A DNA stretch of 64,000 bases from Archaeoglobus sp. UBA230 (GTDB lineage: Archaea; Halobacteriota; Archaeoglobi; Archaeoglobales; Archaeoglobaceae). The translations under genes and the position numbers were made by a program. Under the pieces are notes generated by a model. That model saw only the letters and a list, made by a program, of their open reading frames with translations. It ran no database searches and was not told where the DNA came from. Each line of letters begins with the position of its first letter. The stretch's first letter is position 1. Shown one piece after another: positions 1 through 64,000 of the stretch. The stretch spans positions 62,001 through 126,000 of the forward strand of contig DAVR01000026.1 of assembly GCA_002507545.1 (NCBI GenBank). The letters run 5' to 3'.

Positions 1-401
1 TCGTCAATTACTGTAACAAGCTCCTTCAGTTCCATACCCCCTCTCTTTGATTTGGCTCTAACAACCTTGGTCTTCCACTCTTCTCCGTTTCTGTAAAGCA
101 TCGTGAGAAATAGGTCTTTGGATTCAGGGTCTACACAAATTCCTGTTACTCCTGACTCTCCACTCCCCGGAAACTCGTAGGTGGGTTCGTAATTCAGAAG
201 ATTATCAGCATAGGTATGAACCTCCCCACTTCCGGTCACGACTTTAACACTCCCGTAAAGCTCGGTAACGTAAAAGAATGGCTTGTTGCCCCTTCTTTCA
301 CCACTTGTGAAGGCAATGTTTACCGGAAGTTTGAGACCCGTAGCAACAAGTTCCAGATCAAATCCGGGATAAATCCACCATTTTTGCGTTAAATCTTCCA
401 T
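1..401 (-). CDS. Glucose/sorbosone dehydrogenase-like beta-propeller protein, partial
   Basis: This is the N-terminal 133 codons of a gene that runs off the left edge of the window. It reads MEDLTQKWWIYPGFDLELVA and continues with ATGLKLPVNIAFTSG and GSGESGVTGICVDPES, which resemble the first blades of soluble PQQ/glucose-sorbosone dehydrogenase-like propellers. No signal peptide is visible, so a cytoplasmic location is likely. The ATG lies inside a short palindrome and is followed upstream by an AT-rich promoter shared with the divergent ABC operon. Substrate and cofactor cannot be judged because the catalytic part is outside the window. Confidence 0.6.
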   Translation of the reverse strand, partial: MEDLTQKWWIYPGFDLELVATGLKLPVNIAFTSGERRGNKPFFYVTELYGSVKVVTGSGEVHTYADNLLNYEPTYEFPGSGESGVTGICVDPESKDLFLTMLYRNGEEWKTKVVRAKSKRGGMELKELVTVID

Positions 402-412
402 GTTTTAACATG
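399..412. promoter_or_regulatory. 14-bp palindrome over the start codon of the propeller gene
   Basis: CATGTTTTAACATG is a perfect palindrome that contains the start codon of the leftward gene. It could be an operator acting at a leaderless transcript start. No protein is assigned, and a chance palindrome of this size in AT-rich DNA is possible. Confidence 0.3.
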
Positions 413-485
413 TTTTTTAGTTATTTAAGCTTTTGCAGAGAAAGTTTTATCTGTGAGTTTACCTAAAAAACTTTGGTGATTAAAA

Positions 486-1367
486 ATGAAACGCACTGGC
501 TCTTCTTGCAGCCTTTGTTCTTGGTTGCACTCAAAGCGAAGAAGAAGTGGGAGTTATTGTGATTGGATCAAAGCCCTTCAACGAGCAATACATCCTCGCA
601 CACATGATTGCTCTCCTTCTTGAGGAAAACGGATACAAAGCTGACGTGAAAGAGGGTTTGGGAGGGACGCTTATCAACTATGAGGCATTGAAAAAGGGGC
701 AGATTCACGTTTATGTGGAGTACACTGGCACAGCTTATAACAATATTCTCAAAATCGAACCTCCTGATGTCTGGGCCCCGGATTACGTTTACGAGAGGAG
801 CGTAGAGGAGATGTTAAATAGAGATGGAATTTCAACCGTTGCAAAGCTCGGTTCAGGGATGATTATGCTATAGCAGTGAAGAAGAATTTTGCTGATATGA
901 AGGGGATAGAGAAGCTGAGCGAGCTTGCCCCTCATGCTGCTGAAATGACCCTCGGCACAGACCCTGAATTTGCTACTCGACCCGATGGCTTGCCGAGAAT
1001 AAAAGAAGTTTACGGCTTTACCTTCGGTGCTGTTAAGCAGATGGAACCCACACTGATTTGCGAGGCTATAAAGAACGATCAGGTGGATGTAATCTCTGCC
1101 TACACGACAGATGCCAGAGTTGACCTATTCGGACTCAAAATTCTGGAGGATGACAAAGGTGCCTTGCCTCCCTACGATGCGGTTATCCTTTTAAAGAAGG
1201 GGTTCGCAGACAAACATCCTGAAGTCGTGGAGGTGCTGAAGAAGCTTGAAGGGCTTATAGACACCGATACCATGAGAGCTTTGAATTACAAGTATGATGT
1301 CGAGAAGAGAGAAGCAAGAGAGATTGCAGAGGAGTTTCTGGTCGAGAAGGGGTTGATAAAGGATTGA
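486..1367 (+). pseudogene. Osmoprotectant (glycine betaine/choline) ABC substrate-binding lipoprotein, frameshifted
   Basis: The translation resembles QAT-family binding proteins (OpuBC/OsmF type): [19 protein letters not shown] early and [20 protein letters not shown] late. Two lesions break it. The ATG at 486 is one base out of frame with the signal peptide, which reads [12 protein letters not shown] with a lipobox cysteine and whose own frame has a TGA at 487. Near 850 a single missing T (ctcggttcagg where ctcggtttcagg is expected) shifts the frame just before the segment at 876. The rest aligns as one protein of about 290 residues. It would deliver compatible solutes to the permease genes downstream. 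It is very probably non-functional unless the lesions are sequencing errors. Confidence 0.8.
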
Positions 1368-1379
1368 AGTCGATTCAGA

Positions 1380-2484
1380 ATGCTGTGTAGCAGAATAGAG
1401 AAGGTTGAGCTGAAGGAGGTTACAAAGGTATACGGCAATCTTACTGCAGTTGATGCAGTTAGCCTTGAAGTTTATGGTGGAGAGCTTTTAGTCCTCATAG
1501 GACCCAGTGGTAGCGGGAAGACTACACTACTCAGAATGATCAACCGCCTCGTTGAACCAGACAGTGGGGAGGTTTACATAAACGGCAGAAATGTCAGAGA
1601 GTTCGACATCGTGAAGCTTCGAAGGAATATAGGCTATGTTATACAGCAGATCGGGCTTTTTCCACATCTGAGCGTTAAAGAAAATATAGAACTACTCATG
1701 AGACTGGAAGGGTGGAGTAACGAGAGGGTTGCGGAAAGAGTTAAGGAACTTATGGAACTCGTTTCTTTACCTCACGAATTTTCTGACAGATTTCCACACC
1801 AGCTAAGTGGTGGACAGCAATAGAGAGTTGGTTTAGCAAGAGCTATCGCCTTAAACCCTCCGCTATTGCTTATGGACGAGCCCTTTGGTGCCCTCGACCC
1901 AATACTCAGGAAACAGCTTCAGGAGGAATTTCTGAAGATTAAAGGAGTTCTTGGCAGGACGATTGTTTTCGTAACTCATGACATCGAGGAGGCTTTCAAG
2001 CTTGGTGACAGAATAGGAATAATGAAGGACGGAAAGCTTCTTCAGATCGGATATCTGGAGGAGCTTGTTTTAAATCCTGCAGACAGGTTTGTGGTGAAGC
2101 TCGTTGGTTCTGATCGGAAATTCAAGCACCTCGACACTCTTAAGGTTAAAGACGTGATGTTACCTGCGGAAAACTACACAGTCGAGGTTGGTGGAGGAGT
2201 CGAGGATAAGAAAAATTCTTGAGTTTATGGAAATCAGAAATATTGAGTATGCTGTTCTGATCACCAACGGAAGCTTTTCGGGAATAGTTGAGTTGAGAAA
2301 TTTGATCAAAGCAGAAAGTGTCGGTGAAGTGGTAAAAGAGCCAATTACCTTCTCACCCTCAGATTCTTTGGAAGCGGCGTTAATGGAGATGAAGGAAAGA
2401 AAGGAGTTTTCAGGAGTCGTTGTTGATGAAGGAAGACCTGTTGGTGTTTTGCTGTCAAACGAGATTCTCACGAGATTGCTATGA
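1380..2484 (+). pseudogene. Osmoprotectant ABC transporter ATPase with CBS domains, nonsense plus frameshift
   Basis: The protein has Walker A (GPSGSGKTT, about residue 42), a signature motif (QLSGGQQ), Walker B (LLMDEPFGALDP) and the switch histidine (VTHDIEEA), followed by a CBS-type regulatory half as in OpuAA/ProV relatives. An in-frame TAG at 1821-1823 replaces what is normally a Gln codon directly after the signature motif. Around 2190-2200 an extra G (ggtggaggagtc instead of ggtgaggagtc) separates the first CBS strand from the rest, which resumes as EESRIRKILEFMEIRN. Two independent lesions in one gene argue for decay. The gene overlaps the next one by 4 bases. Confidence 0.8.
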
Positions 2485-3110
2485 ACGTCTTCGAAGTGTG
2501 AGAAAGTCAGAACTTAACCCAGAGAACGCTTGAGCATTTAGCAATGTTTGGTATCTCGGTTTTACTTGCTATTTTTATCGGAGTGGCGATCGGTTTGCTG
2601 CTTTACAAGGCAAGAACGCTGGCGGAGATCGTATTTAATGTTCTTAATGTCATCGAGACCATACCCACCCTCGCCCTACTCGTCCTCTTTCTTCCGATTC
2701 TCGGTCTGGGAGAGAAGCCCACAATAGCTGCAAGCGTCCTGTATTCAATTCTTCCAATAACGAGAAACACGTATGTCGGTTTAACTTCGGTGAGCAGAGA
2801 ACACATAGAAATTGCTCAGGCTATCGGTTTGAGTGGGTGGGAAATTTTGTTGAGAGTTCGCTTCCCACTTGCACTGCCCTTAATTGCCGCCGGAGTGAGA
2901 ATTGCTGTTGTCTTCACAATGGGCGTGGTAACTCTTGGCGGTTTGGTTGCTGCAGGTGGACTGGGAGCGCCTCTTCAGACGGGCATTCACCTCTACAGCG
3001 TTGAAATAATATCAGTTTCAGGTTTGTGGGTTGGGGTTCTTGCCATAATCTTTGACAAACTTGCTTCTCTGGTTGAAGAACATCTCAGGAGGAGATACCA
3101 TGGTCACTGA
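2481..3110 (+). pseudogene. Osmoprotectant ABC permease, internal stop near the N terminus
   Basis: This is a BPD-type inner-membrane permease with the EAA-like loop at QAIGLSGWEILLRVRFPLAL and several hydrophobic spans. Translation from the ATG at 2481 gives MNVFEV, then TGA at 2499-2501 (probably a former Trp codon), then ESQNLTQRTLEHLAMFGISV in the same frame. Internal initiation at 2544 would lose the first 21 residues, which lie ahead of the first membrane span. The protein could therefore still be partly made. It overlaps the second permease. Confidence 0.75.
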
Positions 3111-3732
3111 CAGGTTAATGGTGGCTGTGGGAGAGCATTTGATTTTAACATACACGTCTCTGTTTCTTAGTATTATTATCGGGATTCCGCTGGCGATACT
3201 GGCGATGAGGAGTGAAAGAGCTGCTTCCCTTGTCATTGGCTTTGCCAACCTCGTTCAGGCTATACCGAGCTTTGCAGTTGTAGCTATGGTCGTCCCCCTT
3301 CTTGGCATAGGCTTCACACCAGCGATATTCGCCATTTTCCTGAGGACTCTTCTTCCTGTTGTTAAGAACACCTATGTAGAGCTGTCCGAGGTTGATAGAG
3401 GGTTGATTGATGCTGCGAGAGGAATCGGACTGACAGAGGTTGAAATTCTGAGATATGTGAGATTTTCCCACGCCCTTCCAGCGATGTTTGCTGGTTTAAA
3501 ATTTGCTACCATACTGGCAAACTTGATAGCGATTCTGACTGCAATAATTGGTTCCGGGGGACTTGGAAGGTTTGTTTACGAAGGTCTGGCAAGCTTTAAC
3601 ACCGAAAAGATACTGATGGGAGCTGTTCCAGCCATAATAATAGCTATTTTGATTGATCTAAGCTTTACGATTCTCGAGAGGAAATTTACGCCGGTAGCTA
3701 TGAGGGAGGGAGTATTGGATGGAAGTCTCTGA
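3100..3732 (+). CDS. Osmoprotectant ABC permease, intact
   Basis: This is the second BPD-type permease of the operon, about 210 residues, with five or six hydrophobic segments and the EAA loop DAARGIGLTEVEILRYVRFS. I chose the ATG at 3100 (MVTDRLMVAVGEHLIL) because it overlaps the previous gene by 11 bases and a GGAGGAG ribosome site precedes it. An upstream in-frame start at 3052 would lie deep inside the other permease. It is the only gene of the four with no visible lesion. Without its partners it probably has no transport function. Confidence 0.75.
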   Translation: MVTDRLMVAVGEHLILTYTSLFLSIIIGIPLAILAMRSERAASLVIGFANLVQAIPSFAVVAMVVPLLGIGFTPAIFAIFLRTLLPVVKNTYVELSEVDRGLIDAARGIGLTEVEILRYVRFSHALPAMFAGLKFATILANLIAILTAIIGSGGLGRFVYEGLASFNTEKILMGAVPAIIIAILIDLSFTILERKFTPVAMREGVLDGSL

Positions 3733-3772
3733 ACTGGAAAAGCAAGTCTTGAAAGAATGACAGACTTTTCAC

Positions 3773-3796
3773 CGGGCATCGGAGCATGCAGATTCC
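3773..3796. repeat. 24-bp exact copy of part of a ferredoxin gene
   Basis: Positions 3773-3796 are identical to 5744-5767, which encode the GICMLRCP cluster-binding segment of the leftward Fe-S protein. On the minus strand the copy reads DGICMLRCPVKSL and then drifts. It lies between the ABC operon and the macrodomain gene and looks like a remnant of a duplicated Fe-S gene. A T-run follows. Confidence 0.7.
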
Positions 3797-3815
3797 ATCT
3801 TTTTAAAAATAAAAT

Positions 3816-4394
3816 TTATACAAAGCTTTTGAAAACCGCTAAAGCCCTTTCAGCGGACTCCCTGTCATAGATTACAAGTGCTATCTCTTTCACAAACGAG
3901 CCTTCAAAGCTCTTTACAGCCTCAAGAAACGTTTCAACAACCTTCTCCAGCTCACAGCCATATATACCTGCACTTACAGCCGGGAAGGCTATTGAGTCTA
4001 TTTTCATCTCTTCTGCCTTCCTTAGCGGACCGAGAAATGCCTTGAAGAGTTTCTCTTTCAACCCTTCGTCCCATTTTCCACTGCATATTGGCCCAACTGT
4101 GTGAAAGACGTATTTTATTCCCCTCTCCTCCAAGTTCATGGCTGGCGTGACAACAACCTCTCCGTGGTCTATGTAATCCCTTCCGAATTGCTCCCTCATT
4201 GCCTTCTTGCTGATTTCTGTGTACTTACCCGCATCTCCTGCACAGGCTTTTGCAATTGCGTAAGCAACCCCACCGCCATGTTCAAGCCTCTTGTTGGCTG
4301 CATTGACAATCGCCTTTGCTGGATAGCGGGTAATGTCACCCTGCGCAAGTTTTAAAGTAATTTCATTCATCTTCATCTCGGTCAGCACTTCCAT
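3816..4394 (-). CDS. Macrodomain ADP-ribose-binding protein (AF1521-like)
   Basis: The 192-residue protein is almost collinear with my memory of A. fulgidus AF1521, the reference macrodomain. Landmarks are AQGDITRYPAKAIVNAANK, the GGGVAYAIAKACG-like loop and the FPAVSAGIYGC phosphate-binding loop. The family binds ADP-ribose and can remove it from proteins or hydrolyse ADP-ribose-1''-phosphate, in the cytoplasm. The start MEVLTEMKMNEITLKL matches the family N terminus. It stands alone and is divergent from the TIM-barrel gene. The function at family level is secure; the biological substrate is unknown. Confidence 0.93.
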   Translation of the reverse strand: MEVLTEMKMNEITLKLAQGDITRYPAKAIVNAANKRLEHGGGVAYAIAKACAGDAGKYTEISKKAMREQFGRDYIDHGEVVVTPAMNLEERGIKYVFHTVGPICSGKWDEGLKEKLFKAFLGPLRKAEEMKIDSIAFPAVSAGIYGCELEKVVETFLEAVKSFEGSFVKEIALVIYDRESAERALAVFKSFV

Positions 4395-4443
4395 ACATCA
4401 CATTTGACGGAAGTTATAAAAAGATTCATTCAACGTATGGTTT

Positions 4444-5253
4444 ATGAAGAACTTAAAAATAGGCTCATCCCTTTGGTATGGCCACCGTCCTTTTTCAAAA
4501 AAATTTAGAGAACTTTTGGAGATCGGGTTCGACTACTTTGAGATTAGCCTTGATTATCCCTTTCCAGATGAGGGTGACGAGCTTGAAAAGGCTGTGCGGG
4601 ATTTTGGAATTCAGCCAGCATTTCATGCTCCGCTTGACATTCTGCTGGCATGTCCGAGGGACGAAATATTCAGAGCATCAATGAAAGTGCTTGAAAGGTG
4701 CTTAAGCTTCGCTGCAAAGTTTGAGACCCTCTACTTCAACTTCCATGCCCTTCACTTCACACCCACCTTCCTTTTTCCGGAGATTCGTAACAAGGCGGTA
4801 AGAAATGTTGAAGAAGCATGCAGATTTGCGGTGGAGTTTGGAAAAGAGTCAGGATTCGAAGTTTGCTTAGAGAATGATCGCTTTTTCACTGAGGAATTTA
4901 TCAGAGGAGACATAAAGCTCACTCTTGACTTGGGGCATTTCGCAGTCGAGGAGACGTGGTGGGGAAGGGACTACAGGGATTCGCTGATAGGGTTCGTGGA
5001 GAGGTATGGAGATAGAATCTTGGTCACACATGTCCACGATGTCAGCTTCAACCCCATTCAAGACCATCTTCCGCTTGGTAGCGGTGATTTTAACCTCCAA
5101 TTTCTTAGCTGGCTTTTGAGAGAGAAGACAAGACCAAAATATGTTTTACTGGAAATATTCTGGAAGGGAAAAAGAGGCAGTAAAGTTTTTGCCGATTCCA
5201 AAGACCTCGAAAGCAGTTTTGAAGTTCTAAGGAGTGTTGTCAGGTGTAGTTGA
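4444..5253 (+). CDS. Sugar phosphate isomerase/epimerase-like TIM-barrel protein
   Basis: The 269-residue protein fits the xylose-isomerase-like / AP endonuclease 2 TIM-barrel family. It has LEISLDYPFPDEG-like early strands, CLENDRFF (metal-ligand Glu), LTLDLGHFAVEE (Asp and His) and VTHVHDVSFNPIQDHLPLGSG near the C terminus, the usual places of metal ligands. Family members are isomerases, epimerases or endonuclease IV. The substrate cannot be deduced. It is transcribed alone and converges on a small minus-strand gene. Confidence 0.75.
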   Translation: MKNLKIGSSLWYGHRPFSKKFRELLEIGFDYFEISLDYPFPDEGDELEKAVRDFGIQPAFHAPLDILLACPRDEIFRASMKVLERCLSFAAKFETLYFNFHALHFTPTFLFPEIRNKAVRNVEEACRFAVEFGKESGFEVCLENDRFFTEEFIRGDIKLTLDLGHFAVEETWWGRDYRDSLIGFVERYGDRILVTHVHDVSFNPIQDHLPLGSGDFNLQFLSWLLREKTRPKYVLLEIFWKGKRGSKVFADSKDLESSFEVLRSVVRCS

Positions 5254-5258
5254 TCCAC

Positions 5259-5447
5259 TCAGCAGTTGTAATGCCTCCTAACCCTCTTCACACCTTCTAT
5301 TTCGAGTAAGCCCTCCTCTCCAATCCCCGATACTCGAACTATGACGTCGTAGTCATAGAATACTTCATGCACTTCATCGCAAATCTCTCTTAGCCTTTTA
5401 ATGACTTCTCCCTTTTTCGTTTGATCTATCCAGACCTCCAGGTACAT
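5259..5447 (-). CDS. Small stand-alone Lrp/RAM-like protein
   Basis: A 62-residue protein, MYLEVWIDQTKKGEVIKRLRE, with a beta-alpha-beta-beta pattern (VIVRVSGIGEEGLLEIEGVKRV) that resembles the ligand-binding RAM domain of Lrp/AsnC regulators without the DNA-binding domain. Such stand-alone domains exist in archaea and may sense amino acids. The similarity is judged by eye only. It lies 6 bases from the convergent TIM-barrel gene. Confidence 0.5.
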   Translation of the reverse strand: MYLEVWIDQTKKGEVIKRLREICDEVHEVFYDYDVIVRVSGIGEEGLLEIEGVKRVRRHYNC

Positions 5448-5533
5448 GACTTAATCGGTCTGGCAGTTAATTTGACTTTTTTGGTTTTTTGAGGTTAGGA
5501 GAACTGGCGATTGTGGTCTAAATTTTTTAAAGG

Positions 5534-6643
5534 TCACCCGAAAAGTCCACTTGGGTCTCTTCCCTTATCTTCAAGCAGTTCCCTGACGAAGGTCACGCCA
5601 TCAGGTAGTTCAATGTACTCATCCCTCTCCACAAGCTCAACAGCCTCAACCGGGCATGTAGGCACACAAACCCCACAACCCAAACATCTCTGAACATCAA
5701 CACTTGCAGGCTCTCTGTTCACCTTAACCCTTATCGCCTTCATCGGGCATCGGAGCATGCAGATTCCGCATGCTATGCATTTCGAGTGATCAACGCTCGC
5801 CAAGTAGCTTGAATGGGCTATCGTGTTAGGATGCTTTGCCTCAAATACTGCTTTGAAAAAAACGCAGCAATCATCACAGCAATTACATATCGTTGCTACA
5901 TGCTTAGACCTTTCTGTGAGATGGACAAGTCCTTCTCTGTTCGCATTCCGAAGAATTTCAATTGCCTCATCAGCCGTTATCTTTCTCGCCATTCCATGTT
6001 CGACCATGTATTTGCCAACAGAACCCATGTGGATGCAGTTCTCCAGTGAACGTCTGCACCCCTCCCCAACAACTTTTGCTATAATCCTGCATGGGCAGTG
6101 CGCTACGGCTATGTAATCCCTCTCTCTAACCAGTTTTACCGCATCTTCGAATGGTAAAATCTCCGACTTCCCAGAAATCGTGTCTCTCTCAGGCAGCGCT
6201 CTCATTATCGGTCTCTTTCTGTCTCCGAGTTCATCCAAAAACCCCTCTTTACGATATTTGGCCCAGAGCGGGGCGAGTTTCTCCTGTCGCGGGTCTTTTC
6301 CCAATCCCGACCAGAAGGGAGTTTCAGAAAATCCTACTACGACTGGGAAAAGCCTGTAGTAAACCTTTCCTTCCTTCTCCCCCTTCCATACAGTCCCTTT
6401 CTTAGCCATCTCGTTAAGAACTTTCTCGATGTATTCGACGCTCTTCCCGGTTTTTTCAGCAAGCATCTCTGCAGTGAATCTGACGAAGGGCATGTGCAAA
6501 GCTATCTTCGCCTCCTCCTCATCGAAAAGCACGCTCAAAATCTCCTTCTCAACTCCGCTGACAGTTTTGGGCAAGCCAATTGGTGCTTTATCCAGCTTCT
6601 CCCTCAACCTCTCATACACCTCAAGATGGTGCGAGTGATGCAT
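5534..6643 (-). CDS. HTH-ferredoxin redox protein with two [4Fe-4S] motifs
   Basis: The 369-residue protein has a winged-helix-like N-terminal third (TAEMLAEKTGKSVEYIEKVLNEMAKKG is split around residues 57-80), a Cys-rich middle (AHCPCR; ICNCCDDCC) and a C-terminal bacterial-type ferredoxin with CIACGICMLRCP and CLGCGVCVPTCP. Similar proteins are common in anaerobic archaea and bacteria as orphan 4Fe-4S proteins. A regulatory or electron-transfer role is possible but not shown. A 24-bp piece of its cluster-binding region is duplicated at 3773. Its start codon is flanked by a His-rich leader, MHHSHH. Confidence 0.75.
   Translation of the reverse strand: MHHSHHLEVYERLREKLDKAPIGLPKTVSGVEKEILSVLFDEEEAKIALHMPFVRFTAEMLAEKTGKSVEYIEKVLNEMAKKGTVWKGEKEGKVYYRLFPVVVGFSETPFWSGLGKDPRQEKLAPLWAKYRKEGFLDELGDRKRPIMRALPERDTISGKSEILPFEDAVKLVRERDYIAVAHCPCRIIAKVVGEGCRRSLENCIHMGSVGKYMVEHGMARKITADEAIEILRNANREGLVHLTERSKHVATICNCCDDCCVFFKAVFEAKHPNTIAHSSYLASVDHSKCIACGICMLRCPMKAIRVKVNREPASVDVQRCLGCGVCVPTCPVEAVELVERDEYIELPDGVTFVRELLEDKGRDPSGLFG
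5744..5767. repeat. Source copy of the 24-bp ferredoxin-segment repeat
   Basis: This segment encodes part of the first cluster motif (GICMLRCP on the minus strand). It is identical over 24 bases to 3773-3796; similarity ends sharply on both sides. Confidence 0.7.
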
Positions 6644-6719
6644 GAAAAATTACTAAATTCATATGGTTAAAAGATTTTCCACCTTAAAAAATTTAAATCT
6701 GGTTTAGTATTTTCAAAAT

Positions 6720-7058
6720 ATGAAGGTTGTATTCCATTTAGACTCTGATGAAACGCCAACCTTTGAGTTAGCCTTAGCGAACATAACGAACTTACTCAAC
6801 GACGTTGGAAAGGCGGATGTTGCAGTTCTTGCCAATGGGTTTGCAGTAAAGCTGTTCGTTGAAAAAGTGTCCACAAAATTCAGAGAGGCACTTAAGGAGC
6901 TGAAGGAAAGGGGTGTAAAATTCTACGTCTGTAACAACGCAATGAAGGTTCACGGGATTAACAAAGAAGACCTTTTTGAATTTTGCGAGGTGGTTCCGGC
7001 AGGCATAACCAAGCTTGTAAAACTTCAGATGGAAGGTTACACCTATGTGAAACCCTGA
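6720..7058 (+). CDS. DsrE/DsrF-family protein
   Basis: A 112-residue alpha/beta protein beginning MKVVFHLDSDETPTFELAL, with VLANGFAVKLFV and KFYVCNNAMKVHGI. The cysteine in the VCNNAM strand is where many DsrE-like proteins carry their sulfur-binding residue. The family moves persulfide sulfur or, in other members, has unknown redox roles. The gene is divergent from the HTH-ferredoxin gene and its 3' end overlaps the convergent phosphatase-like gene by 16 bases. It appears to be leaderless. Confidence 0.75.
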   Translation: MKVVFHLDSDETPTFELALANITNLLNDVGKADVAVLANGFAVKLFVEKVSTKFREALKELKERGVKFYVCNNAMKVHGINKEDLFEFCEVVPAGITKLVKLQMEGYTYVKP

Positions 7059-7459
7059 TTATCAGTTTTTTCAAGCTCTTCTACAAGCGCCCTCACTTTT
7101 TCTTCAATCTCTGCCAGAATCTCTCTGTAAATCCCCTCATCTTTGCCAACTGGGTCCTCAATATGCCATCTCTCCAGTTTACTTACCGGAAGCACTACGC
7201 AGCTACTCTCCTCGCAGACAGCTATTATCAAATCAAATTCATCCAGATTTACATCATCAATCGTTCTTGGCTTTTCCTTCGCCCTCAGACCCTTTTCAGC
7301 CAGCAATCGCTTTACCACTTCGTTAACCCCCTCAGCCCTTTCAACTCCAGCACTCTCAGCTCTCCAGTCCTTTGCCATTGAGTTAAACAAAGCCTCAGCC
7401 ATAACACTCCTCGCTGTGTTGTGGATGCAGACGAAAAGAATCTTTTTCATCGAATCCAT
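7043..7459 (-). CDS. Low-molecular-weight phosphatase / arsenate reductase-like protein
   Basis: The P-loop CIHNTARS near the N terminus (C-x5-R-S) and the DP dipeptide in IEDPVGKDEG identify the LMW tyrosine phosphatase / thioredoxin-type ArsC superfamily. I chose the ATG at 7459 (MDSMKKILFV) because a TATAAATA box lies 24 bases upstream, as expected for a leaderless transcript. A start 12 codons earlier would span that promoter. No arsenical pump or regulator adjoins it, so arsenate reductase is only one possibility. Confidence 0.8.
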   Translation of the reverse strand: MDSMKKILFVCIHNTARSVMAEALFNSMAKDWRAESAGVERAEGVNEVVKRLLAEKGLRAKEKPRTIDDVNLDEFDLIIAVCEESSCVVLPVSKLERWHIEDPVGKDEGIYREILAEIEEKVRALVEELEKTDNQGFT

Positions 7460-7560
7460 TCTTTTATCTCTGCTATTTATACCATTTGATTTCAAAAACG
7501 ATATTTAAAATTCGAAAATTGGAAGAAACAAATTAATACTTTAAGCTCTCAATTTCTAAC

Positions 7561-8730
7561 ATGAAACCAGTTGGAATTAAGGATAACGTCTTCTGGGTCG
7601 GGGCAATAGATTGGAACGAGAGAGACTTCCACAATTTTCTGACGAGAAGAGGACTCACTTACAATTCCTACCTAATCGTGGATGAAAAAGTCACTCTGGT
7701 TGATACTGTAAAGCATAAATTCGTAAAGGAGTCTCTGGACAGGATAAAGAAGATTGTTGACCCCTCACAGATTGACTACATTGTCATGAACCATATCGAA
7801 CCGGATCATTCGAGTGGTTTGCCTGATATGATGCGAATTGCGGAAAATGCCACTGTTGTATGCTCCCAGAGGGCCAAAGATGGAATCTGTAAATACTATG
7901 ACTGTGATGGATGGAATATCAAGGTTGTTAAAGGAGGAGATGAGCTAAAAATTGGCACAAGAACACTCATGTTCATTGACATGACAATGCTTCACTGGCC
8001 AGACAGCATGGCGACCTATCTGAAGGAGGACAAACTTCTTTTCTCCAACGACGCCTTTGGACAGCATGTTGCCAGCGAGGAAAGATTCGATGAGGAACTG
8101 GGTGTCGAAGAGACGATAAACTGGGCAAAACTTTACTATGCCAACATCCTCATGCCTCTTGCCGGTTTAATCAAGAAGAAGCTTTCTGAAGTCCAGAATT
8201 TGGGATTGGAAATAGAAATGATAGCTCCGAGCCATGGAGTTATCTGGAAGAACCCGGGTAAGATTATAGAAGCCTATTCGAGATGGGCAAACTTTGAGAG
8301 CGAGAACAAGGTTGTTGTTGTATTTGATACCATGTGGCATTCAACAGAGAGACTGGCCGAGGCAATTGCCGAAGGAGCGGGTAGCGAGGGTGCAGAAGTA
8401 AGGGTTTTTCACGTCAGGAAAGACTCTTGGACGGATATCGTGACTGAGATATTGGACGCCAAGAGTGTTGCAATAGGCGCTCCAACGATTCACAATGGAT
8501 TGTTCCCACCAGTTGCGGGCTTCCTGACGTATCTCAAGGGTCTAAAGCCTCAGAACAAAAAGGCCCTGACCTTCGGCTCCTACGGCTGGAATGGTAATGG
8601 AGTCAAGGAAATCCAGAAGGTGTTGGAAGAACTAAAATTCGAAACGTTGGAACCGCTGATGGTTAAGTTCAAACCGAGTGAAGAGGAGTTACAGAGGGCT
8701 TTTGACCTGGGAGCGGAGCTGGCGAGATGA
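7561..8730 (+). CDS. fprA: Type A flavoprotein (flavodiiron protein)
   Basis: The 389-residue protein has a metallo-beta-lactamase-like diiron domain with the H-x-E-x-D-H motif (HIEPDH, residues 78-83), further ligands in DAFGQH and PSHGVIW, then a flavodoxin domain beginning VVVVFDTMWHSTERLAEAI. Such enzymes reduce O2 to water or NO to N2O in the cytoplasm using F420H2, rubredoxin or other donors. It is the first gene of an operon with an FMN reductase-like protein and AfpA, the same gene set I recall in A. fulgidus. Start ATG with TATA-like AT-rich DNA upstream. Confidence 0.93.
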   Translation: MKPVGIKDNVFWVGAIDWNERDFHNFLTRRGLTYNSYLIVDEKVTLVDTVKHKFVKESLDRIKKIVDPSQIDYIVMNHIEPDHSSGLPDMMRIAENATVVCSQRAKDGICKYYDCDGWNIKVVKGGDELKIGTRTLMFIDMTMLHWPDSMATYLKEDKLLFSNDAFGQHVASEERFDEELGVEETINWAKLYYANILMPLAGLIKKKLSEVQNLGLEIEMIAPSHGVIWKNPGKIIEAYSRWANFESENKVVVVFDTMWHSTERLAEAIAEGAGSEGAEVRVFHVRKDSWTDIVTEILDAKSVAIGAPTIHNGLFPPVAGFLTYLKGLKPQNKKALTFGSYGWNGNGVKEIQKVLEELKFETLEPLMVKFKPSEEELQRAFDLGAELAR

Positions 8731-9314
8731 TACTCGGCATTTCAGGGAGCCCGAGGAAAAAGGCAACGGAATACGTGCTCAGAGAAACTCTCAAAATGCT
8801 CGAAGAGCGGGGCTTTGAAACAAAATTTTTCACGGTCAGGGGTAGACAAATAAGTCCTTGCCAGCACTGCGATTACTGTTTGAGGCACAAAAAGTGCAGA
8901 ATTGAGGATGATATGCAGGAACTCTACGGGATGCTGAAAGAAGCAAAGGGAATTGTAATGGCGACTCCTGTCTACAACGGTGGGGTGAGTGCCCAAATAA
9001 AGGCTCTAATGGATCGCTGCAGGGCTCTGGTTGCTGCCGACTACGACTTTTTTAGGGGCAAGGTTGGAATGGCGATAGCCGTTGGAGGAGATAGAATAGG
9101 TGGGCAGGAACTTGCTATACAGCAGATTCTGACTTTCTATATCCTCAATGGTGTTATTCCCGTCAGCGGTGGGTCTTTCGGAGCCAACATCGGCGCAACA
9201 TTCTGGAGCAAAGATACTCTGGATGGGGTTAAGGAGGACGAGGAGGGTTTTAGGAGTTTGAGGAAAACTGTTAAGAGGTTTGCTGAAATGATAAAAATGC
9301 TGGAAGGTGTTTAA
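8727..9314 (+). CDS. NADPH-dependent FMN reductase-like iron-sulfur flavoprotein
   Basis: The 195-residue protein opens with the flavin-binding loop GISGSPRKKATEYVL and carries a compact cysteine motif, PCQHCDYCLRHKKC, which in archaeal iron-sulfur flavoproteins binds a [4Fe-4S] cluster. ATPVYNGGVSAQIKALMDR is the second FMN contact. It would pass electrons to the flavodiiron protein or to AfpA. It overlaps fprA by 4 bases and the next gene by 8, so all three are co-translated. Confidence 0.88.
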   Translation: MILGISGSPRKKATEYVLRETLKMLEERGFETKFFTVRGRQISPCQHCDYCLRHKKCRIEDDMQELYGMLKEAKGIVMATPVYNGGVSAQIKALMDRCRALVAADYDFFRGKVGMAIAVGGDRIGGQELAIQQILTFYILNGVIPVSGGSFGANIGATFWSKDTLDGVKEDEEGFRSLRKTVKRFAEMIKMLEGV

Positions 9315-9888
9315 GGTGGAGGAGAAGAAGAAAAAGAAGAGGGTTGCTTGGGGAATAACGGGAAGTGGAGACAGGTTGCCTGAAACGGTTAGGGTGATGA
9401 AGGAGATAGGGAAGGAATATCCAGAGGTTGAGATAGCAGTTTATCTGTCAAAGGCGGGAGAGCAGGTTGTGAAATACTATAAGCTGATGAACGATCTGAA
9501 AGAGAAGTTTGGAGCTGTGAGAGTTGAGATTGACGCCAATACACCCTTCTTAGCTGGACAAATTCAGGTTGGGAGATATGAGTTTTTGCTCATAGCCCCC
9601 GCAACCTCAAACACCGTGGCGAAAATTGCGATGGGCATTGCAGACACCCTTCTAACAAATGCAGCTATAATGGGGCTCAAAGCCTACGTTCCTCTTTATA
9701 TCATGCCTTCTGACTACAAGGAGGGCGAGGTTGTCACCAAACTACCGGATGGCAGGGATTTAAAGATAAGGGTGAGAAGAGAGGACGTTGAGCACGTAAG
9801 AAAGCTTGCTCAAATAGATGGGGTAACAATCTTGGAAAAGCCTGAAGATATTTTTGATGTCTTCAGGAAGCACTTCAGAAAGGTTTAA
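9307..9888 (+). CDS. afpA: Archaeoflavoprotein AfpA
   Basis: The 193-residue protein has the flavoprotein-family fold: VAWGITGSGDRLPETVRVM early and LLIAPATSNTVAKIAMGIADTLLTNAA in the middle, as in AfpA/dihydromethanopterin reductase-like proteins. AfpA of A. fulgidus is an FMN protein reduced by ferredoxin. The likely start is GTG at 9307, or GTG at 9316 after a lysine-rich run. Overlap with the FMN reductase gene ties it to the oxygen-defence operon. Confidence 0.85.
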   Translation: MFKVEEKKKKKRVAWGITGSGDRLPETVRVMKEIGKEYPEVEIAVYLSKAGEQVVKYYKLMNDLKEKFGAVRVEIDANTPFLAGQIQVGRYEFLLIAPATSNTVAKIAMGIADTLLTNAAIMGLKAYVPLYIMPSDYKEGEVVTKLPDGRDLKIRVRREDVEHVRKLAQIDGVTILEKPEDIFDVFRKHFRKV

Positions 9889-9912
9889 TTTTAAGAAGGT
9901 TAAGTTCTCTCA

Positions 9913-10407
9913 ATGCCCCCAGAGCCAATTTATCATTACTCTGAGTTTTACGAAGATAAGACTGGGGAGATAGTTTCCGTTACGATTTTCGTTCCTGAAG
10001 AGAGGGAGAACCTAATAAAGATGTATGAGGATTACAGTCCCGAAAAGAGATGCTGCGGACTCCCCCCGGTAACCAGAAAAGGGATAGAGACATGGATTGA
10101 TGGATTGCATGAGAGTGGCTATGGCTTCATCGCAAAGCTCGGAGACAGGGTTGTGGGACATATCGCTGTCGTTCCTGTTAAAGATGAAGCCGAGTTTGCT
10201 GTTTTCATTCATCAGGACTTCGAGAACAGAGGTATTGGAAGTGAACTGATTAGATTCGCTTCGAAATTTCTGAAGGAGAGAGGAGTAAAAAAGTTGAAGG
10301 CGGTAACCGAGAGAACCAACAGAAGAGCTGTGGAGACATACAGACATCTGGGCTTTGAAATTGTGAGCTACGATCCTCAATATCTTTTCATGGAGAAGAG
10401 GCTATGA
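9913..10407 (+). CDS. GNAT-family N-acetyltransferase
   Basis: The 164-residue protein has the acetyl-CoA site FENRGIGSELIRFASKFLKE (R/Q-x-x-G-x-G/A motif) and a C-terminal RAVETYRHLGFEIVS strand-helix typical of GNAT enzymes. The substrate is unknown. It sits 24 bases after afpA and 6 before sfsA, so it may belong to the same transcript. Confidence 0.85.
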   Translation: MPPEPIYHYSEFYEDKTGEIVSVTIFVPEERENLIKMYEDYSPEKRCCGLPPVTRKGIETWIDGLHESGYGFIAKLGDRVVGHIAVVPVKDEAEFAVFIHQDFENRGIGSELIRFASKFLKERGVKKLKAVTERTNRRAVETYRHLGFEIVSYDPQYLFMEKRL

Positions 10408-10413
10408 AAGATT

Positions 10414-11085
10414 ATGAAAATTGAGAACTGTATTGGATGCAAAATTTTGCGCCGGCTTAATCGCTTTGTTGTTGAAGTTGAAGTTAGTGGTAAAGTTGAA
10501 AAAGCATACATCAACAACACCGGAAGGCTCAACGAGCTAATTTTTAAGGGGAATGCAGGACTTTGCCTGAAGAAGTATCACGGCAAAACCCCCTACAGGC
10601 TTTTTGCAATTAAATGCGAAGATGGATACGCCCTAATAGATACTCGTTTCCAGATGCAGGTTTTTGAGGAGAACGCATGGAAGATACCGTGGATCGGATG
10701 CAAATATTACAAGAAAGAGGTTAAAGTTGGAAATTCGAGAATAGACTACCTTTTTCGATGCGGAGAAGATACTTTCGTTGAGTTGAAAAGTGCAGCTCTT
10801 AAATCTGGCAGATATGCAATGTATCCTGATTGTCCCACTTTAAGGGGAAGGAAGCATGTAGAAGAGATGATGAGACTTTCTGAGATGGGTTGGAGAGCGG
10901 TTATAGCCTTTATCGCAGCCGTTCCAAATGTTGAGGCTTTCAAACCCAACAGAGAGGCAGATCCCAAACTTTACAGAATGTTAGAAGACGCAGAGAAGAG
11001 AGGAGTCGAGTTGAAAGCCGTTCATGTTGAATATGAGTGCGGGAATGTGGTTATGAAAAACTACGATCTAAAAGTTGAACTCTAA
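10414..11085 (+). CDS. sfsA: SfsA-family protein (sugar fermentation stimulation-like nuclease fold)
   Basis: The 223-residue protein matches SfsA throughout: KAYINNTGRLNELI near the start, a PD-(D/E)xK-like core (DYLFRCGEDTFVELKSAAL) and YPDCPTLRGRKHVEEM. The family is named for a maltose phenotype in E. coli; a nucleic-acid role is suspected but not settled. The length is about usual. It follows the acetyltransferase by 6 bases. Confidence 0.85.
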   Translation: MKIENCIGCKILRRLNRFVVEVEVSGKVEKAYINNTGRLNELIFKGNAGLCLKKYHGKTPYRLFAIKCEDGYALIDTRFQMQVFEENAWKIPWIGCKYYKKEVKVGNSRIDYLFRCGEDTFVELKSAALKSGRYAMYPDCPTLRGRKHVEEMMRLSEMGWRAVIAFIAAVPNVEAFKPNREADPKLYRMLEDAEKRGVELKAVHVEYECGNVVMKNYDLKVEL

Positions 11086-11157
11086 ATTCAAAAACTCAAT
11101 TTATCATTATATTTTATTAATAAAAAGCTTTATATCCTTTAAAAAAGCAGAATATCC

Positions 11158-11349
11158 ATGGTAGAAATTGTAGTTGATAAGGAAAAATGCAGTGGATGTG
11201 GTGAGTGCATAAGTGTGTGCCCTGCGAGTGTCTATGAGTTTGACGATGACAACAAATCCGAGCCTGTTAGACCTGAGGACTGTACCGAGTGCTGCTCATG
11301 CGTCGAAGTCTGTCCAGAAGGTGCTATTACCATAGACGTTTGCGAGTAG
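11158..11349 (+). CDS. 2[4Fe-4S] ferredoxin
   Basis: A 63-residue acidic protein with two cluster motifs, CSGCGECISVCP and CTECCSCVEVCP. It is a cytoplasmic low-potential electron carrier. The AT-rich leader contains TTTATATCC and no clear ribosome site, consistent with a leaderless start at ATG 11158. It is monocistronic, with a T-run after the stop. Confidence 0.92.
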   Translation: MVEIVVDKEKCSGCGECISVCPASVYEFDDDNKSEPVRPEDCTECCSCVEVCPEGAITIDVCE

Positions 11350-11376
11350 TTTGCTTTACTTAACTTTTTTAGATAG
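11350..11376. terminator. T-rich terminator between convergent genes
   Basis: The 47-base gap between the ferredoxin and the convergent activator gene contains TTTGCTTTACTTAACTTTTTT. Archaeal termination at such runs is usual. It is assigned by position and composition only. Confidence 0.4.
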
Positions 11377-11396
11377 ATGCTTATAATCATAAACTA

Positions 11397-13157
11397 TTAG
11401 CCGACGTATTTTGAGTATACTTCCGGAAAGAGTTCCGGCTTTCCGGGGAGCATCAATGCAGCCCTGTATTCGTCAATAAAATCAGCGTCGGTTGAGAGAT
11501 CAAAATAGGCGAATATTCTCGCGATAGTGTCTGCCAGCATCCTTTTTCTCATTGATGTCAAAACCAAATAGGCTCCGGCGAGGGAGCCATTTCCTATTTG
11601 ATGAACTCTTGCCTTCATTTCAGGAAATAGTCCGATAGTAATGGCATTTTCGAAATTGATGTAGTATCCGAAGGCTCCGGCAATGTAAAAATCGTCAATC
11701 TCCTCTACTTTCAATCCTGCCTTCCTCGTGAGAACAGCGATTCCTGCACAAACAGCCGCTTTAGACTTTATCAGCGTCTCAATATCCTTCTCAGTGATCG
11801 TTATAGGCTTCCCGGTTGCACTCTCTGATGAATCAACTATTATGAACTCCCTTCCATCTTCGGTTTTTGTGACTCTCGGATGGTCTCTCAAAGTGCCCTG
11901 AGCATCAACTATTCCGTTCTTGAAAAGCTCTGCCAGAAGATCAATCAGTCCGCTGCCACATATACTTCTCGGCTTGACATTCCCTATAACCGAATAAGTT
12001 ACTCTCTCTCCTTCAATCTTAACGTGGTCTATTGCCCCTTCCACAGCCCTGCTTCCGTGCTTAATCTCATAACCCTCAAATGCCGGTCCGCTTGCCACGC
12101 TTGTCGCCATAGCCCAGCCCTCACTACCAATGACGATCTCCCCGTTCGTTCCGAGGTCAACCATCAGAGAAATCGTGGCTGAATCAACAATCTTCGACGC
12201 AATTATGTCCCCAACAATATCCCCACCAACAAATCTACCTACTGGAGGGAGACAATAAAGTTCAGCGTTTTTATTGACCTTCAATCCAATTTCAACAGCT
12301 TTTACAGAGTATCCTCTTCTATCAACCTTTACATCAGATGAGGAGAAAAGATATTCCACATCCTTTCCCAGTAGAAAATGAGTCATCAGAGTGTTTCCAG
12401 CAGCAACAACATCGTAAATTCTGCTTGAGGACGTATATCCTTCGAGTAATTTTTTAATCAACCTGTTTATTGACTCTACAACAGCCTTTTGCAAAACTTT
12501 GATGCCATCCCTTCTACTTCTCGCGTACTCAACTCTACTTAGCACTTCTTCACCATATATAATCTGTCCGTTGTAATCTGATGCTATGTTTACCACTCTT
12601 CCATCCTTCAAACTGACCAACGCAGCCACGAGAGTTGTTGTTCCTACATCAACAGCCAAACCATAGGCATCACTCTCACCCTCTATAACATCTATAACTT
12701 CATTGTCCCTTAAAACCAGCGTCAAATCCCCCTCTTCTACCTCAACATCGCATGCAAGCTTGTAGTTCCTTTTGGAGATTATTTCAGGTAGAAAGGCATT
12801 TTCGTAAAACTCAACCCTGACCAGAGGGTTAAAGTCACTCTCGGATATAAAAAACTCGTTCAGAATCTGCTGTCTCCCAAGCCTCGATTCTGGAGGTATG
12901 AAAACTTCAACATCATCAACAACTGCAGTCTGACAGGCTAAGTAGTATCCCTCCTCCTTTACAAACTTCTCATGTGCCTCCTCGCTCAGAACCTCAACCT
13001 TTCCTTTTCTCACAACAATTAGGCACTTACCGCAGCTACCTTTACCTCCACAGAGACTCCTTATGCCCTCACCCACTTCTTGAGCAGCTGAAAGAATAGT
13101 TTTGCCTTTTTCAACCTCAACCCGTTTACCTGATGGGAGAAACGTGATTGTAAGCAT
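11397..13157 (-). CDS. RACo-like reductive activator (2Fe-2S ferredoxin plus ASKHA domain)
   Basis: The 586-residue protein starts with a plant-type ferredoxin domain (CGGKGSCGKC, then LACQ) and continues with an actin/Hsp70-type ATPase domain (LAVDVGTTTLVAALVSL, LMVDLGTNGEIVIG, GSGLIDLLAELF). This is the COG3894/DUF4445 architecture. Characterised members reduce the cobalt of corrinoid proteins back to Co(I) with ATP. No corrinoid methyltransferase is adjacent, so its partner must be elsewhere. It is transcribed away from the HDAC-like gene. Confidence 0.85.
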   Translation of the reverse strand: MLTITFLPSGKRVEVEKGKTILSAAQEVGEGIRSLCGGKGSCGKCLIVVRKGKVEVLSEEAHEKFVKEEGYYLACQTAVVDDVEVFIPPESRLGRQQILNEFFISESDFNPLVRVEFYENAFLPEIISKRNYKLACDVEVEEGDLTLVLRDNEVIDVIEGESDAYGLAVDVGTTTLVAALVSLKDGRVVNIASDYNGQIIYGEEVLSRVEYARSRRDGIKVLQKAVVESINRLIKKLLEGYTSSSRIYDVVAAGNTLMTHFLLGKDVEYLFSSSDVKVDRRGYSVKAVEIGLKVNKNAELYCLPPVGRFVGGDIVGDIIASKIVDSATISLMVDLGTNGEIVIGSEGWAMATSVASGPAFEGYEIKHGSRAVEGAIDHVKIEGERVTYSVIGNVKPRSICGSGLIDLLAELFKNGIVDAQGTLRDHPRVTKTEDGREFIIVDSSESATGKPITITEKDIETLIKSKAAVCAGIAVLTRKAGLKVEEIDDFYIAGAFGYYINFENAITIGLFPEMKARVHQIGNGSLAGAYLVLTSMRKRMLADTIARIFAYFDLSTDADFIDEYRAALMLPGKPELFPEVYSKYVG

Positions 13158-13205
13158 GCTTTGGATTAATCAAAAAAGATATTTATCCCTTTTCCTATAT
13201 TTGGC

Positions 13206-13982
13206 ATGGAAATTGTGGTAATTTATTCAAGAAAAATTGAATCTGAACTTATTCCAGTTTCAAGGAGATTTGGTGTTTTGCTCGAACTCCCCTTTAAAGT
13301 CATCCAACCGGGTGACTTAAATGTAGATAACCTTCTCTTGGAGGTGCACAGTAAAGACTACATTGAGAGGGCTAAAGATCACCCATTTTTCTCTGCAGCA
13401 ATCGAAAATATCCGGTGTATAGTTAGTGCGATCGAAGCTCTGAACCAGCACGACATAGCTATTGTGCCAGTTACTGTTGCAGGTCATCTGGCTGAGAAAG
13501 GTAGGATGAGGGGAGGCTGCCTTTTCAACGGTTTGGCTGTAGCTGTTAAGCTTCTGAACTCTAAGGGAAAGATTGCGGTCATCGAGACCGATGCCCACCA
13601 TGGAAGTGCTGCATTGATATCTCACACAAATGCCCAGTTCTTCTGTATCGGAGACAAAGAATGTGAAATATCGGATGATCTGAGATGTGTGCTCGGTAGA
13701 AAGGTCGGCAAGAATTATGTCGAATCCCTAAGGAGAATGGTTGAGAAGGTTAAGGCTTATAACCCATCCTTCATTATCTGGTACCTTGGAACCGATATTG
13801 ATAGTAGAGAATATGCAGAGATGGACATAGGGCAAGGGGAGTGGGATGACATAATGGGGGCGTTCTCTGACGTGATTCACGGAAGAAAAACTCTGATTTT
13901 ACTTGCTTCAGGATCGAGAGAGGACGTTTTAAGAGATATCGTATTGAAGTTGAGCAAAGCTTTGGTGGGAAAAATTTTTTGA
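13206..13982 (+). CDS. Histone-deacetylase-fold protein, short form
   Basis: The 258-residue protein keeps hallmarks of the arginase/HDAC superfamily: RMRGGCLFNGLAVAVKLL, the metal-binding IETDAHHGSA and a second Asp region LGTDIDSREYAEMDIG. It is shorter than typical HDACs (about 340) and the usual HH pair ahead of the loop is reduced to AGHLA, so activity is uncertain. Archaeal relatives are proposed deacetylases of polyamines, acetoin-type metabolites or lysines. It faces superoxide reductase, 5 bases away on the other strand. Confidence 0.75.
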   Translation: MEIVVIYSRKIESELIPVSRRFGVLLELPFKVIQPGDLNVDNLLLEVHSKDYIERAKDHPFFSAAIENIRCIVSAIEALNQHDIAIVPVTVAGHLAEKGRMRGGCLFNGLAVAVKLLNSKGKIAVIETDAHHGSAALISHTNAQFFCIGDKECEISDDLRCVLGRKVGKNYVESLRRMVEKVKAYNPSFIIWYLGTDIDSREYAEMDIGQGEWDDIMGAFSDVIHGRKTLILLASGSREDVLRDIVLKLSKALVGKIF

Positions 13983-13987
13983 TGATT

Positions 13988-14365
13988 TTACAAGCTAAGC
14001 TCAGCCTCACCCATCCACAAACCGTGGATGTTGCAGTAAGAGAAGGCTGTTAGCTTTCCAGATTTTTCCGTTTTGAAGGTGAACAATGCAACCGGTTCGG
14101 TGTAGACTGTGCTCGTATTCGGACCATCAACTGATGCACCATGGGCTGCAAATTCAGCCCTGCCAACAACATAGGGAAACTTCTCTCCTTCTGGATGGAA
14201 AACCAGCTCAATCCAAGCTATGTGATGTTCTGTGGTGTTAGGATGAGGTATCTCTTTTCCCACGCTCACTTTAACCTCAACAACCTCATCCTTCTTAGCC
14301 TTTAGAATTTCCACGACTGGAACATGCTTCTCCTTCTTCCAGTTCGCTGTCTGAAACAGTTCCAT
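13988..14365 (-). CDS. Superoxide reductase (neelaredoxin type)
   Basis: The 125-residue protein carries the single catalytic iron site: EKHVPVVE, the paired His in HPNTTEHHIAWIEL and the Cys-x-x-His in YCNIHGLW. The N-terminal rubredoxin-like domain is absent, so this is the one-iron class. It reduces superoxide to peroxide in the cytoplasm with rubredoxin as donor. A ribosome site (AGGTGATTGT) precedes ATG. The neighbourhood suits oxidative-stress defence. Confidence 0.93.
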   Translation of the reverse strand: MELFQTANWKKEKHVPVVEILKAKKDEVVEVKVSVGKEIPHPNTTEHHIAWIELVFHPEGEKFPYVVGRAEFAAHGASVDGPNTSTVYTEPVALFTFKTEKSGKLTAFSYCNIHGLWMGEAELSL

Positions 14366-14443
14366 ACAATCACCTCACTTTTAATTAGAATTAAGATTTT
14401 GGTTCCTAATAAACCTTTCTCTGTTCGAATTTCGAAATACAAA

Positions 14444-16474
14444 CTACATCTTCAGCAGTCTCGCGTTAATGGCGACGATAACTGTGCTGAGACTCATTAG
14501 AACTGCTCCAGCTGCTGGAGTTAGAAGGATTCCAAAACCATAAAGCACACCCGCTGCCAGAGGAATGGCGAAGGAGTTATAACCAGTCGCCCAGAGTAGA
14601 TTCTGCTTCATCTTGGAGTATGTTTTTCTCGAAAGCTCTATAATTGCTGCCACATCTCTCGGATCGTTTCTGACGAGTATTATGTCAGCAGTTTCCACAG
14701 CAACATCAGTTCCAGCGCCAATGGCTATGCCAACATCAGCCTGAGCCAAGGCGGGAGCATCGTTTACCCCGTCACCCACCATTGCTGTAACGTATTTTTG
14801 CTGCACCTCCCCCACTTTCTCCGCTTTTTCGTGGGGTAAAACCTCGGCGAAGTATTCATCCAACCCGAGTTCCTCCGCAACCCACTTTGCCACGAATCTG
14901 TTGTCTCCAGTCAGCATCATACACCTTATTCCCATCGCCTTCAGCCTCGCTATTGCTTCCCTCGACTCCGGTCGGATTTTATCTGCAAGAGCAATAGCCC
15001 CTGCAGCTTTGCCATTTTCGAGCAGGAAGACAACAGTTTTACCCTGCTGCTTCAACTTCTCGACCCTATCATCTGCAATTTCAAGACTTCTCTCCCTGAT
15101 ATATCCGGGGCTCACCACCATGTATTTTCTACGATTAACAACACCTTCAACACCCTTACCCGGGATCGCTTTAAATCCATTAACCTCCTCCAGTTTTAAC
15201 TGCCTTTTCTCAGCTTCTTCAACAATCGCTGCTGCAATCGGATGTTCCGACTTCGTTTCGAGCGATGCAGCTATTTTCAGCACATCCTCCTCCTTATGGT
15301 TGAACGCCAGAACGTCGGTCACACCAAACCTCCCCTCCGTAAGCGTCCCGGTTTTGTCGAATATGATCGCATGCAAATCCTTTGCCCCCTCGAAAGCCTG
15401 TCTTTCTCTTATAAGCAACCCTGACTTTGCCGCAAGGGAGGTTGAAACGGCAACCACAAGCGGGATGGCTAAGCCCAAGGCGTGGGGGCAGGTTATGACC
15501 ATAACCGTTACAGCTCTCTCTATTGCGAAGGCAAAGTCCATTCCAAAAGCAAGCCATGCAGCGAGCGTTAAACTTCCAACAAACAAGGCGATTATTGTCA
15601 AGGCCAAAGCTGCTCTGTTTGCTAAGTCCTGAGTTCTGGACTTGCTTTCCTGCGCTCTCCTCACAAGCTCGATGACCTGATTGAGATAAGTGTCTTTTCC
15701 CGTCTTCTCAACTTCAACAACGATTGATCCCTCTCCGTTTATCGCCCCACCAATAACCTTATCTCCAGGTTTCTTAGACACTGGTTTGGACTCTCCGGTA
15801 AGCATCGCCTCGTCGACAAAGGTTTCGCCTTCAGTAACTATCCCATCAACGGGAATCTTCTCCCCCGGCTTAACCAGAACCCTGTCTCCGGGTTTGAGCT
15901 GCTCAACCCTCACATCCACCGTTTCGCCATTTTTGATTAAGTGCGCTTCTGACGGCATTATCTTGACGAGCTCCTCCAAAGCCCTCGAAGCTCCCAGAAC
16001 AGAGCGCATCTCTATCCAGTGGCCGAGGAGCATAATGTCTATAAGCGTGGCGAGTTCCCAGAAGAAGAATTTTCCCTCCAGACCGAAAACCACTGCCGAG
16101 CTGTAGAAGTAGGCGACGCTTATTGCAACGGCTATTAACGTCATCATCCCTGGCTGCCATCTCTTGAGTTCATCGAAAATACCCTTAAGAAAGGGATATC
16201 CACCGTAGAAATATACTGCAGAGGACAGGAGGAATAAGAGGTAGAGAGAGCCTGGAAACTCCAGTTTAAAGTTGAAGAAACTCTGAATTGCAGGAGAGAG
16301 AACCAAGATGGGGATTGTTAAGGCAAAAGAGACGTAGAATCTCCTCTTGAAGTCTTTCAACATGTGCTGGTGATGGTTTTCGTGTTTGGGGTGCTCAATT
16401 TCTTTCATTTTGTGCTCCCGAGCGTGCTCATGCCCTTCATGTCCATTTTCCATCATCTCATCATGCCCGCTCAT
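14444..16474 (-). CDS. copB: CopB-type copper-exporting P1B ATPase
   Basis: The 676-residue protein has a His-rich N terminus (HEGHEHAREHKMKEIEHPKH), the TCPHALGLAIPLV membrane motif, the phosphorylation site FDKTGTLTEG and the hinge GDGVNDAPALAQADVGIA. CPH instead of CPC marks the CopB subgroup (P1B-3), which prefers Cu(II)/Cu(I) or Ag(I). There are about eight membrane spans. It lies 12 bases after the SHOCT membrane gene in the same operon. Confidence 0.92.
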   Translation of the reverse strand: MSGHDEMMENGHEGHEHAREHKMKEIEHPKHENHHQHMLKDFKRRFYVSFALTIPILVLSPAIQSFFNFKLEFPGSLYLLFLLSSAVYFYGGYPFLKGIFDELKRWQPGMMTLIAVAISVAYFYSSAVVFGLEGKFFFWELATLIDIMLLGHWIEMRSVLGASRALEELVKIMPSEAHLIKNGETVDVRVEQLKPGDRVLVKPGEKIPVDGIVTEGETFVDEAMLTGESKPVSKKPGDKVIGGAINGEGSIVVEVEKTGKDTYLNQVIELVRRAQESKSRTQDLANRAALALTIIALFVGSLTLAAWLAFGMDFAFAIERAVTVMVITCPHALGLAIPLVVAVSTSLAAKSGLLIRERQAFEGAKDLHAIIFDKTGTLTEGRFGVTDVLAFNHKEEDVLKIAASLETKSEHPIAAAIVEEAEKRQLKLEEVNGFKAIPGKGVEGVVNRRKYMVVSPGYIRERSLEIADDRVEKLKQQGKTVVFLLENGKAAGAIALADKIRPESREAIARLKAMGIRCMMLTGDNRFVAKWVAEELGLDEYFAEVLPHEKAEKVGEVQQKYVTAMVGDGVNDAPALAQADVGIAIGAGTDVAVETADIILVRNDPRDVAAIIELSRKTYSKMKQNLLWATGYNSFAIPLAAGVLYGFGILLTPAAGAVLMSLSTVIVAINARLLKM

Positions 16475-16486
16475 TCAAATCTCCAC

Positions 16487-16822
16487 CTACTTCTCCAGCT
16501 CCTCCCTCATCCTCCTGTATTCTTCTTCAGTTATCTCTCCTCTCGCATACCTCTCCTTGAGAATTTCAAGTGGTGTTTTCTCAACTCTGCCAACCCTTTC
16601 ACTCTTGCTCTCCCTCAAGACCACATAAATCAGCAGAAAAATTATGCCAAGCATCGGAATGATGATGAGTATGAACCAGAGCAAGCCATTCATTCCCCTC
16701 TTTTCAGCGTCCTGATAAACGAGATATGCAATAATGAGCAGCGGTATCCACCAGATAAGCATCCCCATTCCCAGAAATGGAAACAAGAAAGGCTGTGTGT
16801 AGGGGTGCATGAATCCATCCAT
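16487..16822 (-). CDS. Small membrane protein with SHOCT domain
   Basis: The 111-residue protein has two strongly hydrophobic segments ([20 protein letters not shown] and [20 protein letters not shown]) and a C-terminal SHOCT motif, [25 protein letters not shown] tails mediate oligomerisation. It is the first gene of the copB operon and may assist the ATPase, but no function is established. Confidence 0.75.
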
Positions 16823-16917
16823 ATTAAATGTTAGTGTTGTGGAAGAATATAATTTTTCTCCCTAAGAAACCGAATGTCAGGAGCTCAAGGGGTAGGGGTA
16901 CAGAAAGTTTAATAAAC

Positions 16918-16937
16918 ATTTGAACAATTGTTCAAAT
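16918..16937. promoter_or_regulatory. Perfect 20-bp palindrome, likely ArsR/SmtB operator
   Basis: ATTTGAACAATTGTTCAAAT is a perfect inverted repeat ending one base before the ATG of the ArsR-family gene. Its TTGAA...TTCAA arms resemble SmtB/CadC operators. Position and symmetry support autorepression of the regulator-ATPase operon by metal-free repressor. It also lies 96 bases from the divergent SHOCT/copB operon and could affect that too. Confidence 0.8.
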
Positions 16938-17294
16938 ATGAAACAAGTTCCTACGTGTAAGAGTGTGACGGTGGGAGAGTATGTTGACGAGGTTGCCTCC
17001 TGCCTACCACCAGACGATAAGATCGTTGACTTGGCTGAGTTTCTGCAGGCTTTTGGCGATTCGTCAAGAATAAAGATTCTCCTCGCTCTGTCAAAGCGAG
17101 AACTCTGCAACTGTGACCTCTCGGCCATAACCGGGCTCTCAGTTTCCGCCGTCTCTCACCAGTTGAGGCTTTTAAGGGATAAGAAGCTCGTGAAGTATAG
17201 AAGAGACGGGAAAAAAGTGTTTTACAGCCTTGACGATGAGCATGTTGAGGCAATTCTTAGAATAGCGATGGAGCATATAGGTGAAAGAAAATGA
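16938..17294 (+). CDS. ArsR/SmtB-family metal-sensing repressor
   Basis: The 118-residue winged helix contains ALSKRELCNCDLSAITGLS, the classic ELCxCD metal site in helix 3, and SAVSHQLRLLRDKKLVKYR as recognition helix and turn. An N-terminal cysteine (MKQVPTC) could complete a Cd/Pb/Zn site as in CadC. I chose ATG 16938; an upstream TTG at 16920 would start inside the operator palindrome. The last 4 bases overlap the Zn/Cd ATPase gene, so regulator and pump are co-transcribed. Confidence 0.92.
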   Translation: MKQVPTCKSVTVGEYVDEVASCLPPDDKIVDLAEFLQAFGDSSRIKILLALSKRELCNCDLSAITGLSVSAVSHQLRLLRDKKLVKYRRDGKKVFYSLDDEHVEAILRIAMEHIGERK

Positions 17295-19342
17295 AGAAGT
17301 ATAGGCTTAAAGGGTTGAACTGTGCGAGTTGTGCGACGAACATAGAGGAAGAGTTGAAAAAACATGTCAACTTCGTAAGGGTGAACTTCTCAACTTCCGA
17401 ACTTGTCGTTGATGTTGACGATGAGGAAAAGATTGTGGAGCTGATAAAAAATGTCGAGCCAGAGGTGGAGGTTGTTAAACTTAAAGAGAGCGGAGAAGAG
17501 GAAGAGTTGAAAGAAATCAGAAGGGAAATAATTCCAATAGCTATTGTTGGAATTCTGTTCGCTTTTGGATTGGTTTTTGAGCAAACTCTTCATGATATCC
17601 CAGCAGTTGAGTATGGCCTCTTTCTCTCAGCCTACTTCATAGCGGGCTACAAGATACTGTCAAATGCGGTGAGAAACATTAAAAGAGGTGTTGTTTTCGA
17701 CGAGAACTTCCTGATCAGCTTGGCAACCATTGGAGCCATGGCGATTCACGAGATGCCTGAAGCTGTTGCTGTGATGATCTTCTTCAGAGTTGGAGAATTC
17801 ATGCAGGATTTGGCAGTTGGAAAATCCAGGAGGTCTGTCAAATCCCTGCTTGCCATCAAAGCGGATTACGCAAATCTGAAGGTGGATGGGGAGATAAAGA
17901 GGGTTAAGCCGGAAGATGTTAAGGTTGGAGACCTAATCGTTGTTAAGCCCGGAGAAAGGATACCTCTCGACGGAGTGGTGGTTGAGGGCTCGTCGGTAGT
18001 TGACACTTCAGCCTTAACGGGAGAGTCAAAACCAAGAGAGGTGGTTAAGGGGGGCGAGGTTCTTTCCGGGATGGTAAACCTGAGCGGTTTGCTGACTGTT
18101 AGGGTTACAAAGCCCTTCTCAGACTCTACTGTTTCAAGAGTACTTGAGCTGGTTGAGGAGGCTGCAAGCAGAAAGGCGAAAGCTGAGAAGTTCATTACTC
18201 GCTTTGCACGTTACTACACTCCGGCGGTGATTATACTTGCCTCAGCTATCGCAGCAATTCCGCCGTTAATTCTTAATGAGCCTTTCACGCCGTGGATTTA
18301 TCGTGCCCTTGTTCTGCTTGTCATTTCCTGCCCGTGTGCACTCGTCATTTCCATCCCACTCAGCTACTTTGCGTCAATTGGAAAGGCTGCGAAGAGAGGG
18401 ATTCTCATCAAAGGTGCTAACTTCATTGATGTTTTGAAATCAACGAGGGTGGTTGCCTTTGATAAAACTGGAACTCTCACAGAGGGGAGCTTCAAAGTTG
18501 CAAGCGTCGTTGCAACAAATGGATTTAGCGAAGAAGACGTGTTGAAATTTGCTGCTATCGCCGAGAAGCACTCCAACCATCCGATTGCGAGATCGGTGGT
18601 GGAGGCTTACGAAGGCGATGTGGATATGAGTGTGGAGAGATATCAAGAATTTGCTGGCAGAGGAGTAGTGGCAGAAGGAGATAGCTACACAATTGTTGTC
18701 GGGAATGATCTGCTACTGCACGAAATGGGGGTGGATCATGAGTTCTGCGAGGCAGAAGGGACGGTCGTGCACGTTGCGGTTAATAACGTCTATGCTGGCT
18801 ATATAGTCGTAGCGGATCGTCTTAAGGATGATGCCAAGCGTGCTGTCGAAGATTTGAAGGCAGATGGACGTAGAGTTGTGATGCTTACAGGCGACAGTAA
18901 AGAAGTTGCGGAGAGAATAGCTGCTCAGCTTGGTGGTATAGAATACTACGCAGAACTGCTGCCAGAAGACAAGGTTAGGGTTATTGAGGATATAAGATCA
19001 AAGGAGAGACCAGTGGCTTTTGTGGGAGATGGAATAAACGATGCTCCTGTTATTGCAAGGGCTGATGTTGGCATATCCATGGGTGCAATGGGTAGTGATG
19101 CCGCAATTGAGGTTGCAGATGTTGTGATCATGGACGACAAACCATCAAAGGTGGCAAAGGCAATCGGACTCGCAAAGAGAACGCAGAATGTCGTGTGGCA
19201 GAACATAGGCATCGCTTTAGCCGTTAAGGGGTTCTTCATAGCCCTCGGCTCTCTCGGTATTGCTACAATGTGGGAGGCAGTGTTTGCTGACGTTGGTGTA
19301 ACTCTGATGGCTGTTGCAAACTCGATGAGGTTGCTGAGGTGA
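17291..19342 (+). CDS. zntA: Zn/Cd/Pb-exporting P1B ATPase
   Basis: The 683-residue protein has an N-terminal heavy-metal domain (GLNCASCATNIEEEL), the CPC ion-translocation motif (VISCPCALVIS), FDKTGTLTEG and GDGINDAPVIARADVGISMG, with a C-terminal region typical of P1B-2 pumps. It exports Zn(II), Cd(II) or Pb(II) across the cytoplasmic membrane. Linkage to the ELCxCD regulator supports this metal class over copper. Overlap of 4 bases with the regulator shows translational coupling. Confidence 0.92.
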   Translation: MKKYRLKGLNCASCATNIEEELKKHVNFVRVNFSTSELVVDVDDEEKIVELIKNVEPEVEVVKLKESGEEEELKEIRREIIPIAIVGILFAFGLVFEQTLHDIPAVEYGLFLSAYFIAGYKILSNAVRNIKRGVVFDENFLISLATIGAMAIHEMPEAVAVMIFFRVGEFMQDLAVGKSRRSVKSLLAIKADYANLKVDGEIKRVKPEDVKVGDLIVVKPGERIPLDGVVVEGSSVVDTSALTGESKPREVVKGGEVLSGMVNLSGLLTVRVTKPFSDSTVSRVLELVEEAASRKAKAEKFITRFARYYTPAVIILASAIAAIPPLILNEPFTPWIYRALVLLVISCPCALVISIPLSYFASIGKAAKRGILIKGANFIDVLKSTRVVAFDKTGTLTEGSFKVASVVATNGFSEEDVLKFAAIAEKHSNHPIARSVVEAYEGDVDMSVERYQEFAGRGVVAEGDSYTIVVGNDLLLHEMGVDHEFCEAEGTVVHVAVNNVYAGYIVVADRLKDDAKRAVEDLKADGRRVVMLTGDSKEVAERIAAQLGGIEYYAELLPEDKVRVIEDIRSKERPVAFVGDGINDAPVIARADVGISMGAMGSDAAIEVADVVIMDDKPSKVAKAIGLAKRTQNVVWQNIGIALAVKGFFIALGSLGIATMWEAVFADVGVTLMAVANSMRLLR

Positions 19343-19456
19343 GCTTGGCAACCTCTTTATTTCACGAACATCTTTTTGAGAAAGTGAAATTATTTTGGGA
19401 TACTGCAATACTATACGAAATGAAACATTTAAATATATCAACAGTAACGAAAGATC

Positions 19457-20740
19457 ATGACTGAGGAGATAGGTCTCTGGCAGAGATATATCTCCTTCCC
19501 AGTGATATACAAAATTGCCATAGCACTCGTTGCTGGAGCCGTTCTCGGAGCAATCGTCGGTGAGCCCATTACCGCGTTGAAGCCACTGGGTGATCTTTTC
19601 ATACGATTGCTGAAAATGATAGTAGTGCCAATAGTTCTCTTCAGCCTTATTGTTGGGGCTGCGAGTATACATCCATCAAAGCTGGGAAAGATAGGAGTTG
19701 GAATCATGGTGTTCTACCTGATAACATCAGCTCTGGCTGTTGCCATTGGACTGGGGATGGCCAATCTCTTCCAGCCTGGCAAGGGACTTGCGCTGGCGGG
19801 AGAGGAGAAGGTGATTACAGTAACTCCACCCTCACCGGTTGATGTTGTGTTGAACATAGTGCCAACAAACCCATTCAGTGCTATTGCTGAAGGCAAGATA
19901 CTGCAAATAATATTCTTTGCAATAGTTGTTGGTATTGCGTTATCTTACCTAAAAGAGGCAAAAAATGAAAGGTTGAGCAGAATTGCAGGCTTAACTCTTG
20001 ATGTATTCGACGCTCTGGCAGAGGTTATGTACAAGATCGTAAGAGGGATACTTGAGTATGCACCCATAGGCGTCTTTGCTCTGATAGCTTATGTGATAGC
20101 CAAGCAGGGTCCGGGAGTTTTAGGACCTCTCGGAGTTGTAGTTGCAGCGTTATACATCGGTCTTATCATCCACATATTCGTTGTTTACGGCGGGATTCTT
20201 GCATCCATAAAGTTATCCATAATAAAATTCCTGAATGGGGCAAAAGAGGCAATGCTTACTGCCTTCGTAACAAGAAGCAGTAGCGGCACTCTGCCTGTTA
20301 CGATGAAGGTTGCGGAAGAGAATCTCGGAATTGATAGAGGGGTTTTCTCATTCACACTTCCTCTGGGAGCTACGATTAACATGGATGGTACTGCGATGTA
20401 TCAGGCTATCTGTGCGATTTTCATAGCAAATGCGGTTGGTATACCTCTAACAATTGGTCAACAGCTGCTGATCGTTCTTGTAGCAGTTATGGCGAGCATT
20501 GGAGCAGCTGGTGTGCCTGGAGCAGGTGTGATTATGCTCTTGATGGTTCTCGAGGCAATAGGTCTACCCGTGGAACCCGGAAGTGCGGTTGCAATAGCCT
20601 ACGCGATGATTCTCGGAATAGACGCAATACTGGACATGGGAAGAACAATGGTTAATGTAACAGGAGATCTTACAGGCTCAACACTTATAAGCAAGTTGGA
20701 AGGATCACTAAATACTGAAGTGGGAGTTTGGAAAGAGTAA
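19457..20740 (+). CDS. Dicarboxylate/glutamate:cation symporter (DAACS family)
   Basis: The 427-residue membrane protein shows the family signatures [20 protein letters not shown] (serine-rich reentrant loop HP1), [15 protein letters not shown] (NMDGT motif of TM7) and [20 protein letters not shown] (HP2). Eight transmembrane helices and two hairpins are expected. It imports C4-dicarboxylates or acidic amino acids with Na+ or H+. The promoter has ATTTAAATATATC about 25 bases before ATG. It is monocistronic and followed by a T-rich terminator. Confidence 0.92.
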
Positions 20741-20753
20741 TTTTTTATTTTTT
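20741..20753 (+). terminator. T-rich terminator after the symporter
   Basis: TTTTTTATTTTTT follows the TAA stop directly, a typical archaeal intrinsic terminator. Confidence 0.6.
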
Positions 20754-20762
20754 AACTGGATT

Positions 20763-20953
20763 ATGAAGATTTACGATTTTCCAATACCTGTTGCTGTAGA
20801 GAGACTTTTGAAAAAGCAAAGAAGACTGACCTTTCCTATGAGGTCTCAAAAAATTATTTGGATATCCACAGAAATAAAACTATAAAGAGTTTGATCGAAA
20901 GCGATGGAGAAACAGGAGGGAATGTAAATGGTATTCGAGTTGAAGTGCAGTAA
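20763..20953 (+). pseudogene. Small ORF with a one-base frameshift, upstream of threonine synthase
   Basis: From ATG 20763 the reading MKIYDFPIPVAVERLLKK is followed, after a shift in an A5 run near 20811, by KTDLSYEVSKNYLDIHRNKT and IKSLIESDGETGG, ending at TAA 20951-20953 inside the next gene. One added A would give a continuous 63-residue charged protein. The unshifted frame gives a 40-residue peptide of less protein-like composition. I do not recognise the family. It is either a decayed gene, a sequencing slip, or a coincidence. Confidence 0.35.
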
Positions 20954-22025
20954 ATGCAGAAGAAAATTTGATTTGAAAGTAAATAAATGGAGATGCGACT
21001 GCGGTTCACCGTTGAATCTTGAAATTTCCGAGTATCCTAAGGTCGAGAATTTTTCCGAGCTTATAAAAGATGGCCAAAACATTTGGAGGTACTCCGCACT
21101 GCTTCCCTTTAAAGAGGGCGTGACACTTGGAGAGGGGTTGACACCTGTTTTAAACAAGAAAATCGCTGAAAAAGAAGTCTTCTTCAAACTCGAATATTTT
21201 TCACCAACAGGCTCATTTAAAGACAGAGGAGCCGCTTTGGGGGTCACAAGGGCAAAAGAAATAGGAGTTAGAACAATAGTAGAGGACTCATCCGGCAATG
21301 CTGGACTTTCTTATTCAGCTTATGCCGCATCCGCAAATATCAAGGCAAGGATTTATGTCCCCTTCGACGCCCCCATAGGAAAAAGAGCATTAATGAGAGC
21401 CTGCAATGCAGAGGTTGTTGAGTGTAAAACAAGGGAAGAGGCTTCTCTTCGAGCAATATCTGAACTCAAAAATGATGAGATTTATGTTGGGCACACATGG
21501 GACCCATTCTTTCTTGAAGGTATGAAAACAGAGGCTTTTGAAATATTCGAGGAGAAAATTCAGGTGGATTCAGTAATAGTGCCCACATCCAGCGGAAGTC
21601 ATCTGCTTGGGATTTATAGAGGATTTGAAGACTTAGTAAAAATGGGATTTCTCGATGAATATCCAGAGTTCTATGCGGTACAAGCTGGTGGAATAACACC
21701 CATCTACGACAGAATTTATGGAGAATGGAGGGGTGAGAAAGGAGACCTTGCAGATGGTTTGAGAATACTCCAACCACCGAGACTCGATCAAATTTTGGAT
21801 ACAATCAAAAGAACTAATGGCGATGTGGTTGTGGTGGACAATGAGGAGATAATCTCTGGCATGAAGGAACTGTATCAAATGGGATTAATCGTTGAACCCA
21901 CATCTGCAACCGCATATGCCGCTCTTAAAAAAATAAGAGATGTTAAAAATCCTCTTGTTCCACTAACAGGAACTGGAATCAAGACTGTTGATAAAATAGA
22001 GAAAATAATCAACATACCGCTCTAA
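20928..22025 (+). CDS. thrC: Threonine synthase
   Basis: The 365-residue PLP protein has an N-terminal zinc-ribbon (CSKCRRKFDLKVNKWRCDCG), TLGEGLTP, the PLP-lysine loop SPTGSFKDRGAALG, the phosphate-binding EDSSGNAGLSYSAYA and a C-terminal LTGTGIKT. It converts O-phosphohomoserine to threonine and phosphate. A ribosome site (AGGAGGG) lies 11 bases before ATG. Its 3' end overlaps the convergent peptidase gene by 17 bases. A more distant paralogue lies at 32645 in a sulfur-carrier operon. Confidence 0.85.
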   Translation: MVFELKCSKCRRKFDLKVNKWRCDCGSPLNLEISEYPKVENFSELIKDGQNIWRYSALLPFKEGVTLGEGLTPVLNKKIAEKEVFFKLEYFSPTGSFKDRGAALGVTRAKEIGVRTIVEDSSGNAGLSYSAYAASANIKARIYVPFDAPIGKRALMRACNAEVVECKTREEASLRAISELKNDEIYVGHTWDPFFLEGMKTEAFEIFEEKIQVDSVIVPTSSGSHLLGIYRGFEDLVKMGFLDEYPEFYAVQAGGITPIYDRIYGEWRGEKGDLADGLRILQPPRLDQILDTIKRTNGDVVVVDNEEIISGMKELYQMGLIVEPTSATAYAALKKIRDVKNPLVPLTGTGIKTVDKIEKIINIPL

Positions 22026-22662
22026 CCTTCATTCTTGCCGCTAACAGAGTTTCCTTACCAACAATCTTCGCTGCAAACTCATCCGCCATACCCTCAAAAT
22101 TTATTGATGGCAGGAAGGTCATAACCCTCAAATTTTTTATCAGCGGAAAGCGGTTCTGCATGACGTGAAAAGCTTCGTGTGCGATAACAGCTTTGAGTTC
22201 ATCATCCGAAAGCATTTCAACCATTCCTGCCGAGACGAACACATCTTTTCCGAGTGTGAATGCCTTTGGTTCGGATGTGCTGAGGAGATAGAGCTTCGAA
22301 TTCTGCGAACCGGAGACACTTCTCAGGAAGTCCTCAAGCTCCTCACACCTTTCGGGGCCATACTTTCTAAAAAGATACTCTGCATAGATGCGTGGGATTG
22401 AGAGAAAAACGGCAGATGCAATTATAATATACCCGAGGTATAAACCGATTACAAAAGACCTTTCGCAACTCATTCCAAGATAAACTATTGGAACTGCCGA
22501 AAGGAGAGTGATGTTAGAGACCCAGTAGTATTTTAACCTCTCCACCCCATCGCTTCTGAGGCAGAGTACGAGGGCTACTGCCATTATAGCCATCATGCTC
22601 GAAAGTGAGATTTGATACTCCGGTGAGGCGAGGCATGAGAGAAGACACTCACCGCCTACCAT
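22009..22662 (-). CDS. M48/M56 (BlaR1/HtpX-like) membrane metallopeptidase
   Basis: About 217 residues from ATG 22662 (MVGGECLLSC), preceded by GGAGGAG and overlapping the regulator gene by 14 bases. Several hydrophobic spans precede the zinc motif HEAFH in LKAVIAHEAFHVMQNRFPLI; EGMADEFAAKI supplies the likely third ligand. Family members are integral-membrane proteases. Pairing with a BlaI-type repressor suggests a signalling protease, as in BlaR1-BlaI, but no penicillin-sensor domain is present. Confidence 0.82.
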   Translation of the reverse strand: MVGGECLLSCLASPEYQISLSSMMAIMAVALVLCLRSDGVERLKYYWVSNITLLSAVPIVYLGMSCERSFVIGLYLGYIIIASAVFLSIPRIYAEYLFRKYGPERCEELEDFLRSVSGSQNSKLYLLSTSEPKAFTLGKDVFVSAGMVEMLSDDELKAVIAHEAFHVMQNRFPLIKNLRVMTFLPSINFEGMADEFAAKIVGKETLLAARMKVRAVC

Positions 22663-23008
22663 TTTCACTCCTCCTCTGGAAATAGTCCACAACAAGATCG
22701 CCGAACTTCTCCATCAGGGCGTCGAGTATTTTCTCCAATGCCTTTCTTTCCGCCTCAGTCTTCGAAACAGTGGGATAGTAAACAAATCTCATCCTGTCAC
22801 CCTTTCTCTCCTTCTTTTTTTCCAGATATCCACTTTCAGAAAGTCTGTCAACAGTAACGGCTACGCTGGAGAGAGGTGCCTTTATCTCATTAGAAATTTC
22901 TGAAACACCCGAGCCAGGGTTTTCCCACAAGTACTCCATTATTCTCTTTTCAAGGGGCGAAAACAGCGAAATATCCTCGCCGATCTCCACTCTTCTTCTC
23001 TTAACCAC
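22649..23008 (-). CDS. BlaI/MecI-type winged-helix repressor
   Basis: The 119-residue protein has SPLEKRIMEYLWENPGSG, VSEISNEIKAPLSSVAVTVD as helix-turn-helix, and a wing (SGYLEKKKERKGDRMRFVYYPT), followed by a dimerisation helix. This is the BlaI/CopY arrangement. The start is GTG 23008. It is co-transcribed with the peptidase. BlaI-type operators contain TACA...TGTA, and a palindrome with those half-sites lies at 23605, but a direct link is not shown. Confidence 0.82.
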   Translation of the reverse strand: MVKRRRVEIGEDISLFSPLEKRIMEYLWENPGSGVSEISNEIKAPLSSVAVTVDRLSESGYLEKKKERKGDRMRFVYYPTVSKTEAERKALEKILDALMEKFGDLVVDYFQRRSENGRR

Positions 23009-23058
23009 TGCATTTTTAAAATTCCAAATTTAAAAAATTTTCCCATTCAGCCTTTGAC

Positions 23059-23541
23059 TTAGCCCTTGACCCACTCACTCAGGTAAATCTTGTAGGTCTT
23101 GCCGAACCTCTCCCTGATTATCAAGTCTCTTTCCTCAAGCTTTTTAACAATCATAGATATTTTCGAGTTGGAGAACTCTGTTCTCGCTCTCAACGAGTCC
23201 TGAGTTATTCCCTCGTTCTCCGCAATTAGTCTCAGAACCATGGCTTCGTCCTCGTTCAATAGCCTCATAGCCGTCTCCAAACGCTCTGAAGACCTCTCAT
23301 CTGGGCTTTCGGACACTTCTGGTTCAGGTAAGACTTCCGAGTCCTGTGACCTGGAAAGGGATGAGTAGATGGCTATGGCAATTAAGGCTAAACCACCTAC
23401 TCCGAAAATAACGGGCAGAATTCCCATGTAGAACGGACCCATCATCATGTAGTGATGTGACATGGGTGAAAAGGTAAGGTAGAGGAATAGCAGAACAACA
23501 CCACCAACCAGCATCACCACTTCCGAATTTCTCAGCTCCAT
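23059..23541 (-). CDS. Membrane-anchored winged-helix regulator
   Basis: The 160-residue protein has two N-terminal hydrophobic segments (VVMLVGGVVLLFLYLTFSP; GILPVIFGVGGLALIAIAIY) and a C-terminal MarR-like helix-turn-helix (GITQDSLRARTEFSNSKISM) with wing. Membrane-tethered HTH proteins of this COG2512-like kind are widespread in archaea; their targets are mostly unknown. It is divergent from the cytochrome c biogenesis operon, with the intervening 85 bases holding two palindromes, so it could control that operon. Confidence 0.75.
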   Translation of the reverse strand: MELRNSEVVMLVGGVVLLFLYLTFSPMSHHYMMMGPFYMGILPVIFGVGGLALIAIAIYSSLSRSQDSEVLPEPEVSESPDERSSERLETAMRLLNEDEAMVLRLIAENEGITQDSLRARTEFSNSKISMIVKKLEERDLIIRERFGKTYKIYLSEWVKG

Positions 23542-23604
23542 TAAAATGTGGTTCAGTAAGGTGTTCTTTTAGCTTTCGATTGAAAAGGCAAAGTTTAAAT
23601 ACTA

Positions 23605-23623
23605 TTTTACATCTGATGTAAAA
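23605..23623. promoter_or_regulatory. Perfect 19-bp palindrome in the ccm promoter
   Basis: TTTTACATCTGATGTAAAA is a perfect inverted repeat between a TATA-like AAGTTTAAATAC (23591) and the GTG start at 23627, the place where a repressor would block initiation. TACA/TGTA half-sites resemble BlaI/CopY-family operators. Candidate binders are the BlaI-type protein and the membrane-tethered regulator encoded just to the left. Confidence 0.7.
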
Positions 23624-23626
23624 CAG

Positions 23627-23998
23627 GTGATAACAGTGTTAAAAAGGAGGTATTTGATAATAGCCGGAGCTGCCCTGATACTGTTGAGTTATTACCTCCT
23701 AAGCGGGTTAGGGGGCCAAAATCAGGAAATTTCAGGGCTGCAAAAGGGAATATACTACTTCTACTCACCAAACTGTCACTACTGTCAGCAGATAGAGGGA
23801 TTTATAGAACAAATGTCACAGAAGTATTCAATAAACTACTGTCAGGTGGAGAAGCTCAGTGGTGAGTGTGAGAAACTTGCGAACTACATCGGGCTGAGGG
23901 GCGTTCCGACTGTGGCAATTGTAGATGGAAAGGTTACTGTTCTTACAGGTGTAAACGAAGTGCTGAAGCTGGAGGATGTTCTGAATGATAGTAGCTAA
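23627..23998 (+). CDS. Membrane-anchored thioredoxin-like protein (CHYC)
   Basis: The 123-residue protein has an N-terminal membrane anchor (LIIAGAALILLSYYLLSGLG) and a thioredoxin fold with CHYC in FYSPNCHYCQQIEGF and a cis-proline strand GVPTVAIVDG. Facing outside, it would keep apocytochrome haem-site cysteines reduced or handle CcmH. Start GTG 23627 is leaderless-like; a TTG at 23654 after AGGAGGT is an alternative. It overlaps ccmF by 14 bases. Confidence 0.82.
   Translation: MITVLKRRYLIIAGAALILLSYYLLSGLGGQNQEISGLQKGIYYFYSPNCHYCQQIEGFIEQMSQKYSINYCQVEKLSGECEKLANYIGLRGVPTVAIVDGKVTVLTGVNEVLKLEDVLNDSS
23630..23642. promoter_or_regulatory. TTAAC-N3-GTTAA-like site at the ccm operon start (9/10)
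   Basis: ATAAC-AGT-GTTAA differs from the window-wide motif by one base. It overlaps the first codons of the thioredoxin-like gene, 6 bases downstream of the 19-bp palindrome. Confidence 0.5.
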
Positions 23999-25925
23999 CC
24001 CCGGAAGCTTCTTACTGGCAACATCACTGCTGTTCTCACTCTATGCTTTCATAAACCTCTACACCAGTGTAACGAAAAGAGAAATAGAAGCTATCGGTAG
24101 GGTTAAGGTTTACATTCTTCTGTCTTTCGTCTCTTTAACACTCTCGCTGTTGACCTTAACTTATTACTTCCTGACGGACAATTTCTCCGTTGAATACGTT
24201 TTCAGCCACTCAACAGCAGATATGCCTTTAATCTACAAAATATCAGCTATATGGGCTGGTTCCGAAGGTTCCCTTCTCCTATGGGTCTGGCTTCTGTCGT
24301 TGATGATGCTTGTATTTATCCAGATTGAGCAAGAGGATTTGCTCACGGCATGCTCTCTTTCAATTCTCACAGCAGTCCAGAGCTTTTTTCTTACAGTCAA
24401 TTTAGTTCTCCTGAATCCCTTTGAGACAGTTGAGAACACACCACCACATGGACTCGGCCTCAATCCTCTCCTCGAAACACACGAGATGCTGTTCCATCCA
24501 CCCGTTCTCTTTGCAGGGTATGCAGCCTCAACTTTCCTGTTCGCTCTCTCTATTGCAGGACTATACCTGCTGGATGAGAGGTGGATTCTAAGACTCAGAA
24601 AGTGGGCTTTGACTACGTGGATGTTTCTCACTGCAGGCATTGCACTCGGAGCCTTCTGGGCATATCGCGTCCTCGGTTGGGGCGGTTTCTGGGGCTGGGA
24701 CCCGGTTGAGAATGCTTCTCTTCTGCCGTGGCTTACAGTAACGGCTCTCGTCCACAGTATAATGATCCAAGAAGCAAGAAGAGGAATGAAAATCTGGAAC
24801 ATACTGCTTTCAGTGGCTACCTTCGAATTCGTCCTTCTCGGAACACTCATTACAAGGAGTGGTGTGGTAAGCTCAGTCCACGCATTCGCGCAGAGCGAGA
24901 TTTCCTTTCCACTGACAGTTTTCATGATCGGAATTCTTGTTCTAACAGCAGACCTGCTGCACAGCAGGAGGAAGGAGATAGAGAGTCTTGACGTGATTGA
25001 GAGTCCTCTGTCAAAAGAGGCGAGTTTTCTTTTGAACAACCTGCTTTTCACGGCTTTTGCTCTGAGCGTTTTCTGGGGGACGATATTCCCCTTGCTTAGT
25101 GAGGGTTTTCTGGGTTACAAAGCCACCATAGGTGAACAATACTATCTGCAAACAACTTCCCCACTCGCATTCTCTCTGGTAGCTCTGATCGGGCTCTGTG
25201 TCGGACTTCAGTGGAGAAGGAGCAGTATAAAAACTCTCAGGACAATTGTGCTTGTGTTTCTGATATCTCTAACTACAGCACTCCCTATCGCATATCTGCT
25301 GAACCTGTCATTTCTCACTGCATTTTCGATTTCACTGGCAGTATTTTCCATCACCCTCCAAGTTTTCCAGTATTTCAGGGATATGATTGCCTTTAAAAAA
25401 GAGCTTGGTGGTATGAATTTCATAAAAATTATCCTCAAAAAGAGAAGGAGATATGGCGGATATACAGCACATCTTGGAGCAATAATCGTTTTTATCGGTG
25501 TTGTGTGTAACTGGACATATGCAGAAGAGCACGTCTTGAATCTCAAAACAGACGAACCCTTCGAATTTTATGGTCATACACTTGTATACAGGGGATACTC
25601 ATTCGAAAACACGTCGGTTAAAGCCAGTGCAAAGATACAGGTAGATTTTATTGAGGCTGGAAAACAGGTTTTTTCAAAAATCGAATACTATTACCTTCAA
25701 GATCAGGTCGTCAGAAGAGTTGGGATACTGCACGAACCGCTTCGTGACATCTACATAACTCCAGAGAAAATTGGGGATGAAAAGGGAGTATTCAGAGTGA
25801 AAATAAATCCTTTGACGAATTTCATATGGATCGGCTCGATTACGATGCTTCTCGGTGGAATGCTCTCTCTCACACCAAGAGCTCTCGTAATAAAAATGGT
25901 GAGCGATAAGGGTGATGGAGAATGA
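23985..25925 (+). CDS. ccmF: Cytochrome c haem lyase CcmF
   Basis: The 646-residue polytopic protein carries the haem-handling WWD signature WGGFWGWDPVENASLLPW (about residues 230-247) and conserved His residues in HEMLFHPPVLF and VHSIMI. The system I CcmF family attaches haem to CxxCH motifs on the outer face of the membrane. It sits between the thioredoxin-like protein and CcmH, with overlaps on both sides. CcmE and the CcmABC exporter are not in this window. Multihaem proteins at 31561 and 35191 are obvious clients. Confidence 0.9.
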   Translation: MIVANPGSFLLATSLLFSLYAFINLYTSVTKREIEAIGRVKVYILLSFVSLTLSLLTLTYYFLTDNFSVEYVFSHSTADMPLIYKISAIWAGSEGSLLLWVWLLSLMMLVFIQIEQEDLLTACSLSILTAVQSFFLTVNLVLLNPFETVENTPPHGLGLNPLLETHEMLFHPPVLFAGYAASTFLFALSIAGLYLLDERWILRLRKWALTTWMFLTAGIALGAFWAYRVLGWGGFWGWDPVENASLLPWLTVTALVHSIMIQEARRGMKIWNILLSVATFEFVLLGTLITRSGVVSSVHAFAQSEISFPLTVFMIGILVLTADLLHSRRKEIESLDVIESPLSKEASFLLNNLLFTAFALSVFWGTIFPLLSEGFLGYKATIGEQYYLQTTSPLAFSLVALIGLCVGLQWRRSSIKTLRTIVLVFLISLTTALPIAYLLNLSFLTAFSISLAVFSITLQVFQYFRDMIAFKKELGGMNFIKIILKKRRRYGGYTAHLGAIIVFIGVVCNWTYAEEHVLNLKTDEPFEFYGHTLVYRGYSFENTSVKASAKIQVDFIEAGKQVFSKIEYYYLQDQVVRRVGILHEPLRDIYITPEKIGDEKGVFRVKINPLTNFIWIGSITMLLGGMLSLTPRALVIKMVSDKGDGE

Positions 25926-26320
25926 GGGCTAAAATAATTCTGACCCTGCTTTTGCTGACGCTGAAGGCTTCCGGGCTCACCTTGCAGGACGTGGAGGGAG
26001 ATATAATATGCACATGTGGATGCGGCAAGCTGCTCAAAAACTGTGACTGTGGCGCGGCTGAGAAGATGAGAGAAGAAATAAGCGCAATGATTGAAGAAGG
26101 TAAAAACAGGGAAGAGATAGTATCAGCTCTCCAGCAGGTTTACGGAAAAGAGGTGCTCGCGACCCCACCAAAGGAGGGCTTTTTCCTGAGTCTGTGGATT
26201 TATCCCGCAATTGTTTTGATAGCAGGTTCGGTGATTGTTTACATGATTCTCCAAAAGAAGAGTTCTGAGTGGTTTGGTGATCCAGATGAGAACGTCAACA
26301 TTGAGGAGGAGGTGAAATGA
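25922..26320 (+). CDS. ccmH: CcmH-like cytochrome c maturation thiol protein
   Basis: The 132-residue protein has a signal-like N terminus, a Cys-rich segment (IICTCGCGKLLKNCDCG) in place of the usual LRCxxC, a helical VSALQQVYGKEVLATPP stretch and a C-terminal membrane anchor. CcmH presents reduced apocytochrome to CcmF. The extra cysteines are typical of archaeal variants. It overlaps ccmF and the methyltransferase gene by 4 bases each. Confidence 0.85.
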   Translation: MRAKIILTLLLLTLKASGLTLQDVEGDIICTCGCGKLLKNCDCGAAEKMREEISAMIEEGKNREEIVSALQQVYGKEVLATPPKEGFFLSLWIYPAIVLIAGSVIVYMILQKKSSEWFGDPDENVNIEEEVK

Positions 26321-27048
26321 AGAGAGACATGAAAAGATACAACAGAGTAGCAAGATTCTACGACATGGTAGAGAGTCTAATGGAACTTACGAACTTCAGG
26401 AGATGGAGAAGGACGCTCTTCAACTTTATCGAGAAAGAGGGAGAGAACTTGCTTGTCCTCGAAATTGGGGCTGGGACAGGCAAAAATCTACCCTTCTACC
26501 CGGATTTCAGTTTTGTTGCAGTGGACATAAGCGAGAAGATGCTCAAGAGGGCGGTAGAGAAAAATAAGAGATATGGAAAGAGGGTTGATTTCGTTATTGG
26601 TGATGCTGAAAAACTGCCATTCAGAGATGAGGCTTTTGATGTTGTTTTCTCAACCTTTGTCTTTTGCTCCGTGGATAATCCAGTCAATGGTCTGAAGGAG
26701 GCTTACAGGGTTCTCAAGAAAGGGGGCAAAGCCTACTTTCTGGAGCACATGCTCCCAGAGAACAGAGTCATTCAGCCATTCTTCCACCTTCTCAACCCCT
26801 TAACCAGACTTTTCGGTCCGGAAATCAACAGAAGGACGGACGAAAATATCAAAAAAGCAGGATTTAGGATTTTAAAGCAATATTTTCTTCTGGGAAGCGT
26901 TTTCAGACTCATAGTTGCAGATAAGGCGTTTGATTCAGGAGATAAAACGTTCCATCAGCTTATGAAACATTCTGAACCATCTGATGGTTCTGAATCTCGA
27001 CGTTTTGACCTGCAACATCTATTGCCCTTGAGGTTAACAGTGTTTTGA
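26317..27048 (+). CDS. Class I SAM-dependent methyltransferase (UbiE/PhoN-like)
   Basis: SAM motif I is VLEIGAGTGKNLPFYPDF, followed by VAVDISEKMLKRAVEKNK, FVIGDAEKLPFRDEAFDVV and YRVLKKGGKAYFLEHM. It resembles phosphatidylethanolamine or quinone methyltransferases, so a lipid or quinone substrate is possible. The expected family end is near VADKAF; the last 35 codons come from a hairpin repeat that recurs at 31255, so the C terminus appears extended by inserted DNA. It is translationally coupled to ccmH. Confidence 0.82.
   Translation: MKRDMKRYNRVARFYDMVESLMELTNFRRWRRTLFNFIEKEGENLLVLEIGAGTGKNLPFYPDFSFVAVDISEKMLKRAVEKNKRYGKRVDFVIGDAEKLPFRDEAFDVVFSTFVFCSVDNPVNGLKEAYRVLKKGGKAYFLEHMLPENRVIQPFFHLLNPLTRLFGPEINRRTDENIKKAGFRILKQYFLLGSVFRLIVADKAFDSGDKTFHQLMKHSEPSDGSESRRFDLQHLLPLRLTVF
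26970..27006. repeat. Hairpin-containing dispersed repeat, copy 1
   Basis: GAACCATCTGATGGTTC is a perfect 17-bp hairpin, followed by TGAATCTCGACGTTT. About 29 of 36 bases match 31255-31291 in the same orientation, including a compensated stem pair. It lies in the 3' end of the methyltransferase gene. It could be an end fragment of a small mobile element (IS200/605-type ends have hairpins), but no transposase is present. Confidence 0.55.
27034..27046. promoter_or_regulatory. Weak TTAAC-N3-GTTAA-like site (8/10)
   Basis: TTAAC-AGT-GTTTT lies 14 bases before the Met/Gly/Tyr-rich protein gene, just ahead of its GAGGTGAT ribosome site. The right arm has two mismatches, so it is only suggestive. 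Confidence 0.3.
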
Positions 27049-27059
27049 GGTGATGCAAG

Positions 27060-27353
27060 ATGGATTGGAAGAAGATAGGTTTGGTTGCAGCACTCGCAGT
27101 TGCTGCGGGGCTGTATGTTGCAGCTGCGATGCCGTGGGGAATGATGGGATATGGAGGATATGGCTACGGGATGCCAATGATGGGTGGATACGGAATGCCG
27201 ATGATGGGCTATGGCGGATATGGAGGATATGATACGAACTACGGATACGACTACAACACCACGCCACAGCAACCACCACAGCAACCGCAGGGCTATTACG
27301 TGCCATACGGCTACTACGGTGGTCACGGCTGCCCGATGATGGGATATTGGTAA
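27060..27353 (+). CDS. Exported Met/Gly/Tyr-rich low-complexity protein
   Basis: The 97-residue protein has a hydrophobic signal (KKIGLVAALAVAAGLYVAAA) then repeats of GYGMPMMGG / GYGMPMMGY, a PQQPPQQPQ stretch and GGHGCPMMGYW. Met-, His- and Cys-rich exported proteins often bind copper, and the next genes encode CuA proteins, so a copper-donor role is plausible but inferred. The N-terminal half of the cytochrome at 31561 has the same kind of MPMMGFGYG repeats. A GAGGTGAT ribosome site precedes ATG. Confidence 0.7.
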   Translation: MDWKKIGLVAALAVAAGLYVAAAMPWGMMGYGGYGYGMPMMGGYGMPMMGYGGYGGYDTNYGYDYNTTPQQPPQQPQGYYVPYGYYGGHGCPMMGYW

Positions 27354-27373
27354 AGTTCGGGTGATCGGCAAGC

Positions 27374-29236
27374 ATGCGCAAGATTTTACTTATTTTTTTA
27401 TTATTTTTTATCTTAGGGGTTGCAGTAACTGCAGAATCACAGACCTTTCAGAGTTCAAAAGTCGTCTACATCGAAGCTTTTCAGTTCGGATACAGAGTTG
27501 TGGCAATACAGGAAGGAGACAAAATATACAGAACCGACACCTTAAGGCTTAATGCGGGAGATACTGTTACCTTCCACGTCGTAACGAAAGATGTAACCCA
27601 CGGATTCAGCATTGATGGTATAACGGACAGCATAGCAGAAAAGTTGCTCGTCATACCCGGCAGAACCCTCGTAGTTGGGCCTATTACCTTTAACGAGCCG
27701 GGGAAGTACAGGATTAGGTGCTCCGTTAACTGCGGCTCCCTGCACCCCTTCATGAGTATGGATATTGTAGTTGAGCCCAACATTCCCTATTACGCCCTCT
27801 CGGGATTCGTTGTAATGATTGGAGTGGCTGCACTCTTTTACAATGGCAAGGGTGGTGATGTTAGAGAGTTACACATTAAGAGCAGACTGCTGAAGTCGAG
27901 GACACTGATTTTCATCCTCACAACCCTGAATCTGTCGGTATTCCTGCTGATAATCCTCACTGGCCTTTTTGGCAGCGTTGTTGGCAGCGAGAACTTTTCA
28001 ATAGCAGTCACGTGGATTCTCTGGTTTGCCCTTGTTGAGTTTGCGATACTCTTCGCCGCGAGAGCTTGGTGTTCCATCTGCCCGATTCCGATAATAGGCG
28101 AATGGATATACAGGAGGAGAATTTTGGGTGTCAGGACTGTAAAGCCGAAGCCGGGCAACTTTCCTGTCAAATACCGAAACATGTGGATTCCCGCCATCGG
28201 CTTCCTCGTGCTTTCGCTCTTCATACCTTGGATAGTGACAAAGCCTCTTGTTACAGCCCTTCTGTTCCTTTCACTCCTCGTTGCTGCTACGGCATTTTAC
28301 ATAACCAATCCACCGCGCTACTTCTGCAAACACATCTGCCCTGCGAGCGGATACATCGGCTACCACTCCAACGCATCCCTGCTTGCCTTAAGGAGTGTTG
28401 ACAGGGAGAGATGCAGGAGTTGCAAGAAGTTCTGTCTGAAGGGCAGCGATGAAGGTTATCCTTGCCCTTGGAAGTTATATCCAGGTGGAAACGATGAAAA
28501 TACCTACTGCGGCCTCTGCTTCGAGTGTCTGAGAACTTGTAAATACGACAACATTGTTTTAAAGCTGAGAATGCCGTTTGAAGAGCTCGCGAGGAAGGCT
28601 GTTAGAGTAGCAAAATCTGGAAAATTTGATGAAACAGCGATGGGCTACATAAGGTTTGGCTTAGCGATATTCTACGAGCTATTTTTCTTCGGCAGTCTCT
28701 ACTGGCTAAAGGACTTCGGAAACCTCGGAAATCCATACGGGGTTAACATCGAAAACGCCCATCTACTTGCTCCATCAATAATCGGAGTTCTGAAGTGGTC
28801 TATTTGGGCTGCAATCGTTTTGTCGGCAATAGTGGCAATTGCTGCACTATACTACTCTTTCAGCTATATAGCAGCAAAACTCACCAAACTGAATCCGCAA
28901 AAAGTTTTCGTAGCGCTCAGCTACTCTCTCGTCCCCTACGGTCTTTTTGTATGGGCTGGATTCGCTGTCGGGTTGCTATCCTACTTTTACATCTATCCCT
29001 TCAGCGCCTTCTTTGATCCGTTTGGACTGGAGAAGAATGCATTTCCCACATCGCTGACAGCTAAGCAGATCATACTCCTTCAAACACCATTCATCGCTCT
29101 TGCCCTCACATCAGCCATTATCGCAGCAAAAAGGATTGCTGAGAAGATAACCACGAAATCAACGACAGTGGCAGTTATTTACAGCATACCGCACTTCCTT
29201 ACAGCTTTAATACTTATTAGAATTATTGCGGGGTGA
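27374..29236 (+). CDS. CuA cupredoxin fused to NosR/NapH-like membrane polyferredoxin
   Basis: The 620-residue fusion has a signal peptide, a COX2-like cupredoxin with a complete CuA loop (CSVNCGSLHPFM, C-x3-C-x3-H-x2-M, about residues 116-127), then membrane helices with NosR/NapH motifs (CSICPIP; CKHICPASGYIG) and a cytoplasmic Fe-S segment (CRSCKKFC; CGLCFECLRTC), and more helices. It could move electrons between the membrane pool and an external copper enzyme. No nosZ is present here. It is followed by a second CuA protein. Confidence 0.82.
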   Translation: MRKILLIFLLFFILGVAVTAESQTFQSSKVVYIEAFQFGYRVVAIQEGDKIYRTDTLRLNAGDTVTFHVVTKDVTHGFSIDGITDSIAEKLLVIPGRTLVVGPITFNEPGKYRIRCSVNCGSLHPFMSMDIVVEPNIPYYALSGFVVMIGVAALFYNGKGGDVRELHIKSRLLKSRTLIFILTTLNLSVFLLIILTGLFGSVVGSENFSIAVTWILWFALVEFAILFAARAWCSICPIPIIGEWIYRRRILGVRTVKPKPGNFPVKYRNMWIPAIGFLVLSLFIPWIVTKPLVTALLFLSLLVAATAFYITNPPRYFCKHICPASGYIGYHSNASLLALRSVDRERCRSCKKFCLKGSDEGYPCPWKLYPGGNDENTYCGLCFECLRTCKYDNIVLKLRMPFEELARKAVRVAKSGKFDETAMGYIRFGLAIFYELFFFGSLYWLKDFGNLGNPYGVNIENAHLLAPSIIGVLKWSIWAAIVLSAIVAIAALYYSFSYIAAKLTKLNPQKVFVALSYSLVPYGLFVWAGFAVGLLSYFYIYPFSAFFDPFGLEKNAFPTSLTAKQIILLQTPFIALALTSAIIAAKRIAEKITTKSTTVAVIYSIPHFLTALILIRIIAG

Positions 29237-29240
29237 TGGT

Positions 29241-29618
29241 GTGGATAGGAGAGAGTTAGTCGCTCTGCTTTTCGTCGCAATCGCCGTAGCGATTCCTGTG
29301 TATTTGACCATCAACACCAAGCTTTCTGAAAGGCAGAATCCTGAAATTGTCATCGAAGCTTACGTTACTGAATCGGGAGGGTTCAAACCGAACTACATAG
29401 TCGTGCCCAAGGGCAGCAAGGTCAGAATTGTGTTCAAAGCTGCCGACGTGACGCACGGCATCTTCATCCCTTCTCTCGGAGTGAATAAACTGATTCCCGC
29501 GGGTAGCGAGGTGGTTGTGGAGTTTGTTGCTGAGAAGGAGGGAGTCTATCCTTTCATGTGCTCAGTGTATTGCAGCCCCTATCACAGGTTTATGAGAGGA
29601 ACGATTGTGGTTGTCTGA
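29241..29618 (+). CDS. Membrane-anchored CuA protein (COX2-like)
   Basis: The 126-residue protein has an N-terminal anchor (LVALLFVAIAVAIPVYLTI) and a cupredoxin domain with CSVYCSPYHRFM, a complete CuA loop, and an upstream His (DVTHGIFIP). The likely start is GTG 29241, just after the GGGGTGAT ribosome-site-like stretch that overlaps the previous stop. No cytochrome oxidase subunit I is nearby, so it probably serves as a copper electron carrier for the preceding fusion or an unlinked enzyme. Confidence 0.85.
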   Translation: MDRRELVALLFVAIAVAIPVYLTINTKLSERQNPEIVIEAYVTESGGFKPNYIVVPKGSKVRIVFKAADVTHGIFIPSLGVNKLIPAGSEVVVEFVAEKEGVYPFMCSVYCSPYHRFMRGTIVVV

Positions 29619-29681
29619 TTATTTTTTGGGCATCTCAAAAAGTTTCATCATCCCATTGAAATTTACAGCTCCCAGACGCCA

Positions 29682-30833
29682 TTATCGAGCCTCCCATGCT
29701 GCTCTTTCCAGTCCAACCTTTAAAAGTAAAAGTGCAGCAAGTTCTGCTAAAATAACATAAGCAATCAGATACCTCACTGAAATGTCGTAAAACAGCCCAA
29801 CGGCAACACTTCCCGCAAAAAAGGCTACTCCATATGCTGTGTTGAATATACCGTAAGCTGTGCTTCTAAGCTCTGCACCAACCAAATCAGCCACTGCCGC
29901 ACGCATAATCGTTTCCTGCATCCCCATTGCAATGCCCCAAGCAACGATTCCTATCAAAGCCAGAGTCCATGAATGGGAGAAAGAGAGGAGGATTAGCGGA
30001 GTGATAACAGGCACAAGGGTGAGAGACTTTAATCCGACTTTGTCGTAGGCTTTGCCTGTAGCCAAAGCTGCAAGCGCATCTACGCCCATTGCGATTGCGT
30101 AGATTATCGGAATGAAAGCATCGGAAATTATGGACTGAGTTTTGAGATGGTACGAGATTATCTGGAAGTTTGCAAATCCAGCCATGCTTAAGAAGATAAA
30201 TAGTGTGTAAAGCCAGAAAGTCCTTGGAAGTTTCCTGTCTCTAAGTTTAAACTCGGCTTCGAGCGTATGAGGGGAAGGATACTCAACTCTTGCGAAGGAA
30301 AGTGTTAAAAGTGCTAAAATGGCTGGAATCAGGAGGATCGCGAAACCCTCGCGATAGCCTCCATTCAGGTAGAATACAGCGAAGAATATCAGGGGACCGA
30401 TAATCGCACCAATCTGGTCGAGGGCTTCGTGTATTCCAAACCCCCATCCTCTGCCAACCTGTTTCGTTGCGAAGGAAAGTATGGCATCTCTCGCAGGGGA
30501 TCGGATGGCTTTTCCTGTCCTTTCCAGTACTATCAGCAGCGCTGCAATCTCCCACTGATTTGCCAAAGCAAGAAGAGGAATGGCGAGAATCAGACCGTAG
30601 CCGATGAAGGTCATGGCCCAGTAACGCTTCGTTCTGTCTGCAACGTATCCTGAAACAAGCCTCAGCGCAAATCCGGAGAGCTCACCAACTCCAACAACAA
30701 AACCGAGTAGAGCGGCACTTACACCAAAAGTTGCTAAGTAGGGGCCTACAACGCTCCTTGCCCCCTCATATGTCATGTCGCCGAAGAGACTAACAAGTCC
30801 CATCAGGATAATGAATCTGACAGCCTTTTGCAT
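29682..30833 (-). CDS. MFS transporter
   Basis: The 383-residue protein has about 12 hydrophobic segments and the loop GYVADRTKRYWAMTFIGYG between TM2 and TM3, a variant of the MFS GxLaDrxGrr motif. Internal repeats around VAWGIAMGMQETIMRAAVAD are typical. The substrate is unknown; many relatives are drug or metabolite exporters. It follows the PadR regulator with 1 base between, so the two form an operon and the regulator probably controls export. Confidence 0.85.
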   Translation of the reverse strand: MQKAVRFIILMGLVSLFGDMTYEGARSVVGPYLATFGVSAALLGFVVGVGELSGFALRLVSGYVADRTKRYWAMTFIGYGLILAIPLLALANQWEIAALLIVLERTGKAIRSPARDAILSFATKQVGRGWGFGIHEALDQIGAIIGPLIFFAVFYLNGGYREGFAILLIPAILALLTLSFARVEYPSPHTLEAEFKLRDRKLPRTFWLYTLFIFLSMAGFANFQIISYHLKTQSIISDAFIPIIYAIAMGVDALAALATGKAYDKVGLKSLTLVPVITPLILLSFSHSWTLALIGIVAWGIAMGMQETIMRAAVADLVGAELRSTAYGIFNTAYGVAFFAGSVAVGLFYDISVRYLIAYVILAELAALLLLKVGLERAAWEAR

Positions 30834-30834
30834 T

Positions 30835-31146
30835 TCAACCCTCCATCAACTCGCTGAAAAGTTCCCTTACTCTCCTTTTCGCCTGCTCAAGCGCCTCCAA
30901 ACCCTTTTCTGTAATTCGATATACCCTCCTTACCTTCCCTTCGACAACCACACTCCTCGACTTCAGCAGTCCATCCCTCTCCATTTCGTGGAGTATTGGG
31001 TAAAGAGTTCCAGGACTTAAGGTATATCCATGCCTCTCAAGCTCTTTCATCATCCAAACTCCGTATATCTCCTCTTTCGATGCATGATACAGGATGTGTA
31101 TCCTCACAAACCCGAGAAACAGCTTTCTCTCAAGCATTGATATCAT
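30835..31146 (-). CDS. PadR-family transcriptional regulator
   Basis: The 103-residue winged helix has YGVWMMKELERHGYTLSPGT and LYPILHEMERDGLLKSRSVV, the diagnostic PadR motif, and a wing with VEGKVRRVYRIT. PadR proteins usually repress a neighbouring efflux gene. Its leaderless-type promoter contains TTTAAATA about 25 bases upstream and an inverted repeat at 31154. It is co-transcribed with the MFS gene. Confidence 0.9.
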   Translation of the reverse strand: MISMLERKLFLGFVRIHILYHASKEEIYGVWMMKELERHGYTLSPGTLYPILHEMERDGLLKSRSVVVEGKVRRVYRITEKGLEALEQAKRRVRELFSELMEG

Positions 31147-31153
31147 ATTTCGT

Positions 31154-31168
31154 TATCGGTTTTCGATA
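31154..31168. promoter_or_regulatory. Inverted repeat TATCG-N5-CGATA before padR/MFS operon
   Basis: TATCGGTTTTCGATA lies between the probable TATA box and the ATG of the PadR gene, a good place for autorepression. The arms are only 5 bp. Confidence 0.4.
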
Positions 31169-31560
31169 TTTAAATCTTCTCAAATATTGCAGCCATGCTC
31201 CAAAAGACGGAAAGGTAAAATTCAATTCTGAAACGTCTGACGAATTTTAAAGGGTGTCTGAATCACCTTGTGGTTCCGAATTTCGACGTTTGCGGCATGG
31301 GAATAGTTAAGAGTGGAGCGGTATTGACCATCCAGTTGAGAAAGGTATAGGTATGGGTGACAGTGGAGTCTTCCACCATACTCTCCTGTTATCGCAAAGA
31401 AAGCCAAAGCAAACACATATCTAATGAAACCTTGATAACCTTTCCTCTATCACCAGCACTTTTCTCATGTTGTATCTGTTATTTCCAGTCAATCACACAT
31501 GAGTCGTAATTGGATGAAGGTTTCTGAGTGTAACGAACCTCACAAGTAACGGAACCGCCA
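31169..31560. other. Gene-free interval with repeat remnants
   Basis: Apart from the PadR promoter at its left end, this stretch has no convincing gene. It holds the second hairpin repeat (31255-31291) and, just before it at 31222, a partial look-alike (TTCTGAAACGTCTGACGAA). Short open frames here show no protein-like character or start signals. Confidence 0.5.
31255..31291. repeat. Hairpin-containing dispersed repeat, copy 2
   Basis: GAATCACCTTGTGGTTC forms the same stem as copy 1 at 26970 with one G-T pair, followed by CGAATTTCGACGTTT. The two copies bracket, in direct orientation, the segment with the CuA genes, the MFS carrier and padR. Confidence 0.5.
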
Positions 31561-32097
31561 TTAACCAAGCTCCTTGAGATAGGTTATAACGTCATTCAGG
31601 TCCTCATTGCTCATCTGCCATCTCGGCATGCACCAGTCCAATGTTTCACCCTCATGGACTCCCTTTGTTATTGCCAGCTTGATTTCCTCATCATCCATAC
31701 CATCTTCTGCGAGAGCAGAGTATCTGATATCCGGAGCCTTTTCATCGCACATCATTGGCACAAAGCCGCCTCTACCATCTCTACCGTGGCAGTTGACGCA
31801 ACTGCCTCCATGCATGACAAGCCATTGAGGGCCGCCTGTGAACGGAATCCTCTCTCCCTCTTCATTTATCCCGGTGAAGTAAATCTTTTCACCGTTGGAT
31901 TCGAATGTTGCTGGACCCTGACAGCAACCGGGAGGGTAGTAGCGTCCGTCCTGATATCCCATCCCACCACCCATCATCGGCGTGCCATAGCCAAAACCCA
32001 TCATTGGCATATAGCCGTAGGGTGTGAAAGAGTAAAGAACTAAAACAACCCCTACCCCTGCGATAATTCCTATTACAAGGTAAGCAACTTTGTCCAT
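31561..32097 (-). CDS. Membrane-anchored monohaem cytochrome c with Met/Gly/Tyr-rich linker
   Basis: The 178-residue protein has an N-terminal anchor (KVAYLVIGIIAGVGVVLVLY), a Met/Gly/Tyr-rich linker (MPMMGFGYGTPMMGGGMGY), a CC pair, then a class I cytochrome c domain with CVNCH and a probable axial Met in DWCMPRWQM. It should be attached outside and matured by the CcmF system at 23985. I chose ATG 32097 (MDKVAYLV), three codons after the first possible start. Partner oxidase or reductase is not evident; the CuA proteins are candidates. Confidence 0.82.
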   Translation of the reverse strand: MDKVAYLVIGIIAGVGVVLVLYSFTPYGYMPMMGFGYGTPMMGGGMGYQDGRYYPPGCCQGPATFESNGEKIYFTGINEEGERIPFTGGPQWLVMHGGSCVNCHGRDGRGGFVPMMCDEKAPDIRYSALAEDGMDDEEIKLAITKGVHEGETLDWCMPRWQMSNEDLNDVITYLKELG

Positions 32098-32149
32098 GAT
32101 TATCAATTGTGAAAATACTATATAAAACTATTCCTAATCAAAGTTAAAT

Positions 32150-32536
32150 TTAAATGAAAACAATATTATCTGCACCAATAACCTCTGTCAACCCACCAAT
32201 TTTGTCAACCCACTTGGGTAAGTCCTCTTTTTTTAAATTGAACAGTTCCATGCTTCCTGAGCAGGCTATTATCCGAAGAGTTCCGAAAGACTTGCCGAGG
32301 TTTACGATCTGATCAAGTTCTCTCAGTATCCCTCTTTTTATTCCTCTCTCTATTATCTCTCTCTCCTCGTCCCCATCAAAGACCTTCTCTCGCATACATA
32401 TGTTTCTGAGAGCCCAGTAGGTAAGAAAAACCTGCACCTCCTCCTTCATCGAAGCAAGGATACTTGCTATGCTGAAAGCATGGTAAATTCGATCCCACTC
32501 TCCACTATGTATGATTATTCCAACTATACGATCCAT
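32150..32536 (-). CDS. DsrE-family protein (DsrE2-like)
   Basis: About 128 residues from ATG 32536 (MDRIVGIIIHSGEWDRIYHA). The fold pattern and the cysteine in LRIIACSGSMELF match the sulfur-binding strand of DsrE2-type sulfurtransferases, which exchange persulfide with TusA. I prefer ATG 32536 over an upstream start because a TTTTTAAAAGC box lies about 25 bases upstream and a TTAAC-N3-GTTAA-type site overlaps the transcript start. It is divergent from the sulfur-carrier operon, from which it may be co-regulated. Confidence 0.82.
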   Translation of the reverse strand: MDRIVGIIIHSGEWDRIYHAFSIASILASMKEEVQVFLTYWALRNICMREKVFDGDEEREIIERGIKRGILRELDQIVNLGKSFGTLRIIACSGSMELFNLKKEDLPKWVDKIGGLTEVIGADNIVFI

Positions 32537-32538
32537 GT

Positions 32539-32551
32539 TAAACACTGTTAA
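32539..32551. promoter_or_regulatory. TTAAC-N3-GTTAA site, DsrE promoter (9/10)
   Basis: TAAAC-ACT-GTTAA lies directly upstream of the start codon at 32536, over the expected start of a leaderless transcript. One mismatch to the motif. Confidence 0.65.
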
Positions 32552-32633
32552 CAAAGTTTTTAAAAGCTTATCGCAAGTTCTATTACAAATATGCATTTAA
32601 CACTGACCAAAAATTATTAATACTCATATTGAC

Positions 32634-32646
32634 TTAACACAGTTAT
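32634..32646. promoter_or_regulatory. TTAAC-N3-GTTAA site over the PLP-enzyme start (9/10)
   Basis: TTAAC-ACA-GTTAT covers the first two bases of the ATG at 32645. An AATTATTAATACT box sits about 25 bases upstream. A half site (TTAAC-ACT-GACC) lies at 32597. Confidence 0.6.
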
Positions 32647-33871
32647 GTATTTGAAGGGTTTGAAATGCAGAATTTGTGGAGAGGAGTATGCTGCCGAACC
32701 CATATACTACTGCAGCTACTGCTTTGGCCCCCTTGAAGCCGTTTACGATTACGAGAGGATAAAGGAGACGGTGACGAGAGAGGAGATAGAGAAGAGAGTG
32801 CAGAGCATATGGAGATACAGAGAGTTTCTGCCTGTAAATACGAAGCCAGTTGATCTCGGAGCTGGTTTCACCAGATTCATTCATGCCGAGAACCTCGGAA
32901 GAGAACTGGGGCTCAGGAACCTCTACCTGCTCGATGACTCCACTAACCCTACCTACTCCTTCAAAGATAGGGTTGTCAGCGTTGCAGTGACGAAAGCCAA
33001 GGAATTTGGATTCAAAGCAGTTGGATGTGCCTCTACAGGGAACCTCGCCGGCAGTCTTGCCGCCCATGCAGCAAAAGCAAGAATACCGGCCTACATCTTC
33101 GTTCCGGCTGGAATAGAGAAGAACAAAATAGTTCAGGCTTTAGTTCACGGGGCAAACGTGATAGAGGTTGAAGGTAGCTATGATGACGCCAACAGGCTTG
33201 CAACTGAGATTGCAGAAAGAAAGAGGGACTGGGGTTTCGTAAACATAAACCTCCGCCCCTACTATGTAGAGGGCAGCAAGACCCTCGCCTACGAAACCGC
33301 TGAGAGACTCGGCTGGACAACACCCGATCAGGTTATTGTTCCCGTCGCATCTGGGGCGCTGCTTTACTCTATATATCGCGGTTTCAGGGATTTCGAGCAG
33401 GTCGGGTTTGTTGGGGAGAGTGATGTCGTGTTCAACGCAGCCCAGCCTGCTAACTTTCCGGTAGCGAGGGCTATAAGGGAGGGAAAGGAAGTTGAGCCAG
33501 TTGAAAGGATTGAAACGATCGTGCACAGCTTAGCTATTGGCAATCCATCAGACGGGATATTCGCTAAGAAGGTTGTAGAGAAGAGCGGGGGCTATGCCGA
33601 AGACCCGACAGATGATGAGGTTATAGAGGCTGTTAGGCTCCTCGCAAGAACTGAGGGCATCTTTACCGAACTCGCTGGTGGTGTTACCATAGCATCCTTG
33701 AAGAGGCTCGTGGAAGAGGGAAGGATAGATGCGGATGATTTGGTGGTTGCCTACTTGACAGGAAACGGTCTCAAAACAGCTGATGCGATTGCTGGTAAAT
33801 TACAAACTGTCAAAATCAAGCCGAGAATCGAGGAATTTGAGAAACTGACGAATGTGGAGGTGTTAGCATGA
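32645..33871 (+). CDS. Threonine-synthase-like PLP enzyme linked to a sulfur carrier
   Basis: The 408-residue fold-type II PLP protein has a zinc-ribbon (CRICGEEYAAEPIYYCSYC), the PLP lysine in NPTYSFKDRVVSVA, the phosphate loop CASTGNLAGSLAAHAA and LTGNGLKTADAI. It is a ThrC paralogue of the gene at 20928. Here it overlaps a ThiS/MoaD-like gene and precedes an E1-like enzyme and TusA, so I infer that it may use a protein thiocarboxylate to sulfurate an activated amino acid (homocysteine or cysteine formation), as CysM-CysO or the Wolinella Hcy system do. Plain threonine synthase remains possible. Confidence 0.75.
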   Translation: MYLKGLKCRICGEEYAAEPIYYCSYCFGPLEAVYDYERIKETVTREEIEKRVQSIWRYREFLPVNTKPVDLGAGFTRFIHAENLGRELGLRNLYLLDDSTNPTYSFKDRVVSVAVTKAKEFGFKAVGCASTGNLAGSLAAHAAKARIPAYIFVPAGIEKNKIVQALVHGANVIEVEGSYDDANRLATEIAERKRDWGFVNINLRPYYVEGSKTLAYETAERLGWTTPDQVIVPVASGALLYSIYRGFRDFEQVGFVGESDVVFNAAQPANFPVARAIREGKEVEPVERIETIVHSLAIGNPSDGIFAKKVVEKSGGYAEDPTDDEVIEAVRLLARTEGIFTELAGGVTIASLKRLVEEGRIDADDLVVAYLTGNGLKTADAIAGKLQTVKIKPRIEEFEKLTNVEVLA

Positions 33872-34131
33872 AGGTAAGGCTTCCAGCGTCAATTTACAGA
33901 GATGCAGAAATAGAAATTGATGCTGATGAGATAACTGTAGAGGAACTTGTGAAAATTCTTTCTGAGAAGATAGGAAGAGACCTAAGGAAGCTGATAATAA
34001 GAAATGGAGACTTAAGCCCCTTTGTCAATGTATTTATAAACGGCAAGAATGTGAGGCATGAGAAGGGGTTAAAAACCATAGTGAAGAAGGGGGATGAAGT
34101 CTCGCTCGTTCCAGCAGTGGCTGGGGGTTGA
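33868..34131 (+). CDS. ThiS/MoaD-like sulfur-carrier protein
   Basis: The 87-residue beta-grasp protein ends in the diagnostic AVAGG, which an E1-like enzyme adenylates and converts to a thiocarboxylate. VEELVKILSEKIGRDL and FVNVFINGKNVRHEKG match the MoaD/ThiS fold. It overlaps the PLP enzyme by 4 bases and lies 16 bases before the E1-like gene. Roles in molybdopterin or thiamine synthesis are alternatives, but the PLP-enzyme overlap favours amino-acid sulfuration. Confidence 0.88.
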   Translation: MKVRLPASIYRDAEIEIDADEITVEELVKILSEKIGRDLRKLIIRNGDLSPFVNVFINGKNVRHEKGLKTIVKKGDEVSLVPAVAGG

Positions 34132-34147
34132 TGCGAGGATGATGTAA

Positions 34148-34957
34148 ATGGTAAAGCTGGATAGGAGTCAGATACGAAGGTATGCAAGGCAGCTGCTCAT
34201 CCCCGAAATTGGGGGCAGAGGGCAGGAAAAGCTGCTGGAAGCAAGTGTTCTTGTTGTAGGTGCAGGAGGGCTCGGAAGTCCGGTGATACAGTATCTTGCC
34301 GCTGCTGGAGTAGGCATGATTGGAATTGCTGACGGAGATGAGGTGGATGAAACAAACCTGCAGAGACAGACAATCCACGCGGGTAATCTCGGAATGAATA
34401 AGGCTGAATCCGCAGCACAGTTTGTTGAAAAGCTTAATCCAGATGTGAAGGTTGAAGCTTATCCCTTCAGCGTTACCGTTGAGAATGCGAGGGATTTGGT
34501 GAGGAGATATGACATTGTGGTGGACTGCACCGACACTTTCCCAGCAAGATTTCTGCTGAACGATGCCTGCCTGCTCGAATCAACACCTCTCGTTCATTCC
34601 GCAGTTCTCAGGTTTGAGGGGCAGATAATGACGATTATCCCCCACGAGACAGCATGCTACAGATGCTTTCTGCCCGAAGCTCCTCCGCCGGGCAGCGTGC
34701 CTACATGCAGGGAGGCGGGAGTTATTGGGGTTACAACTGGCTTTTTTGGGGTTCTGCAGGCGAATGAAGTGATAAAGCTGATAATCAGCAAGGGAGAGTT
34801 GTTCACTAACAAACTGCTTTACGTTGATCTGCTTCACAACGACTTCAATCTGATAGAGATTAGTAAACATCCTTCGTGCCCGGCTTGCGGGGAGAGGAGA
34901 ATAAAGGAGCTGAGGAGTGAATACTATGTCGAGACGTGCAGAATCGAGACAGATTGA
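34148..34957 (+). CDS. E1-like adenylyltransferase (MoeB/ThiF/HesA family)
   Basis: The 269-residue protein begins RRYARQLLIPEIGG and has the nucleotide loop VVGAGGLGSPVIQYLAAAGV, DETNLQRQTIH, the catalytic Asp region VVDCTDTFPARFLLND and zinc pairs CYRCF and CPACG. It adenylates the C-terminal GG of the upstream carrier. The C-terminal rhodanese domain of eukaryotic forms is missing; the adjacent TusA could supply sulfur. Its 3' end overlaps tusA by 32 bases. Confidence 0.9.
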   Translation: MVKLDRSQIRRYARQLLIPEIGGRGQEKLLEASVLVVGAGGLGSPVIQYLAAAGVGMIGIADGDEVDETNLQRQTIHAGNLGMNKAESAAQFVEKLNPDVKVEAYPFSVTVENARDLVRRYDIVVDCTDTFPARFLLNDACLLESTPLVHSAVLRFEGQIMTIIPHETACYRCFLPEAPPPGSVPTCREAGVIGVTTGFFGVLQANEVIKLIISKGELFTNKLLYVDLLHNDFNLIEISKHPSCPACGERRIKELRSEYYVETCRIETD

Positions 34958-35183
34958 AGCAAATGAGGTGCTGGACATAAGGGGAGAGGTATGCCCTTTC
35001 ACCTTCATCGAGACTAAGCTGAAGCTGGAAGAGATGAAAAGCGGTGAGGTTCTGGAGGTTATAACAGATCACGAACCGGCTGCGAGAGATGTGCCAAAAA
35101 GTGTGGAGCAGGAAGGACATGAAGTCATAGAGGTTCTGAAGACCGGAGAAAGGGAGTGGAGGATTACTATAAGGAAAAAATAG
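34926..35183 (+). CDS. tusA: TusA-family sulfur carrier
   Basis: The protein has LDIRGEVCPFTFIETKLKLE with the CPxP-like CPFT motif whose Cys carries persulfide sulfur, and SGEVLEVITDHEPAARDVPK. About 85 residues from ATG 34926; GTG 34917 is an alternative. It is embedded in the 3' end of the E1-like gene, so the two are translationally coupled. It probably passes sulfur to the carrier system of this operon. Confidence 0.88.
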   Translation: MSRRAESRQIEANEVLDIRGEVCPFTFIETKLKLEEMKSGEVLEVITDHEPAARDVPKSVEQEGHEVIEVLKTGEREWRITIRKK

Positions 35184-35190
35184 AAGAATA

Positions 35191-36795
35191 TTACATATTT
35201 CTTCTCCTTAGCATCAGATAGGTTGCTCCCAGTGCTGCAATCCCCCCTAAGAGTTCAAATCCCGGTGTAGGTTTTACCTCAGCCGGTTTTACCTCGCCCT
35301 CTCCCCTCGTCTCAGCAGTTTCCGTCGTAACCCCAGCAGCCTCCGCTTTGAGTTCATCCCTTGTAACGCCCGTCAACACCGGGTCTCCCGGGTAGCCGAG
35401 TGACTTCCAATCCAGTCTCTTTCCATAGAAGTGGCAGTCCTCACACCTCAATGCCTGATCAGCCGGAACAACGCCATGAGAAATACTCATGTACCTCTCC
35501 ATCCGTATGAATTTTCCAGTGAAGTTGAGTCCGCTTTGCTTGGCGCCGATCATTATCGCTTTTGTGGTGTTACCCGTCTTGAATACAACTCCCACCTTGA
35601 TGGGGATGGGAATTTTCCTTTCCTCATCAAAGGGGACTATGGCTGTGTGATATTTATAAGGATATATCTTAGAAGTGGGATCATCTATTGAGCCGACGGG
35701 AGCGAAGAAGGTTATCTCGTCACCCTCCACCGGCTCCGGATAGATGTATGCAATCCTGTCCTTACCGTTCCACCAAGCATATTCAGGTATCACGTTTGAC
35801 ATTCTGCTCATAACCGGCTCATATTTACCTCTCTCCTCTTCAAACTCTGCCTCCCTCCAGTCTCTACCCATGTCTGTTGGAATTACTTTTGCTATTCTTG
35901 GAATATGACACACTGTACAGTGAACTGTCTTTGTGTGTTTCTCCAGAATCTCTGCAATCTCTCTGTCACTTACACCCGCGTGTGCTTTTCCTTCAACATG
36001 ACAGTTGGTGCAGTCAACAGTATCCGGAATCTCTCTGACCCATTCATCCACACCCCTCCCAGCTATTCTGTGGTCTCTTGCAATGTGACAGCTGGTGCAT
36101 TCAAAGTCGAGAATAGCCATGTGATAGTCGCAGGGGCAGTCTGGATTTTTGTAGAAGGGCTCAAAGTCCCTCTTGAAAAGCTCACCTCCTCCAGCGTAAA
36201 CGTGACATCTGACACACTCATACTTGGTTGGCTCTCTAACAGTCTTCATTTTTTCAAGCAGCTCTGCTGGATTTTTAGCCACTCTAGCCAGTTTCCCATC
36301 TATCTGGACCACATCAAGGTCTTTCATCCTGCTGTAGCTCGGAACGTGACAGACGAGGCAGTCTATGTTGTTGAGCTGCTCCTCCGTCATCTCCTTCTGA
36401 GGTGCAAGCCCGTAGCCCGGATGGCAGGCAGAGCAGCCTGTGGCAATCACCTTTCCCTCTTCGTTGGTGACTTTGCCGATGAGGTTAATTGGAACGTCTC
36501 CATAAAACACTGCGCCGCAGAAATCATTGTAGGCGTATCTCTTTCCGTGAACAATTTTATCCTTACCTACTATGTCCTCAGCTATTCCTGCCCACTGATA
36601 ATGAGGGGAGTCAAAGATTTCTCTCGCTTCTTCTTCGTGACACTGGAGACAGATACTTGAAGGATGGTAGGGATCAAACTGATCTGCATACTGCTCAATG
36701 TAAGTTGTATGATCAACGTTTAACTGTCCTGACACTGGCAGTGCCACTGGCAGTGCGAGCAGAACTAACAGTGTTAAAATTAAATATAATCTCAT
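35191..36795 (-). CDS. Octahaem cytochrome c (OTR family) with PGF-type sorting tail
   Basis: The 534-residue secreted protein has eight CxxCH motifs (CLQCH, CSACH, CLVCH, CVRCH, CTSCH, CTNCH, CTVCH, CEDCH) in the order and spacing of octahaem tetrathionate reductase-like cytochromes (for example CHPGYG, then DCLVCHVPSYSRM). It ends with TPGFELLGGIAALGATYLML plus RRRNM, a PGF-CTERM signal of the archaeosortase type, so it should be processed and lipid-anchored on the cell surface. A tandem 12-base repeat in the signal peptide encodes ALPVALPV. Substrate is likely a sulfur or nitrogen oxyanion, or external electron acceptor. Confidence 0.88.
   Translation of the reverse strand: MRLYLILTLLVLLALPVALPVSGQLNVDHTTYIEQYADQFDPYHPSSICLQCHEEEAREIFDSPHYQWAGIAEDIVGKDKIVHGKRYAYNDFCGAVFYGDVPINLIGKVTNEEGKVIATGCSACHPGYGLAPQKEMTEEQLNNIDCLVCHVPSYSRMKDLDVVQIDGKLARVAKNPAELLEKMKTVREPTKYECVRCHVYAGGGELFKRDFEPFYKNPDCPCDYHMAILDFECTSCHIARDHRIAGRGVDEWVREIPDTVDCTNCHVEGKAHAGVSDREIAEILEKHTKTVHCTVCHIPRIAKVIPTDMGRDWREAEFEEERGKYEPVMSRMSNVIPEYAWWNGKDRIAYIYPEPVEGDEITFFAPVGSIDDPTSKIYPYKYHTAIVPFDEERKIPIPIKVGVVFKTGNTTKAIMIGAKQSGLNFTGKFIRMERYMSISHGVVPADQALRCEDCHFYGKRLDWKSLGYPGDPVLTGVTRDELKAEAAGVTTETAETRGEGEVKPAEVKPTPGFELLGGIAALGATYLMLRRRNM
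36765..36777. promoter_or_regulatory. TTAAC-N3-GTTAA site inside the 5' end of the octahaem gene (9/10)
   Basis: CTAAC-AGT-GTTAA lies 18 bases downstream of the start codon at 36795. If the transcript is leaderless, this is just inside the transcribed region, a place where a bound repressor could still block. Confidence 0.45.
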
Positions 36796-36955
36796 GAATT
36801 AAATTTCCGATTTTTCAGCTATAAGTTTTTCGCGCTTTTTCAATTAAAATAAAATCCAAAAATCACTCAGTTTAGTATTTTTAGATGTTGCTCCGACAAA
36901 GTGCAATCTTTTATTTAATCTAAAGTTATTTAGGCTCAATGTCTATGACTAATTG

Positions 36956-36980
36956 ATTAATATACGATAAATTAATATAC
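36956..36980. repeat. Direct repeat in an AT-rich promoter region
   Basis: ATTAATATAC occurs twice, separated by GATAA (period 15 bases), in the 275-base AT-rich gap between the octahaem gene and the DsrE-TusA-SQR operon. It could be an activator site; composition makes chance plausible. Confidence 0.35.
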
Positions 36981-37070
36981 ATTTTTTAAGCCTATTCGAT
37001 CTTTTACTTATCTTTCAAAACCTGTGTACCTTTATCTAAAATAACAACACTATAGGATTGAGGTGATGTT

Positions 37071-37454
37071 ATGAAACTGGCGATAGTTCTTGCAAGCGGT
37101 GAGTTGGAGAAAGTTCAGGCTGCAAGCATAATTGCGAGCACAGCAGCCACACTGGGAGAGGTGATGTTATTCGCAACCATGGATGGACTGATGGCGTTCA
37201 GGAAGGATGTGGTTGAGAATAAGTCGTGGAAGGCTGGAGAGCTTGGCAAGGGGATGATTCAGGCAAATGCACCATTGTTCGTGGATGTTTTAAGGCAGGC
37301 AAAGGAAGTGGGAAACCTGAAGATTTACGCTTGTGGTATGATCATGGACATGCTAAAGATGAGCTTGGATGATTTCGTTGACGTCTTTGACGACGTTATT
37401 GGAGTTACAAAGTTCCTCGGTATGGTTGAAGATGCAAAAGTTCTCTTCATCTAA
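37071..37454 (+). CDS. DsrE2-like sulfurtransferase
   Basis: The 127-residue protein starts MKLAIVLASGELEKVQAASI and has LKIYACGMIMDMLKM, where the Cys is the expected sulfur site. It is followed by tusA, an SQR-type flavoprotein and DUF1641, an arrangement known from sulfur-oxidising or sulfur-reducing prokaryotes. It probably shuttles persulfide between the flavoprotein and TusA. A strong GAGGTGAT ribosome site lies 5 bases upstream. Confidence 0.88.
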   Translation: MKLAIVLASGELEKVQAASIIASTAATLGEVMLFATMDGLMAFRKDVVENKSWKAGELGKGMIQANAPLFVDVLRQAKEVGNLKIYACGMIMDMLKMSLDDFVDVFDDVIGVTKFLGMVEDAKVLFI

Positions 37455-37474
37455 TTTTTAGGAGGTGATTGAAA

Positions 37475-37696
37475 ATGGTAGTGGTTGATGCAAGGGGGAG
37501 TTACTGTCCAGGTCCGCTCATGGAGATGATAAAGACGATAAAGCAGGTTGAGGTTGGGGAGACAATAGAAGTCCTTTCCAGTGACGAGAGTAGTGCGAAG
37601 GATATCCCTGAATGGGTTAAAAAGGCAGGTCACGAACTCGTTGAAGTAAAAAAGGAAGATGATTACTGGAGAATTGTTGTAAAAAAGCTGAAGTGA
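37475..37696 (+). CDS. tusA: TusA-family sulfur carrier
   Basis: The protein reads MVVVDARGSYCPGPLMEMIK, with the active Cys in CPGP, and SSDESSAKDIPEWVKKAGHE. The start ATG 37475 follows AGGAGGTGAT at good spacing. It lies between DsrE2 and the SQR-type gene (1 base before it). Confidence 0.92.
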   Translation: MVVVDARGSYCPGPLMEMIKTIKQVEVGETIEVLSSDESSAKDIPEWVKKAGHELVEVKKEDDYWRIVVKKLK

Positions 37697-37697
37697 T

Positions 37698-38840
37698 ATG
37701 AAGTCTATTGTTATAGTAGGCGGAGGAGTTGCCGGAACGATCACAGCAAACTACCTCGCAATGAGGTTAAAAGATGAGATAAGAAGCGGAGATGTAAAAG
37801 TAACTCTTATCTCCGACAGAGAAAAGCAACTTTACGAACCGGGACTGCTTTATCTAATCTTCAATAGATTCGAAGAGGAAGACATTCTTAGGGATGTCAA
37901 ATATCTTTTAGACCCTCAAGTTGAGCTGAAGATTGTCAGGGCTACCAGAATTGACGCTGAGAGTTCAAAAATAGACCTTGAAGATGGGAGCAAGGTAGAA
38001 TACGACTACCTTGTGATTGCAACGGGATCAAGGGTTGTTCCTGAAGATGTTCCGGGGCTTGTTGAGAGTGGGCACTGGTTTTACAACCTTGAAGGTGCGA
38101 GAAGGTTGCGAGAAGGGCTGGCAAAATTCAGGAAAGGTAAGATTCTCGTGAGTGTGATGGGGATACCCCATAAATGTCCCGTGGCACCAATAGAGGTCAC
38201 CTTCCTTCTTCACGACTTCTATAAGATTCATGGAGTTAGAAAGAATGTCGAAATTCTCTATACCTACCCCATAAACAAGGTATTCACGATGAACAACGTC
38301 TCGGAACTTGTTGAGGAAATGTTCAGGGAGAGAAACATTGGCTACAAGACCTTCTTTAACCCCTTAGAGGTTGATGCGGAAAGAAGGGTGGTCGTTACCC
38401 TTGAAGGTGAAGAGGAGCCCTTTGATCTACTTATCGCAATCCCACCGCATAAGGGCTCGCAGGTGATAATAGACTCCGGACTTGGGGATAGGGATGGCTG
38501 GGTTCCCACAGACAGATATACGCTCAAAGCGGAAGGATACGACAACATCTACGTCGTTGGAGATGCGACGAATTTGCCAGTCAGCAAAGCCGGAAGTGTT
38601 GCCCACTTTGAGGCAGAGGTTGTAGCTGAAAACATAGCTGCTGAAGTAAAAGGGCTACCCCCAACGGCAAGGTATTTCGGAAAGGCAATGTGTTTTATAG
38701 AGACTGGTTTTGATCAAGCCACCTACATATGGTTCGATTACGAGACACCTCCGAAGCCGGTTAAACCGAACAAGTTCATTCACTGGATGAAAATAGCCTA
38801 CAATAGGATGTACTGGCTGACGGCAAGAGGAATACTTTGA
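37698..38840 (+). CDS. SQR-type FAD-dependent pyridine nucleotide-disulfide oxidoreductase
   Basis: The 380-residue protein has the FAD loop IVIVGGGVAGTITANYLAM, LVIATGSRVVPEDVPGL, a Cys in GIPHKCPVAPIEVTFL (the usual SQR active-site position) and VVGDATNLPVSKAGSVAHFE. Sulfide:quinone oxidoreductases and related enzymes oxidise sulfide or persulfide and reduce quinone. A short amphipathic C terminus (FIHWMKIAYNRMYWL) suits membrane attachment. The TusA/DsrE2 neighbours suggest that the product is a carrier-bound persulfide. Confidence 0.87.
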   Translation: MKSIVIVGGGVAGTITANYLAMRLKDEIRSGDVKVTLISDREKQLYEPGLLYLIFNRFEEEDILRDVKYLLDPQVELKIVRATRIDAESSKIDLEDGSKVEYDYLVIATGSRVVPEDVPGLVESGHWFYNLEGARRLREGLAKFRKGKILVSVMGIPHKCPVAPIEVTFLLHDFYKIHGVRKNVEILYTYPINKVFTMNNVSELVEEMFRERNIGYKTFFNPLEVDAERRVVVTLEGEEEPFDLLIAIPPHKGSQVIIDSGLGDRDGWVPTDRYTLKAEGYDNIYVVGDATNLPVSKAGSVAHFEAEVVAENIAAEVKGLPPTARYFGKAMCFIETGFDQATYIWFDYETPPKPVKPNKFIHWMKIAYNRMYWLTARGIL

Positions 38841-38849
38841 GGTGATATC

Positions 38850-39263
38850 ATGGCGGAGGAAGAAGTAATGAAGGAATTCGAACCCTTACTGAAAAAGATT
38901 GCAGAAAACAAAGAATATCTTGAGGGTGCAATTGATAAGCTTGTCTGGCTTGAAAAGAGTGGAAATCTGGATGCAATAATTGGATTTGCTGCATTCATAA
39001 AAATAGTCCAGGATTCCATCAGCGATGCAGTTGTTGACAGAAATATGGAGATGCTCGCCAACATTGGCTTGATTTCTACAAAATTTACGAGTGACAGAGC
39101 TTTGATGCTTTTCAACGCCCTCGGAGATGCAATCTGCAGGTGTGAGAGAGAGCCAGAACCGGTAGGTTTGATGGGTCTAATGAAGGCTCTAAGAGAACCT
39201 GAGGTTCAGAAGGCACTTGGAATGCTTCTGAACATCGCGAGGGAGCTTGGAAAGAACATTTAA
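38850..39263 (+). CDS. DUF1641-family protein
   Basis: The 137-residue helical protein (MEMLANIGLISTKFTSDRAL, then REPEVQKALGMLLNIARELGK) matches DUF1641, which regularly follows SQR-type flavoproteins or formate dehydrogenase genes. The molecular role is not known. A GAGGTGAT ribosome site precedes ATG, and the gene is 9 bases after the SQR gene. Confidence 0.8.
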   Translation: MAEEEVMKEFEPLLKKIAENKEYLEGAIDKLVWLEKSGNLDAIIGFAAFIKIVQDSISDAVVDRNMEMLANIGLISTKFTSDRALMLFNALGDAICRCEREPEPVGLMGLMKALREPEVQKALGMLLNIARELGKNI

Positions 39264-39289
39264 ATTCTTCATCTTCATTTTAAACTTTG

Positions 39290-39302
39290 TTAACAACGTT
39301 AA
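39290..39302. promoter_or_regulatory. TTAAC-N3-GTTAA site, larE promoter (perfect)
   Basis: TTAAC-AAC-GTTAA is part of GTTAACAACGTTAAC (39289-39303). It lies just upstream of the likely TATA box CTTTAAATT and about 30 bases before ATG 39333. Confidence 0.75.
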
Positions 39303-39332
39303 CTTTAAATTTCCTTTATTAAGCTACAACTA

Positions 39333-40130
39333 ATGGATTCCGAAACAACAGGAAAACTGCAGAGGATGAGAGAGTTTCTCAGTGGTTTTAAAAGTGCAGT
39401 TGTTGCCTTCAGCGGTGGAGTGGATAGCTCAACCCTCACTGCAATCTGCAAGGATGCCGGTCTTGACACCTTGGCGGTGACGGTGACCTCTCAGAAATCA
39501 CCAACAAGAGAAATAAAGGAGGCGGTGAAAATTGCAGAGGAGATTGGTGTGAAACATGAGTTCATCAACATGGACATCCTTACCCCGGAGTTCAGGGAAA
39601 ACACACCTGAGAGGTGCTATTTCTGCAAAAGAAGGGTTCTTTCAGCTCTGGTATCCTTAGCTGAGAGCATGGGTTATGAAGCAGTTTTTGAAGGAACAAA
39701 CGCGAGCGACCTCTCAGGACACAGACCGGGATACAAAGCCGTGAAGGAGATGGACAGAGTTTACAGTCCCTGGGCGGAATTTGGGATTACAAAGGACGAG
39801 ATAAGGTTGATAGCAAGATCAATGGGGTTTTCATTTTACGACAAACCCTCCCTCGCCTGCTTAGCTTCGAGAATTCCCTTCGGTGTCGAAATTGACGAGC
39901 AAAAGCTGAGGATGGTTGATGAAGCAGAGAATTCCGTGATAGAGATTGCAGGAGTGAGGCAGGTGAGGGTGAGGAACTACAATGGCGTTGCTGTCGTAGA
40001 GGTTGGCGAAGATGAAATCAGTAGGTTGCTGGAAAAAGCAACGAAAGTGAGGGATAGACTGAAGGAGATAGGCTTTAAGTCTGTTTTGGTTGATCTGAAC
40101 GGTTATAGAACGGGGAAACGGCTGTTTTAG
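39333..40130 (+). CDS. larE: LarE-type ATP-dependent sulfur transferase
   Basis: The 265-residue PP-loop ATPase opens with VVAFSGGVDSSTLTAI, then has RCYFCKRRVLSAL and FYDKPSLACLASRIPFG. LarE makes the nickel-pincer nucleotide by adding sulfur to a nicotinate-derived cofactor. Three cysteines (CxxC plus ACLASR) fit the Fe-S-cluster LarE subtype rather than the sacrificial single-Cys form, but the assignment is by eye. No larA, larB or larC is in the window, so a role as general sulfur insertase is also possible. It is convergent with fdhD, overlapping by 4 bases. Confidence 0.87.
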   Translation: MDSETTGKLQRMREFLSGFKSAVVAFSGGVDSSTLTAICKDAGLDTLAVTVTSQKSPTREIKEAVKIAEEIGVKHEFINMDILTPEFRENTPERCYFCKRRVLSALVSLAESMGYEAVFEGTNASDLSGHRPGYKAVKEMDRVYSPWAEFGITKDEIRLIARSMGFSFYDKPSLACLASRIPFGVEIDEQKLRMVDEAENSVIEIAGVRQVRVRNYNGVAVVEVGEDEISRLLEKATKVRDRLKEIGFKSVLVDLNGYRTGKRLF

Positions 40131-40819
40131 CTCAGATCAACAGCTTCACCCCTAACAACTATGTTTGTTGCAAAGGAGATTGCAGCCAAACCACTTTTTT
40201 CGCACACTTTTATCGCAGAATCCAGTATTGCCGCTTTGGAGACCACTAAAGGAACCCCAGACCTTACACACTTCATCGCTATACCCCTCGAAATTCTGCC
40301 AGAGAGTAGTAGAAAGGTGCGACTCAGGTCAATTCCTTTCATCAAAGCCGCACCTATTGCTTTATCAACAGCATTATGTCTCCCGACATCGTATCTGCGA
40401 ACCAATAACCCCTTTTTTCCAACTATTGCGGCAACGTGATATCCATGTGTCCTCTCATACTCTCTGATGTTGAGATAATCCAGAGCCTTTTTTGCCTCGG
40501 CAACGGAAAACTTCTCCTTCGCGTCAACTTTCCCAATGACCTCATCTTCCCTGTAAATTCCTATACACCCAGAGGACCTGATGGTGGACTCACCCGGATT
40601 TCCATTTATATTAACGAAAACAGCATTTTGCAGGCAGGGGGCTTCGTGGAATTCGATGTCATCAACGGATTTGGCAATCCCTTCAGAGATTAGAAAGCCA
40701 ACTGTAAGTTCTTGCAGATTTTGTGGTGTGCACATAATCCGGTATGGTGTCCTACCTACAAAAATCGTAAATTGGTCCTCTTCTGCGAGTTCAAGGGGTT
40801 CACCGATTTTTACAATCAC
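40127..40819 (-). CDS. fdhD: FdhD, sulfurtransferase for formate dehydrogenase-type enzymes
   Basis: The 230-residue protein has FVGRTPYRIMCTPQNLQELTVGF, GYHVAAIVGKKGLLVRRYDV and GRHNAVDKAIGAALMKG, diagnostic of FdhD. FdhD sulfurates the Mo/W cofactor of formate dehydrogenase or related enzymes. The usual C-x-x-C loop here is RSSGCIGIYRE with one Cys only, a common archaeal variant. The start is GTG 40819. The molybdopterin reductase at 49682 and FDH-like enzymes elsewhere are potential clients. Confidence 0.9.
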   Translation of the reverse strand: MIVKIGEPLELAEEDQFTIFVGRTPYRIMCTPQNLQELTVGFLISEGIAKSVDDIEFHEAPCLQNAVFVNINGNPGESTIRSSGCIGIYREDEVIGKVDAKEKFSVAEAKKALDYLNIREYERTHGYHVAAIVGKKGLLVRRYDVGRHNAVDKAIGAALMKGIDLSRTFLLLSGRISRGIAMKCVRSGVPLVVSKAAILDSAIKVCEKSGLAAISFATNIVVRGEAVDLS

Positions 40820-41049
40820 ACATTCAGGTTATGCTTAAGTGATTAAAAACTTCTTTTTTATGTTGCTATACTTGAACATAAGGCTGTCACCTTTAATAAT
40901 TTCTTTAAGTTGTGTGTAACACTCGAAATGGCAAACTGTAGTGGCTTATGATTTCCACGACAGTAGCTGTTTTTAATTTTTATTTAAAGCTCCATCACTT
41001 ATCAGCAAAAAATAACATGTCTGGTAATATGACCAAAACCTTTAAATAA

Positions 41050-41065
41050 TTTAGGTTAGCCTAAA
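41050..41065. promoter_or_regulatory. DtxR/MDR1-type iron box before feoB
   Basis: TTTAGG-TTAG-CCTAAA is a 16-bp inverted repeat between the TATA-like TTTAAATAAT and the ATG at 41071. The core TTAGGTTAGCCTAA matches the DtxR/IdeR consensus half and its archaeal MDR1 relatives. The DtxR-type repressor is encoded two genes downstream (42987), so autoregulation by Fe(II) is likely. The same box occurs at 60069. Confidence 0.8.
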
Positions 41066-41070
41066 AATCA

Positions 41071-42987
41071 ATGGAATGTCACAGCGTTAACCCCAAACTT
41101 TCGACAGATAGAAAGGTAGCTCTCGTAGGCAATCCGAACGTCGGGAAAAGCGCCCTTTTTTACGCTCTAACGGGAAAGTATGCGACAATATCAAATTATC
41201 CCGGCACAACCGTTGATATTGCAGTTGCCAAAATGGGTGATATTGAGATTATAGACACTCCCGGCATGCACTCTCTTGTTCCTGTCACAGGGGAGGAAGA
41301 GGTGGCGAGGAGATTGCTTGAAGACGCAGAGTTGGTTGTTCACGTGGTTGATGCCAAAAATATTAAGAGAACTCTTCCCTTCACCCTTCAGCTTATTGAA
41401 GCCGGTTTCAACACAATTCTCGTTCTTAACCTCGTTGATGAAGCTGAGAAGCTCGGTATGTTCATTGACGAGAATCTGCTCGAACAAAGGCTAGGTGTTC
41501 CAGTGATAAAGACCATCGCAACCGAAAAGAGAGGCGTGAGCAGGTTGAAAGAGGAGATTAGGAAAAGGATTGATGCTGGAAAGGACGGAAGGCGAGTGAT
41601 TAAGTTCAGTCCTCAGATCGAGAAGGTCGTGAGTGAAGTTGAGGAAATGCTCGAAGGAGATTACAGTATCTCAAAAAGGGCAATGGCGATTTTGCTCCTT
41701 CTAAAGGACACAATTTCTCTCGAAATGGTAAAAAGGGAAAAAAATTACGACAAGATTCTGGAGAAGGTCAATGTTAGCAGTATCTTGCCTTACGAGATAA
41801 TGAGGGAAATCCACGAAAATGCAGAAAAACTGCTTGATGGGGTGGTTAGACAAGAAGAAGTTTCGAAAGGATTAATGAAGAAAATAGGAGTTCTGACGCT
41901 AAATCCTCTGGTTGGTATCCCGCTCAGCATTCTGTCCCTTGCATTCATTTATTTGCTCGCAGGTTACGTTGGTGCACAGATTCTCGTGGACTTAATAGAG
42001 ACTTGGTATGAGGAAAATGTAAACTCTGCAATTAATATCTTTCTCGAGCAAAATATTCCGAACTACTGGATAAGGGAGCTGATTGGTGGAGAGTATGGAA
42101 TTATAACGCTCGGTATTCGATATGCGATAGCGATTATACTCCCGATAGTGACAACCTTCTTCCTTGCCTTTTCGATTCTGGAGGACTCAGGTTTGCTTCC
42201 GAGAACTGCTTACCTGCTGGACGGACTTTTCAAGAAAATCGGGATGAGTGGCAGAGCAGTCATTCCTCTCCTTCTCGGTACTGGTTGTGGAACGATGGCG
42301 GTCATAGTTACGAGGATTTTAGAGACTTGGAGAGAAAGGATGATAGCGACGATTTTGCTCGCTGTTGGAATTCCGTGCAGTGCCCAGCTCGGAGTGATGC
42401 TCGGTGTAGCTCCGGATTTCAGAGCGATGCTAATGTGGGTATTGATTGTGACTGCAGTGCTTTTGATAACCGGATTCCTCGCATCGAGGGTCTTGCCGGG
42501 GGAGAGAGCGGTTTTCTTCATGGAAATTCCACCCATAAGAATTCCGAAGATTGAAAATGTTTTTTACAAAACCGTATCAAGGCTTGAGTGGTATTTTAAG
42601 GAAGTTCTACCCATTTTCGTTTTGATCAGCGTCCTGATATGGGTGGGTAGAATAACGATGGTTTTTGATGCTATTGTGACAGCTCTGAGCGTTCCAGTCT
42701 CCACCATAGGTTTACCTGCCGAAGCTTCGGAAGTTTTCCTCTACGGATTCTTCAGAAGGGACTACGGAGCTGCAGGGCTTTTTGACATTGCCAGCGAAGG
42801 TTTGCTCGGATACGGACAGATTTTGGTGGCGATGGTAACCTTGACTCTCTTCGTTCCATGCGTTGCACAGTTCAGTGTAGTTTGTAAGGAGAGGGGAATA
42901 GGGCAAGGTGTGCTGGTGTTTGTTCTGTCTGTAACGATAGCCTTTACTGCAGGCTACGCTACAGCCTTAATGGTTGGGGTGGTGTGA
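41071..42987 (+). CDS. feoB: Ferrous iron transporter FeoB
   Basis: The 638-residue protein has an N-terminal G domain (LVGNPNVGKSALFYALTG; DTPGMHSLVP; NLVDEAEK) and a C-terminal polytopic permease with two Gate-type regions (FSILEDSGLLPRTAYLLDGL; VTRILETWRERMIATIL) and PCSAQL. It imports Fe(II). It is the first gene of an iron-regulated operon and overlaps the DtxR-FeoA regulator. Confidence 0.95.
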   Translation: MECHSVNPKLSTDRKVALVGNPNVGKSALFYALTGKYATISNYPGTTVDIAVAKMGDIEIIDTPGMHSLVPVTGEEEVARRLLEDAELVVHVVDAKNIKRTLPFTLQLIEAGFNTILVLNLVDEAEKLGMFIDENLLEQRLGVPVIKTIATEKRGVSRLKEEIRKRIDAGKDGRRVIKFSPQIEKVVSEVEEMLEGDYSISKRAMAILLLLKDTISLEMVKREKNYDKILEKVNVSSILPYEIMREIHENAEKLLDGVVRQEEVSKGLMKKIGVLTLNPLVGIPLSILSLAFIYLLAGYVGAQILVDLIETWYEENVNSAINIFLEQNIPNYWIRELIGGEYGIITLGIRYAIAIILPIVTTFFLAFSILEDSGLLPRTAYLLDGLFKKIGMSGRAVIPLLLGTGCGTMAVIVTRILETWRERMIATILLAVGIPCSAQLGVMLGVAPDFRAMLMWVLIVTAVLLITGFLASRVLPGERAVFFMEIPPIRIPKIENVFYKTVSRLEWYFKEVLPIFVLISVLIWVGRITMVFDAIVTALSVPVSTIGLPAEASEVFLYGFFRRDYGAAGLFDIASEGLLGYGQILVAMVTLTLFVPCVAQFSVVCKERGIGQGVLVFVLSVTIAFTAGYATALMVGVV

Positions 42988-43607
42988 TGATTTCAGAAAA
43001 AGCTGAGAACAGTTTGCGAGAAATCTGGATGGCTGAGGAGGAGGGCAAGAGGGTTGATGCAAGCACTGTTGAGGCAAATGTGCTTGAGGAGCTGAAGAGG
43101 GAGAGGCTTGTGGATGAAGAGGGTGGAAAGCTGATTTTCACTGAAGAGGGTAAGAAGAGGGCAGAGAAGATCGTAAGGCTGCACAGACTTGCCGAGAGGC
43201 TTCTCAGTGATATCCTCGGGTTTAAGGATGTAGAGGAGCATGCGTGCAGGTTCGAGCATCTCATTGATGATGAGGCAGAGGAGGCGATATGCACCCTTTT
43301 AGGACATCCTCAAGTGTGTCCCCATGGCAGGGCAATTCCAAGTGGAGGTTGTTGTATTGCAAAAGAAACGGAAGTTGAAAGGGTGATTTACAGGCTCAGC
43401 GAGCTATCACCGGGTGATGAGGGAGAGGTGAAATACACCGTTGCAGATGACAGAGAAACGAGGATGTTGATATCAGCTGGCATAATTCCGGGAACTGAGT
43501 TTAAAGTGATAAGAGTTTACCCAGCCTTTGTAATTCAAATCGAAAACACTCAATTTGCCCTTGACAAGAAAATTGCCGAGTGTATATACGTTGTGAGGAA
43601 AAGTTGA
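42987..43607 (+). CDS. DtxR-family repressor with C-terminal FeoA/SH3-like domain
   Basis: The 206-residue protein has a winged-helix N terminus, a dimerisation helix (VRLHRLAERLLSDILGFKDV), metal ligands (EEHACRFEHLIDDEAEEAICTLLGHP with Cys, Glu, His as in the DtxR primary/ancillary sites) and a C-terminal FeoA-like domain (LSELSPGDEGEVKYTV, IIPGTEFKVI). This gene probably senses Fe(II) and represses feoB and, via the box at 60069, FTR1. A GTG at 42984 is an alternative start. Confidence 0.87.
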   Translation: MISEKAENSLREIWMAEEEGKRVDASTVEANVLEELKRERLVDEEGGKLIFTEEGKKRAEKIVRLHRLAERLLSDILGFKDVEEHACRFEHLIDDEAEEAICTLLGHPQVCPHGRAIPSGGCCIAKETEVERVIYRLSELSPGDEGEVKYTVADDRETRMLISAGIIPGTEFKVIRVYPAFVIQIENTQFALDKKIAECIYVVRKS

Positions 43608-43885
43608 TGATTAGATTCTTCACGCAGATATGGAGAGCATTGCGGGACTTTTAACACCTCTTCGTCGTGAAAGAGTTTGATGATACCAAAGTTAGAGAGG
43701 AGCTGAAGTTTGAGGAAGTATACAGGGGTGGCGAGGATAAAATTTCCATCGAAGAGCTTTAGAAATGGATATCCGAGGATTGGTTCTTCCGTCAGCGAAA
43801 ACATACTTCAGTGCTGGAGAAGTTCAGGTTTGCAAAAATATTTGATTTGAATTTTAACTTCACATCATATAAAAGCTTTATATGA
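43607..43885 (+). pseudogene. Decayed small gene, two in-frame stops
   Basis: One frame gives MIRFFTQIWRALRDF, TAA at 43652, then HLFVVKEFDDTKVREELKFE and EVYRGGEDKISIEEL, TAG at 43760, then KWISEDWFFRQRKHTSVLEK, ending at TGA 43883. The composition is protein-like, and the ATG overlaps the regulator stop. I do not recognise the family. It looks like a third gene of the feo operon that has decayed, but chance coding potential cannot be excluded. Confidence 0.4.
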
Positions 43886-43923
43886 AAGTATATGCTGGAT
43901 TTCGTGTTTTTGATCTGACTTGA

Positions 43924-43936
43924 TAAACACTGTTAA
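43924..43936. promoter_or_regulatory. TTAAC-N3-GTTAA site, upstream copy (9/10)
   Basis: TAAAC-ACT-GTTAA lies just before the AATTTTATAAAG promoter box of the membrane protein gene at 43968. Confidence 0.55.
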
Positions 43937-43952
43937 TTTTATAAAGTAGAAA

Positions 43953-43965
43953 TTAACAGTGATAA
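43953..43965. promoter_or_regulatory. TTAAC-N3-GTTAA site, downstream copy (9/10)
   Basis: TTAAC-AGT-GATAA ends 2 bases before ATG 43968, over the expected transcript start. With the copy at 43924 this promoter has paired sites. Confidence 0.55.
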
Positions 43966-43967
43966 AT

Positions 43968-44439
43968 ATGGCATTAGTAGGATTGGAAGCGGGAACCCAT
44001 GTTTTTTTTCGCATTGCTGGCAATGCTTGCGGGGGCAACACTTTTCGGCTATCTGATGAAAAAAGGTGTCGAAAACGGTAGAGTGAGGCAGCTTGCAGCA
44101 ATTATTGCAGTTCTCGTCTGGTTGTCGTGGATAACTGCTGCACCTATTTACATGTACGAATACGGAGCGGATAAAGCGCGGATTAAAGCACATCCTGAGA
44201 CTGTAGCGGCACATGGAATAGGTATGGAAATCAAAGAACACGTATTCTACACCGGATTGATACTTGCCACCCTCATACCGATAATTGCATACGGTTCGGA
44301 TGTTAGCGGGAATGATGCTGCAAGGAGACTTTTGCTTTATAGTGTTGTACTGCTGATTCTTGGAGGAGTAATCCTCGATGGCTTTGGAGCGTGGATTTCG
44401 ACAGCAGCAAAAATGGCTTATGCTTTGGGAGGTGGTTGA
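43968..44439 (+). CDS. Four-helix membrane protein, frame interrupted at a T8 run
   Basis: Starting at ATG 43968 the frame gives MALVGLEAGTHVF, and one T fewer in the T8 run at 44002-44009 would continue as FALLAMLAGATLFGYLMKKG. Without that correction only internal ATG 43999 (MFFFALLAML) opens the long frame. The 150-residue product has four hydrophobic segments and charged loops (YEYGADKARIKAHPET; GMEIKEHVFYT) with several His. I do not recognise the family; it forms a pair with the next gene. The slip may be an error, a mutation, or a phase switch. Confidence 0.6.
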
Positions 44440-44440
44440 A

Positions 44441-44761
44441 ATGGATGCGAGAGCCGTTTACGGTGCAACCATCGGTTTTTTCGTATCGGCTTTGTTCAAC
44501 TCAATACTTGTGGTCGTGAAGGAATCAAATGAGAGTGTGCATGACTGGTTGGCAGCTACCTTTTCACACCACTGGCTCGGTCACGGAATTCTGACGATTC
44601 TGGTGTTCCTGATCTTCACCGGAATTGGGTATTCAATGTCGAAGGAGACGGAACTTGACGGCGGTGCAGCAAACAAGCTGATAGGGTTTGTAGTCGCCGG
44701 AGTTGTGCTGAGCTTTTTGATAATCGCTGGTTACATGACCGCACACTTTTTCAGCGAATAA
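44441..44761 (+). CDS. Three-helix membrane protein, partner of the upstream gene
   Basis: The 106-residue protein starts at ATG 44441 (MDARAVYGATIGFFVSALFN), one base after the upstream stop. Three hydrophobic spans are separated by a His-rich loop (WLAATFSHHWLGHGILTIL) that could bind haem or metal. The family is not recognised. The operon position and the regulon-type operator suggest a membrane component of redox or sulfur metabolism. An upstream open frame exists but lies inside the preceding gene. Confidence 0.65.
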   Translation: MDARAVYGATIGFFVSALFNSILVVVKESNESVHDWLAATFSHHWLGHGILTILVFLIFTGIGYSMSKETELDGGAANKLIGFVVAGVVLSFLIIAGYMTAHFFSE

Positions 44762-44779
44762 TTTACTTTATATTTTTTC
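44762..44779 (+). terminator. T-rich terminator after the membrane pair
   Basis: TTTACTTTATATTTTTTC follows the stop codon, typical of archaeal termination. Confidence 0.5.
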
Positions 44780-44818
44780 TCGAATATCTGACATTCCCAA
44801 ACGAAAAGCTTAAAATTC

Positions 44819-44831
44819 TTAACACTGTTAA
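44819..44831. promoter_or_regulatory. TTAAC-N3-GTTAA site, SepCysS promoter (perfect)
   Basis: TTAAC-ACT-GTTAA lies 8 bases before ATG 44840, with a TTAAAATTC box just upstream. The site overlaps the expected transcript start. Confidence 0.75.
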
Positions 44832-44839
44832 AACAGGTT

Positions 44840-46000
44840 ATGGAAAGACTGGAAAGACCATCGAAGGGCATGATAAACATCCATCCCATTCAGAGGGGTG
44901 GCATTCTTACAGAAGAGGCGAGAAAATTACTTTTGGAGTGGGGAGACGGTTACAGTCTCTGTGACCTGTGCTTTGAAGGTAGGGTTGACCTGATAGATAA
45001 CCCTCCGGTTAAAAAGTTCAAAGAGGAGGTTGCAGAGTTCCTCGGGATGGATGATGTTCGCTTTACCGCTGGAGCGAGACATGCGAAGTTCGTCGCGATG
45101 AGCGGCTTTAGAGGTGCTGTTGTCCTCGACTCCTTAGCCCACTACACCTCCTACATAGCTGCAGAACTCAACAATCTGAAGGTTTACGAGGTGCCCAATA
45201 CTGGCTATCCGGAATTCAGGATAGAGGCAGAGAGGTATGCGGAGACGTTCGAGAGAGTTAAGGAGGAAATAGGGGAGTGGCCTTCCCTTGCCTTGCTCAC
45301 CCACGCTGACTACAGATACGGAAACATTACGGAAGCCAGAAAGGTGGCGAAAATCTGCGAAGAATACGGTATCCCTCTGATTCTCAATGCAGCTTACACC
45401 TCCGGATTGATGGAGGTGAAGGGGGATGAAATTGGGTGCGAGTTTATTGTGGCAAGTGGTCACAAGAGCTGGGCTGCTACAGCTCCGATAGGAATTCTTG
45501 CGACGAGCTTTGAGCTTGCCGAGGAGGTTTTCAGAACCTCAGAGGTGAGGGGGACCTGGAGTGGTAGGGCTTTCACCAAGAAGGAGGTTACCCTCTTTGG
45601 CTGCTCACCCGTTTATGGATTACCACTGATAACCCTCATGGCGTCCTTTCCGAGGGTTAAGGAGAGGGTCAAGAGGTGGAGTAAGGAGGTTGAGAAGGCG
45701 AGGTGGTTTGTGAGAGAGATGGAGAAAATAGAGGGTGTTCAGCTTCTGGGCGAGAGACCTAAGAACCACACCCTGATGAACTTCGAAACTGCATCCTTCA
45801 ACGCCATCGCCAAGAGGCACAGGAGAAGGGGTTACTTCCTCTACCACGAGCTGAAGGAAAGGGGAATTTTCGGCGTGCATCCGGGTATGACGAGAAATGT
45901 CAAGATAAACATCTACGGTTTAAGCTGGAATGAGGTTGAGGTTGTTGCCAACGCTTTCAAGGATATAGCCGAGAAATACGGTTTAGAGGTGGAAGATTGA
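44840..46000 (+). CDS. pscS: Sep-tRNA:Cys-tRNA synthase (SepCysS)
   Basis: The 386-residue PLP enzyme matches the archaeal SepCysS family: MINIHPIQRGGILTEEARK, a conserved Cys-rich loop (GYSLCDLCFEG) and the PLP lysine in VASGHKSWAATAPIG. It converts O-phosphoseryl-tRNA(Cys) to Cys-tRNA(Cys) with a sulfur donor, a step of indirect cysteine synthesis in methanogens and Archaeoglobales. It has its own operator-bearing promoter; co-regulation with TusA/DsrE genes fits sulfur demand. The next gene overlaps by 4 bases. Confidence 0.93.
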   Translation: MERLERPSKGMINIHPIQRGGILTEEARKLLLEWGDGYSLCDLCFEGRVDLIDNPPVKKFKEEVAEFLGMDDVRFTAGARHAKFVAMSGFRGAVVLDSLAHYTSYIAAELNNLKVYEVPNTGYPEFRIEAERYAETFERVKEEIGEWPSLALLTHADYRYGNITEARKVAKICEEYGIPLILNAAYTSGLMEVKGDEIGCEFIVASGHKSWAATAPIGILATSFELAEEVFRTSEVRGTWSGRAFTKKEVTLFGCSPVYGLPLITLMASFPRVKERVKRWSKEVEKARWFVREMEKIEGVQLLGERPKNHTLMNFETASFNAIAKRHRRRGYFLYHELKERGIFGVHPGMTRNVKINIYGLSWNEVEVVANAFKDIAEKYGLEVED

Positions 46001-46920
46001 GCTTCAGAAGATATTTTCAGCTGAAATTTAATCCCGTTGGTGTCAAGCTCGTAGCAAAAGAAATCCAGAACGCAGAGGTGGAGGAGAGGTTCTGCGAGGC
46101 TGTGAGAAGGGCAACGATGAAAAGAATTGTTGCTTCAGCCTTCAACTGTGCTGGAGCAGAGCTATCTCTCTTCCTTGAACCTTTGAAAGGTTCTGAAGCT
46201 GAAGCGGTGGTATTGGAGCCATACCATGAGCAGGGAGACTACGACGTCGTGCTGATTATAGCTACCCCAGACAAACTTATGGAGATTGCGAGGGCTTACA
46301 GACAGATATTTGGCGATTCTGTTGTCGCAAGGTTCAGTGGAGCGAGGGCTGTTTGCGGTGAGGCAACTGCGGATGTTATCAAAACAGGAGAGCCGAACGT
46401 TTCGTTCCTCTGCGACGGAGCGAGGTTTCTCGGTGGCTATGGCAACGATGAGGTCGTCATGGGTTTCCCAGCTCAGACCTTCAAGGAGTTCGAAAGGGCG
46501 ATTACAGCGGGGAGATTGAAGTCCCTATGCGGCTGTCTCACTGATGACTTACCGGAGCATGTCAAGATGGCTTTCATGGCGATGGGGTTTGATAAGGCAA
46601 CAGACCACTTTCTGGGCTACGTTGATGGTTCAATCGTCAATGTTTACGTTTTCAAGGGGGAGGTTTCGAACAGGATTGCTATTTTTGCCAGCGTGAGGTT
46701 CAGAAACGAGGACGAAGCTGAAAAAGCCGTTAATGCACTTTCGGATGATGAAGTCATTGTCTATAGAAGGGAGAATTGGGTTGAGCTTTCGAAGGTTTTA
46801 ACGCTTGATGAAGACATCGGCAGAGCAGTGAGAAGAGATGGATTTGAAAAGTGGTTCATGGCAGAAGTTGAGCGGTTGGCTGCGAGGGCGAAGGAATTGA
46901 GAAAAATTAAACAACAATAA
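45997..46920 (+). CDS. DUF169-family protein
   Basis: The 307-residue protein (COG2043/DUF169) has ARAVCGEATADVIKTGEPNV, FLCDGARFLGGYGNDEVVMG and AGRLKSLCGCLTDDLPEHVK, including clustered cysteines. The family is widespread in anaerobes; no function is established. It starts with TTG overlapping the SepCysS stop codon, so it depends on upstream translation. A Cys or sulfur-related role is guessed from context only. Confidence 0.8.
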   Translation: MSFRRYFQLKFNPVGVKLVAKEIQNAEVEERFCEAVRRATMKRIVASAFNCAGAELSLFLEPLKGSEAEAVVLEPYHEQGDYDVVLIIATPDKLMEIARAYRQIFGDSVVARFSGARAVCGEATADVIKTGEPNVSFLCDGARFLGGYGNDEVVMGFPAQTFKEFERAITAGRLKSLCGCLTDDLPEHVKMAFMAMGFDKATDHFLGYVDGSIVNVYVFKGEVSNRIAIFASVRFRNEDEAEKAVNALSDDEVIVYRRENWVELSKVLTLDEDIGRAVRRDGFEKWFMAEVERLAARAKELRKIKQQ

Positions 46921-47623
46921 CGTTCTTATCCGCTCTCTCCAGAATCTTCTCAATGTTTTCTCTCCCAACACCTCTGTTAACGGCAATTGTGTTCGCCTTG
47001 AATTCTTTAGCGAGTCTTAAAGTATCTTCAACAACATTACCCCTCATAACGACCCTTTCGGCGTTGAGGCTTGCTGCAAGCTCCAAAGTTTCTCTTTCCA
47101 TTCTCTCAAAAGTCTCCTTGGTCTTCTTCGATGAGGCTTCAGGGGGCATCGTTGGCTGGATTATCGCAGCCGCAAGGACGTTTTGAGCCTTTTCTAACCA
47201 TTCAAGTGATCTGGGTTTAGAGGAGGAGTGTATGTAGAGAACCCTGTTAAAGCTGAAGCCTCTTTTTGGGAAGAGCATGACAACATCCCTCTCAAGCAGA
47301 TCACCTGTAATAAGGATGGGAGTGAAGGAGTAAAGGATATGCGGTTTGAAGGATTCGACAGCGTGGATTAGTTCCTCCTCAACGTGACCAAAGGTGATGC
47401 TAAGCCCAAAAACGTTGTAAAACTCCTCAAGGTTTTCTACAAGCTTTTCGGCTCTCTTTATCACCCTTATTTTGTCTCTCGCCATCGAAGTTCTCTCCCC
47501 TCTTTCAGAAACTGGCCTCCCCAATGGCATCCCCGAGCTTCCGTTCTCGAGAATGAGAAGGTAGATATCCTTTGCCTCAAACTTTGGCTCAATTTCTTCC
47601 CTCAGCACGACAACCGCTCTCAT
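46907..47623 (-). CDS. Universal-stress-protein-like protein
   Basis: The 238-residue protein resembles UspA-type domains: VLYIHSSSKPRSLEWLEKAQ, LAASLNAERVVMRGNVVEDT and ANTIAVNRGVGRENIEKILE, near the usual ATP-binding G-x-x-G region (here less canonical). It overlaps the DUF22 gene by 4 bases and the convergent DUF169 gene by 14. It probably works with the DUF22 protein. Family call is moderate. Confidence 0.65.
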   Translation of the reverse strand: MRAVVVLREEIEPKFEAKDIYLLILENGSSGMPLGRPVSERGERTSMARDKIRVIKRAEKLVENLEEFYNVFGLSITFGHVEEELIHAVESFKPHILYSFTPILITGDLLERDVVMLFPKRGFSFNRVLYIHSSSKPRSLEWLEKAQNVLAAAIIQPTMPPEASSKKTKETFERMERETLELAASLNAERVVMRGNVVEDTLRLAKEFKANTIAVNRGVGRENIEKILERADKNVIVV

Positions 47624-48906
47624 CCAACCACCTCCGCAAAGATTTTGCTGAACTCACTTTGCCATTCCTCAAGCCACCTCCAGATGACCTCGTATGGCTG
47701 AACTTCAACGCTGTAGACATTCACAACTCCAAGCAGCTGTCCCCTTTTTATCTCACCATCGAAAACCGGTAAAAAGATAGCCTTATTTATCTCCTTTTTT
47801 TCTTCAACCCTGCTTCTCCTTTTCTCAATTACATCAACAACACTGCCAAAGGCGTTCCGCATTATGTAGAGCGGATAGACTACCGTGTTCTCCTCCAGCT
47901 TTATCGGTCTAATTGCAATCTCCTTAACCTCCCCTCGCCTAACGCGGCAGTTTTCATCAGCTATTATCATCTCCCATCTCGCTATGGTCTTTCTACGGTA
48001 GGCAAATGGACTTATCCTTATCTCCTCTCTTTTTTCGTCCTCGCTAACAATTCTCGCCAGAGTTTCCTCTTTTTCCCTTCTTTTTGCACTGAAGCGCTCC
48101 GTAGCGATATAGTAGACGTTGATGACACCAAGCAAATCCCTCCTCTTTATTCTCCCACTCTTGGTGGGTATGAAAGCGGCTTCGGTTATCCTCTTCTCCT
48201 CTTCGACTTTTCTCCTCCTTCCGGGCTGTATAACGTCCAGCACTGTACCAAGAGGATGCCTCCTTATGGAGAGAGGTGTGACGACAGTGTTCTCAGGCAA
48301 CCTAATTTCCTTGATTTTGATTCTTGCAACAACACCTTCCTCAACATCGCAACTTTCAGCAGCAATTATCGGCTCCCATTCGGCAACATGGCTTCTGAAG
48401 TAGCCGAAGAACCTCGTCCTTATTCTCTCCCTTCTGACCTCTCCTCCATCCTTCCAAGTCAGATTTGCATCAACCATCTCCTCTCTGATCCTTATATCGG
48501 AGGACTTGAATCCGAGTCTCTTTCCTATCACACCCGTTCTGACGAAGAATACCTTCAAAACTCCGACTATATCTCCCTTTTCGACGAATCCATCCTCAAT
48601 CGGCAAAAAAATTGAGTGTGTTATGGTCTTTTCCCCTTCAACCTTAGTCAGACCCCTTTCAACAACGTCAAAGGTTAGACCATGGGCATGCGGCATGATT
48701 GACAGTGGAGCGATTATGGTGTTCTGAGGAATTCTGACCTCTCGTAGCTTGATTAGCCTTACTTCTCCCTTCTTGACCTCTGAACTCTCATCAGCAACGA
48801 GAACTTTCCACTGGGTAAAAGGAGAAATTCTGTAGCTTATTCTGTCTTCCGCAACTCTTCTGTTCCCAATCCTTTTTCCGAGTTCTTCCCAGTAAACAAT
48901 ATCCAT
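47620..48906 (-). CDS. Triple DUF22-domain protein
   Basis: The 428-residue protein contains three tandem copies of about 120 residues (about 20-140, 165-285, 305-415). Each has a W/E-x-x-I/V-A-(D/E)-E start, a G-x-V-x-x-I-x-I-x-x-I strand, ENTVV-P-L-I and an invariant GQLLGVVNVY-like end. This matches the archaeal DUF22 domain, whose function is unknown. It is the first gene of a two-gene operon with the UspA-like protein and has a weak regulon-type site at 48937. Confidence 0.8.
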   Translation of the reverse strand: MDIVYWEELGKRIGNRRVAEDRISYRISPFTQWKVLVADESSEVKKGEVRLIKLREVRIPQNTIIAPLSIMPHAHGLTFDVVERGLTKVEGEKTITHSIFLPIEDGFVEKGDIVGVLKVFFVRTGVIGKRLGFKSSDIRIREEMVDANLTWKDGGEVRRERIRTRFFGYFRSHVAEWEPIIAAESCDVEEGVVARIKIKEIRLPENTVVTPLSIRRHPLGTVLDVIQPGRRRKVEEEKRITEAAFIPTKSGRIKRRDLLGVINVYYIATERFSAKRREKEETLARIVSEDEKREEIRISPFAYRRKTIARWEMIIADENCRVRRGEVKEIAIRPIKLEENTVVYPLYIMRNAFGSVVDVIEKRRSRVEEKKEINKAIFLPVFDGEIKRGQLLGVVNVYSVEVQPYEVIWRWLEEWQSEFSKIFAEVVG

Positions 48907-48936
48907 GATTTTTCAAAACAATATCGCTATAAAAAT

Positions 48937-48949
48937 TTAACGGTGTTTT
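48937..48949. promoter_or_regulatory. Weak TTAAC-N3-GTTAA-like site, DUF22 promoter (8/10)
   Basis: TTAAC-GGT-GTTTT lies 31 bases upstream of the DUF22 start, adjacent to a TTTTTATAG box on the minus strand. Two mismatches. Confidence 0.35.
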
Positions 48950-48977
48950 AACATTATTAAAAATAACATTTTAACAT

Positions 48978-48990
48978 TTAACAATGTTAA
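48978..48990. promoter_or_regulatory. TTAAC-N3-GTTAA site, FmdE promoter (perfect)
   Basis: TTAAC-AAT-GTTAA lies 43 bases before ATG 49033, upstream of GATTTAAAAAAT. It is also in the shared region with the divergent DUF22 gene. Confidence 0.7.
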
Positions 48991-49032
48991 TTTTTCGGAA
49001 AGATTTAAAAAATTTTTGGTGTCTGGATATGC

Positions 49033-49611
49033 ATGAATAGGAACGAGATGCTTGAATTCGCAGCTAAGCTGCACAGCCACCTAAGTCCGGGAGTTGCTCT
49101 GGGCATAAGGATGGCAGAGATTGCATATAAAAAGCTTGGAGTGAACTTCCGCGGGAAAGGACTTGTTGGGATTGCAGAGACAGCAATGTGCCTGCCGGAT
49201 GCCTTACAGGTTGTTGCTGGAACAACACCAGGAAACAGGAACCTGATCATCAGGGATTACGGGAAGCTCGCCCTCTCCATCGTGAGATTCGACACCAAAG
49301 AGGGGTACAGGGTGGCGGTAAAGAAAGGAGCTGCCGAAAAATCGGATTTAATAAAAAAGTTCCTTTTCAGACTTGGAAAGCTGAATAAAGAAGAGGAGAA
49401 GAGGCTTGCTAAAGAATTTCTGAACCTTGAAGAGGAGTTTTTTGACGTTAGGAAGATAAAGATTACGATTCCGGTAGGTGGAACAAAGGAGGCGATAGTA
49501 GAGTGCGATGAATGTGGGGAACTTCAGCCGCTGGACTATGTTGCAGATGTTAACGGCAAAAAGATTTGCATTATGTGTAAAGGAGATCGTTATTTCAAGG
49601 ACTCTTTTTGA
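49033..49611 (+). CDS. FmdE-family protein with zinc-ribbon tail
   Basis: The 192-residue protein matches the FmdE domain (AAKLHSHLSPGVALGIRMAE; ETAMCLPDALQVVAGTTPGN) and ends with a C-terminal CDECGELQP...CIMC zinc ribbon. FmdE co-purifies with molybdenum formylmethanofuran dehydrogenase in methanogens but its relatives are often near other Mo/W enzymes. Here it precedes a molybdopterin reductase operon, so a molybdenum-cofactor or sulfur-insertion role is plausible. It has a regulon-type site. Confidence 0.85.
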   Translation: MNRNEMLEFAAKLHSHLSPGVALGIRMAEIAYKKLGVNFRGKGLVGIAETAMCLPDALQVVAGTTPGNRNLIIRDYGKLALSIVRFDTKEGYRVAVKKGAAEKSDLIKKFLFRLGKLNKEEEKRLAKEFLNLEEEFFDVRKIKITIPVGGTKEAIVECDECGELQPLDYVADVNGKKICIMCKGDRYFKDSF

Positions 49612-49681
49612 GGTCTTCAACCGAAAAATTTAGGGATAAGTTTTATAATATTAATTACAACTGAATAAAGCAGGTGGTGTG

Positions 49682-52375
49682 ATGGGGATTAGCAGGAGGG
49701 ATTTTCTTAAAATATCGGCTATAGGAGGAACTCTTCTGTCTGGTCTCGGATCATATTACTTTCAGAGGGTTGCAGGAATTCAGCAGAGCGGTGTGGAACT
49801 GAAGACAGTTCGATCAGTATGCTCTCCCAACTGCACTGGAGCTTGTGGCTTTGAAGCGCTCGTTTATAATGGCAGGATTGAAACCCTGACTCAGGCAGCT
49901 GACTATCCCGAATCAGAATACGATCCGCGGGGCTGTCTGAGGGGGCAATCAATGGTCAATCTAATTTACGGGCCGGACAGGCTTAAAAAACCGCTTATTA
50001 GGGTTGGAAAAAGGGGGGAGGGGAAATTCAGAGCAGTGAGCTGGGATGAAGCTCTCGATCATGTTGCCGACAAACTTGTGGAGATAATGAGAAAATATGG
50101 TCCGGAGTCGGTTGCAATTTCGATACAAGTACCGGGTACAGGTTACGTGCATAAAGGGGCGATGGTAAGACTTGCATCAATGTTCGGCTGGAGCTCTCTA
50201 CACGGCTACACCATGAACGGCGATCTACCAGCTTTCTGGTCTCAGACATTTGGTGTGCAGACTGAGGAATTTGAGTCACTCGAATGGGCAAATTCCCGCT
50301 ATGTCGTCATATTCGGTTCAAACGTTATGGTCACTCGCCTTCCAGATGCGAAGTTCCTCACACTCGCCGCAGAGAGGGGAGCAAAGATAGCGGTTGTGGA
50401 CCCCAACTTCACTCCCACAGCGGCGAAAGCCGATGAGTGGGTGCAGATAAACCCCTCAACTGACTCCGCCCTCGCTTTAGGAATAGTTCGAGAGATCATC
50501 AATAAGGGGCTGTACGATGAGGAGTTTATCAAAACTTACACCGACATGCCCCTGCTTGTAAGGCTCGACAACAAGAAGAGGTTGAGGGCACAGGATGTGA
50601 AAAGGCTTAAAGAGGTTGTCGAAAAGATGGATGTTCCCGAATATAGAGAGGTATTCGTCATCTATGACGTAAATAATGGCTTTAAGCCCGTTAATCCCGA
50701 AACCCTCGAGAGGGATTTTGATCCGATTTTGGAGGGAGAATTCGAGGTAAAACTTGTTGACGGGAAGACTGTAAAGGTTAAGCCCGTTTTCCAGCTTCTC
50801 AAGGAGGAGGTTGAAAAATACACGCCCGAGAAGGTTGCTGAAATCATAACCCCACCAAACAGAGACAAGTCTGAATACACTGAAACCATAAGAAGGCTTG
50901 CGGTAGAGATGGCAACTGTAAAACCTTTGCATATCATATACGGGGCGAGTAACTACCAGTGGTTCCACGGAGACCTGAAGGGAAGGGCTCTCTCCTTAAT
51001 AGTAGCCCTCACGGGTAACATAGGAAAGAGTGGAGCTGGTATATCAACCTACGCTGGACAATTCAAGATAAGGTGGCCGCTCGGGGCATGGTGGAGCTTC
51101 AAGGGAAGGAAAAACAAGTGGGTTACCTACCTTCTCTGGATGAACAAAGAGTATAGGGAGAGCGAAGAATTCAAGAAGTACAACAGGGAGACACCATACC
51201 CGAAGAATGATGTCAAAGCCTTTCTCTTCGGATGGAACAATCCCTTCGACCAACACAATATGGCGAACAGAATGATAGAATATGCTGAAAGCGGGGAACT
51301 GGAGCTAATCGTTGCCATTGACTTCCAGATGACCACATCGTGCAAGTGGGCAGATGTTGTGTTGCCGGGAGTGACATGGTATGAGAAATACGAACTCACC
51401 GCAACGATTCTTCACCCCTACGTCCAGATTCAGCAGCCCGCTATTGAACCACTATTCGAGTGTATGCCGGAGATATGGATATTCAAGGAGCTGGCAAAAA
51501 GGCTTGTTGAAAGATGGGACGATGAGGAGCTTAAGAGAAGGATTGCCGAGTTCTACCCGGATTCCCAGCTGTTCATGGAAGAGGAGGAGGCTATAAGAGG
51601 AGGTAGATGGAACCTGAAACTTGCCAGAGAAATAGCGAACAAAGCCTCACTAAAGGCTATCGAGCTTATGCTCGAAACGGGAGGGGAACTTGTCGAAGGT
51701 ATCACACTCGAAAAGTTGCTGAAGGGTCCCGTAAGGCTAAACCTCCCTACACCAAACAAAAGGCAGATTCCGTTCTGGGAGCAGATAAATCTCAAAAAGC
51801 CGTTTCCACCGCAGTCATTCCCAGTCCCGCTCTCAAAAACTGCAAGATTCGTTAAGAGTGGGAGGATAGAGTTCTACAAGGAAGAAGACGTTTTCATTGA
51901 TCTGGGCGAAACTTTGCCGGTTCACAAAGACCCCTTCGTTGATACCGAATACAAGGTAAATCCCGAAGCGAAGATGAAGTATAAGTATGTTTATATCACA
52001 AGAAACGCCCTCTACAGAGTCCACTCGACTCACAGCAACAACATAACGATGCTCGAACTTCAGGACTTCAAGCCAAGAGTATGGATGAATCCTCAAACTG
52101 CTAAGGAGAATGGCATCAAAGAAGGAGATCTGGTTGAAGTTTACAACGATCGCGGCAAAGTTTATGGTTATGCGGTTTTTGATACAGGACTGCATCCGGG
52201 CGTCATAATCTTCGAGCAGGGATGGTGGAGCAGGTATCTGAGGGGGACTTCCTACAACTCCCTCACGTATCCATGGATCAAAGCCACTCATCTCGCCTAC
52301 TTTGTTCCAGGAATATGGGAGCCCACCACAGCATGGAATGAGGCTGCATGCGCTGTGAGAAAGGTTCAGATGTAG
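49682..52375 (+). CDS. psrA: Polysulfide/thiosulfate reductase-like molybdopterin catalytic subunit
   Basis: The 897-residue protein has a Tat signal (GISRRDFLKISAIGG), an N-terminal [4Fe-4S] site (CSPNCTGACG, later CLRG), molybdopterin-binding segments (ALSLIVALTGNIGKSGAGIS; WMNPQTAKENGIKEGDLVEV) and is of DMSO-reductase family length. With an Fe-S and an NrfD subunit downstream it fits PsrABC/PhsABC, which reduce polysulfide or thiosulfate outside the membrane. Arsenate, tetrathionate or sulfite as substrate cannot be excluded. Start ATG 49682 (GTG 49679 also possible), after GGTGGTGTG. Confidence 0.85.
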   Translation: MGISRRDFLKISAIGGTLLSGLGSYYFQRVAGIQQSGVELKTVRSVCSPNCTGACGFEALVYNGRIETLTQAADYPESEYDPRGCLRGQSMVNLIYGPDRLKKPLIRVGKRGEGKFRAVSWDEALDHVADKLVEIMRKYGPESVAISIQVPGTGYVHKGAMVRLASMFGWSSLHGYTMNGDLPAFWSQTFGVQTEEFESLEWANSRYVVIFGSNVMVTRLPDAKFLTLAAERGAKIAVVDPNFTPTAAKADEWVQINPSTDSALALGIVREIINKGLYDEEFIKTYTDMPLLVRLDNKKRLRAQDVKRLKEVVEKMDVPEYREVFVIYDVNNGFKPVNPETLERDFDPILEGEFEVKLVDGKTVKVKPVFQLLKEEVEKYTPEKVAEIITPPNRDKSEYTETIRRLAVEMATVKPLHIIYGASNYQWFHGDLKGRALSLIVALTGNIGKSGAGISTYAGQFKIRWPLGAWWSFKGRKNKWVTYLLWMNKEYRESEEFKKYNRETPYPKNDVKAFLFGWNNPFDQHNMANRMIEYAESGELELIVAIDFQMTTSCKWADVVLPGVTWYEKYELTATILHPYVQIQQPAIEPLFECMPEIWIFKELAKRLVERWDDEELKRRIAEFYPDSQLFMEEEEAIRGGRWNLKLAREIANKASLKAIELMLETGGELVEGITLEKLLKGPVRLNLPTPNKRQIPFWEQINLKKPFPPQSFPVPLSKTARFVKSGRIEFYKEEDVFIDLGETLPVHKDPFVDTEYKVNPEAKMKYKYVYITRNALYRVHSTHSNNITMLELQDFKPRVWMNPQTAKENGIKEGDLVEVYNDRGKVYGYAVFDTGLHPGVIIFEQGWWSRYLRGTSYNSLTYPWIKATHLAYFVPGIWEPTTAWNEAACAVRKVQM

Positions 52376-52391
52376 GCGTGAAGGTGGTAGT

Positions 52392-53147
52392 ATGGTGAGA
52401 TACGGGATGGTCATTGACTTGAACAGGTGCATCGGATGCAGAAGCTGTGCCGTCATCTGCAAGATACACAACTCCTTACCGCCGGGGACTTGGTGGCACA
52501 GGGTGGAGACTGTCGGCTCCAGAGAGCATCATGTGTCTGTAGGGAAGTTTCCCGATCTGAGCGAGGTATATCTTCCAGTCCCGTGCATGCATTGCGACAA
52601 TCCCCCATGCGTGAAGGTCTGTCCCGTCGGCGCTACTTGGAAGAGAGAGGATGGTGTGGTGCTGGTTGACTTTGAAAGGTGCATAGGCTGCAGATACTGC
52701 ATGACCGCCTGTCCTTACGGAGTTAGACAGTTTAACTGGGAAGATAAGGAAAAGGCAATCGAGAAGGGGTTCAGGACAGCGGGTTTTGATGGAGAGTATG
52801 TTGATGGATACAGACATGGATATCCATTGGATCACAGGACGAAGGATGGTAGATTAGTTTACACCCCAGAAAGACCGAGGGGTGTGGTGGAGAAATGCAC
52901 CTTCTGCGTGCAATACATTGATCAGGGATTGAAGCCCGCATGCGTCCGAGGCTGTCCGGGCAATGCCAGAATTTTCGGCGATCTCGACGATCCCAACAGC
53001 GAGATTTCGAAGGTTTTGAGAGACAAGGCTTATATCAGACTGCTTGAAGATGTCGGAACCGAACCAAAGGTTTTCTACATCCTGCCGGTGCGTAAGAAGG
53101 GCAGAGGGATTATTAGCTACTCAACCAAGCTGGAGGTGAAAAGATGA
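52392..53147 (+). CDS. psrB: Four-cluster ferredoxin subunit (PsrB/DmsB type)
   Basis: The 251-residue protein has four cluster motifs: CIGCRSCAVIC, CMHCDNPPCVKVCP, CIGCRYCMTACP and a fourth with CTFC plus CVRGCP. It passes electrons from the membrane subunit to the molybdenum subunit. No signal peptide is seen; co-export with PsrA by the Tat route is usual. It lies 16 bases after psrA and overlaps the NrfD gene by 4. Confidence 0.92.
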   Translation: MVRYGMVIDLNRCIGCRSCAVICKIHNSLPPGTWWHRVETVGSREHHVSVGKFPDLSEVYLPVPCMHCDNPPCVKVCPVGATWKREDGVVLVDFERCIGCRYCMTACPYGVRQFNWEDKEKAIEKGFRTAGFDGEYVDGYRHGYPLDHRTKDGRLVYTPERPRGVVEKCTFCVQYIDQGLKPACVRGCPGNARIFGDLDDPNSEISKVLRDKAYIRLLEDVGTEPKVFYILPVRKKGRGIISYSTKLEVKR

Positions 53148-54358
53148 AATTTAGGGCAGCAATTGCAATACTACTCATCATCGCTGCAATAGGAATTGCA
53201 GCTTGGATTTACCAGCTTCAGGAGGGGTTGATAGTTACCAACATGCGTAATCCCTTCAGCTGGGGACTTTACATCGCCACATGGGCTTTCTTCGTCGGCA
53301 CAGCTGCTGGTGGGCTTGTGGTTTCATCCGCGATCTACATCTTTGGGGCTAAGGAGTTTAAGCCGATTGCTCCTGTGGCTTCTACGACAGCTTTCATCTT
53401 CGCTGTGGGTGCAATGGTTATGGTGCTGCCAGACCTGGGTAGGGTGGACAGAATCTTCAACATCTTCCTGTATCCCAACTTCTCATCCCTCATGCCCTGG
53501 GATCTGATAGTTCTTTCCACCTATGCCTTCCTTTCGGCGATTTACACCTATGTTCTCCTCATGCCGAGGATAGCCGAAAAAGGTGTGCTGGGATTCCTGA
53601 AGAGAGGCTCTCCGAATGTGGACGAACTCAGGGAGAAGTCGGAGAGGTATGCCAAAATCCTCGCTCCCATCGCCCTGCCCTTCGCCATACTCATCCACAC
53701 TGTTACTGCATGGGTTCTGGCAACACAGCTATCAAGACCTTGGTGGTACGGAGGGCTCCTTGCTCCAACCTTTATCGCAGCTGCGATTGCCACAGGTCCA
53801 GCGGTGGTGATACTTGCCTCACTTTTCGTTTACGGATACAACGAGAGACTTAAAAATGCATACAGACTGCTCGCGAAGATTTCTGCATCCTCCTCAGCAG
53901 CTCTCCTCTTCATGTATTACAACGACTTCCTCGTAAGATACTGGTGGGGAGAAGGACTGGAATACGAGGCTCTGGCAATCGTCTTTAAGGATTACCTCCA
54001 CATTCACTTCCTCGAAATCGTGTTCATCCTACTCGCCGCTGCAATTCTTGCAAAAGCCGCAACGAAGATGGGGTTGGTAGTGGGTAGTGTCTTCGTGAAC
54101 GTCGGTGTTTACTTCCACAGATTTCTGCTTATGCCTCCAGCCTATAACGTCTTCGCCTTCCAGATTGAAGGGTGGTCATATCCAATAGCTCTTGGAGAAG
54201 TGAGGGGAAGCCTGCTCAACCCCCAGCCCGTTTTCGTGGACTACTGGAACTATATTCCATCACCGGTAGAGATTGCGATCACCGCAGGGATTTCAGCAAT
54301 TCTACTACTCGTTCTCGTTGCATTGCTGAAGGTTCTTCCAGTGAGCGAGGATACATGA
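53144..54358 (+). CDS. psrC: NrfD/PsrC-family membrane quinone-oxidising subunit
   Basis: The 404-residue protein has about nine to ten membrane spans with GLYIATWAFFVGTAAGGLVV and MVLPDLGRVDRIFNIFLYPN, typical of NrfD/PsrC. It anchors PsrAB and supplies electrons from menaquinol or its equivalent. It overlaps psrB and the chaperone gene by 4 bases each. Confidence 0.92.
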   Translation: MKFRAAIAILLIIAAIGIAAWIYQLQEGLIVTNMRNPFSWGLYIATWAFFVGTAAGGLVVSSAIYIFGAKEFKPIAPVASTTAFIFAVGAMVMVLPDLGRVDRIFNIFLYPNFSSLMPWDLIVLSTYAFLSAIYTYVLLMPRIAEKGVLGFLKRGSPNVDELREKSERYAKILAPIALPFAILIHTVTAWVLATQLSRPWWYGGLLAPTFIAAAIATGPAVVILASLFVYGYNERLKNAYRLLAKISASSSAALLFMYYNDFLVRYWWGEGLEYEALAIVFKDYLHIHFLEIVFILLAAAILAKAATKMGLVVGSVFVNVGVYFHRFLLMPPAYNVFAFQIEGWSYPIALGEVRGSLLNPQPVFVDYWNYIPSPVEIAITAGISAILLLVLVALLKVLPVSEDT

Positions 54359-54828
54359 AAGAGAAGATACTCAAACTCTTTTCCATAATTTTTTCCTATC
54401 CTGATGAGGAGAAACTTAAGACTGCAATTTCCCTTGCTGAAGAACTTGGATTCAGTGAGATAGCAGAGAAACTGAAAGTGGTGGATATGGTAGAACTCCA
54501 GTCTGAATACACACTTCTCTTCATTTCAGCTCACCCCTCAATCCCCTGTCCACCTTACCAGTCCTACTTCGAAGAAGGAAAGGTTTACGGGAGGGCTTCG
54601 GTGAGGATTAAGGACCTCTACCTGAAATTCGGTCTTGACTACGTTTATGAAGCTGAACCAGCAGACCACATCTCTGTCGAGCTCGAATTTCTGTCCTTCT
54701 ATCCCGAACATTTGGATGAATTCAGGGATTGGTTTCTGAAGTTTGCTGACTGCGTGGAGAGAAATTCCAGCATCTATTCAATCTTTGCAAGGGCATTCAG
54801 GATATTTCTGACAGATGCGGGGCGTTGA
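54355..54828 (+). CDS. TorD/DmsD-family redox enzyme maturation chaperone
   Basis: About 157 residues from ATG 54355 (MKEKILKLFSIIFSYPDEEK), overlapping the psrC stop. The helical fold with LQSEYTLLFISAHPSIPCPP and ADHISVELEFLSFY matches TorD-type chaperones, which bind Tat signals and help load the molybdenum cofactor. Its partner is PsrA. A longer upstream open frame lies inside psrC and was rejected. Confidence 0.9.
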   Translation: MKEKILKLFSIIFSYPDEEKLKTAISLAEELGFSEIAEKLKVVDMVELQSEYTLLFISAHPSIPCPPYQSYFEEGKVYGRASVRIKDLYLKFGLDYVYEAEPADHISVELEFLSFYPEHLDEFRDWFLKFADCVERNSSIYSIFARAFRIFLTDAGR

Positions 54829-54854
54829 TGATTTTTACTGGCAATCAGATACAA

Positions 54855-55493
54855 TCAGCCAGCAACTAAAAACCCTACTGCAAACATTAGATGCAAAAAC
54901 AGCAGGGAAAAACCGAATTTTCGAAGGGTGAGACGTTCGGAAATCAACATTACGACAGTTGCGATTACTATGACGGGGATGGAGATGACCAAGGGGGCGA
55001 AAAAGTAGAACACTACAGCGAGAGGAATCAGGGAGAGATAATTTTTTGCATTCACCCCTGAATATATCCTGGAGTCTGCAAGAAAGAAGTTGAAAATCGT
55101 GAGGGAGAGGAGCAGAATGAGGGGGGTGACGATCTGCTGAATTCCTGCACCTGACACAAGAGCCATCATCGGGAAGGGGTAGGTTAAAGCAAGAGCTCCG
55201 AGCTTTGTTGAAAGTCTTCTGTCCCTTGTGATCTTAAGTAATGCGAAGAGAGAGGAGTAGAATATCAGAATGATAACGATTTCGGCATTCAGCAGAGCAA
55301 GGTAAATGGATACCACTGCGAGAACAGAGGGGAAGAGAAGGGAAAAATCCTTCCTTAGATTCATAAGGGGGTTGACTGAAAATAACGAAAGGATTGCGAT
55401 AAGAATTCCAAGAATGCTGAAGTATTTCAACCCCAAAATGGTGGAGGCAAGCCATATGCTTATTACTCCCCCCATCCTTGGCAGGAGCTTCAT
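54855..55493 (-). CDS. Polytopic membrane protein, YwiC-like possibility
   Basis: The 212-residue protein has about seven hydrophobic segments (FSILGILIAILSLFS; IVTPLILLLSLTIFNFF; LVISIPVIVIATVVMLISE) separated by short basic loops (NLRKD, TRDRRLSTK), with no conserved motifs that I recognise. Size and topology resemble YwiC-like proteins found near anaerobic reductases, but the call is weak. It is convergent with the psr operon and 27 bases from its end. Confidence 0.5.
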   Translation of the reverse strand: MKLLPRMGGVISIWLASTILGLKYFSILGILIAILSLFSVNPLMNLRKDFSLLFPSVLAVVSIYLALLNAEIVIILIFYSSLFALLKITRDRRLSTKLGALALTYPFPMMALVSGAGIQQIVTPLILLLSLTIFNFFLADSRIYSGVNAKNYLSLIPLAVVFYFFAPLVISIPVIVIATVVMLISERLTLRKFGFSLLFLHLMFAVGFLVAG

Positions 55494-55572
55494 AAGAAAA
55501 TATTAAAGAACGGGGAAAAATAGAGGTTCTCCCTAAGATTTTCAGTTTTGTCAAACACCCTAAAAAGCTCGC

Positions 55573-56874
55573 TTACTTCCACCCCAGCAATCTCTTCTCT
55601 CCCTCGAGCCTCCTTATCTCAGTCACATCCTGCACAACCTCCAGCGTTCCCAGATATTCCCCCTCATCTTTAACCGCAAAATATCTTATGTGGATCATCC
55701 TTCCGCCGAGATTTATCCAGAACTCGGCAAAATTCCTCTCTCCGTTCCTGAAAGCCTTTAGGATTTTATCAACTATGTGCACACTTCTCGGCGGGTGGCA
55801 GAAGTGAACTTTTCTACCTATGATCGAAGGAGTGCGGGCGAATATCCTGTGCCCCCCTGAGTAGAACCTCACCCTGTCGTGTTTGTCAACGAAGGTGATG
55901 TCAAAAGGTAAAGCTTTGAAGATAGCGTTAATTTCTCTCTGCGAGACGTATCCCTCATCAAGTCTCAAATCCCCCTCTCTCACAACTTCGTATTCGTCGG
56001 GCTTTAGAAGCTGTCCCTTGAGCAAATTCTGCACCTCCTGAGGCAGGTTGATTAGCTGCTCGGCGGATATGGAGGTTTCGATTTGATAGGGATAAAGGGG
56101 CTCTGCTGAACTTTCCCATTTAGGAGGAGAGACTTTGTAGTAGCCTATGAGTTCCTCCTGCTCCCTTATTGCCCTCCACTCACCCTCACTCAGAAGTATC
56201 TTCAGGGTGGGATAGAAGATGTTGTTCTCCCTGAAGACCATATCGAGGAGTGCTGAGGAGACGTCTTTCGCTTTCTCAACAACCCTTCTAATGTAATCTT
56301 CCCACCTCTCTCCCGAATCGGTTGTAAGCAATTTGTGCAAAACTCTCAATCCAGCTCGAATCTCATCGTGCTTGAACCACAAAACGTTCGGGATTGCAGT
56401 TATCCCTCTCCTCTCGATGTAGGGAAATATCAGCATCTCTTCTCTATTGTAGTGGGTGTAGCCAACTTTAAGGAGTTCCGAGACAACTGTTTCCATTTCC
56501 TCCAGAATCTCGTCCTTCATCTCTTTTTCGAGAGTATTGGCTAAGAGTCCAAGCATTTCAGCGTCCTTAACTATTTCTCTGTTTTCGAGATAGAGTGTGT
56601 GAAGGGGATGCCCTTTGGGGATGTCGTCAGCACTGAATGCTCCTTCAACGCTCTCTCTGAAAAGCTCGACATGAATGTCGCACATTTTGGCTATTTCCCT
56701 CGTTGAAATCCCCTCTTTTACGAGTTCCTGCTCTATCAACGGTATTTCAAGGGGGGAGATGCTCGCAAGCACATCCTTAAACTGCTCCTTCAACTCGGCA
56801 ACATCCTTTCCATCGTGTATTTGCCTGAGAAGATTCTTTAACACTTCTTTTTTATCTTCAGAATTAGCATTCAT
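55573..56874 (-). CDS. DUF438/hemerythrin/PAS multidomain sensor-like protein
   Basis: The 433-residue protein shows, in order, a DUF438-type N terminus (EVLKNLLRQIHDGKDVAELK), a hemerythrin-like HHE region (KGHPLHTLYLENREIVKDAE; HYNREEMLIFPYIERRG; WFKHDEIRAGLRVLHKLL) and a C-terminal PAS domain (LPFDITFVDKHDRVRFYSGG; GEYLGTLEVVQDVTEIRRLE). Such proteins are thought to sense O2, NO or iron redox state. It lies divergent from the DUF1858-wHTH-flavodiiron operon, which supports an oxygen/NO role. Confidence 0.85.
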   Translation of the reverse strand: MNANSEDKKEVLKNLLRQIHDGKDVAELKEQFKDVLASISPLEIPLIEQELVKEGISTREIAKMCDIHVELFRESVEGAFSADDIPKGHPLHTLYLENREIVKDAEMLGLLANTLEKEMKDEILEEMETVVSELLKVGYTHYNREEMLIFPYIERRGITAIPNVLWFKHDEIRAGLRVLHKLLTTDSGERWEDYIRRVVEKAKDVSSALLDMVFRENNIFYPTLKILLSEGEWRAIREQEELIGYYKVSPPKWESSAEPLYPYQIETSISAEQLINLPQEVQNLLKGQLLKPDEYEVVREGDLRLDEGYVSQREINAIFKALPFDITFVDKHDRVRFYSGGHRIFARTPSIIGRKVHFCHPPRSVHIVDKILKAFRNGERNFAEFWINLGGRMIHIRYFAVKDEGEYLGTLEVVQDVTEIRRLEGEKRLLGWK

Positions 56875-56981
56875 GAAAAAACACTTCCCAAAAATTATTT
56901 TATCTTTTCCCCGTAAGATTTCGATTTAACTCCCGTAAAATTTCGCGGAAAATAATTTATTGTTTAGTGTTGAGTAACGTT

Positions 56982-57440
56982 ATGGCAGGAATAGCGGATT
57001 TGAGAGATGTATCCTTACCAGAGGCTCTGAGCAGGATGGTTGAAACGCTGGAAGAAATCAGTATTGGGGAGAAGGTTGAGTTTATCCTCGACAAGAATGC
57101 TAATATTGGAGCTATTGTTGAGCACATTTCCGATTATGCTGAGTGCGATGCAGAGCAGAAGGAAAAGTTCACCCTCCTTAGAGTGGTAAAGAAGGCCGAT
57201 TTTGAAATAGGGGAAGAAGAGATTACAATAGACGAGAACACCAACGTCGGAAGGTTGATCGAGAAGTATCCCGATGCTATAGAGATTCTTGCCTCCTACG
57301 GCTTCACACCCCTCAAAAACCCGGTTCTCAGAAAAACCCTCGCCAAAACGATTACTCTTGAAAGGGCAAGGAAGTTGAAGGGCTTGAGTGATGCAGAATT
57401 TCAGGAAATGCTTGAGAAGCTGAGGGCTCTGCAGAAATGA
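56982..57440 (+). CDS. DUF1858-domain protein
   Basis: The 152-residue protein has an N-terminal TusA/DUF2249-like half (SIGEKVEFILDKNANIGAIV) and a C-terminal DUF1858 domain (ITIDENTNVGRLIEKYPDAI; EILASYGFTPLKNPVLRK). DUF1858 often accompanies hemerythrin, DUF438 and hybrid-cluster proteins in nitrosative-stress clusters. I chose ATG 56982; an upstream TTG exists. It is the first gene of the operon with wHTH and FprA. Confidence 0.75.
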   Translation: MAGIADLRDVSLPEALSRMVETLEEISIGEKVEFILDKNANIGAIVEHISDYAECDAEQKEKFTLLRVVKKADFEIGEEEITIDENTNVGRLIEKYPDAIEILASYGFTPLKNPVLRKTLAKTITLERARKLKGLSDAEFQEMLEKLRALQK

Positions 57441-57486
57441 GAGTCTCGAACAAGTGTAATTGGGTTAGATGAGGAGAGTGAGTAGT

Positions 57487-57765
57487 ATGTCACTTGAAGA
57501 GTGGATTAAGGCTGAAAGCCTTGAAAAGGCTGAAGAGTATCACAAAAGATACAACTATGCCATAACCAATTCGATCAGGAGGAAAATACTCAGGATGATT
57601 CAGGAAGGTAAGAGCGAGGAGGAGATAATGCAGAGCTTATCCATAACCAAAAAGCAGCTGGATTATCACCTAAAAATCCTCGAATATGGATTTTGCATAA
57701 AGAGGGAGGGTGACAGGTGGATTGTTACCGAAGCAGGAAATATTGTAGACAAAATTAGGGGGTGA
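57487..57765 (+). CDS. Winged-helix transcriptional regulator (ArsR-like)
   Basis: The 92-residue protein has NYAITNSIRRKILRMIQEGK followed by EEIMQSLSITKKQLDYHLKI, a helix-turn-helix in the style of archaeal ArsR/SurR-like regulators, and an alkaline wing (CIKREGDRWIVT). One Cys lies in the wing region. I chose ATG 57487 with GGAGAG close upstream; ATG 57469 is possible. Co-transcription with FprA suggests a redox-responsive regulator and makes it a candidate for the window's sulfur/redox operator motif, unproven. Confidence 0.75.
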   Translation: MSLEEWIKAESLEKAEEYHKRYNYAITNSIRRKILRMIQEGKSEEEIMQSLSITKKQLDYHLKILEYGFCIKREGDRWIVTEAGNIVDKIRG

Positions 57766-57771
57766 GGGAGC

Positions 57772-58929
57772 ATGGAGATTGTTAAGAACGTATACTGGGT
57801 TGGTGTTAAGGACTGGAACAGAAGAATTTTTGATTCGTTGATACCTCTACCCCAGGGCACAAGCTATAACAGCTATCTGATAGTCAACAAGAAGACAGCA
57901 CTTATAGATACAGTTAACCCCGGATTTGAAGAGAAACTGAGAGAAAACATCGAAAAAATTCTGGATGTGTCAGAGATAGATTACCTCGTCATGAACCATG
58001 CCGAGCCTGATCACGCTGGAGCAATTCCCTATATACTGGAGCTGAGCGATGCTGTGCTATTAACCACGGAAAAGGGAGCTGAGGTAGCCAAATCGTATTA
58101 TGGAGTTCCTAAGGATAGAACAAAGGTTGTAGGAGATGGAGAGGTTATCAGCCTCGGCAGTAAAACCCTGAAGTTCATACACGCACCATGGCTTCACTGG
58201 CCAGAGACGATGTTCACATACCTCGTAGAGGACAGGATACTTTTCCCATGCGATTTCCTTGGCTGTCACACAGCTTACGGCTTCTACGACGATGAGGTGC
58301 CGGAGATCATCTACTACGCCCAGCGCTACTTCGGGGAGATAATGATGCCATTCAGAAACATGGGTAAGAAGGCGATGAAGAAGTTAAAGGAACTCGAAAT
58401 AGACATCATAGCCCCCAGCCACGGTCCAATATACAGAAACCCGGAGAGAATCCTCTCTGCCTACGAGAAGTGGACTGTCGGAGAGACGAGGAGAAAGGTC
58501 ATCGTTGTTTACGCGAGCATGTGGGGAGCTACGGAGAAAATGGTCAACCTGATCGCTGACATTCTTCTCTCAGAAGGTGTTGAGGTTGCAGTCCACAACC
58601 TCGCCTTCGCCGACATAGGAGAGATAGCAAAAGACCTCGTGGATTCGCGGGGAATAGTGCTGGGCACACCTACCGTTCTGGGAGGTATGCACCCCATCGC
58701 GTTGTTTGCTGTAAGCCTCGTTAAAGCACTGAGACCACCACTTCGCTACGGAGTCGCGGTTAGCTCATTTGGTTGGAGCGGTGGAGCGATGAAGCAAATC
58801 AGCGAGATGCTTTCACCTATGAAAATTGAGATTCTCGGTGCGGTGGAAGTTAAGGGCTATCCCTCTGAAGAGGACTTGGAGAAGCTTAGAAGAATAGCAA
58901 AGGAGCTTGCTGAGAAAGTAAAGGGGTAG
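57772..58929 (+). CDS. fprA: Type A flavoprotein (flavodiiron), second copy
   Basis: The 385-residue protein has the diiron ligands HAEPDH (residues 76-81), LGCHTAYGF and SHGPIYRNPE, then a flavodoxin domain (IVVYASMWGATEKMVNLIAD). It is a paralogue of the gene at 7561. Loop differences (for example GVPKDRTKVVGDG) may reflect other donors or NO preference. It is followed 4 bases later by a small ferredoxin gene, a likely donor. Confidence 0.93.
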   Translation: MEIVKNVYWVGVKDWNRRIFDSLIPLPQGTSYNSYLIVNKKTALIDTVNPGFEEKLRENIEKILDVSEIDYLVMNHAEPDHAGAIPYILELSDAVLLTTEKGAEVAKSYYGVPKDRTKVVGDGEVISLGSKTLKFIHAPWLHWPETMFTYLVEDRILFPCDFLGCHTAYGFYDDEVPEIIYYAQRYFGEIMMPFRNMGKKAMKKLKELEIDIIAPSHGPIYRNPERILSAYEKWTVGETRRKVIVVYASMWGATEKMVNLIADILLSEGVEVAVHNLAFADIGEIAKDLVDSRGIVLGTPTVLGGMHPIALFAVSLVKALRPPLRYGVAVSSFGWSGGAMKQISEMLSPMKIEILGAVEVKGYPSEEDLEKLRRIAKELAEKVKG

Positions 58930-58933
58930 TTGA

Positions 58934-59119
58934 ATGAGGGTAAAAGTTGACCGATATCTGTGTGTGGGATGCGGAACGTGTGAGGAAATATGTCCTGAAG
59001 TTTTCAAGCTCGGCGATGACGGAGTAAGTAAGGTTATAGGAAGTTGCGATGATGTAGATTGCTGTGAAGAAGCTGCAGATAACTGTCCGGCTGGTGCGAT
59101 AAGTATTGAAGAAGATTGA
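58934..59119 (+). CDS. Small ferredoxin
   Basis: The 61-residue protein has CVGCGTCEEICP, further Cys in GSCDDVDCCEEAADNCP, and an acidic C terminus. This is the single-cluster, Pyrococcus-like type with an extra Cys. It immediately follows fprA and may be the electron donor for it. Confidence 0.88.
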   Translation: MRVKVDRYLCVGCGTCEEICPEVFKLGDDGVSKVIGSCDDVDCCEEAADNCPAGAISIEED

Positions 59120-59239
59120 CTGGGCTCAAATGTTCTGTGGTCACTATTTTTTAACCTACACTGTCGGGGAGGGTTCTAACTTCCGCCCGGTTCCTCAGCA
59201 TTTTGTCAAACGTTGCCATAGTAATATTTAAGTCTAAGT
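59120..59239. other. Intergenic stretch with a GC-rich patch
   Basis: Between the ferredoxin and the convergent FTR1 gene, 59163-59200 is unusually GC-rich (GTCGGGGAGGGTTC, CCGCCCGGTTCCTC) compared with its AT-rich surroundings. In AT-rich hyperthermophiles such islands can be structured RNAs. No RNA family is recognised, and a T-run at 59145 precedes it. Confidence 0.25.
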
Positions 59240-60052
59240 CTATCTACTATAGCCATAACCCTTCCATACCAACGGCAGCGTTACAGCAAGGTAACCAAGC
59301 TGCACAAAAACTCTCAACCACTCCATCTTCACAGCATAGCCGAACATAACAGCCAGAATCCCGCCAACGATATTCTCGTTATGGAGGATGCTGCTCTCAT
59401 CAAGTCCGAAATCGTATGCTGGTTCAAAGAGCCAGGTTTCCACACCTAACTCCTCCTCGGCAACCTCTATCAGCTCGTGGGTGCCATATCCTGCAAGCCC
59501 AGAGGATATGAATACCAGAAGCATGCTCGTTAAATAGAAGAACATCCTCATGCTCAGCCTGTACTCCATCCTGAGTATGGTGAAACTGAGTAAAAAGGCA
59601 ACAAAAACTCCTGCCAATGATCCTATCACTGTCCCGAAGGTATCGTGGATTGCGAAGGGTGTCAGGAACAGGACAGCTTCAACCACTTCTCTGATAACAA
59701 ACACATAGGCTATCAGGGCTACACCTCTCGCAATCCTCTTCCCCACCCTTGTCTCTATCTCCCTCCTCACATCTCTGCCAGCCATCCAGAGTATCATATA
59801 TGTCAGAACGCCAACCGCGAGATAAGATGCAAAACCCTCAAAAAGCTCCCTTTGCCCTCCCTCCAGGCCTCCATAAACCCTGACAATAGCAAGAGCTATG
59901 CCTGCACCGGATAAAAGCGCTGCAATTGCACCATAATAGGCAAATTTGATCTCTCCCACCCTTCCAGTCCTTCTCAGATATGCTACTAGTATCGCTACAA
60001 GCAATACAGCTTCGAACCCTTCTCTCAATGAAATTACGAACTGTCCCAGCAT
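59240..60052 (-). CDS. FTR1-family iron permease
   Basis: The 270-residue protein has two REGxEx-type motifs (SLREGFEAVLLVAILV; VIREVVEAVLFL) in membrane helices that bind iron, and about seven spans in total. It imports ferric or ferrous iron depending on partner. I chose ATG 60052; GTG 60061 is three codons earlier and would overlap an operator. Both an iron box and a TTAAC-N3-GTTAA site lie directly upstream, so iron and sulfur/redox control may meet here. A poorly conserved loop (GVETWLFEPAYDFGLD) precedes the last helices. Confidence 0.9.
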   Translation of the reverse strand: MLGQFVISLREGFEAVLLVAILVAYLRRTGRVGEIKFAYYGAIAALLSGAGIALAIVRVYGGLEGGQRELFEGFASYLAVGVLTYMILWMAGRDVRREIETRVGKRIARGVALIAYVFVIREVVEAVLFLTPFAIHDTFGTVIGSLAGVFVAFLLSFTILRMEYRLSMRMFFYLTSMLLVFISSGLAGYGTHELIEVAEEELGVETWLFEPAYDFGLDESSILHNENIVGGILAVMFGYAVKMEWLRVFVQLGYLAVTLPLVWKGYGYSR

Positions 60053-60054
60053 GC

Positions 60055-60067
60055 TTAACACCGTTAT
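60055..60067. promoter_or_regulatory. TTAAC-N3-GTTAA site, FTR1 promoter (9/10)
   Basis: TTAAC-ACC-GTTAT lies 3 bases before the FTR1 ATG at 60052, immediately next to the iron box. Confidence 0.6.
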
Positions 60068-60068
60068 A

Positions 60069-60084
60069 TTTAGGCTATCCTAAA
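60069..60084. promoter_or_regulatory. DtxR/MDR1-type iron box before FTR1
   Basis: TTTAGG-CTAT-CCTAAA has the same arms and spacer length as the box before feoB (41050). A likely TATA box (AAATTTATAA on the minus strand) adjoins it. Confidence 0.8.
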
Positions 60085-60184
60085 TTTATAAATTTTTCGG
60101 TAAGTCTAAATTTTTACAAGTTTCAGAGCGAAAATGCCCCTCTTAAAATCTGAAAAGGAGATTGAAAATGCCAAGTTACCGATT

Positions 60185-60418
60185 TCACCTCCAGATTCTG
60201 ATTCTCCAGACGCCCCCTTCACTCCCCTTTTCCACCTTCCATCCCTCCTTTGCTGCTATCTTCTCAATGTCCTTAACTGACGGAGGGTTATTGGTCAAAA
60301 CCTCCAATTTATACACCCTCTGCATTGCGAGCTTCGTCATAATAACAGGATAAGGACAGACCATGTCTCTGCAATCAAGTTCGTAAAAATCTCCCTTCCT
60401 GACAAGACTTAGCTCCAT
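60185..60418 (-). CDS. TusA-like sulfur carrier next to sulfite reductase
   Basis: About 77 residues from ATG 60418 (MELSLVRKGDFYELDCRDMV), with CPYP as the sulfur-carrying motif and a C-terminal VWRIRIWR. The sequence around the motif is more divergent than the other TusA proteins here. It overlaps or abuts the sulfite reductase gene and may receive the sulfide or persulfide it makes. Confidence 0.8.
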   Translation of the reverse strand: MELSLVRKGDFYELDCRDMVCPYPVIMTKLAMQRVYKLEVLTNNPPSVKDIEKIAAKEGWKVEKGSEGGVWRIRIWR

Positions 60419-60419
60419 T

Positions 60420-61706
60420 TCAATCACCTAAAAGTCTTTTGACATACTCAACCATCTCCTCGACGCTTAAGTTCTCTGCTTCCTTCCAGCCGTGGATGAA
60501 GACATCATAAAGCTGCTTTCCACCCTTTACCCTCCCACAAAGACCTATCTCAGCCAATGGATGACATCCACAAGCGTTGCTGCATCCGCTGACAGCAACA
60601 AACCCTCCATTTTCGGGCAATAGTCTTAAAACATCCTTTGCATGGAGAATTGTTTTGCCACAGAAGTTTGAAGCGCATGCAACATACATTCTCGGTTTGC
60701 TCAGGTCAAATTTCTCGCTCAGATGCTCCTTCAAAGCTTCGACATCGTCAACATCGGTAAACAAAACATTCTGCCAGGGTGTGAGCCTTATCCCGCCGAA
60801 TTCATCAGCAACATCTGCAAGGAATCGCAGCTTGGAGGAGTCGAGAAGTCCGGCAAAGACCGGAAGGGTGTAGTAGAACTTTCCATCGTCCTGTAAACCC
60901 TCTAAATGTTCCGATGGAGCATTCAGGCTGAAATTATTCGCCCTTTCAAACTTAACCCCCATTCTTTGCTCGATTTCCTCCCTTATCCTCTTGCAACCCA
61001 CCTTCTCAACAAAATTCTTGAACCTCGCCTCCCCTTTTCTCTCAGCATCGAACTCTCTGTAGAGATCAACTACAGCCTTTGCGAACTCAAAAGCCTCATC
61101 TTCGTAAACCAGAATTCCCAAATTCTTCGCCTTCCTCACCCCAGGCTTTGAGGCTCCTATTCCACCTCCAACCAAAGGAACGAAACCATCACCATTCCAG
61201 CAGAGTGTTAAGTCATGATTTTCTTCCCTTATACAATTATTCTCGCAGGTGGAAATGCCGATTTTGAACTTATGAGGGAGTCTGACGTAGTCCGGGTTGC
61301 CTGAGAAAAATTCCGTAATCTCCTTAACGAGCCAGTATGCATCATAACCCTTTTTCCCCGACAAAGGGCAGCAGACTGTGTTTCTAACATCTCCATGACA
61401 GACTTCAGAGAAAGCCTGACCGCATAAGTCTGTGGTGAAACCGAGCTTCTCCATCTCAAGGAATATTTCCAGAGCATCTTCAGCCTCAATCCAGTGTAAC
61501 TGGATATCCTGCCTCGTGGTTATCTCGGCATAACCCCTACCATATTTGTCCGATAACTCTGCTATCCCTCTGAGTTGTTCTGTCGTCAGACTCCCTCCAG
61601 GTATTTTGACCCTGAGGAAATGGTCTGACCCGTTGCCATTGTCTCTACCCAAGGAAAACCTCCAGATGAACCTATCCAGCTTTGGCAGTTCAATATCTAT
61701 TGCCAT
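60420..61706 (-). CDS. Siroheme nitrite/sulfite reductase
   Basis: The 428-residue protein has the ferredoxin-like repeat GRGYAEITTRQDIQLHWIEA, and siroheme/[4Fe-4S] Cys motifs CASNFC and GCSNACGCHPLAEIGLCG. It is shorter than plant or bacterial assimilatory enzymes (500-600) and resembles the small archaeal family. It most likely reduces sulfite to sulfide with ferredoxin in the cytoplasm; nitrite is the alternative. The upstream perfect TTAAC-N3-GTTAA site and the downstream tusA gene favour sulfite. Confidence 0.87.
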   Translation of the reverse strand: MAIDIELPKLDRFIWRFSLGRDNGNGSDHFLRVKIPGGSLTTEQLRGIAELSDKYGRGYAEITTRQDIQLHWIEAEDALEIFLEMEKLGFTTDLCGQAFSEVCHGDVRNTVCCPLSGKKGYDAYWLVKEITEFFSGNPDYVRLPHKFKIGISTCENNCIREENHDLTLCWNGDGFVPLVGGGIGASKPGVRKAKNLGILVYEDEAFEFAKAVVDLYREFDAERKGEARFKNFVEKVGCKRIREEIEQRMGVKFERANNFSLNAPSEHLEGLQDDGKFYYTLPVFAGLLDSSKLRFLADVADEFGGIRLTPWQNVLFTDVDDVEALKEHLSEKFDLSKPRMYVACASNFCGKTILHAKDVLRLLPENGGFVAVSGCSNACGCHPLAEIGLCGRVKGGKQLYDVFIHGWKEAENLSVEEMVEYVKRLLGD

Positions 61707-61713
61707 ACTGGAA

Positions 61714-61726
61714 TTAACATTGTTAA
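61714..61726. promoter_or_regulatory. TTAAC-N3-GTTAA site, sulfite reductase promoter (perfect)
   Basis: TTAAC-ATT-GTTAA lies 7 bases upstream of the start codon at 61706 (minus strand), with a TTAATAAATTTTT promoter box beyond it. Confidence 0.75.
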
Positions 61727-61774
61727 GTTAATAAATTTTTTGGATTAAGCCATTATTTTAAAATCATGGTCAAA

Positions 61775-62968
61775 TCAGTCGTATAGGTTTACCTCAACCT
61801 CCTCTCCAGCCTTCAAATCCCTGTCAGTCACGACGAATCCGTCCGAAACTGCACTTCTCGCCATAGCCGAAACAAGGCTGACCTCATACTTCTCATCCGG
61901 TATTATAGATACGTGCGAGTGTCTAAAGCCTGCTGGCACAGCAAAACCATCCTTAAGCTTGATGAAGAGGAAGTAGCTAAAGCCCTTCGTGGGCAAAAAA
62001 ACGTCTCCGGCAATCCTTGCCCTAATCTTCGGGAAGGGTCTGTCTCCCACGAAGAACCTTCTGAGGGAAAGCATTGCCGTAAAGCAACCGGCAGGCTTTC
62101 CGGGTAGGGCGAAAACAAGCTTATCGTCAACCACAGCAACAACCATCGGCTTTCCCGGTCTCTGCCTGACCCTGTAAAGTAGCATCTCTCCCATCTCTGT
62201 AAGAGCCTTCACGACGTAGTCCTTCTTACCTACACTGACTCCACCACTCGTCAGAACAACATCGTAATCCATCACTCCTCTCCTAATCATCTCCTTCACT
62301 CCGCTCTCACTGTCTCCAGCGGTGCCGAGAAAGTGAACTTCACAACCCCACTTTCTGAGAAAAGCAGCAATCATCGCCGAGTTTGAATCTGCAATAATCC
62401 CCTTCCTTATCTCATCTCCGTTGGAGAAGATTGCAGCCCTCAATCTCCTGTAAACCTTAACTCTCTCCACCCCAGCGCTGATCATTGCAGCGATTTCCTG
62501 CGGACCTATTTTCGAGTTCTTTGGTAGGAGTAGGTCGCCTCTTCTAATTTCACTACCCTTTTTAAGCACGTATTTCCCCCTGTCCACCCTGTCGGTTATT
62601 CTCATCAAGCCATCCTCTACCTCGGTTATTTCGACTTTAACAACCGTGTCGGCATTCTTCGGCATCTTTGCTCCGGTAGTGATGTAATAACACTCCCCCT
62701 CCCTTACATCTCTGTCCGTTACCTCTCCGGCGTAAATCTCCCCCACAATTCTGTAGCCTCTCATTCCTTCCTCAAGCCTAAGGGCATAGCCGTCCATCGT
62801 GGCGATGTCAAAGGGCGGTAGGTCCCTCTCCGCAAAAACGTCCTCTGCAAGCTCTCTGTCGAGGGAGTCCTCAACTCTAACCTCTTCCGTCTCCCGCCTG
62901 AAGTAGTACTTCTCCCTCAGCTCATCCATCAGCTTCCATGTTTCGTCTATAGTTGTCAGTTCTCGCAT
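61775..62968 (-). CDS. moeA: Molybdopterin molybdenumtransferase MoeA
   Basis: The 397-residue protein has DLPPFDIATMDGYALRLEEG, LTSGGVSVGKKDYVVKALTE and ALPGKPAGCFTAMLSL, the conserved MoeA motifs. It inserts Mo or W into molybdopterin-AMP. It provides cofactor for the molybdopterin reductase at 49682 and other Mo/W enzymes. It is a single-gene unit before the Fe-S pair. Confidence 0.94.
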   Translation of the reverse strand: MRELTTIDETWKLMDELREKYYFRRETEEVRVEDSLDRELAEDVFAERDLPPFDIATMDGYALRLEEGMRGYRIVGEIYAGEVTDRDVREGECYYITTGAKMPKNADTVVKVEITEVEDGLMRITDRVDRGKYVLKKGSEIRRGDLLLPKNSKIGPQEIAAMISAGVERVKVYRRLRAAIFSNGDEIRKGIIADSNSAMIAAFLRKWGCEVHFLGTAGDSESGVKEMIRRGVMDYDVVLTSGGVSVGKKDYVVKALTEMGEMLLYRVRQRPGKPMVVAVVDDKLVFALPGKPAGCFTAMLSLRRFFVGDRPFPKIRARIAGDVFLPTKGFSYFLFIKLKDGFAVPAGFRHSHVSIIPDEKYEVSLVSAMARSAVSDGFVVTDRDLKAGEEVEVNLYD

Positions 62969-63012
62969 GAAAAATCAAGAAACTAAAAAAATATAACAGT
63001 TTGGTGGTTACC

Positions 63013-63306
63013 TTACTTCAAGGCTTCTGGTTTGAAGTGCTTTGCCAGCTTTTCGATGAAGTCCTCGAAACTTATCTTCGATAGCAATCCCCAGTCAAAG
63101 GGTTCAGCCTCTCTCAGCTCAATATAGAGGGCATTTGAGGGGCAAACTGCGATGCACGAGCCGAAACCATCGCAAAGCTTCTCATCTTTTAACCTTGCTT
63201 TATCATCCTTTAGTTCCAAAGCTGCAGTTGGACACGAATTGACGCATCTTCCACAGCCCGTGCAGAAGTCCTCGTCAATTGCTATGACCATCCTTCTCGT
63301 CTTCAT
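63013..63306 (-). CDS. Ferredoxin with one altered cluster motif
   Basis: The 97-residue protein has one complete motif (CTGCGRCVNSCP) and a second where the middle Cys is replaced by Phe (CDGFGSCIAVCP). The second cluster is therefore probably [3Fe-4S] or a modified site. It has a C-terminal helical tail (FEDFIEKLAKHF). It is 2 bases after the downstream cysteine-rich gene, which together form a small electron-transfer operon. Confidence 0.85.
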   Translation of the reverse strand: MKTRRMVIAIDEDFCTGCGRCVNSCPTAALELKDDKARLKDEKLCDGFGSCIAVCPSNALYIELREAEPFDWGLLSKISFEDFIEKLAKHFKPEALK

Positions 63307-63308
63307 AC

Positions 63309-63734
63309 TCAGTGTCCTCTGTGTGCTTTCCTTTCAGCCTCCATCATGCTCTCGTCTATCTTGCCTGAGTATGGTTGAACATTTCCACTGACTCTGACGA
63401 TGAACCCTTCCGTATCAAGTCCCCTGTTGAACTCTTCCTTCGCTTTTTCAACCATGAGATGGAGAGCATGACAGCATGGAACTTCCATCGTGTATATCTC
63501 CAGTTTACGAGCATCTGTTTCAGATACGAGCATCTTTATCCTCTCGAACATCCTCTTCGGGTCTTCGAGCATCGGACAGCCGATGATTACCGTTTCATCT
63601 TCGAACTTATCCCTAATCTCTTGATTAATGAGGACAGCACAATCAGCAGCAATGACTATCCTCTCTTTCTTCAGGAAGGGAGCCTTTGGATGCACGAGCA
63701 TTATCTTAACCGGCCATTGTTTGACTTCCTGCAT
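63309..63734 (-). CDS. Cys-containing oxidoreductase-associated protein
   Basis: The 141-residue protein has GCPMLEDPKRMFERIKMLVS, a YTMEVPCCHALHLMVEKAKE segment and an N-terminal IVIAADCAVLINQEIRDKF. It resembles the C-terminal part of archaeal ferredoxin-fusion proteins where the Cys could bind an Fe-S cluster or metal. Pairing with the ferredoxin suggests a split version of such a protein. The exact family is unclear. Confidence 0.65.
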   Translation of the reverse strand: MQEVKQWPVKIMLVHPKAPFLKKERIVIAADCAVLINQEIRDKFEDETVIIGCPMLEDPKRMFERIKMLVSETDARKLEIYTMEVPCCHALHLMVEKAKEEFNRGLDTEGFIVRVSGNVQPYSGKIDESMMEAERKAHRGH

Positions 63735-63828
63735 GTTTATCTTTTTATTTCTACGCCGACTTTTACCTTTCCCCTAAAATCTTCGTTTTTTTAACGATTT
63801 CAAAAATGGGCAACCGTTAAATACTCTC

Positions 63829-63841
63829 TTAACAACGTTAA
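63829..63841. promoter_or_regulatory. TTAAC-N3-GTTAA site, last tusA promoter (perfect)
   Basis: TTAAC-AAC-GTTAA ends 4 bases before ATG 63846, with CCGTTAAATAC as promoter box about 30 bases upstream. Confidence 0.75.
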
Positions 63842-63845
63842 AAAT

Positions 63846-64000
63846 ATGAAGAGTGTTGATTGTATAGGTCTTTACTGCCCTGAACCTGTATTCAGGGCAA
63901 GGAAAGCAATTGAGGAGGCTAAGGTAGGGGAGATTATAGAGGTTCTCGCTGATGATCCTGCAGCAGAGTCAGATATACCAGTTCTTGTCAAAAAACTTGG
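63846..64000 (+). CDS. tusA: TusA-family sulfur carrier, partial
   Basis: The N-terminal 51 residues before the window edge read MKSVDCIGLYCPEPVFRARK, with the persulfide-carrying Cys in CPEP, and VLADDPAAESDIPVLVKKLG. The gene is leaderless with a perfect regulon operator at its start. Genes downstream may include further sulfur functions. Confidence 0.9.
   Translation, partial: MKSVDCIGLYCPEPVFRARKAIEEAKVGEIIEVLADDPAAESDIPVLVKKL

Follow-up and report, generated by a model that had tools for sequence, protein, structure and literature searches.

The question raised by this locus is whether a short palindrome that recurs before genes of sulfur and iron metabolism is a genuine operator and, if so, which protein reads it. 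The window is the whole stretch that was analysed, 64,000 nucleotides of Archaeoglobus sp. UBA230, making up 2.8% of a 2.27 Mb genome (G000). A first-pass annotation had proposed that a 13-bp palindrome, TTAAC-N3-GTTAA, marks a putative sulfur/redox regulon, knew no regulator for it, and named shuffled sequence, a genome scan and conservation upstream of orthologous sulfur genes as checks. A candidate regulator, a sharper motif and the recurrence of regulator and motif in other archaea are now added. The sharper motif, TTAACA-N-TGTTAA, is likely (probability about 0.83) the operator of a 111-residue HTH protein; binding is inferred from sequence evidence alone.

The palindrome proved real and far above chance. 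All five perfect copies claimed by the first-pass annotation were recovered at exactly the coordinates given (39290, 44819, 48978, 61714 and 63829), as were all seven of its one-mismatch copies, and its judgement that five copies are not chance was upheld by dinucleotide shuffles of the window, so the shuffled-sequence check came out in favour of the palindrome: perfect 10-base copies averaged 0.04 per shuffle with a maximum of 1, and none of 100 shuffles reached five. With up to one mismatch, 17 matches were observed in the window, compared with a shuffle mean of 1.60 and a maximum of 6. Five of the one-mismatch copies were absent from the first-pass list (39281, 48948, 41426, 50682 and 9891); those at 39281 and 48948 adjoin perfect sites, and those at 41426, within feoB, and 50682, within a Mo enzyme gene, look like chance. 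The copy at 9891 lies in a 24-base gap separating two ORFs, and we have no explanation for it.

The genome scan revealed that the signal of the 10-base palindrome is local to the window, which holds five of the eight perfect copies in the genome. The 10-base form alone is weak genome-wide evidence, because 108 sites with up to one mismatch were found against 163 for a reversed-pattern control. Most promoter sites carry a central A-N-T, and a better motif is therefore TTAACANTGTTAA, TTAACA-N-TGTTAA, whose genome counts against the reversed control were 3 vs 0 without mismatch, 15 vs 8 with up to one and 157 vs 172 with up to two. This refined motif is concentrated in the window, with all three perfect genome copies and 11 of the 15 with up to one mismatch; the other four lie on contigs C10, C20, C1 and C38, those on C10 and C20 being inside long reading frames. 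Inspection of the weaker sites covered 50 of the 108 (10-base form, up to one mismatch) and 50 of the 157 (refined form, up to two mismatches). The scoring matrix was built from 13 hand-chosen window sites, with those at 9891, 27034, 30305, 39281, 41426, 44810, 45620 and 50682 omitted.

The sites and the genes that they precede are as follows; sites are given without strand, and their role as operators is predicted.

23630..23642, predicted operator ATAACAGTGTTAA, in the interval that separates the ccm operon from the MarR/DUF7343 gene
32150..32536, minus strand, DsrE-like gene (Pfam), true start probably 32536
32539..32551, predicted operator TAAACACTGTTAA, centre 9 nt before the dsrE-like start at 32536 (minus strand)
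32634..32646, predicted operator TTAACACAGTTAT, overlapping the start of the threonine synthase-like PLP gene (plus strand)
32645..34957, plus strand, genes for the threonine synthase-like PLP enzyme, ThiS and ThiF (family matches)
36765..36777, candidate site CTAACAGTGTTAA, within the 5' codons of the gene for the octahaem cytochrome
39281..39302, predicted tandem operators TAAACTTTGTTAACAACGTTAA, overlapping each other and upstream of the larE TATA box
39333..40130, plus strand, larE (NCBIfam TIGR00268)
43924..43965, two predicted operators, TAAACACTGTTAA and TTAACAGTGATAA, before the small gene pair (the "membrane pair" of the first-pass annotation)
43999-44761, small gene pair, downstream of the operators at 43924 and 43953
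44819..44831, perfect predicted operator TTAACACTGTTAA, before SepCysS
44840..46920, plus strand, SepCysS and DUF169 genes (family matches)
48948..48990, predicted operators TTAACATTATTAA and TTAACAATGTTAA, before the FmdE and Mo-oxidoreductase genes
49033..54828, plus strand, FmdE and Mo-oxidoreductase genes (family matches)
59240..60061, minus strand, FTR1-type iron permease (family match)
60055..60067, predicted operator TTAACACCGTTAT, at the FTR1 start (minus strand), beside a DtxR-like box at 60069-60084
60420..61706, minus strand, sulfite/nitrite reductase-type protein (family match)
61714..61726, perfect predicted operator TTAACATTGTTAA, upstream of the sulfite reductase-type gene (minus strand)
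63829..63841, predicted operator TTAACAACGTTAA, heading the tusA-dsrE-iscS-iscU-HTH operon
63846..64000, plus strand, start of tusA, the operon running on beyond the window end

The sites are AT-rich and often adjoin TATA boxes. Nearly all had been placed within about 45 bases of a start codon; measured from their centres, 11 of 12 matrix sites lie 0-79 nt upstream (23630 was excluded, its start being unsettled). The exception, at 36765, falls within the octahaem gene, 24 nt from its start, in apparent signal-peptide codons, and is the weakest regulon member. A more fitting reading of the "sulfur/redox" label is acquisition of sulfur and iron, together with sulfur transfer and respiratory enzymes.

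Conservation upstream of orthologous sulfur genes was confirmed in two related genomes, the A. fulgidus-like G001 and G032, which belongs to another genus and is 96% complete. In G001, sites with up to two mismatches precede SepCysS, sulfite reductase, DsrE, larE, tusA and the threonine synthase-like PLP enzyme, as well as FTR1, feoB and FmdE, with a further one at the ccm region, where the 23630 sequence recurs beside the MarR orthologue. The larE tandem operator is identical in G001, the FTR1 orthologue there carries both the palindrome and the DtxR-like box, and the octahaem orthologue has two sites in a divergent gap upstream that is shared with another gene. All seven perfect sites of G032 precede regulon orthologues (larE, tusA, the PLP enzyme, FmdE, SepCysS, DsrE and sulfite reductase). 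Site by site, 32539 has orthologous sites in G001 and G032, 32634 in G001, G009, G022 and G032, and 61714 a perfect counterpart in G001 and G032; the FmdE site is perfect in G032 and has two mismatches in G001, the orthologues of the small gene pair in G002 are preceded by paired two-mismatch sites, and a perfect site stands before tusA in G001, G002 and G032.

Promoter comparisons point the same way. The operator was found in 12 of 15 regulon-type SepCysS promoters vs 1 of 15 for paralogues, and in 8 of 14 promoters of ThrC (threonine synthase-like), being absent in several g7, g8 and g10 genomes. These comparisons rest on mismatch counts only, since the background percentiles are contaminated by sites, and L345 (truncated gene) and L339 (short upstream) were excluded. 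In G003, G005 and G006, of the same genus, the larE TATA region is kept but the operator is absent, and no match to the HTH protein was found in these three genomes, the absence in G005 being less certain because that genome is only 79% complete. No operator was found at larE of the HTH-bearing G046, nor at the less closely related larE homologues in the comparison (identity about 63% or lower, many of them in HTH-bearing genomes).

We propose that the regulator is encoded 2 kb beyond the window end, by the final gene of the operon that begins downstream of the 63829 site:

66110-66442 in window numbering (G000:C34:128110-128442; L016:2110-2442), proposed regulator, 111-aa HTH protein

That this protein, and not one of the HTH genes of the window itself, is the regulator is a strong inference, its DNA binding being untested. 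The tusA-dsrE-iscS-iscU-HTH order was observed in G001, G002 and G032 as well (dsrE of G032 matched only in part). The best Pfam domain, HTH_3, was matched by all 21 members, and the ArsR-type HTH_5 weakly by 8 of the 21. Conserved cysteines were found at Cys5 and at the C-terminal Cys93-x2-Cys96, with all three present in 78 of 81 relatives; L265 and L291 lack Cys5, which may have been cut off because their matches start at residue 12, and L292 is the sole relative without the C-terminal CxxC. The relatives were collected by a contig scan seeded with the recognition-helix pattern (80 of 114 kept; one left out for lack of upstream sequence), so conservation of that helix is by construction, and the cysteines lie outside the pattern. 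The databases searched gave neither a curated family nor an assigned function for the protein, and a solved full-length relative was found by neither sequence nor fold, the fold search returning nothing at E ≤ 0.001; the best PDB sequence score (8vd6, E 3.6e-14) stems from five short-repeat copies, each with E above 1. We take the family to be COG2522, under which no paper was found in the literature. Loci with relatives come from ANME/Methanosarcinales, Archaeoglobi, Bathyarchaeota, Thermoproteota and DPANN, and from a single bacterial MAG. In a minority of loci from other lineages, the HTH gene has iscS/iscU, PALP, SufS-type aminotransferase, ThiI or Thi4 genes nearby, and most distant loci showed no sulfur-gene neighbour by the homology search used. 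One ORF in L003 is DUF2193 by Pfam.

The link between protein and motif rests on own promoters and on co-occurrence. In relatives, the palindrome was often observed directly before the HTH gene's own start. Among HTH family genomes, the own-promoter motif exceeded the 95th background percentile in 12 of 24 and the 99th in 7 of 24, the remaining 12 not passing the 95th; the corresponding figures were 4 and 2 of 18 for MarR and 2 and 1 of 30 for ArsR. With the window-only matrix, 10 of 64 HTH self-promoters outside Archaeoglobi scored above 10 bits, vs 1 of 216 other promoters, and across all loci TAAC-N3-GTTA was found in 9 of 79 HTH promoters (vs 1/216) and TAAC-N4-GTTA in 23 of 79 (vs 2/216). 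Of the 23 genomes that encode the HTH protein, 19 have a perfect motif, vs 4 of the 32 without it, compared with 7 of 23 vs 4 of 32 for the reversed control (p 0.17). The discordant genomes are G011, G012, G046 and G047, with the protein and no perfect site, and G015, G018, G021 and G054, with a perfect site and no protein. The presence cut-offs were chosen by us (MarR E below 1e-25, ArsR below 1e-17, HTH 1e-3). No site was found directly before the HTH gene in G000, G001, G002 or G032, the only one being before tusA, and the second G001 operon (dsrE-iscS-iscU-HTH) gave three-mismatch matches only.

As a mechanism, we suppose that two copies of the HTH protein probably bind the two TTAAC half-sites as an inferred dimer. 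The operators lie mostly between TATA box and start codon, and binding should therefore block transcription, that of the protein's own operon included; this repression is likewise inferred. The probable role of the three cysteines is to ligate an Fe-S cluster or to sense persulfide, with both ligand and signal inferred and the signal no more than a guess. A shortage of sulfur or Fe-S clusters, or altered sulfur species, would lift repression of sulfur transfer, tRNA-dependent cysteine synthesis, sulfite reduction, iron uptake and cytochrome maturation, and of Mo-dependent oxyanion/polysulfide-type reductases. The protein would thus be an autorepressor placed like IscR without being an IscR member. 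At larE and FmdE the site lies upstream of the TATA box, where activation might also be possible.

The rival that survives best, though unlikely, is that the membrane-anchored MarR/DUF7343-type protein (23059-23541, minus strand) is the regulator, relaying an envelope redox signal. Its gene adjoins the ccm site at 23630, sites lie near it in G000, G001, G002, G009, G010 and G013, and its own promoter passed the 95th percentile in 4 of 18. It also co-occurs with the motif better than the HTH protein does, a perfect motif being present in 18 of 18 genomes with a strong orthologue (E below 1e-25) vs 5 of 37 without. However, the protein is not present in every regulon genome: no match at E ≤ 0.001 was found in G032, whose seven perfect sites precede orthologous regulon genes. 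At two mismatches, 8 of the 9 loci compared from g6 and g7 had no site near the MarR gene. This rival also leaves unexplained the motif at HTH promoters of other archaeal lineages, and the MarR gene may itself be a regulon target.

Another nearby regulator, namely the BlaI-type (22649-23008, minus strand) or ArsR-like protein (57469-57765, plus strand), PadR or a DtxR-FeoA protein, is very unlikely. BlaI-family operators are TACA-n(n)-TGTA and resemble ACA-N-TGT, and sites adjoin the BlaI gene in G000 and G002, but a BlaI match is absent from the regulon stretches of G001 and G032. BlaI was our first candidate, for this likeness, and was dropped when no BlaI gene was found in the G001 ccm stretch. 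G001 and G032 both conserve the ArsR-like protein, but its co-occurrence is weaker (perfect motif in 21 of 33 genomes with it vs 2 of 22 without). The 57469 protein was rejected as regulator for its poor own-promoter score (2/30). The FTR1 promoter contains a candidate box that suits DtxR better, TTTAGGCTATCCTAAA. HcpR (CRP/FNR type) and Lrp-type regulators were also weighed as candidates, and no CRP/FNR protein was found among the window proteins scanned. The reading of the palindrome as a regionally enriched core-promoter or AT-rich feature, favoured by AT-rich sites near TATA boxes and by the lack of genome-wide enrichment of the one-mismatch 10-base form over the reversed control, is all but ruled out by the shuffles and window clustering, the mostly site-free paralogue promoters (and only 1/216 other promoters above 10 bits), the preference for spacers of 3 and 4, and the loss of the larE operator where the TATA region is kept.

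Compared with known systems, the HTH protein resembles SurR in being an archaeal sulfur-responsive regulator (here by inference) with cysteines and a short motif made from GTT/AAC half-sites. SurR is an ArsR-type winged HTH protein with an N-terminal CxxC and the motif GTTn3ATC or GTTn3AACn5GTT (PMC12162507); against this motif, the first-pass statement that SurR differs in orientation held, the half-sites being opposite to those of TTAAC-N3-GTTAA, and the present protein matches HTH_3 best and has a C-terminal CxxC, at residues 93-96. Like bacterial IscR/SufR, the gene sits in an iscSU operon, with cysteines and apparent autoregulation (sequence evidence only), and the protein may possibly work like IscR, an inference in which Fe-S binding rests on the three conserved cysteines only. 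IscR is a Rrf2-family winged-helix protein, whereas the 13 families matched by the HTH candidate include no Rrf2 and have HTH_3 instead; in other members this check covers only 25 of 62 matched families. ThiR, an HTH-ThiN archaeal thiamin repressor, has the same HTH domain, and the same scan found an HTH-ThiN fusion, L292, which matches regulator residues 1-53 at 53% and carries ThiN at 141-306; unlike ThiR, the 111-aa regulator has no ThiN domain, and ThiN was not found in genome G000. BlaI/MecI/CopY operators have an ACA-N-TGT-like core, and the half-site here, TTAAC, is longer; a Penicillinase_R protein is present in G000 and G002, with no match in the G001 and G032 regulon stretches (not whole genomes).

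On a bolder reading, which we judge about as likely as not, an ancient three-cysteine HTH autorepressor family in many archaeal lineages would be the archaeal counterpart of IscR, sensing Fe-S or sulfane sulfur and controlling sulfur transfer, cysteine and iron acquisition; it would bind TAAC-N3-GTTA or TAAC-N4-GTTA, the spacing depending on lineage, and ThiR would be a derivative in which ThiN replaced the cysteine sensor. To our knowledge, no IscR-like regulator is known in archaea. If the main proposal is right, archaeal sulfur and Fe-S gene control would gain a specific protein together with its motif and regulon, and sulfur homeostasis in many uncultured lineages could depend on one small family that is still uncharacterised. 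Roles are also suggested for poorly known regulon genes, such as DUF169 beside SepCysS and the small pair at 43999-44761, and the gene, operators and promoters are known in enough detail to allow direct binding tests with A. fulgidus proteins.

In the literature searched, the palindrome returned only unrelated papers and no relevant paper on ThiR was noticed; a Methanosarcina paper (PMC3510493) concerns an ArsR protein. In the relevant passages of the A. fulgidus transcriptome papers (PMC3949148, PMC4543118, PMC8322695), no measurement of the regulon as such was found. These papers report that (per)chlorate induces the clusters AF0157-0160 and AF0173-0176, which seem, by position and gene sizes (the AF numbers being mapped to coordinates by spacing), to be operons with two-mismatch sites.

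All five perfect copies of the palindrome TTAAC-N3-GTTAA listed in the first-pass annotation were located, and its claim that the palindrome exceeds chance held for the window, where shuffles averaged 0.04 perfect sites against five observed; allowing up to one mismatch, the 10-base form was found at 17 window sites compared with 1.6 from shuffles. An alignment of the flanks revealed that the centre is A-N-T at most promoter sites, giving the refined motif TTAACANTGTTAA. This form has only three perfect sites in the genome of 2,274,654 bases, all inside the window, and 15 sites at up to one mismatch, 11 of which fall within a 40-kb stretch of the window. No genome-wide enrichment was observed for the 10-base form at one mismatch (108 versus 163 for a reversed-pattern control), nor did the refined form exceed its control when two mismatches were allowed (157 versus 172), and the strength of the case therefore lies in clustering, position and conservation. 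On sequence evidence, the motif very likely represents a genuine operator set; the earlier reading of the sites as a regulon is supported and is extended here by a candidate regulator. Outside the regulon island, a one-mismatch site, TTAAGAAGGTTAA, occupies a 24-base gap between two ORFs (9891-9903).

Site centres were 0-79 nt upstream of the start codon in 11 of the 12 cases measured, most commonly between the TATA box and the start as judged by eye, while the larE and FmdE operators lie upstream of the TATA box and the site at 36765 falls within codons. The ORF listed at 32150-32596 starts too early; both relatives and the operator position point to 32536 as the probable dsrE start. A two-mismatch site at 27034-27046 overlaps the end of a ccm-region gene, and comparable sites in G001, G002 and G009 lie directly before the next start.

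In the A. fulgidus-like genome G001, which we take to be A. fulgidus VC-16, sites with up to two mismatches were observed upstream of the SepCysS, DsrE, tusA, sulfite reductase, FTR1, PLP enzyme, larE, feoB and FmdE orthologues, with further sites at the ccm region and in the divergent gap adjoining the octahaem cytochrome. Its larE operator is an overlapping tandem identical to that of the window, and feoB in the window itself carries only a weak match, with three mismatches, at 41078. Seven perfect sites were found in G032, from another genus, upstream of larE, tusA, the PLP enzyme, FmdE, SepCysS, DsrE and sulfite reductase. A comparison of regulon-type genes with housekeeping paralogues, at up to two mismatches of ten, was possible for two gene families, with sites in 12/15 SepCysS genes versus 1/15 paralogues and, two rows being left out, in 8/14 ThrC-like genes versus 1/14. 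Altogether, the 55 family genomes contain 43 perfect motifs versus 13 reversed controls. Perfect sites were also seen before a hemerythrin-type gene (L139:1501-1513) and a similarly placed gene (L160:5041-5053), each followed by a DsrE-like gene. At L235:990-1016, overlapping operators precede a TauE/SafE sulfite exporter gene. Next come SepCysS, DUF169 and then the regulator; SepCysS and the regulator each have a site of their own, and we regard the arrangement as a compact version of the regulon.

The operon under the 63829 site extends beyond the window and comprises tusA, dsrE, iscS, iscU and a 111-aa HTH protein, an order repeated in G001, G002 and G032. Inferred from sequence alone, this protein is likely (about 0.83) to be the regulator of the palindrome sites. 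Orthologues were detected in 23 of the 55 family genomes, and the perfect motif occurs in 19 of these 23 versus 4 of the 32 without one. Where the gene is placed elsewhere, a site with up to two mismatches directly precedes its own start in eight genomes (G008, G010, G022, G023, G027, G029, G030 and G031). Matrix scores exceeded the 95th percentile of background for 12 of 24 HTH self-promoters; the remaining 12, including the tusA-operon members, did not. No match to the protein was found in G003, G005 and G006 of the same genus (96, 79 and 99% complete), whose larE genes (identity ~82-85%) retain the TATA region but not the operator; the larE operator is present in G001 and G032, which both have the protein. 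However, G046 has the protein yet no operator at larE, and the operator is likewise missing from the remaining, more distant larE homologues. G001 carries two copies of the regulator (L060:3803-4138 and L061:15957-16292), both downstream of dsrE, iscS and iscU genes.

As an alternative, the MarR/DUF7343 protein (23059-23541) might be the regulator: its gene adjoins the ccm site, and the motif occurs in 18/18 genomes with it versus 5/37 without, but no match was found in G032 despite its seven perfect sites. The ArsR at 57469 scored poorly in the self-promoter comparison. Genes for a BlaI-type repressor, an M48-like peptidase and the membrane-anchored MarR/DUF7343 protein lie consecutively at 22009-23541, adjoining the ccm operon.

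The HTH protein was further assessed in other archaea by scanning genome contigs with the regulator alignment, from which 80 of 114 loci were kept, nearly all archaeal and one a bacterial MAG. A matrix trained solely on 13 window sites and run on 92-base promoters scored >10 bits at 16/79 regulator promoters versus 1/216 promoters taken from other genes of those loci. Outside Archaeoglobi, 10/64 regulator promoters passed, whereas 150 half-site-permuted matrices gave a mean of 1.4 and a maximum of 8. Exact TAAC-Nx-GTTA was found among the 79 regulator promoters with spacers of 3 (nine), 4 (23), 9 and 10 (seven each), none at spacers 0-2 or 5-8, and in 0-2 of the 216 control promoters at any spacer. 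The spacer-4 loci are mainly closely related ANME/Methanosarcinales, so the 23 are not independent events; among L227-L290, the regulator genes of the ANME/Methanosarcinales loci carry TAAC-N4-GTTA, mostly TAACAATTGTTA, in their own promoter in place of the three-base spacer.

The predicted fold has six helices (mean pLDDT 89), with the HTH assigned from sequence to helices 2-3, and the HTH_3 match lies at the cut-off (23.1 versus 23 bits). No NCBIfam match exceeded a curated cut-off, and no solved relative spanning the protein's length was found by sequence, or by fold at E ≤ 0.001. Cys5, Cys93 and Cys96 are invariant in 21/21 family members. Of the 81 wider relatives, 78 have all three; among these 81, L292 fuses the HTH to ThiN and is without the CxxC. 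Sulfur-type neighbours of the regulator were observed at the following loci, and most regulator loci in other lineages had none of them.

Neighbours of the regulator gene
L248: iscS and iscU
L250: IscU-like gene
L253, L287: SufS-type aminotransferases
L239, L259: PALP enzymes resembling cysteine synthase by sequence
L269: ThiI
L291: Thi4

For the sites that fall between TATA and start, autorepression is the simplest reading, in which the HTH protein would repress its own operon and the regulon from there; on sequence evidence, we consider repression fairly likely. The protein may sense Fe-S or sulfane sulfur, a signal favoured by the iscSU location, by the cysteines and by the range of targets, which runs from sulfur transfer, tRNA-dependent cysteine and sulfite reductase to iron uptake, cytochrome maturation and Mo reductases, but this inference could as readily fail as hold. 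The A. fulgidus clusters AF0157-0160 and AF0173-0176 are (per)chlorate-induced (PMC3949148), and they appear, when mapped by spacing, to be two operons with two-mismatch sites. Such induction would fit oxidised sulfur species as inducers, but it is no direct test of the regulon.

At FTR1, a DtxR/IdeR-like palindrome, TTTAGGCTATCCTAAA, adjoins the operator (60069-60084). The same type of palindrome is present in G001, where the copy in locus L058 lies just before 16051. Two regulators seem to act on FTR1, and a candidate for the second is encoded by the DtxR-FeoA gene (42984-43607).
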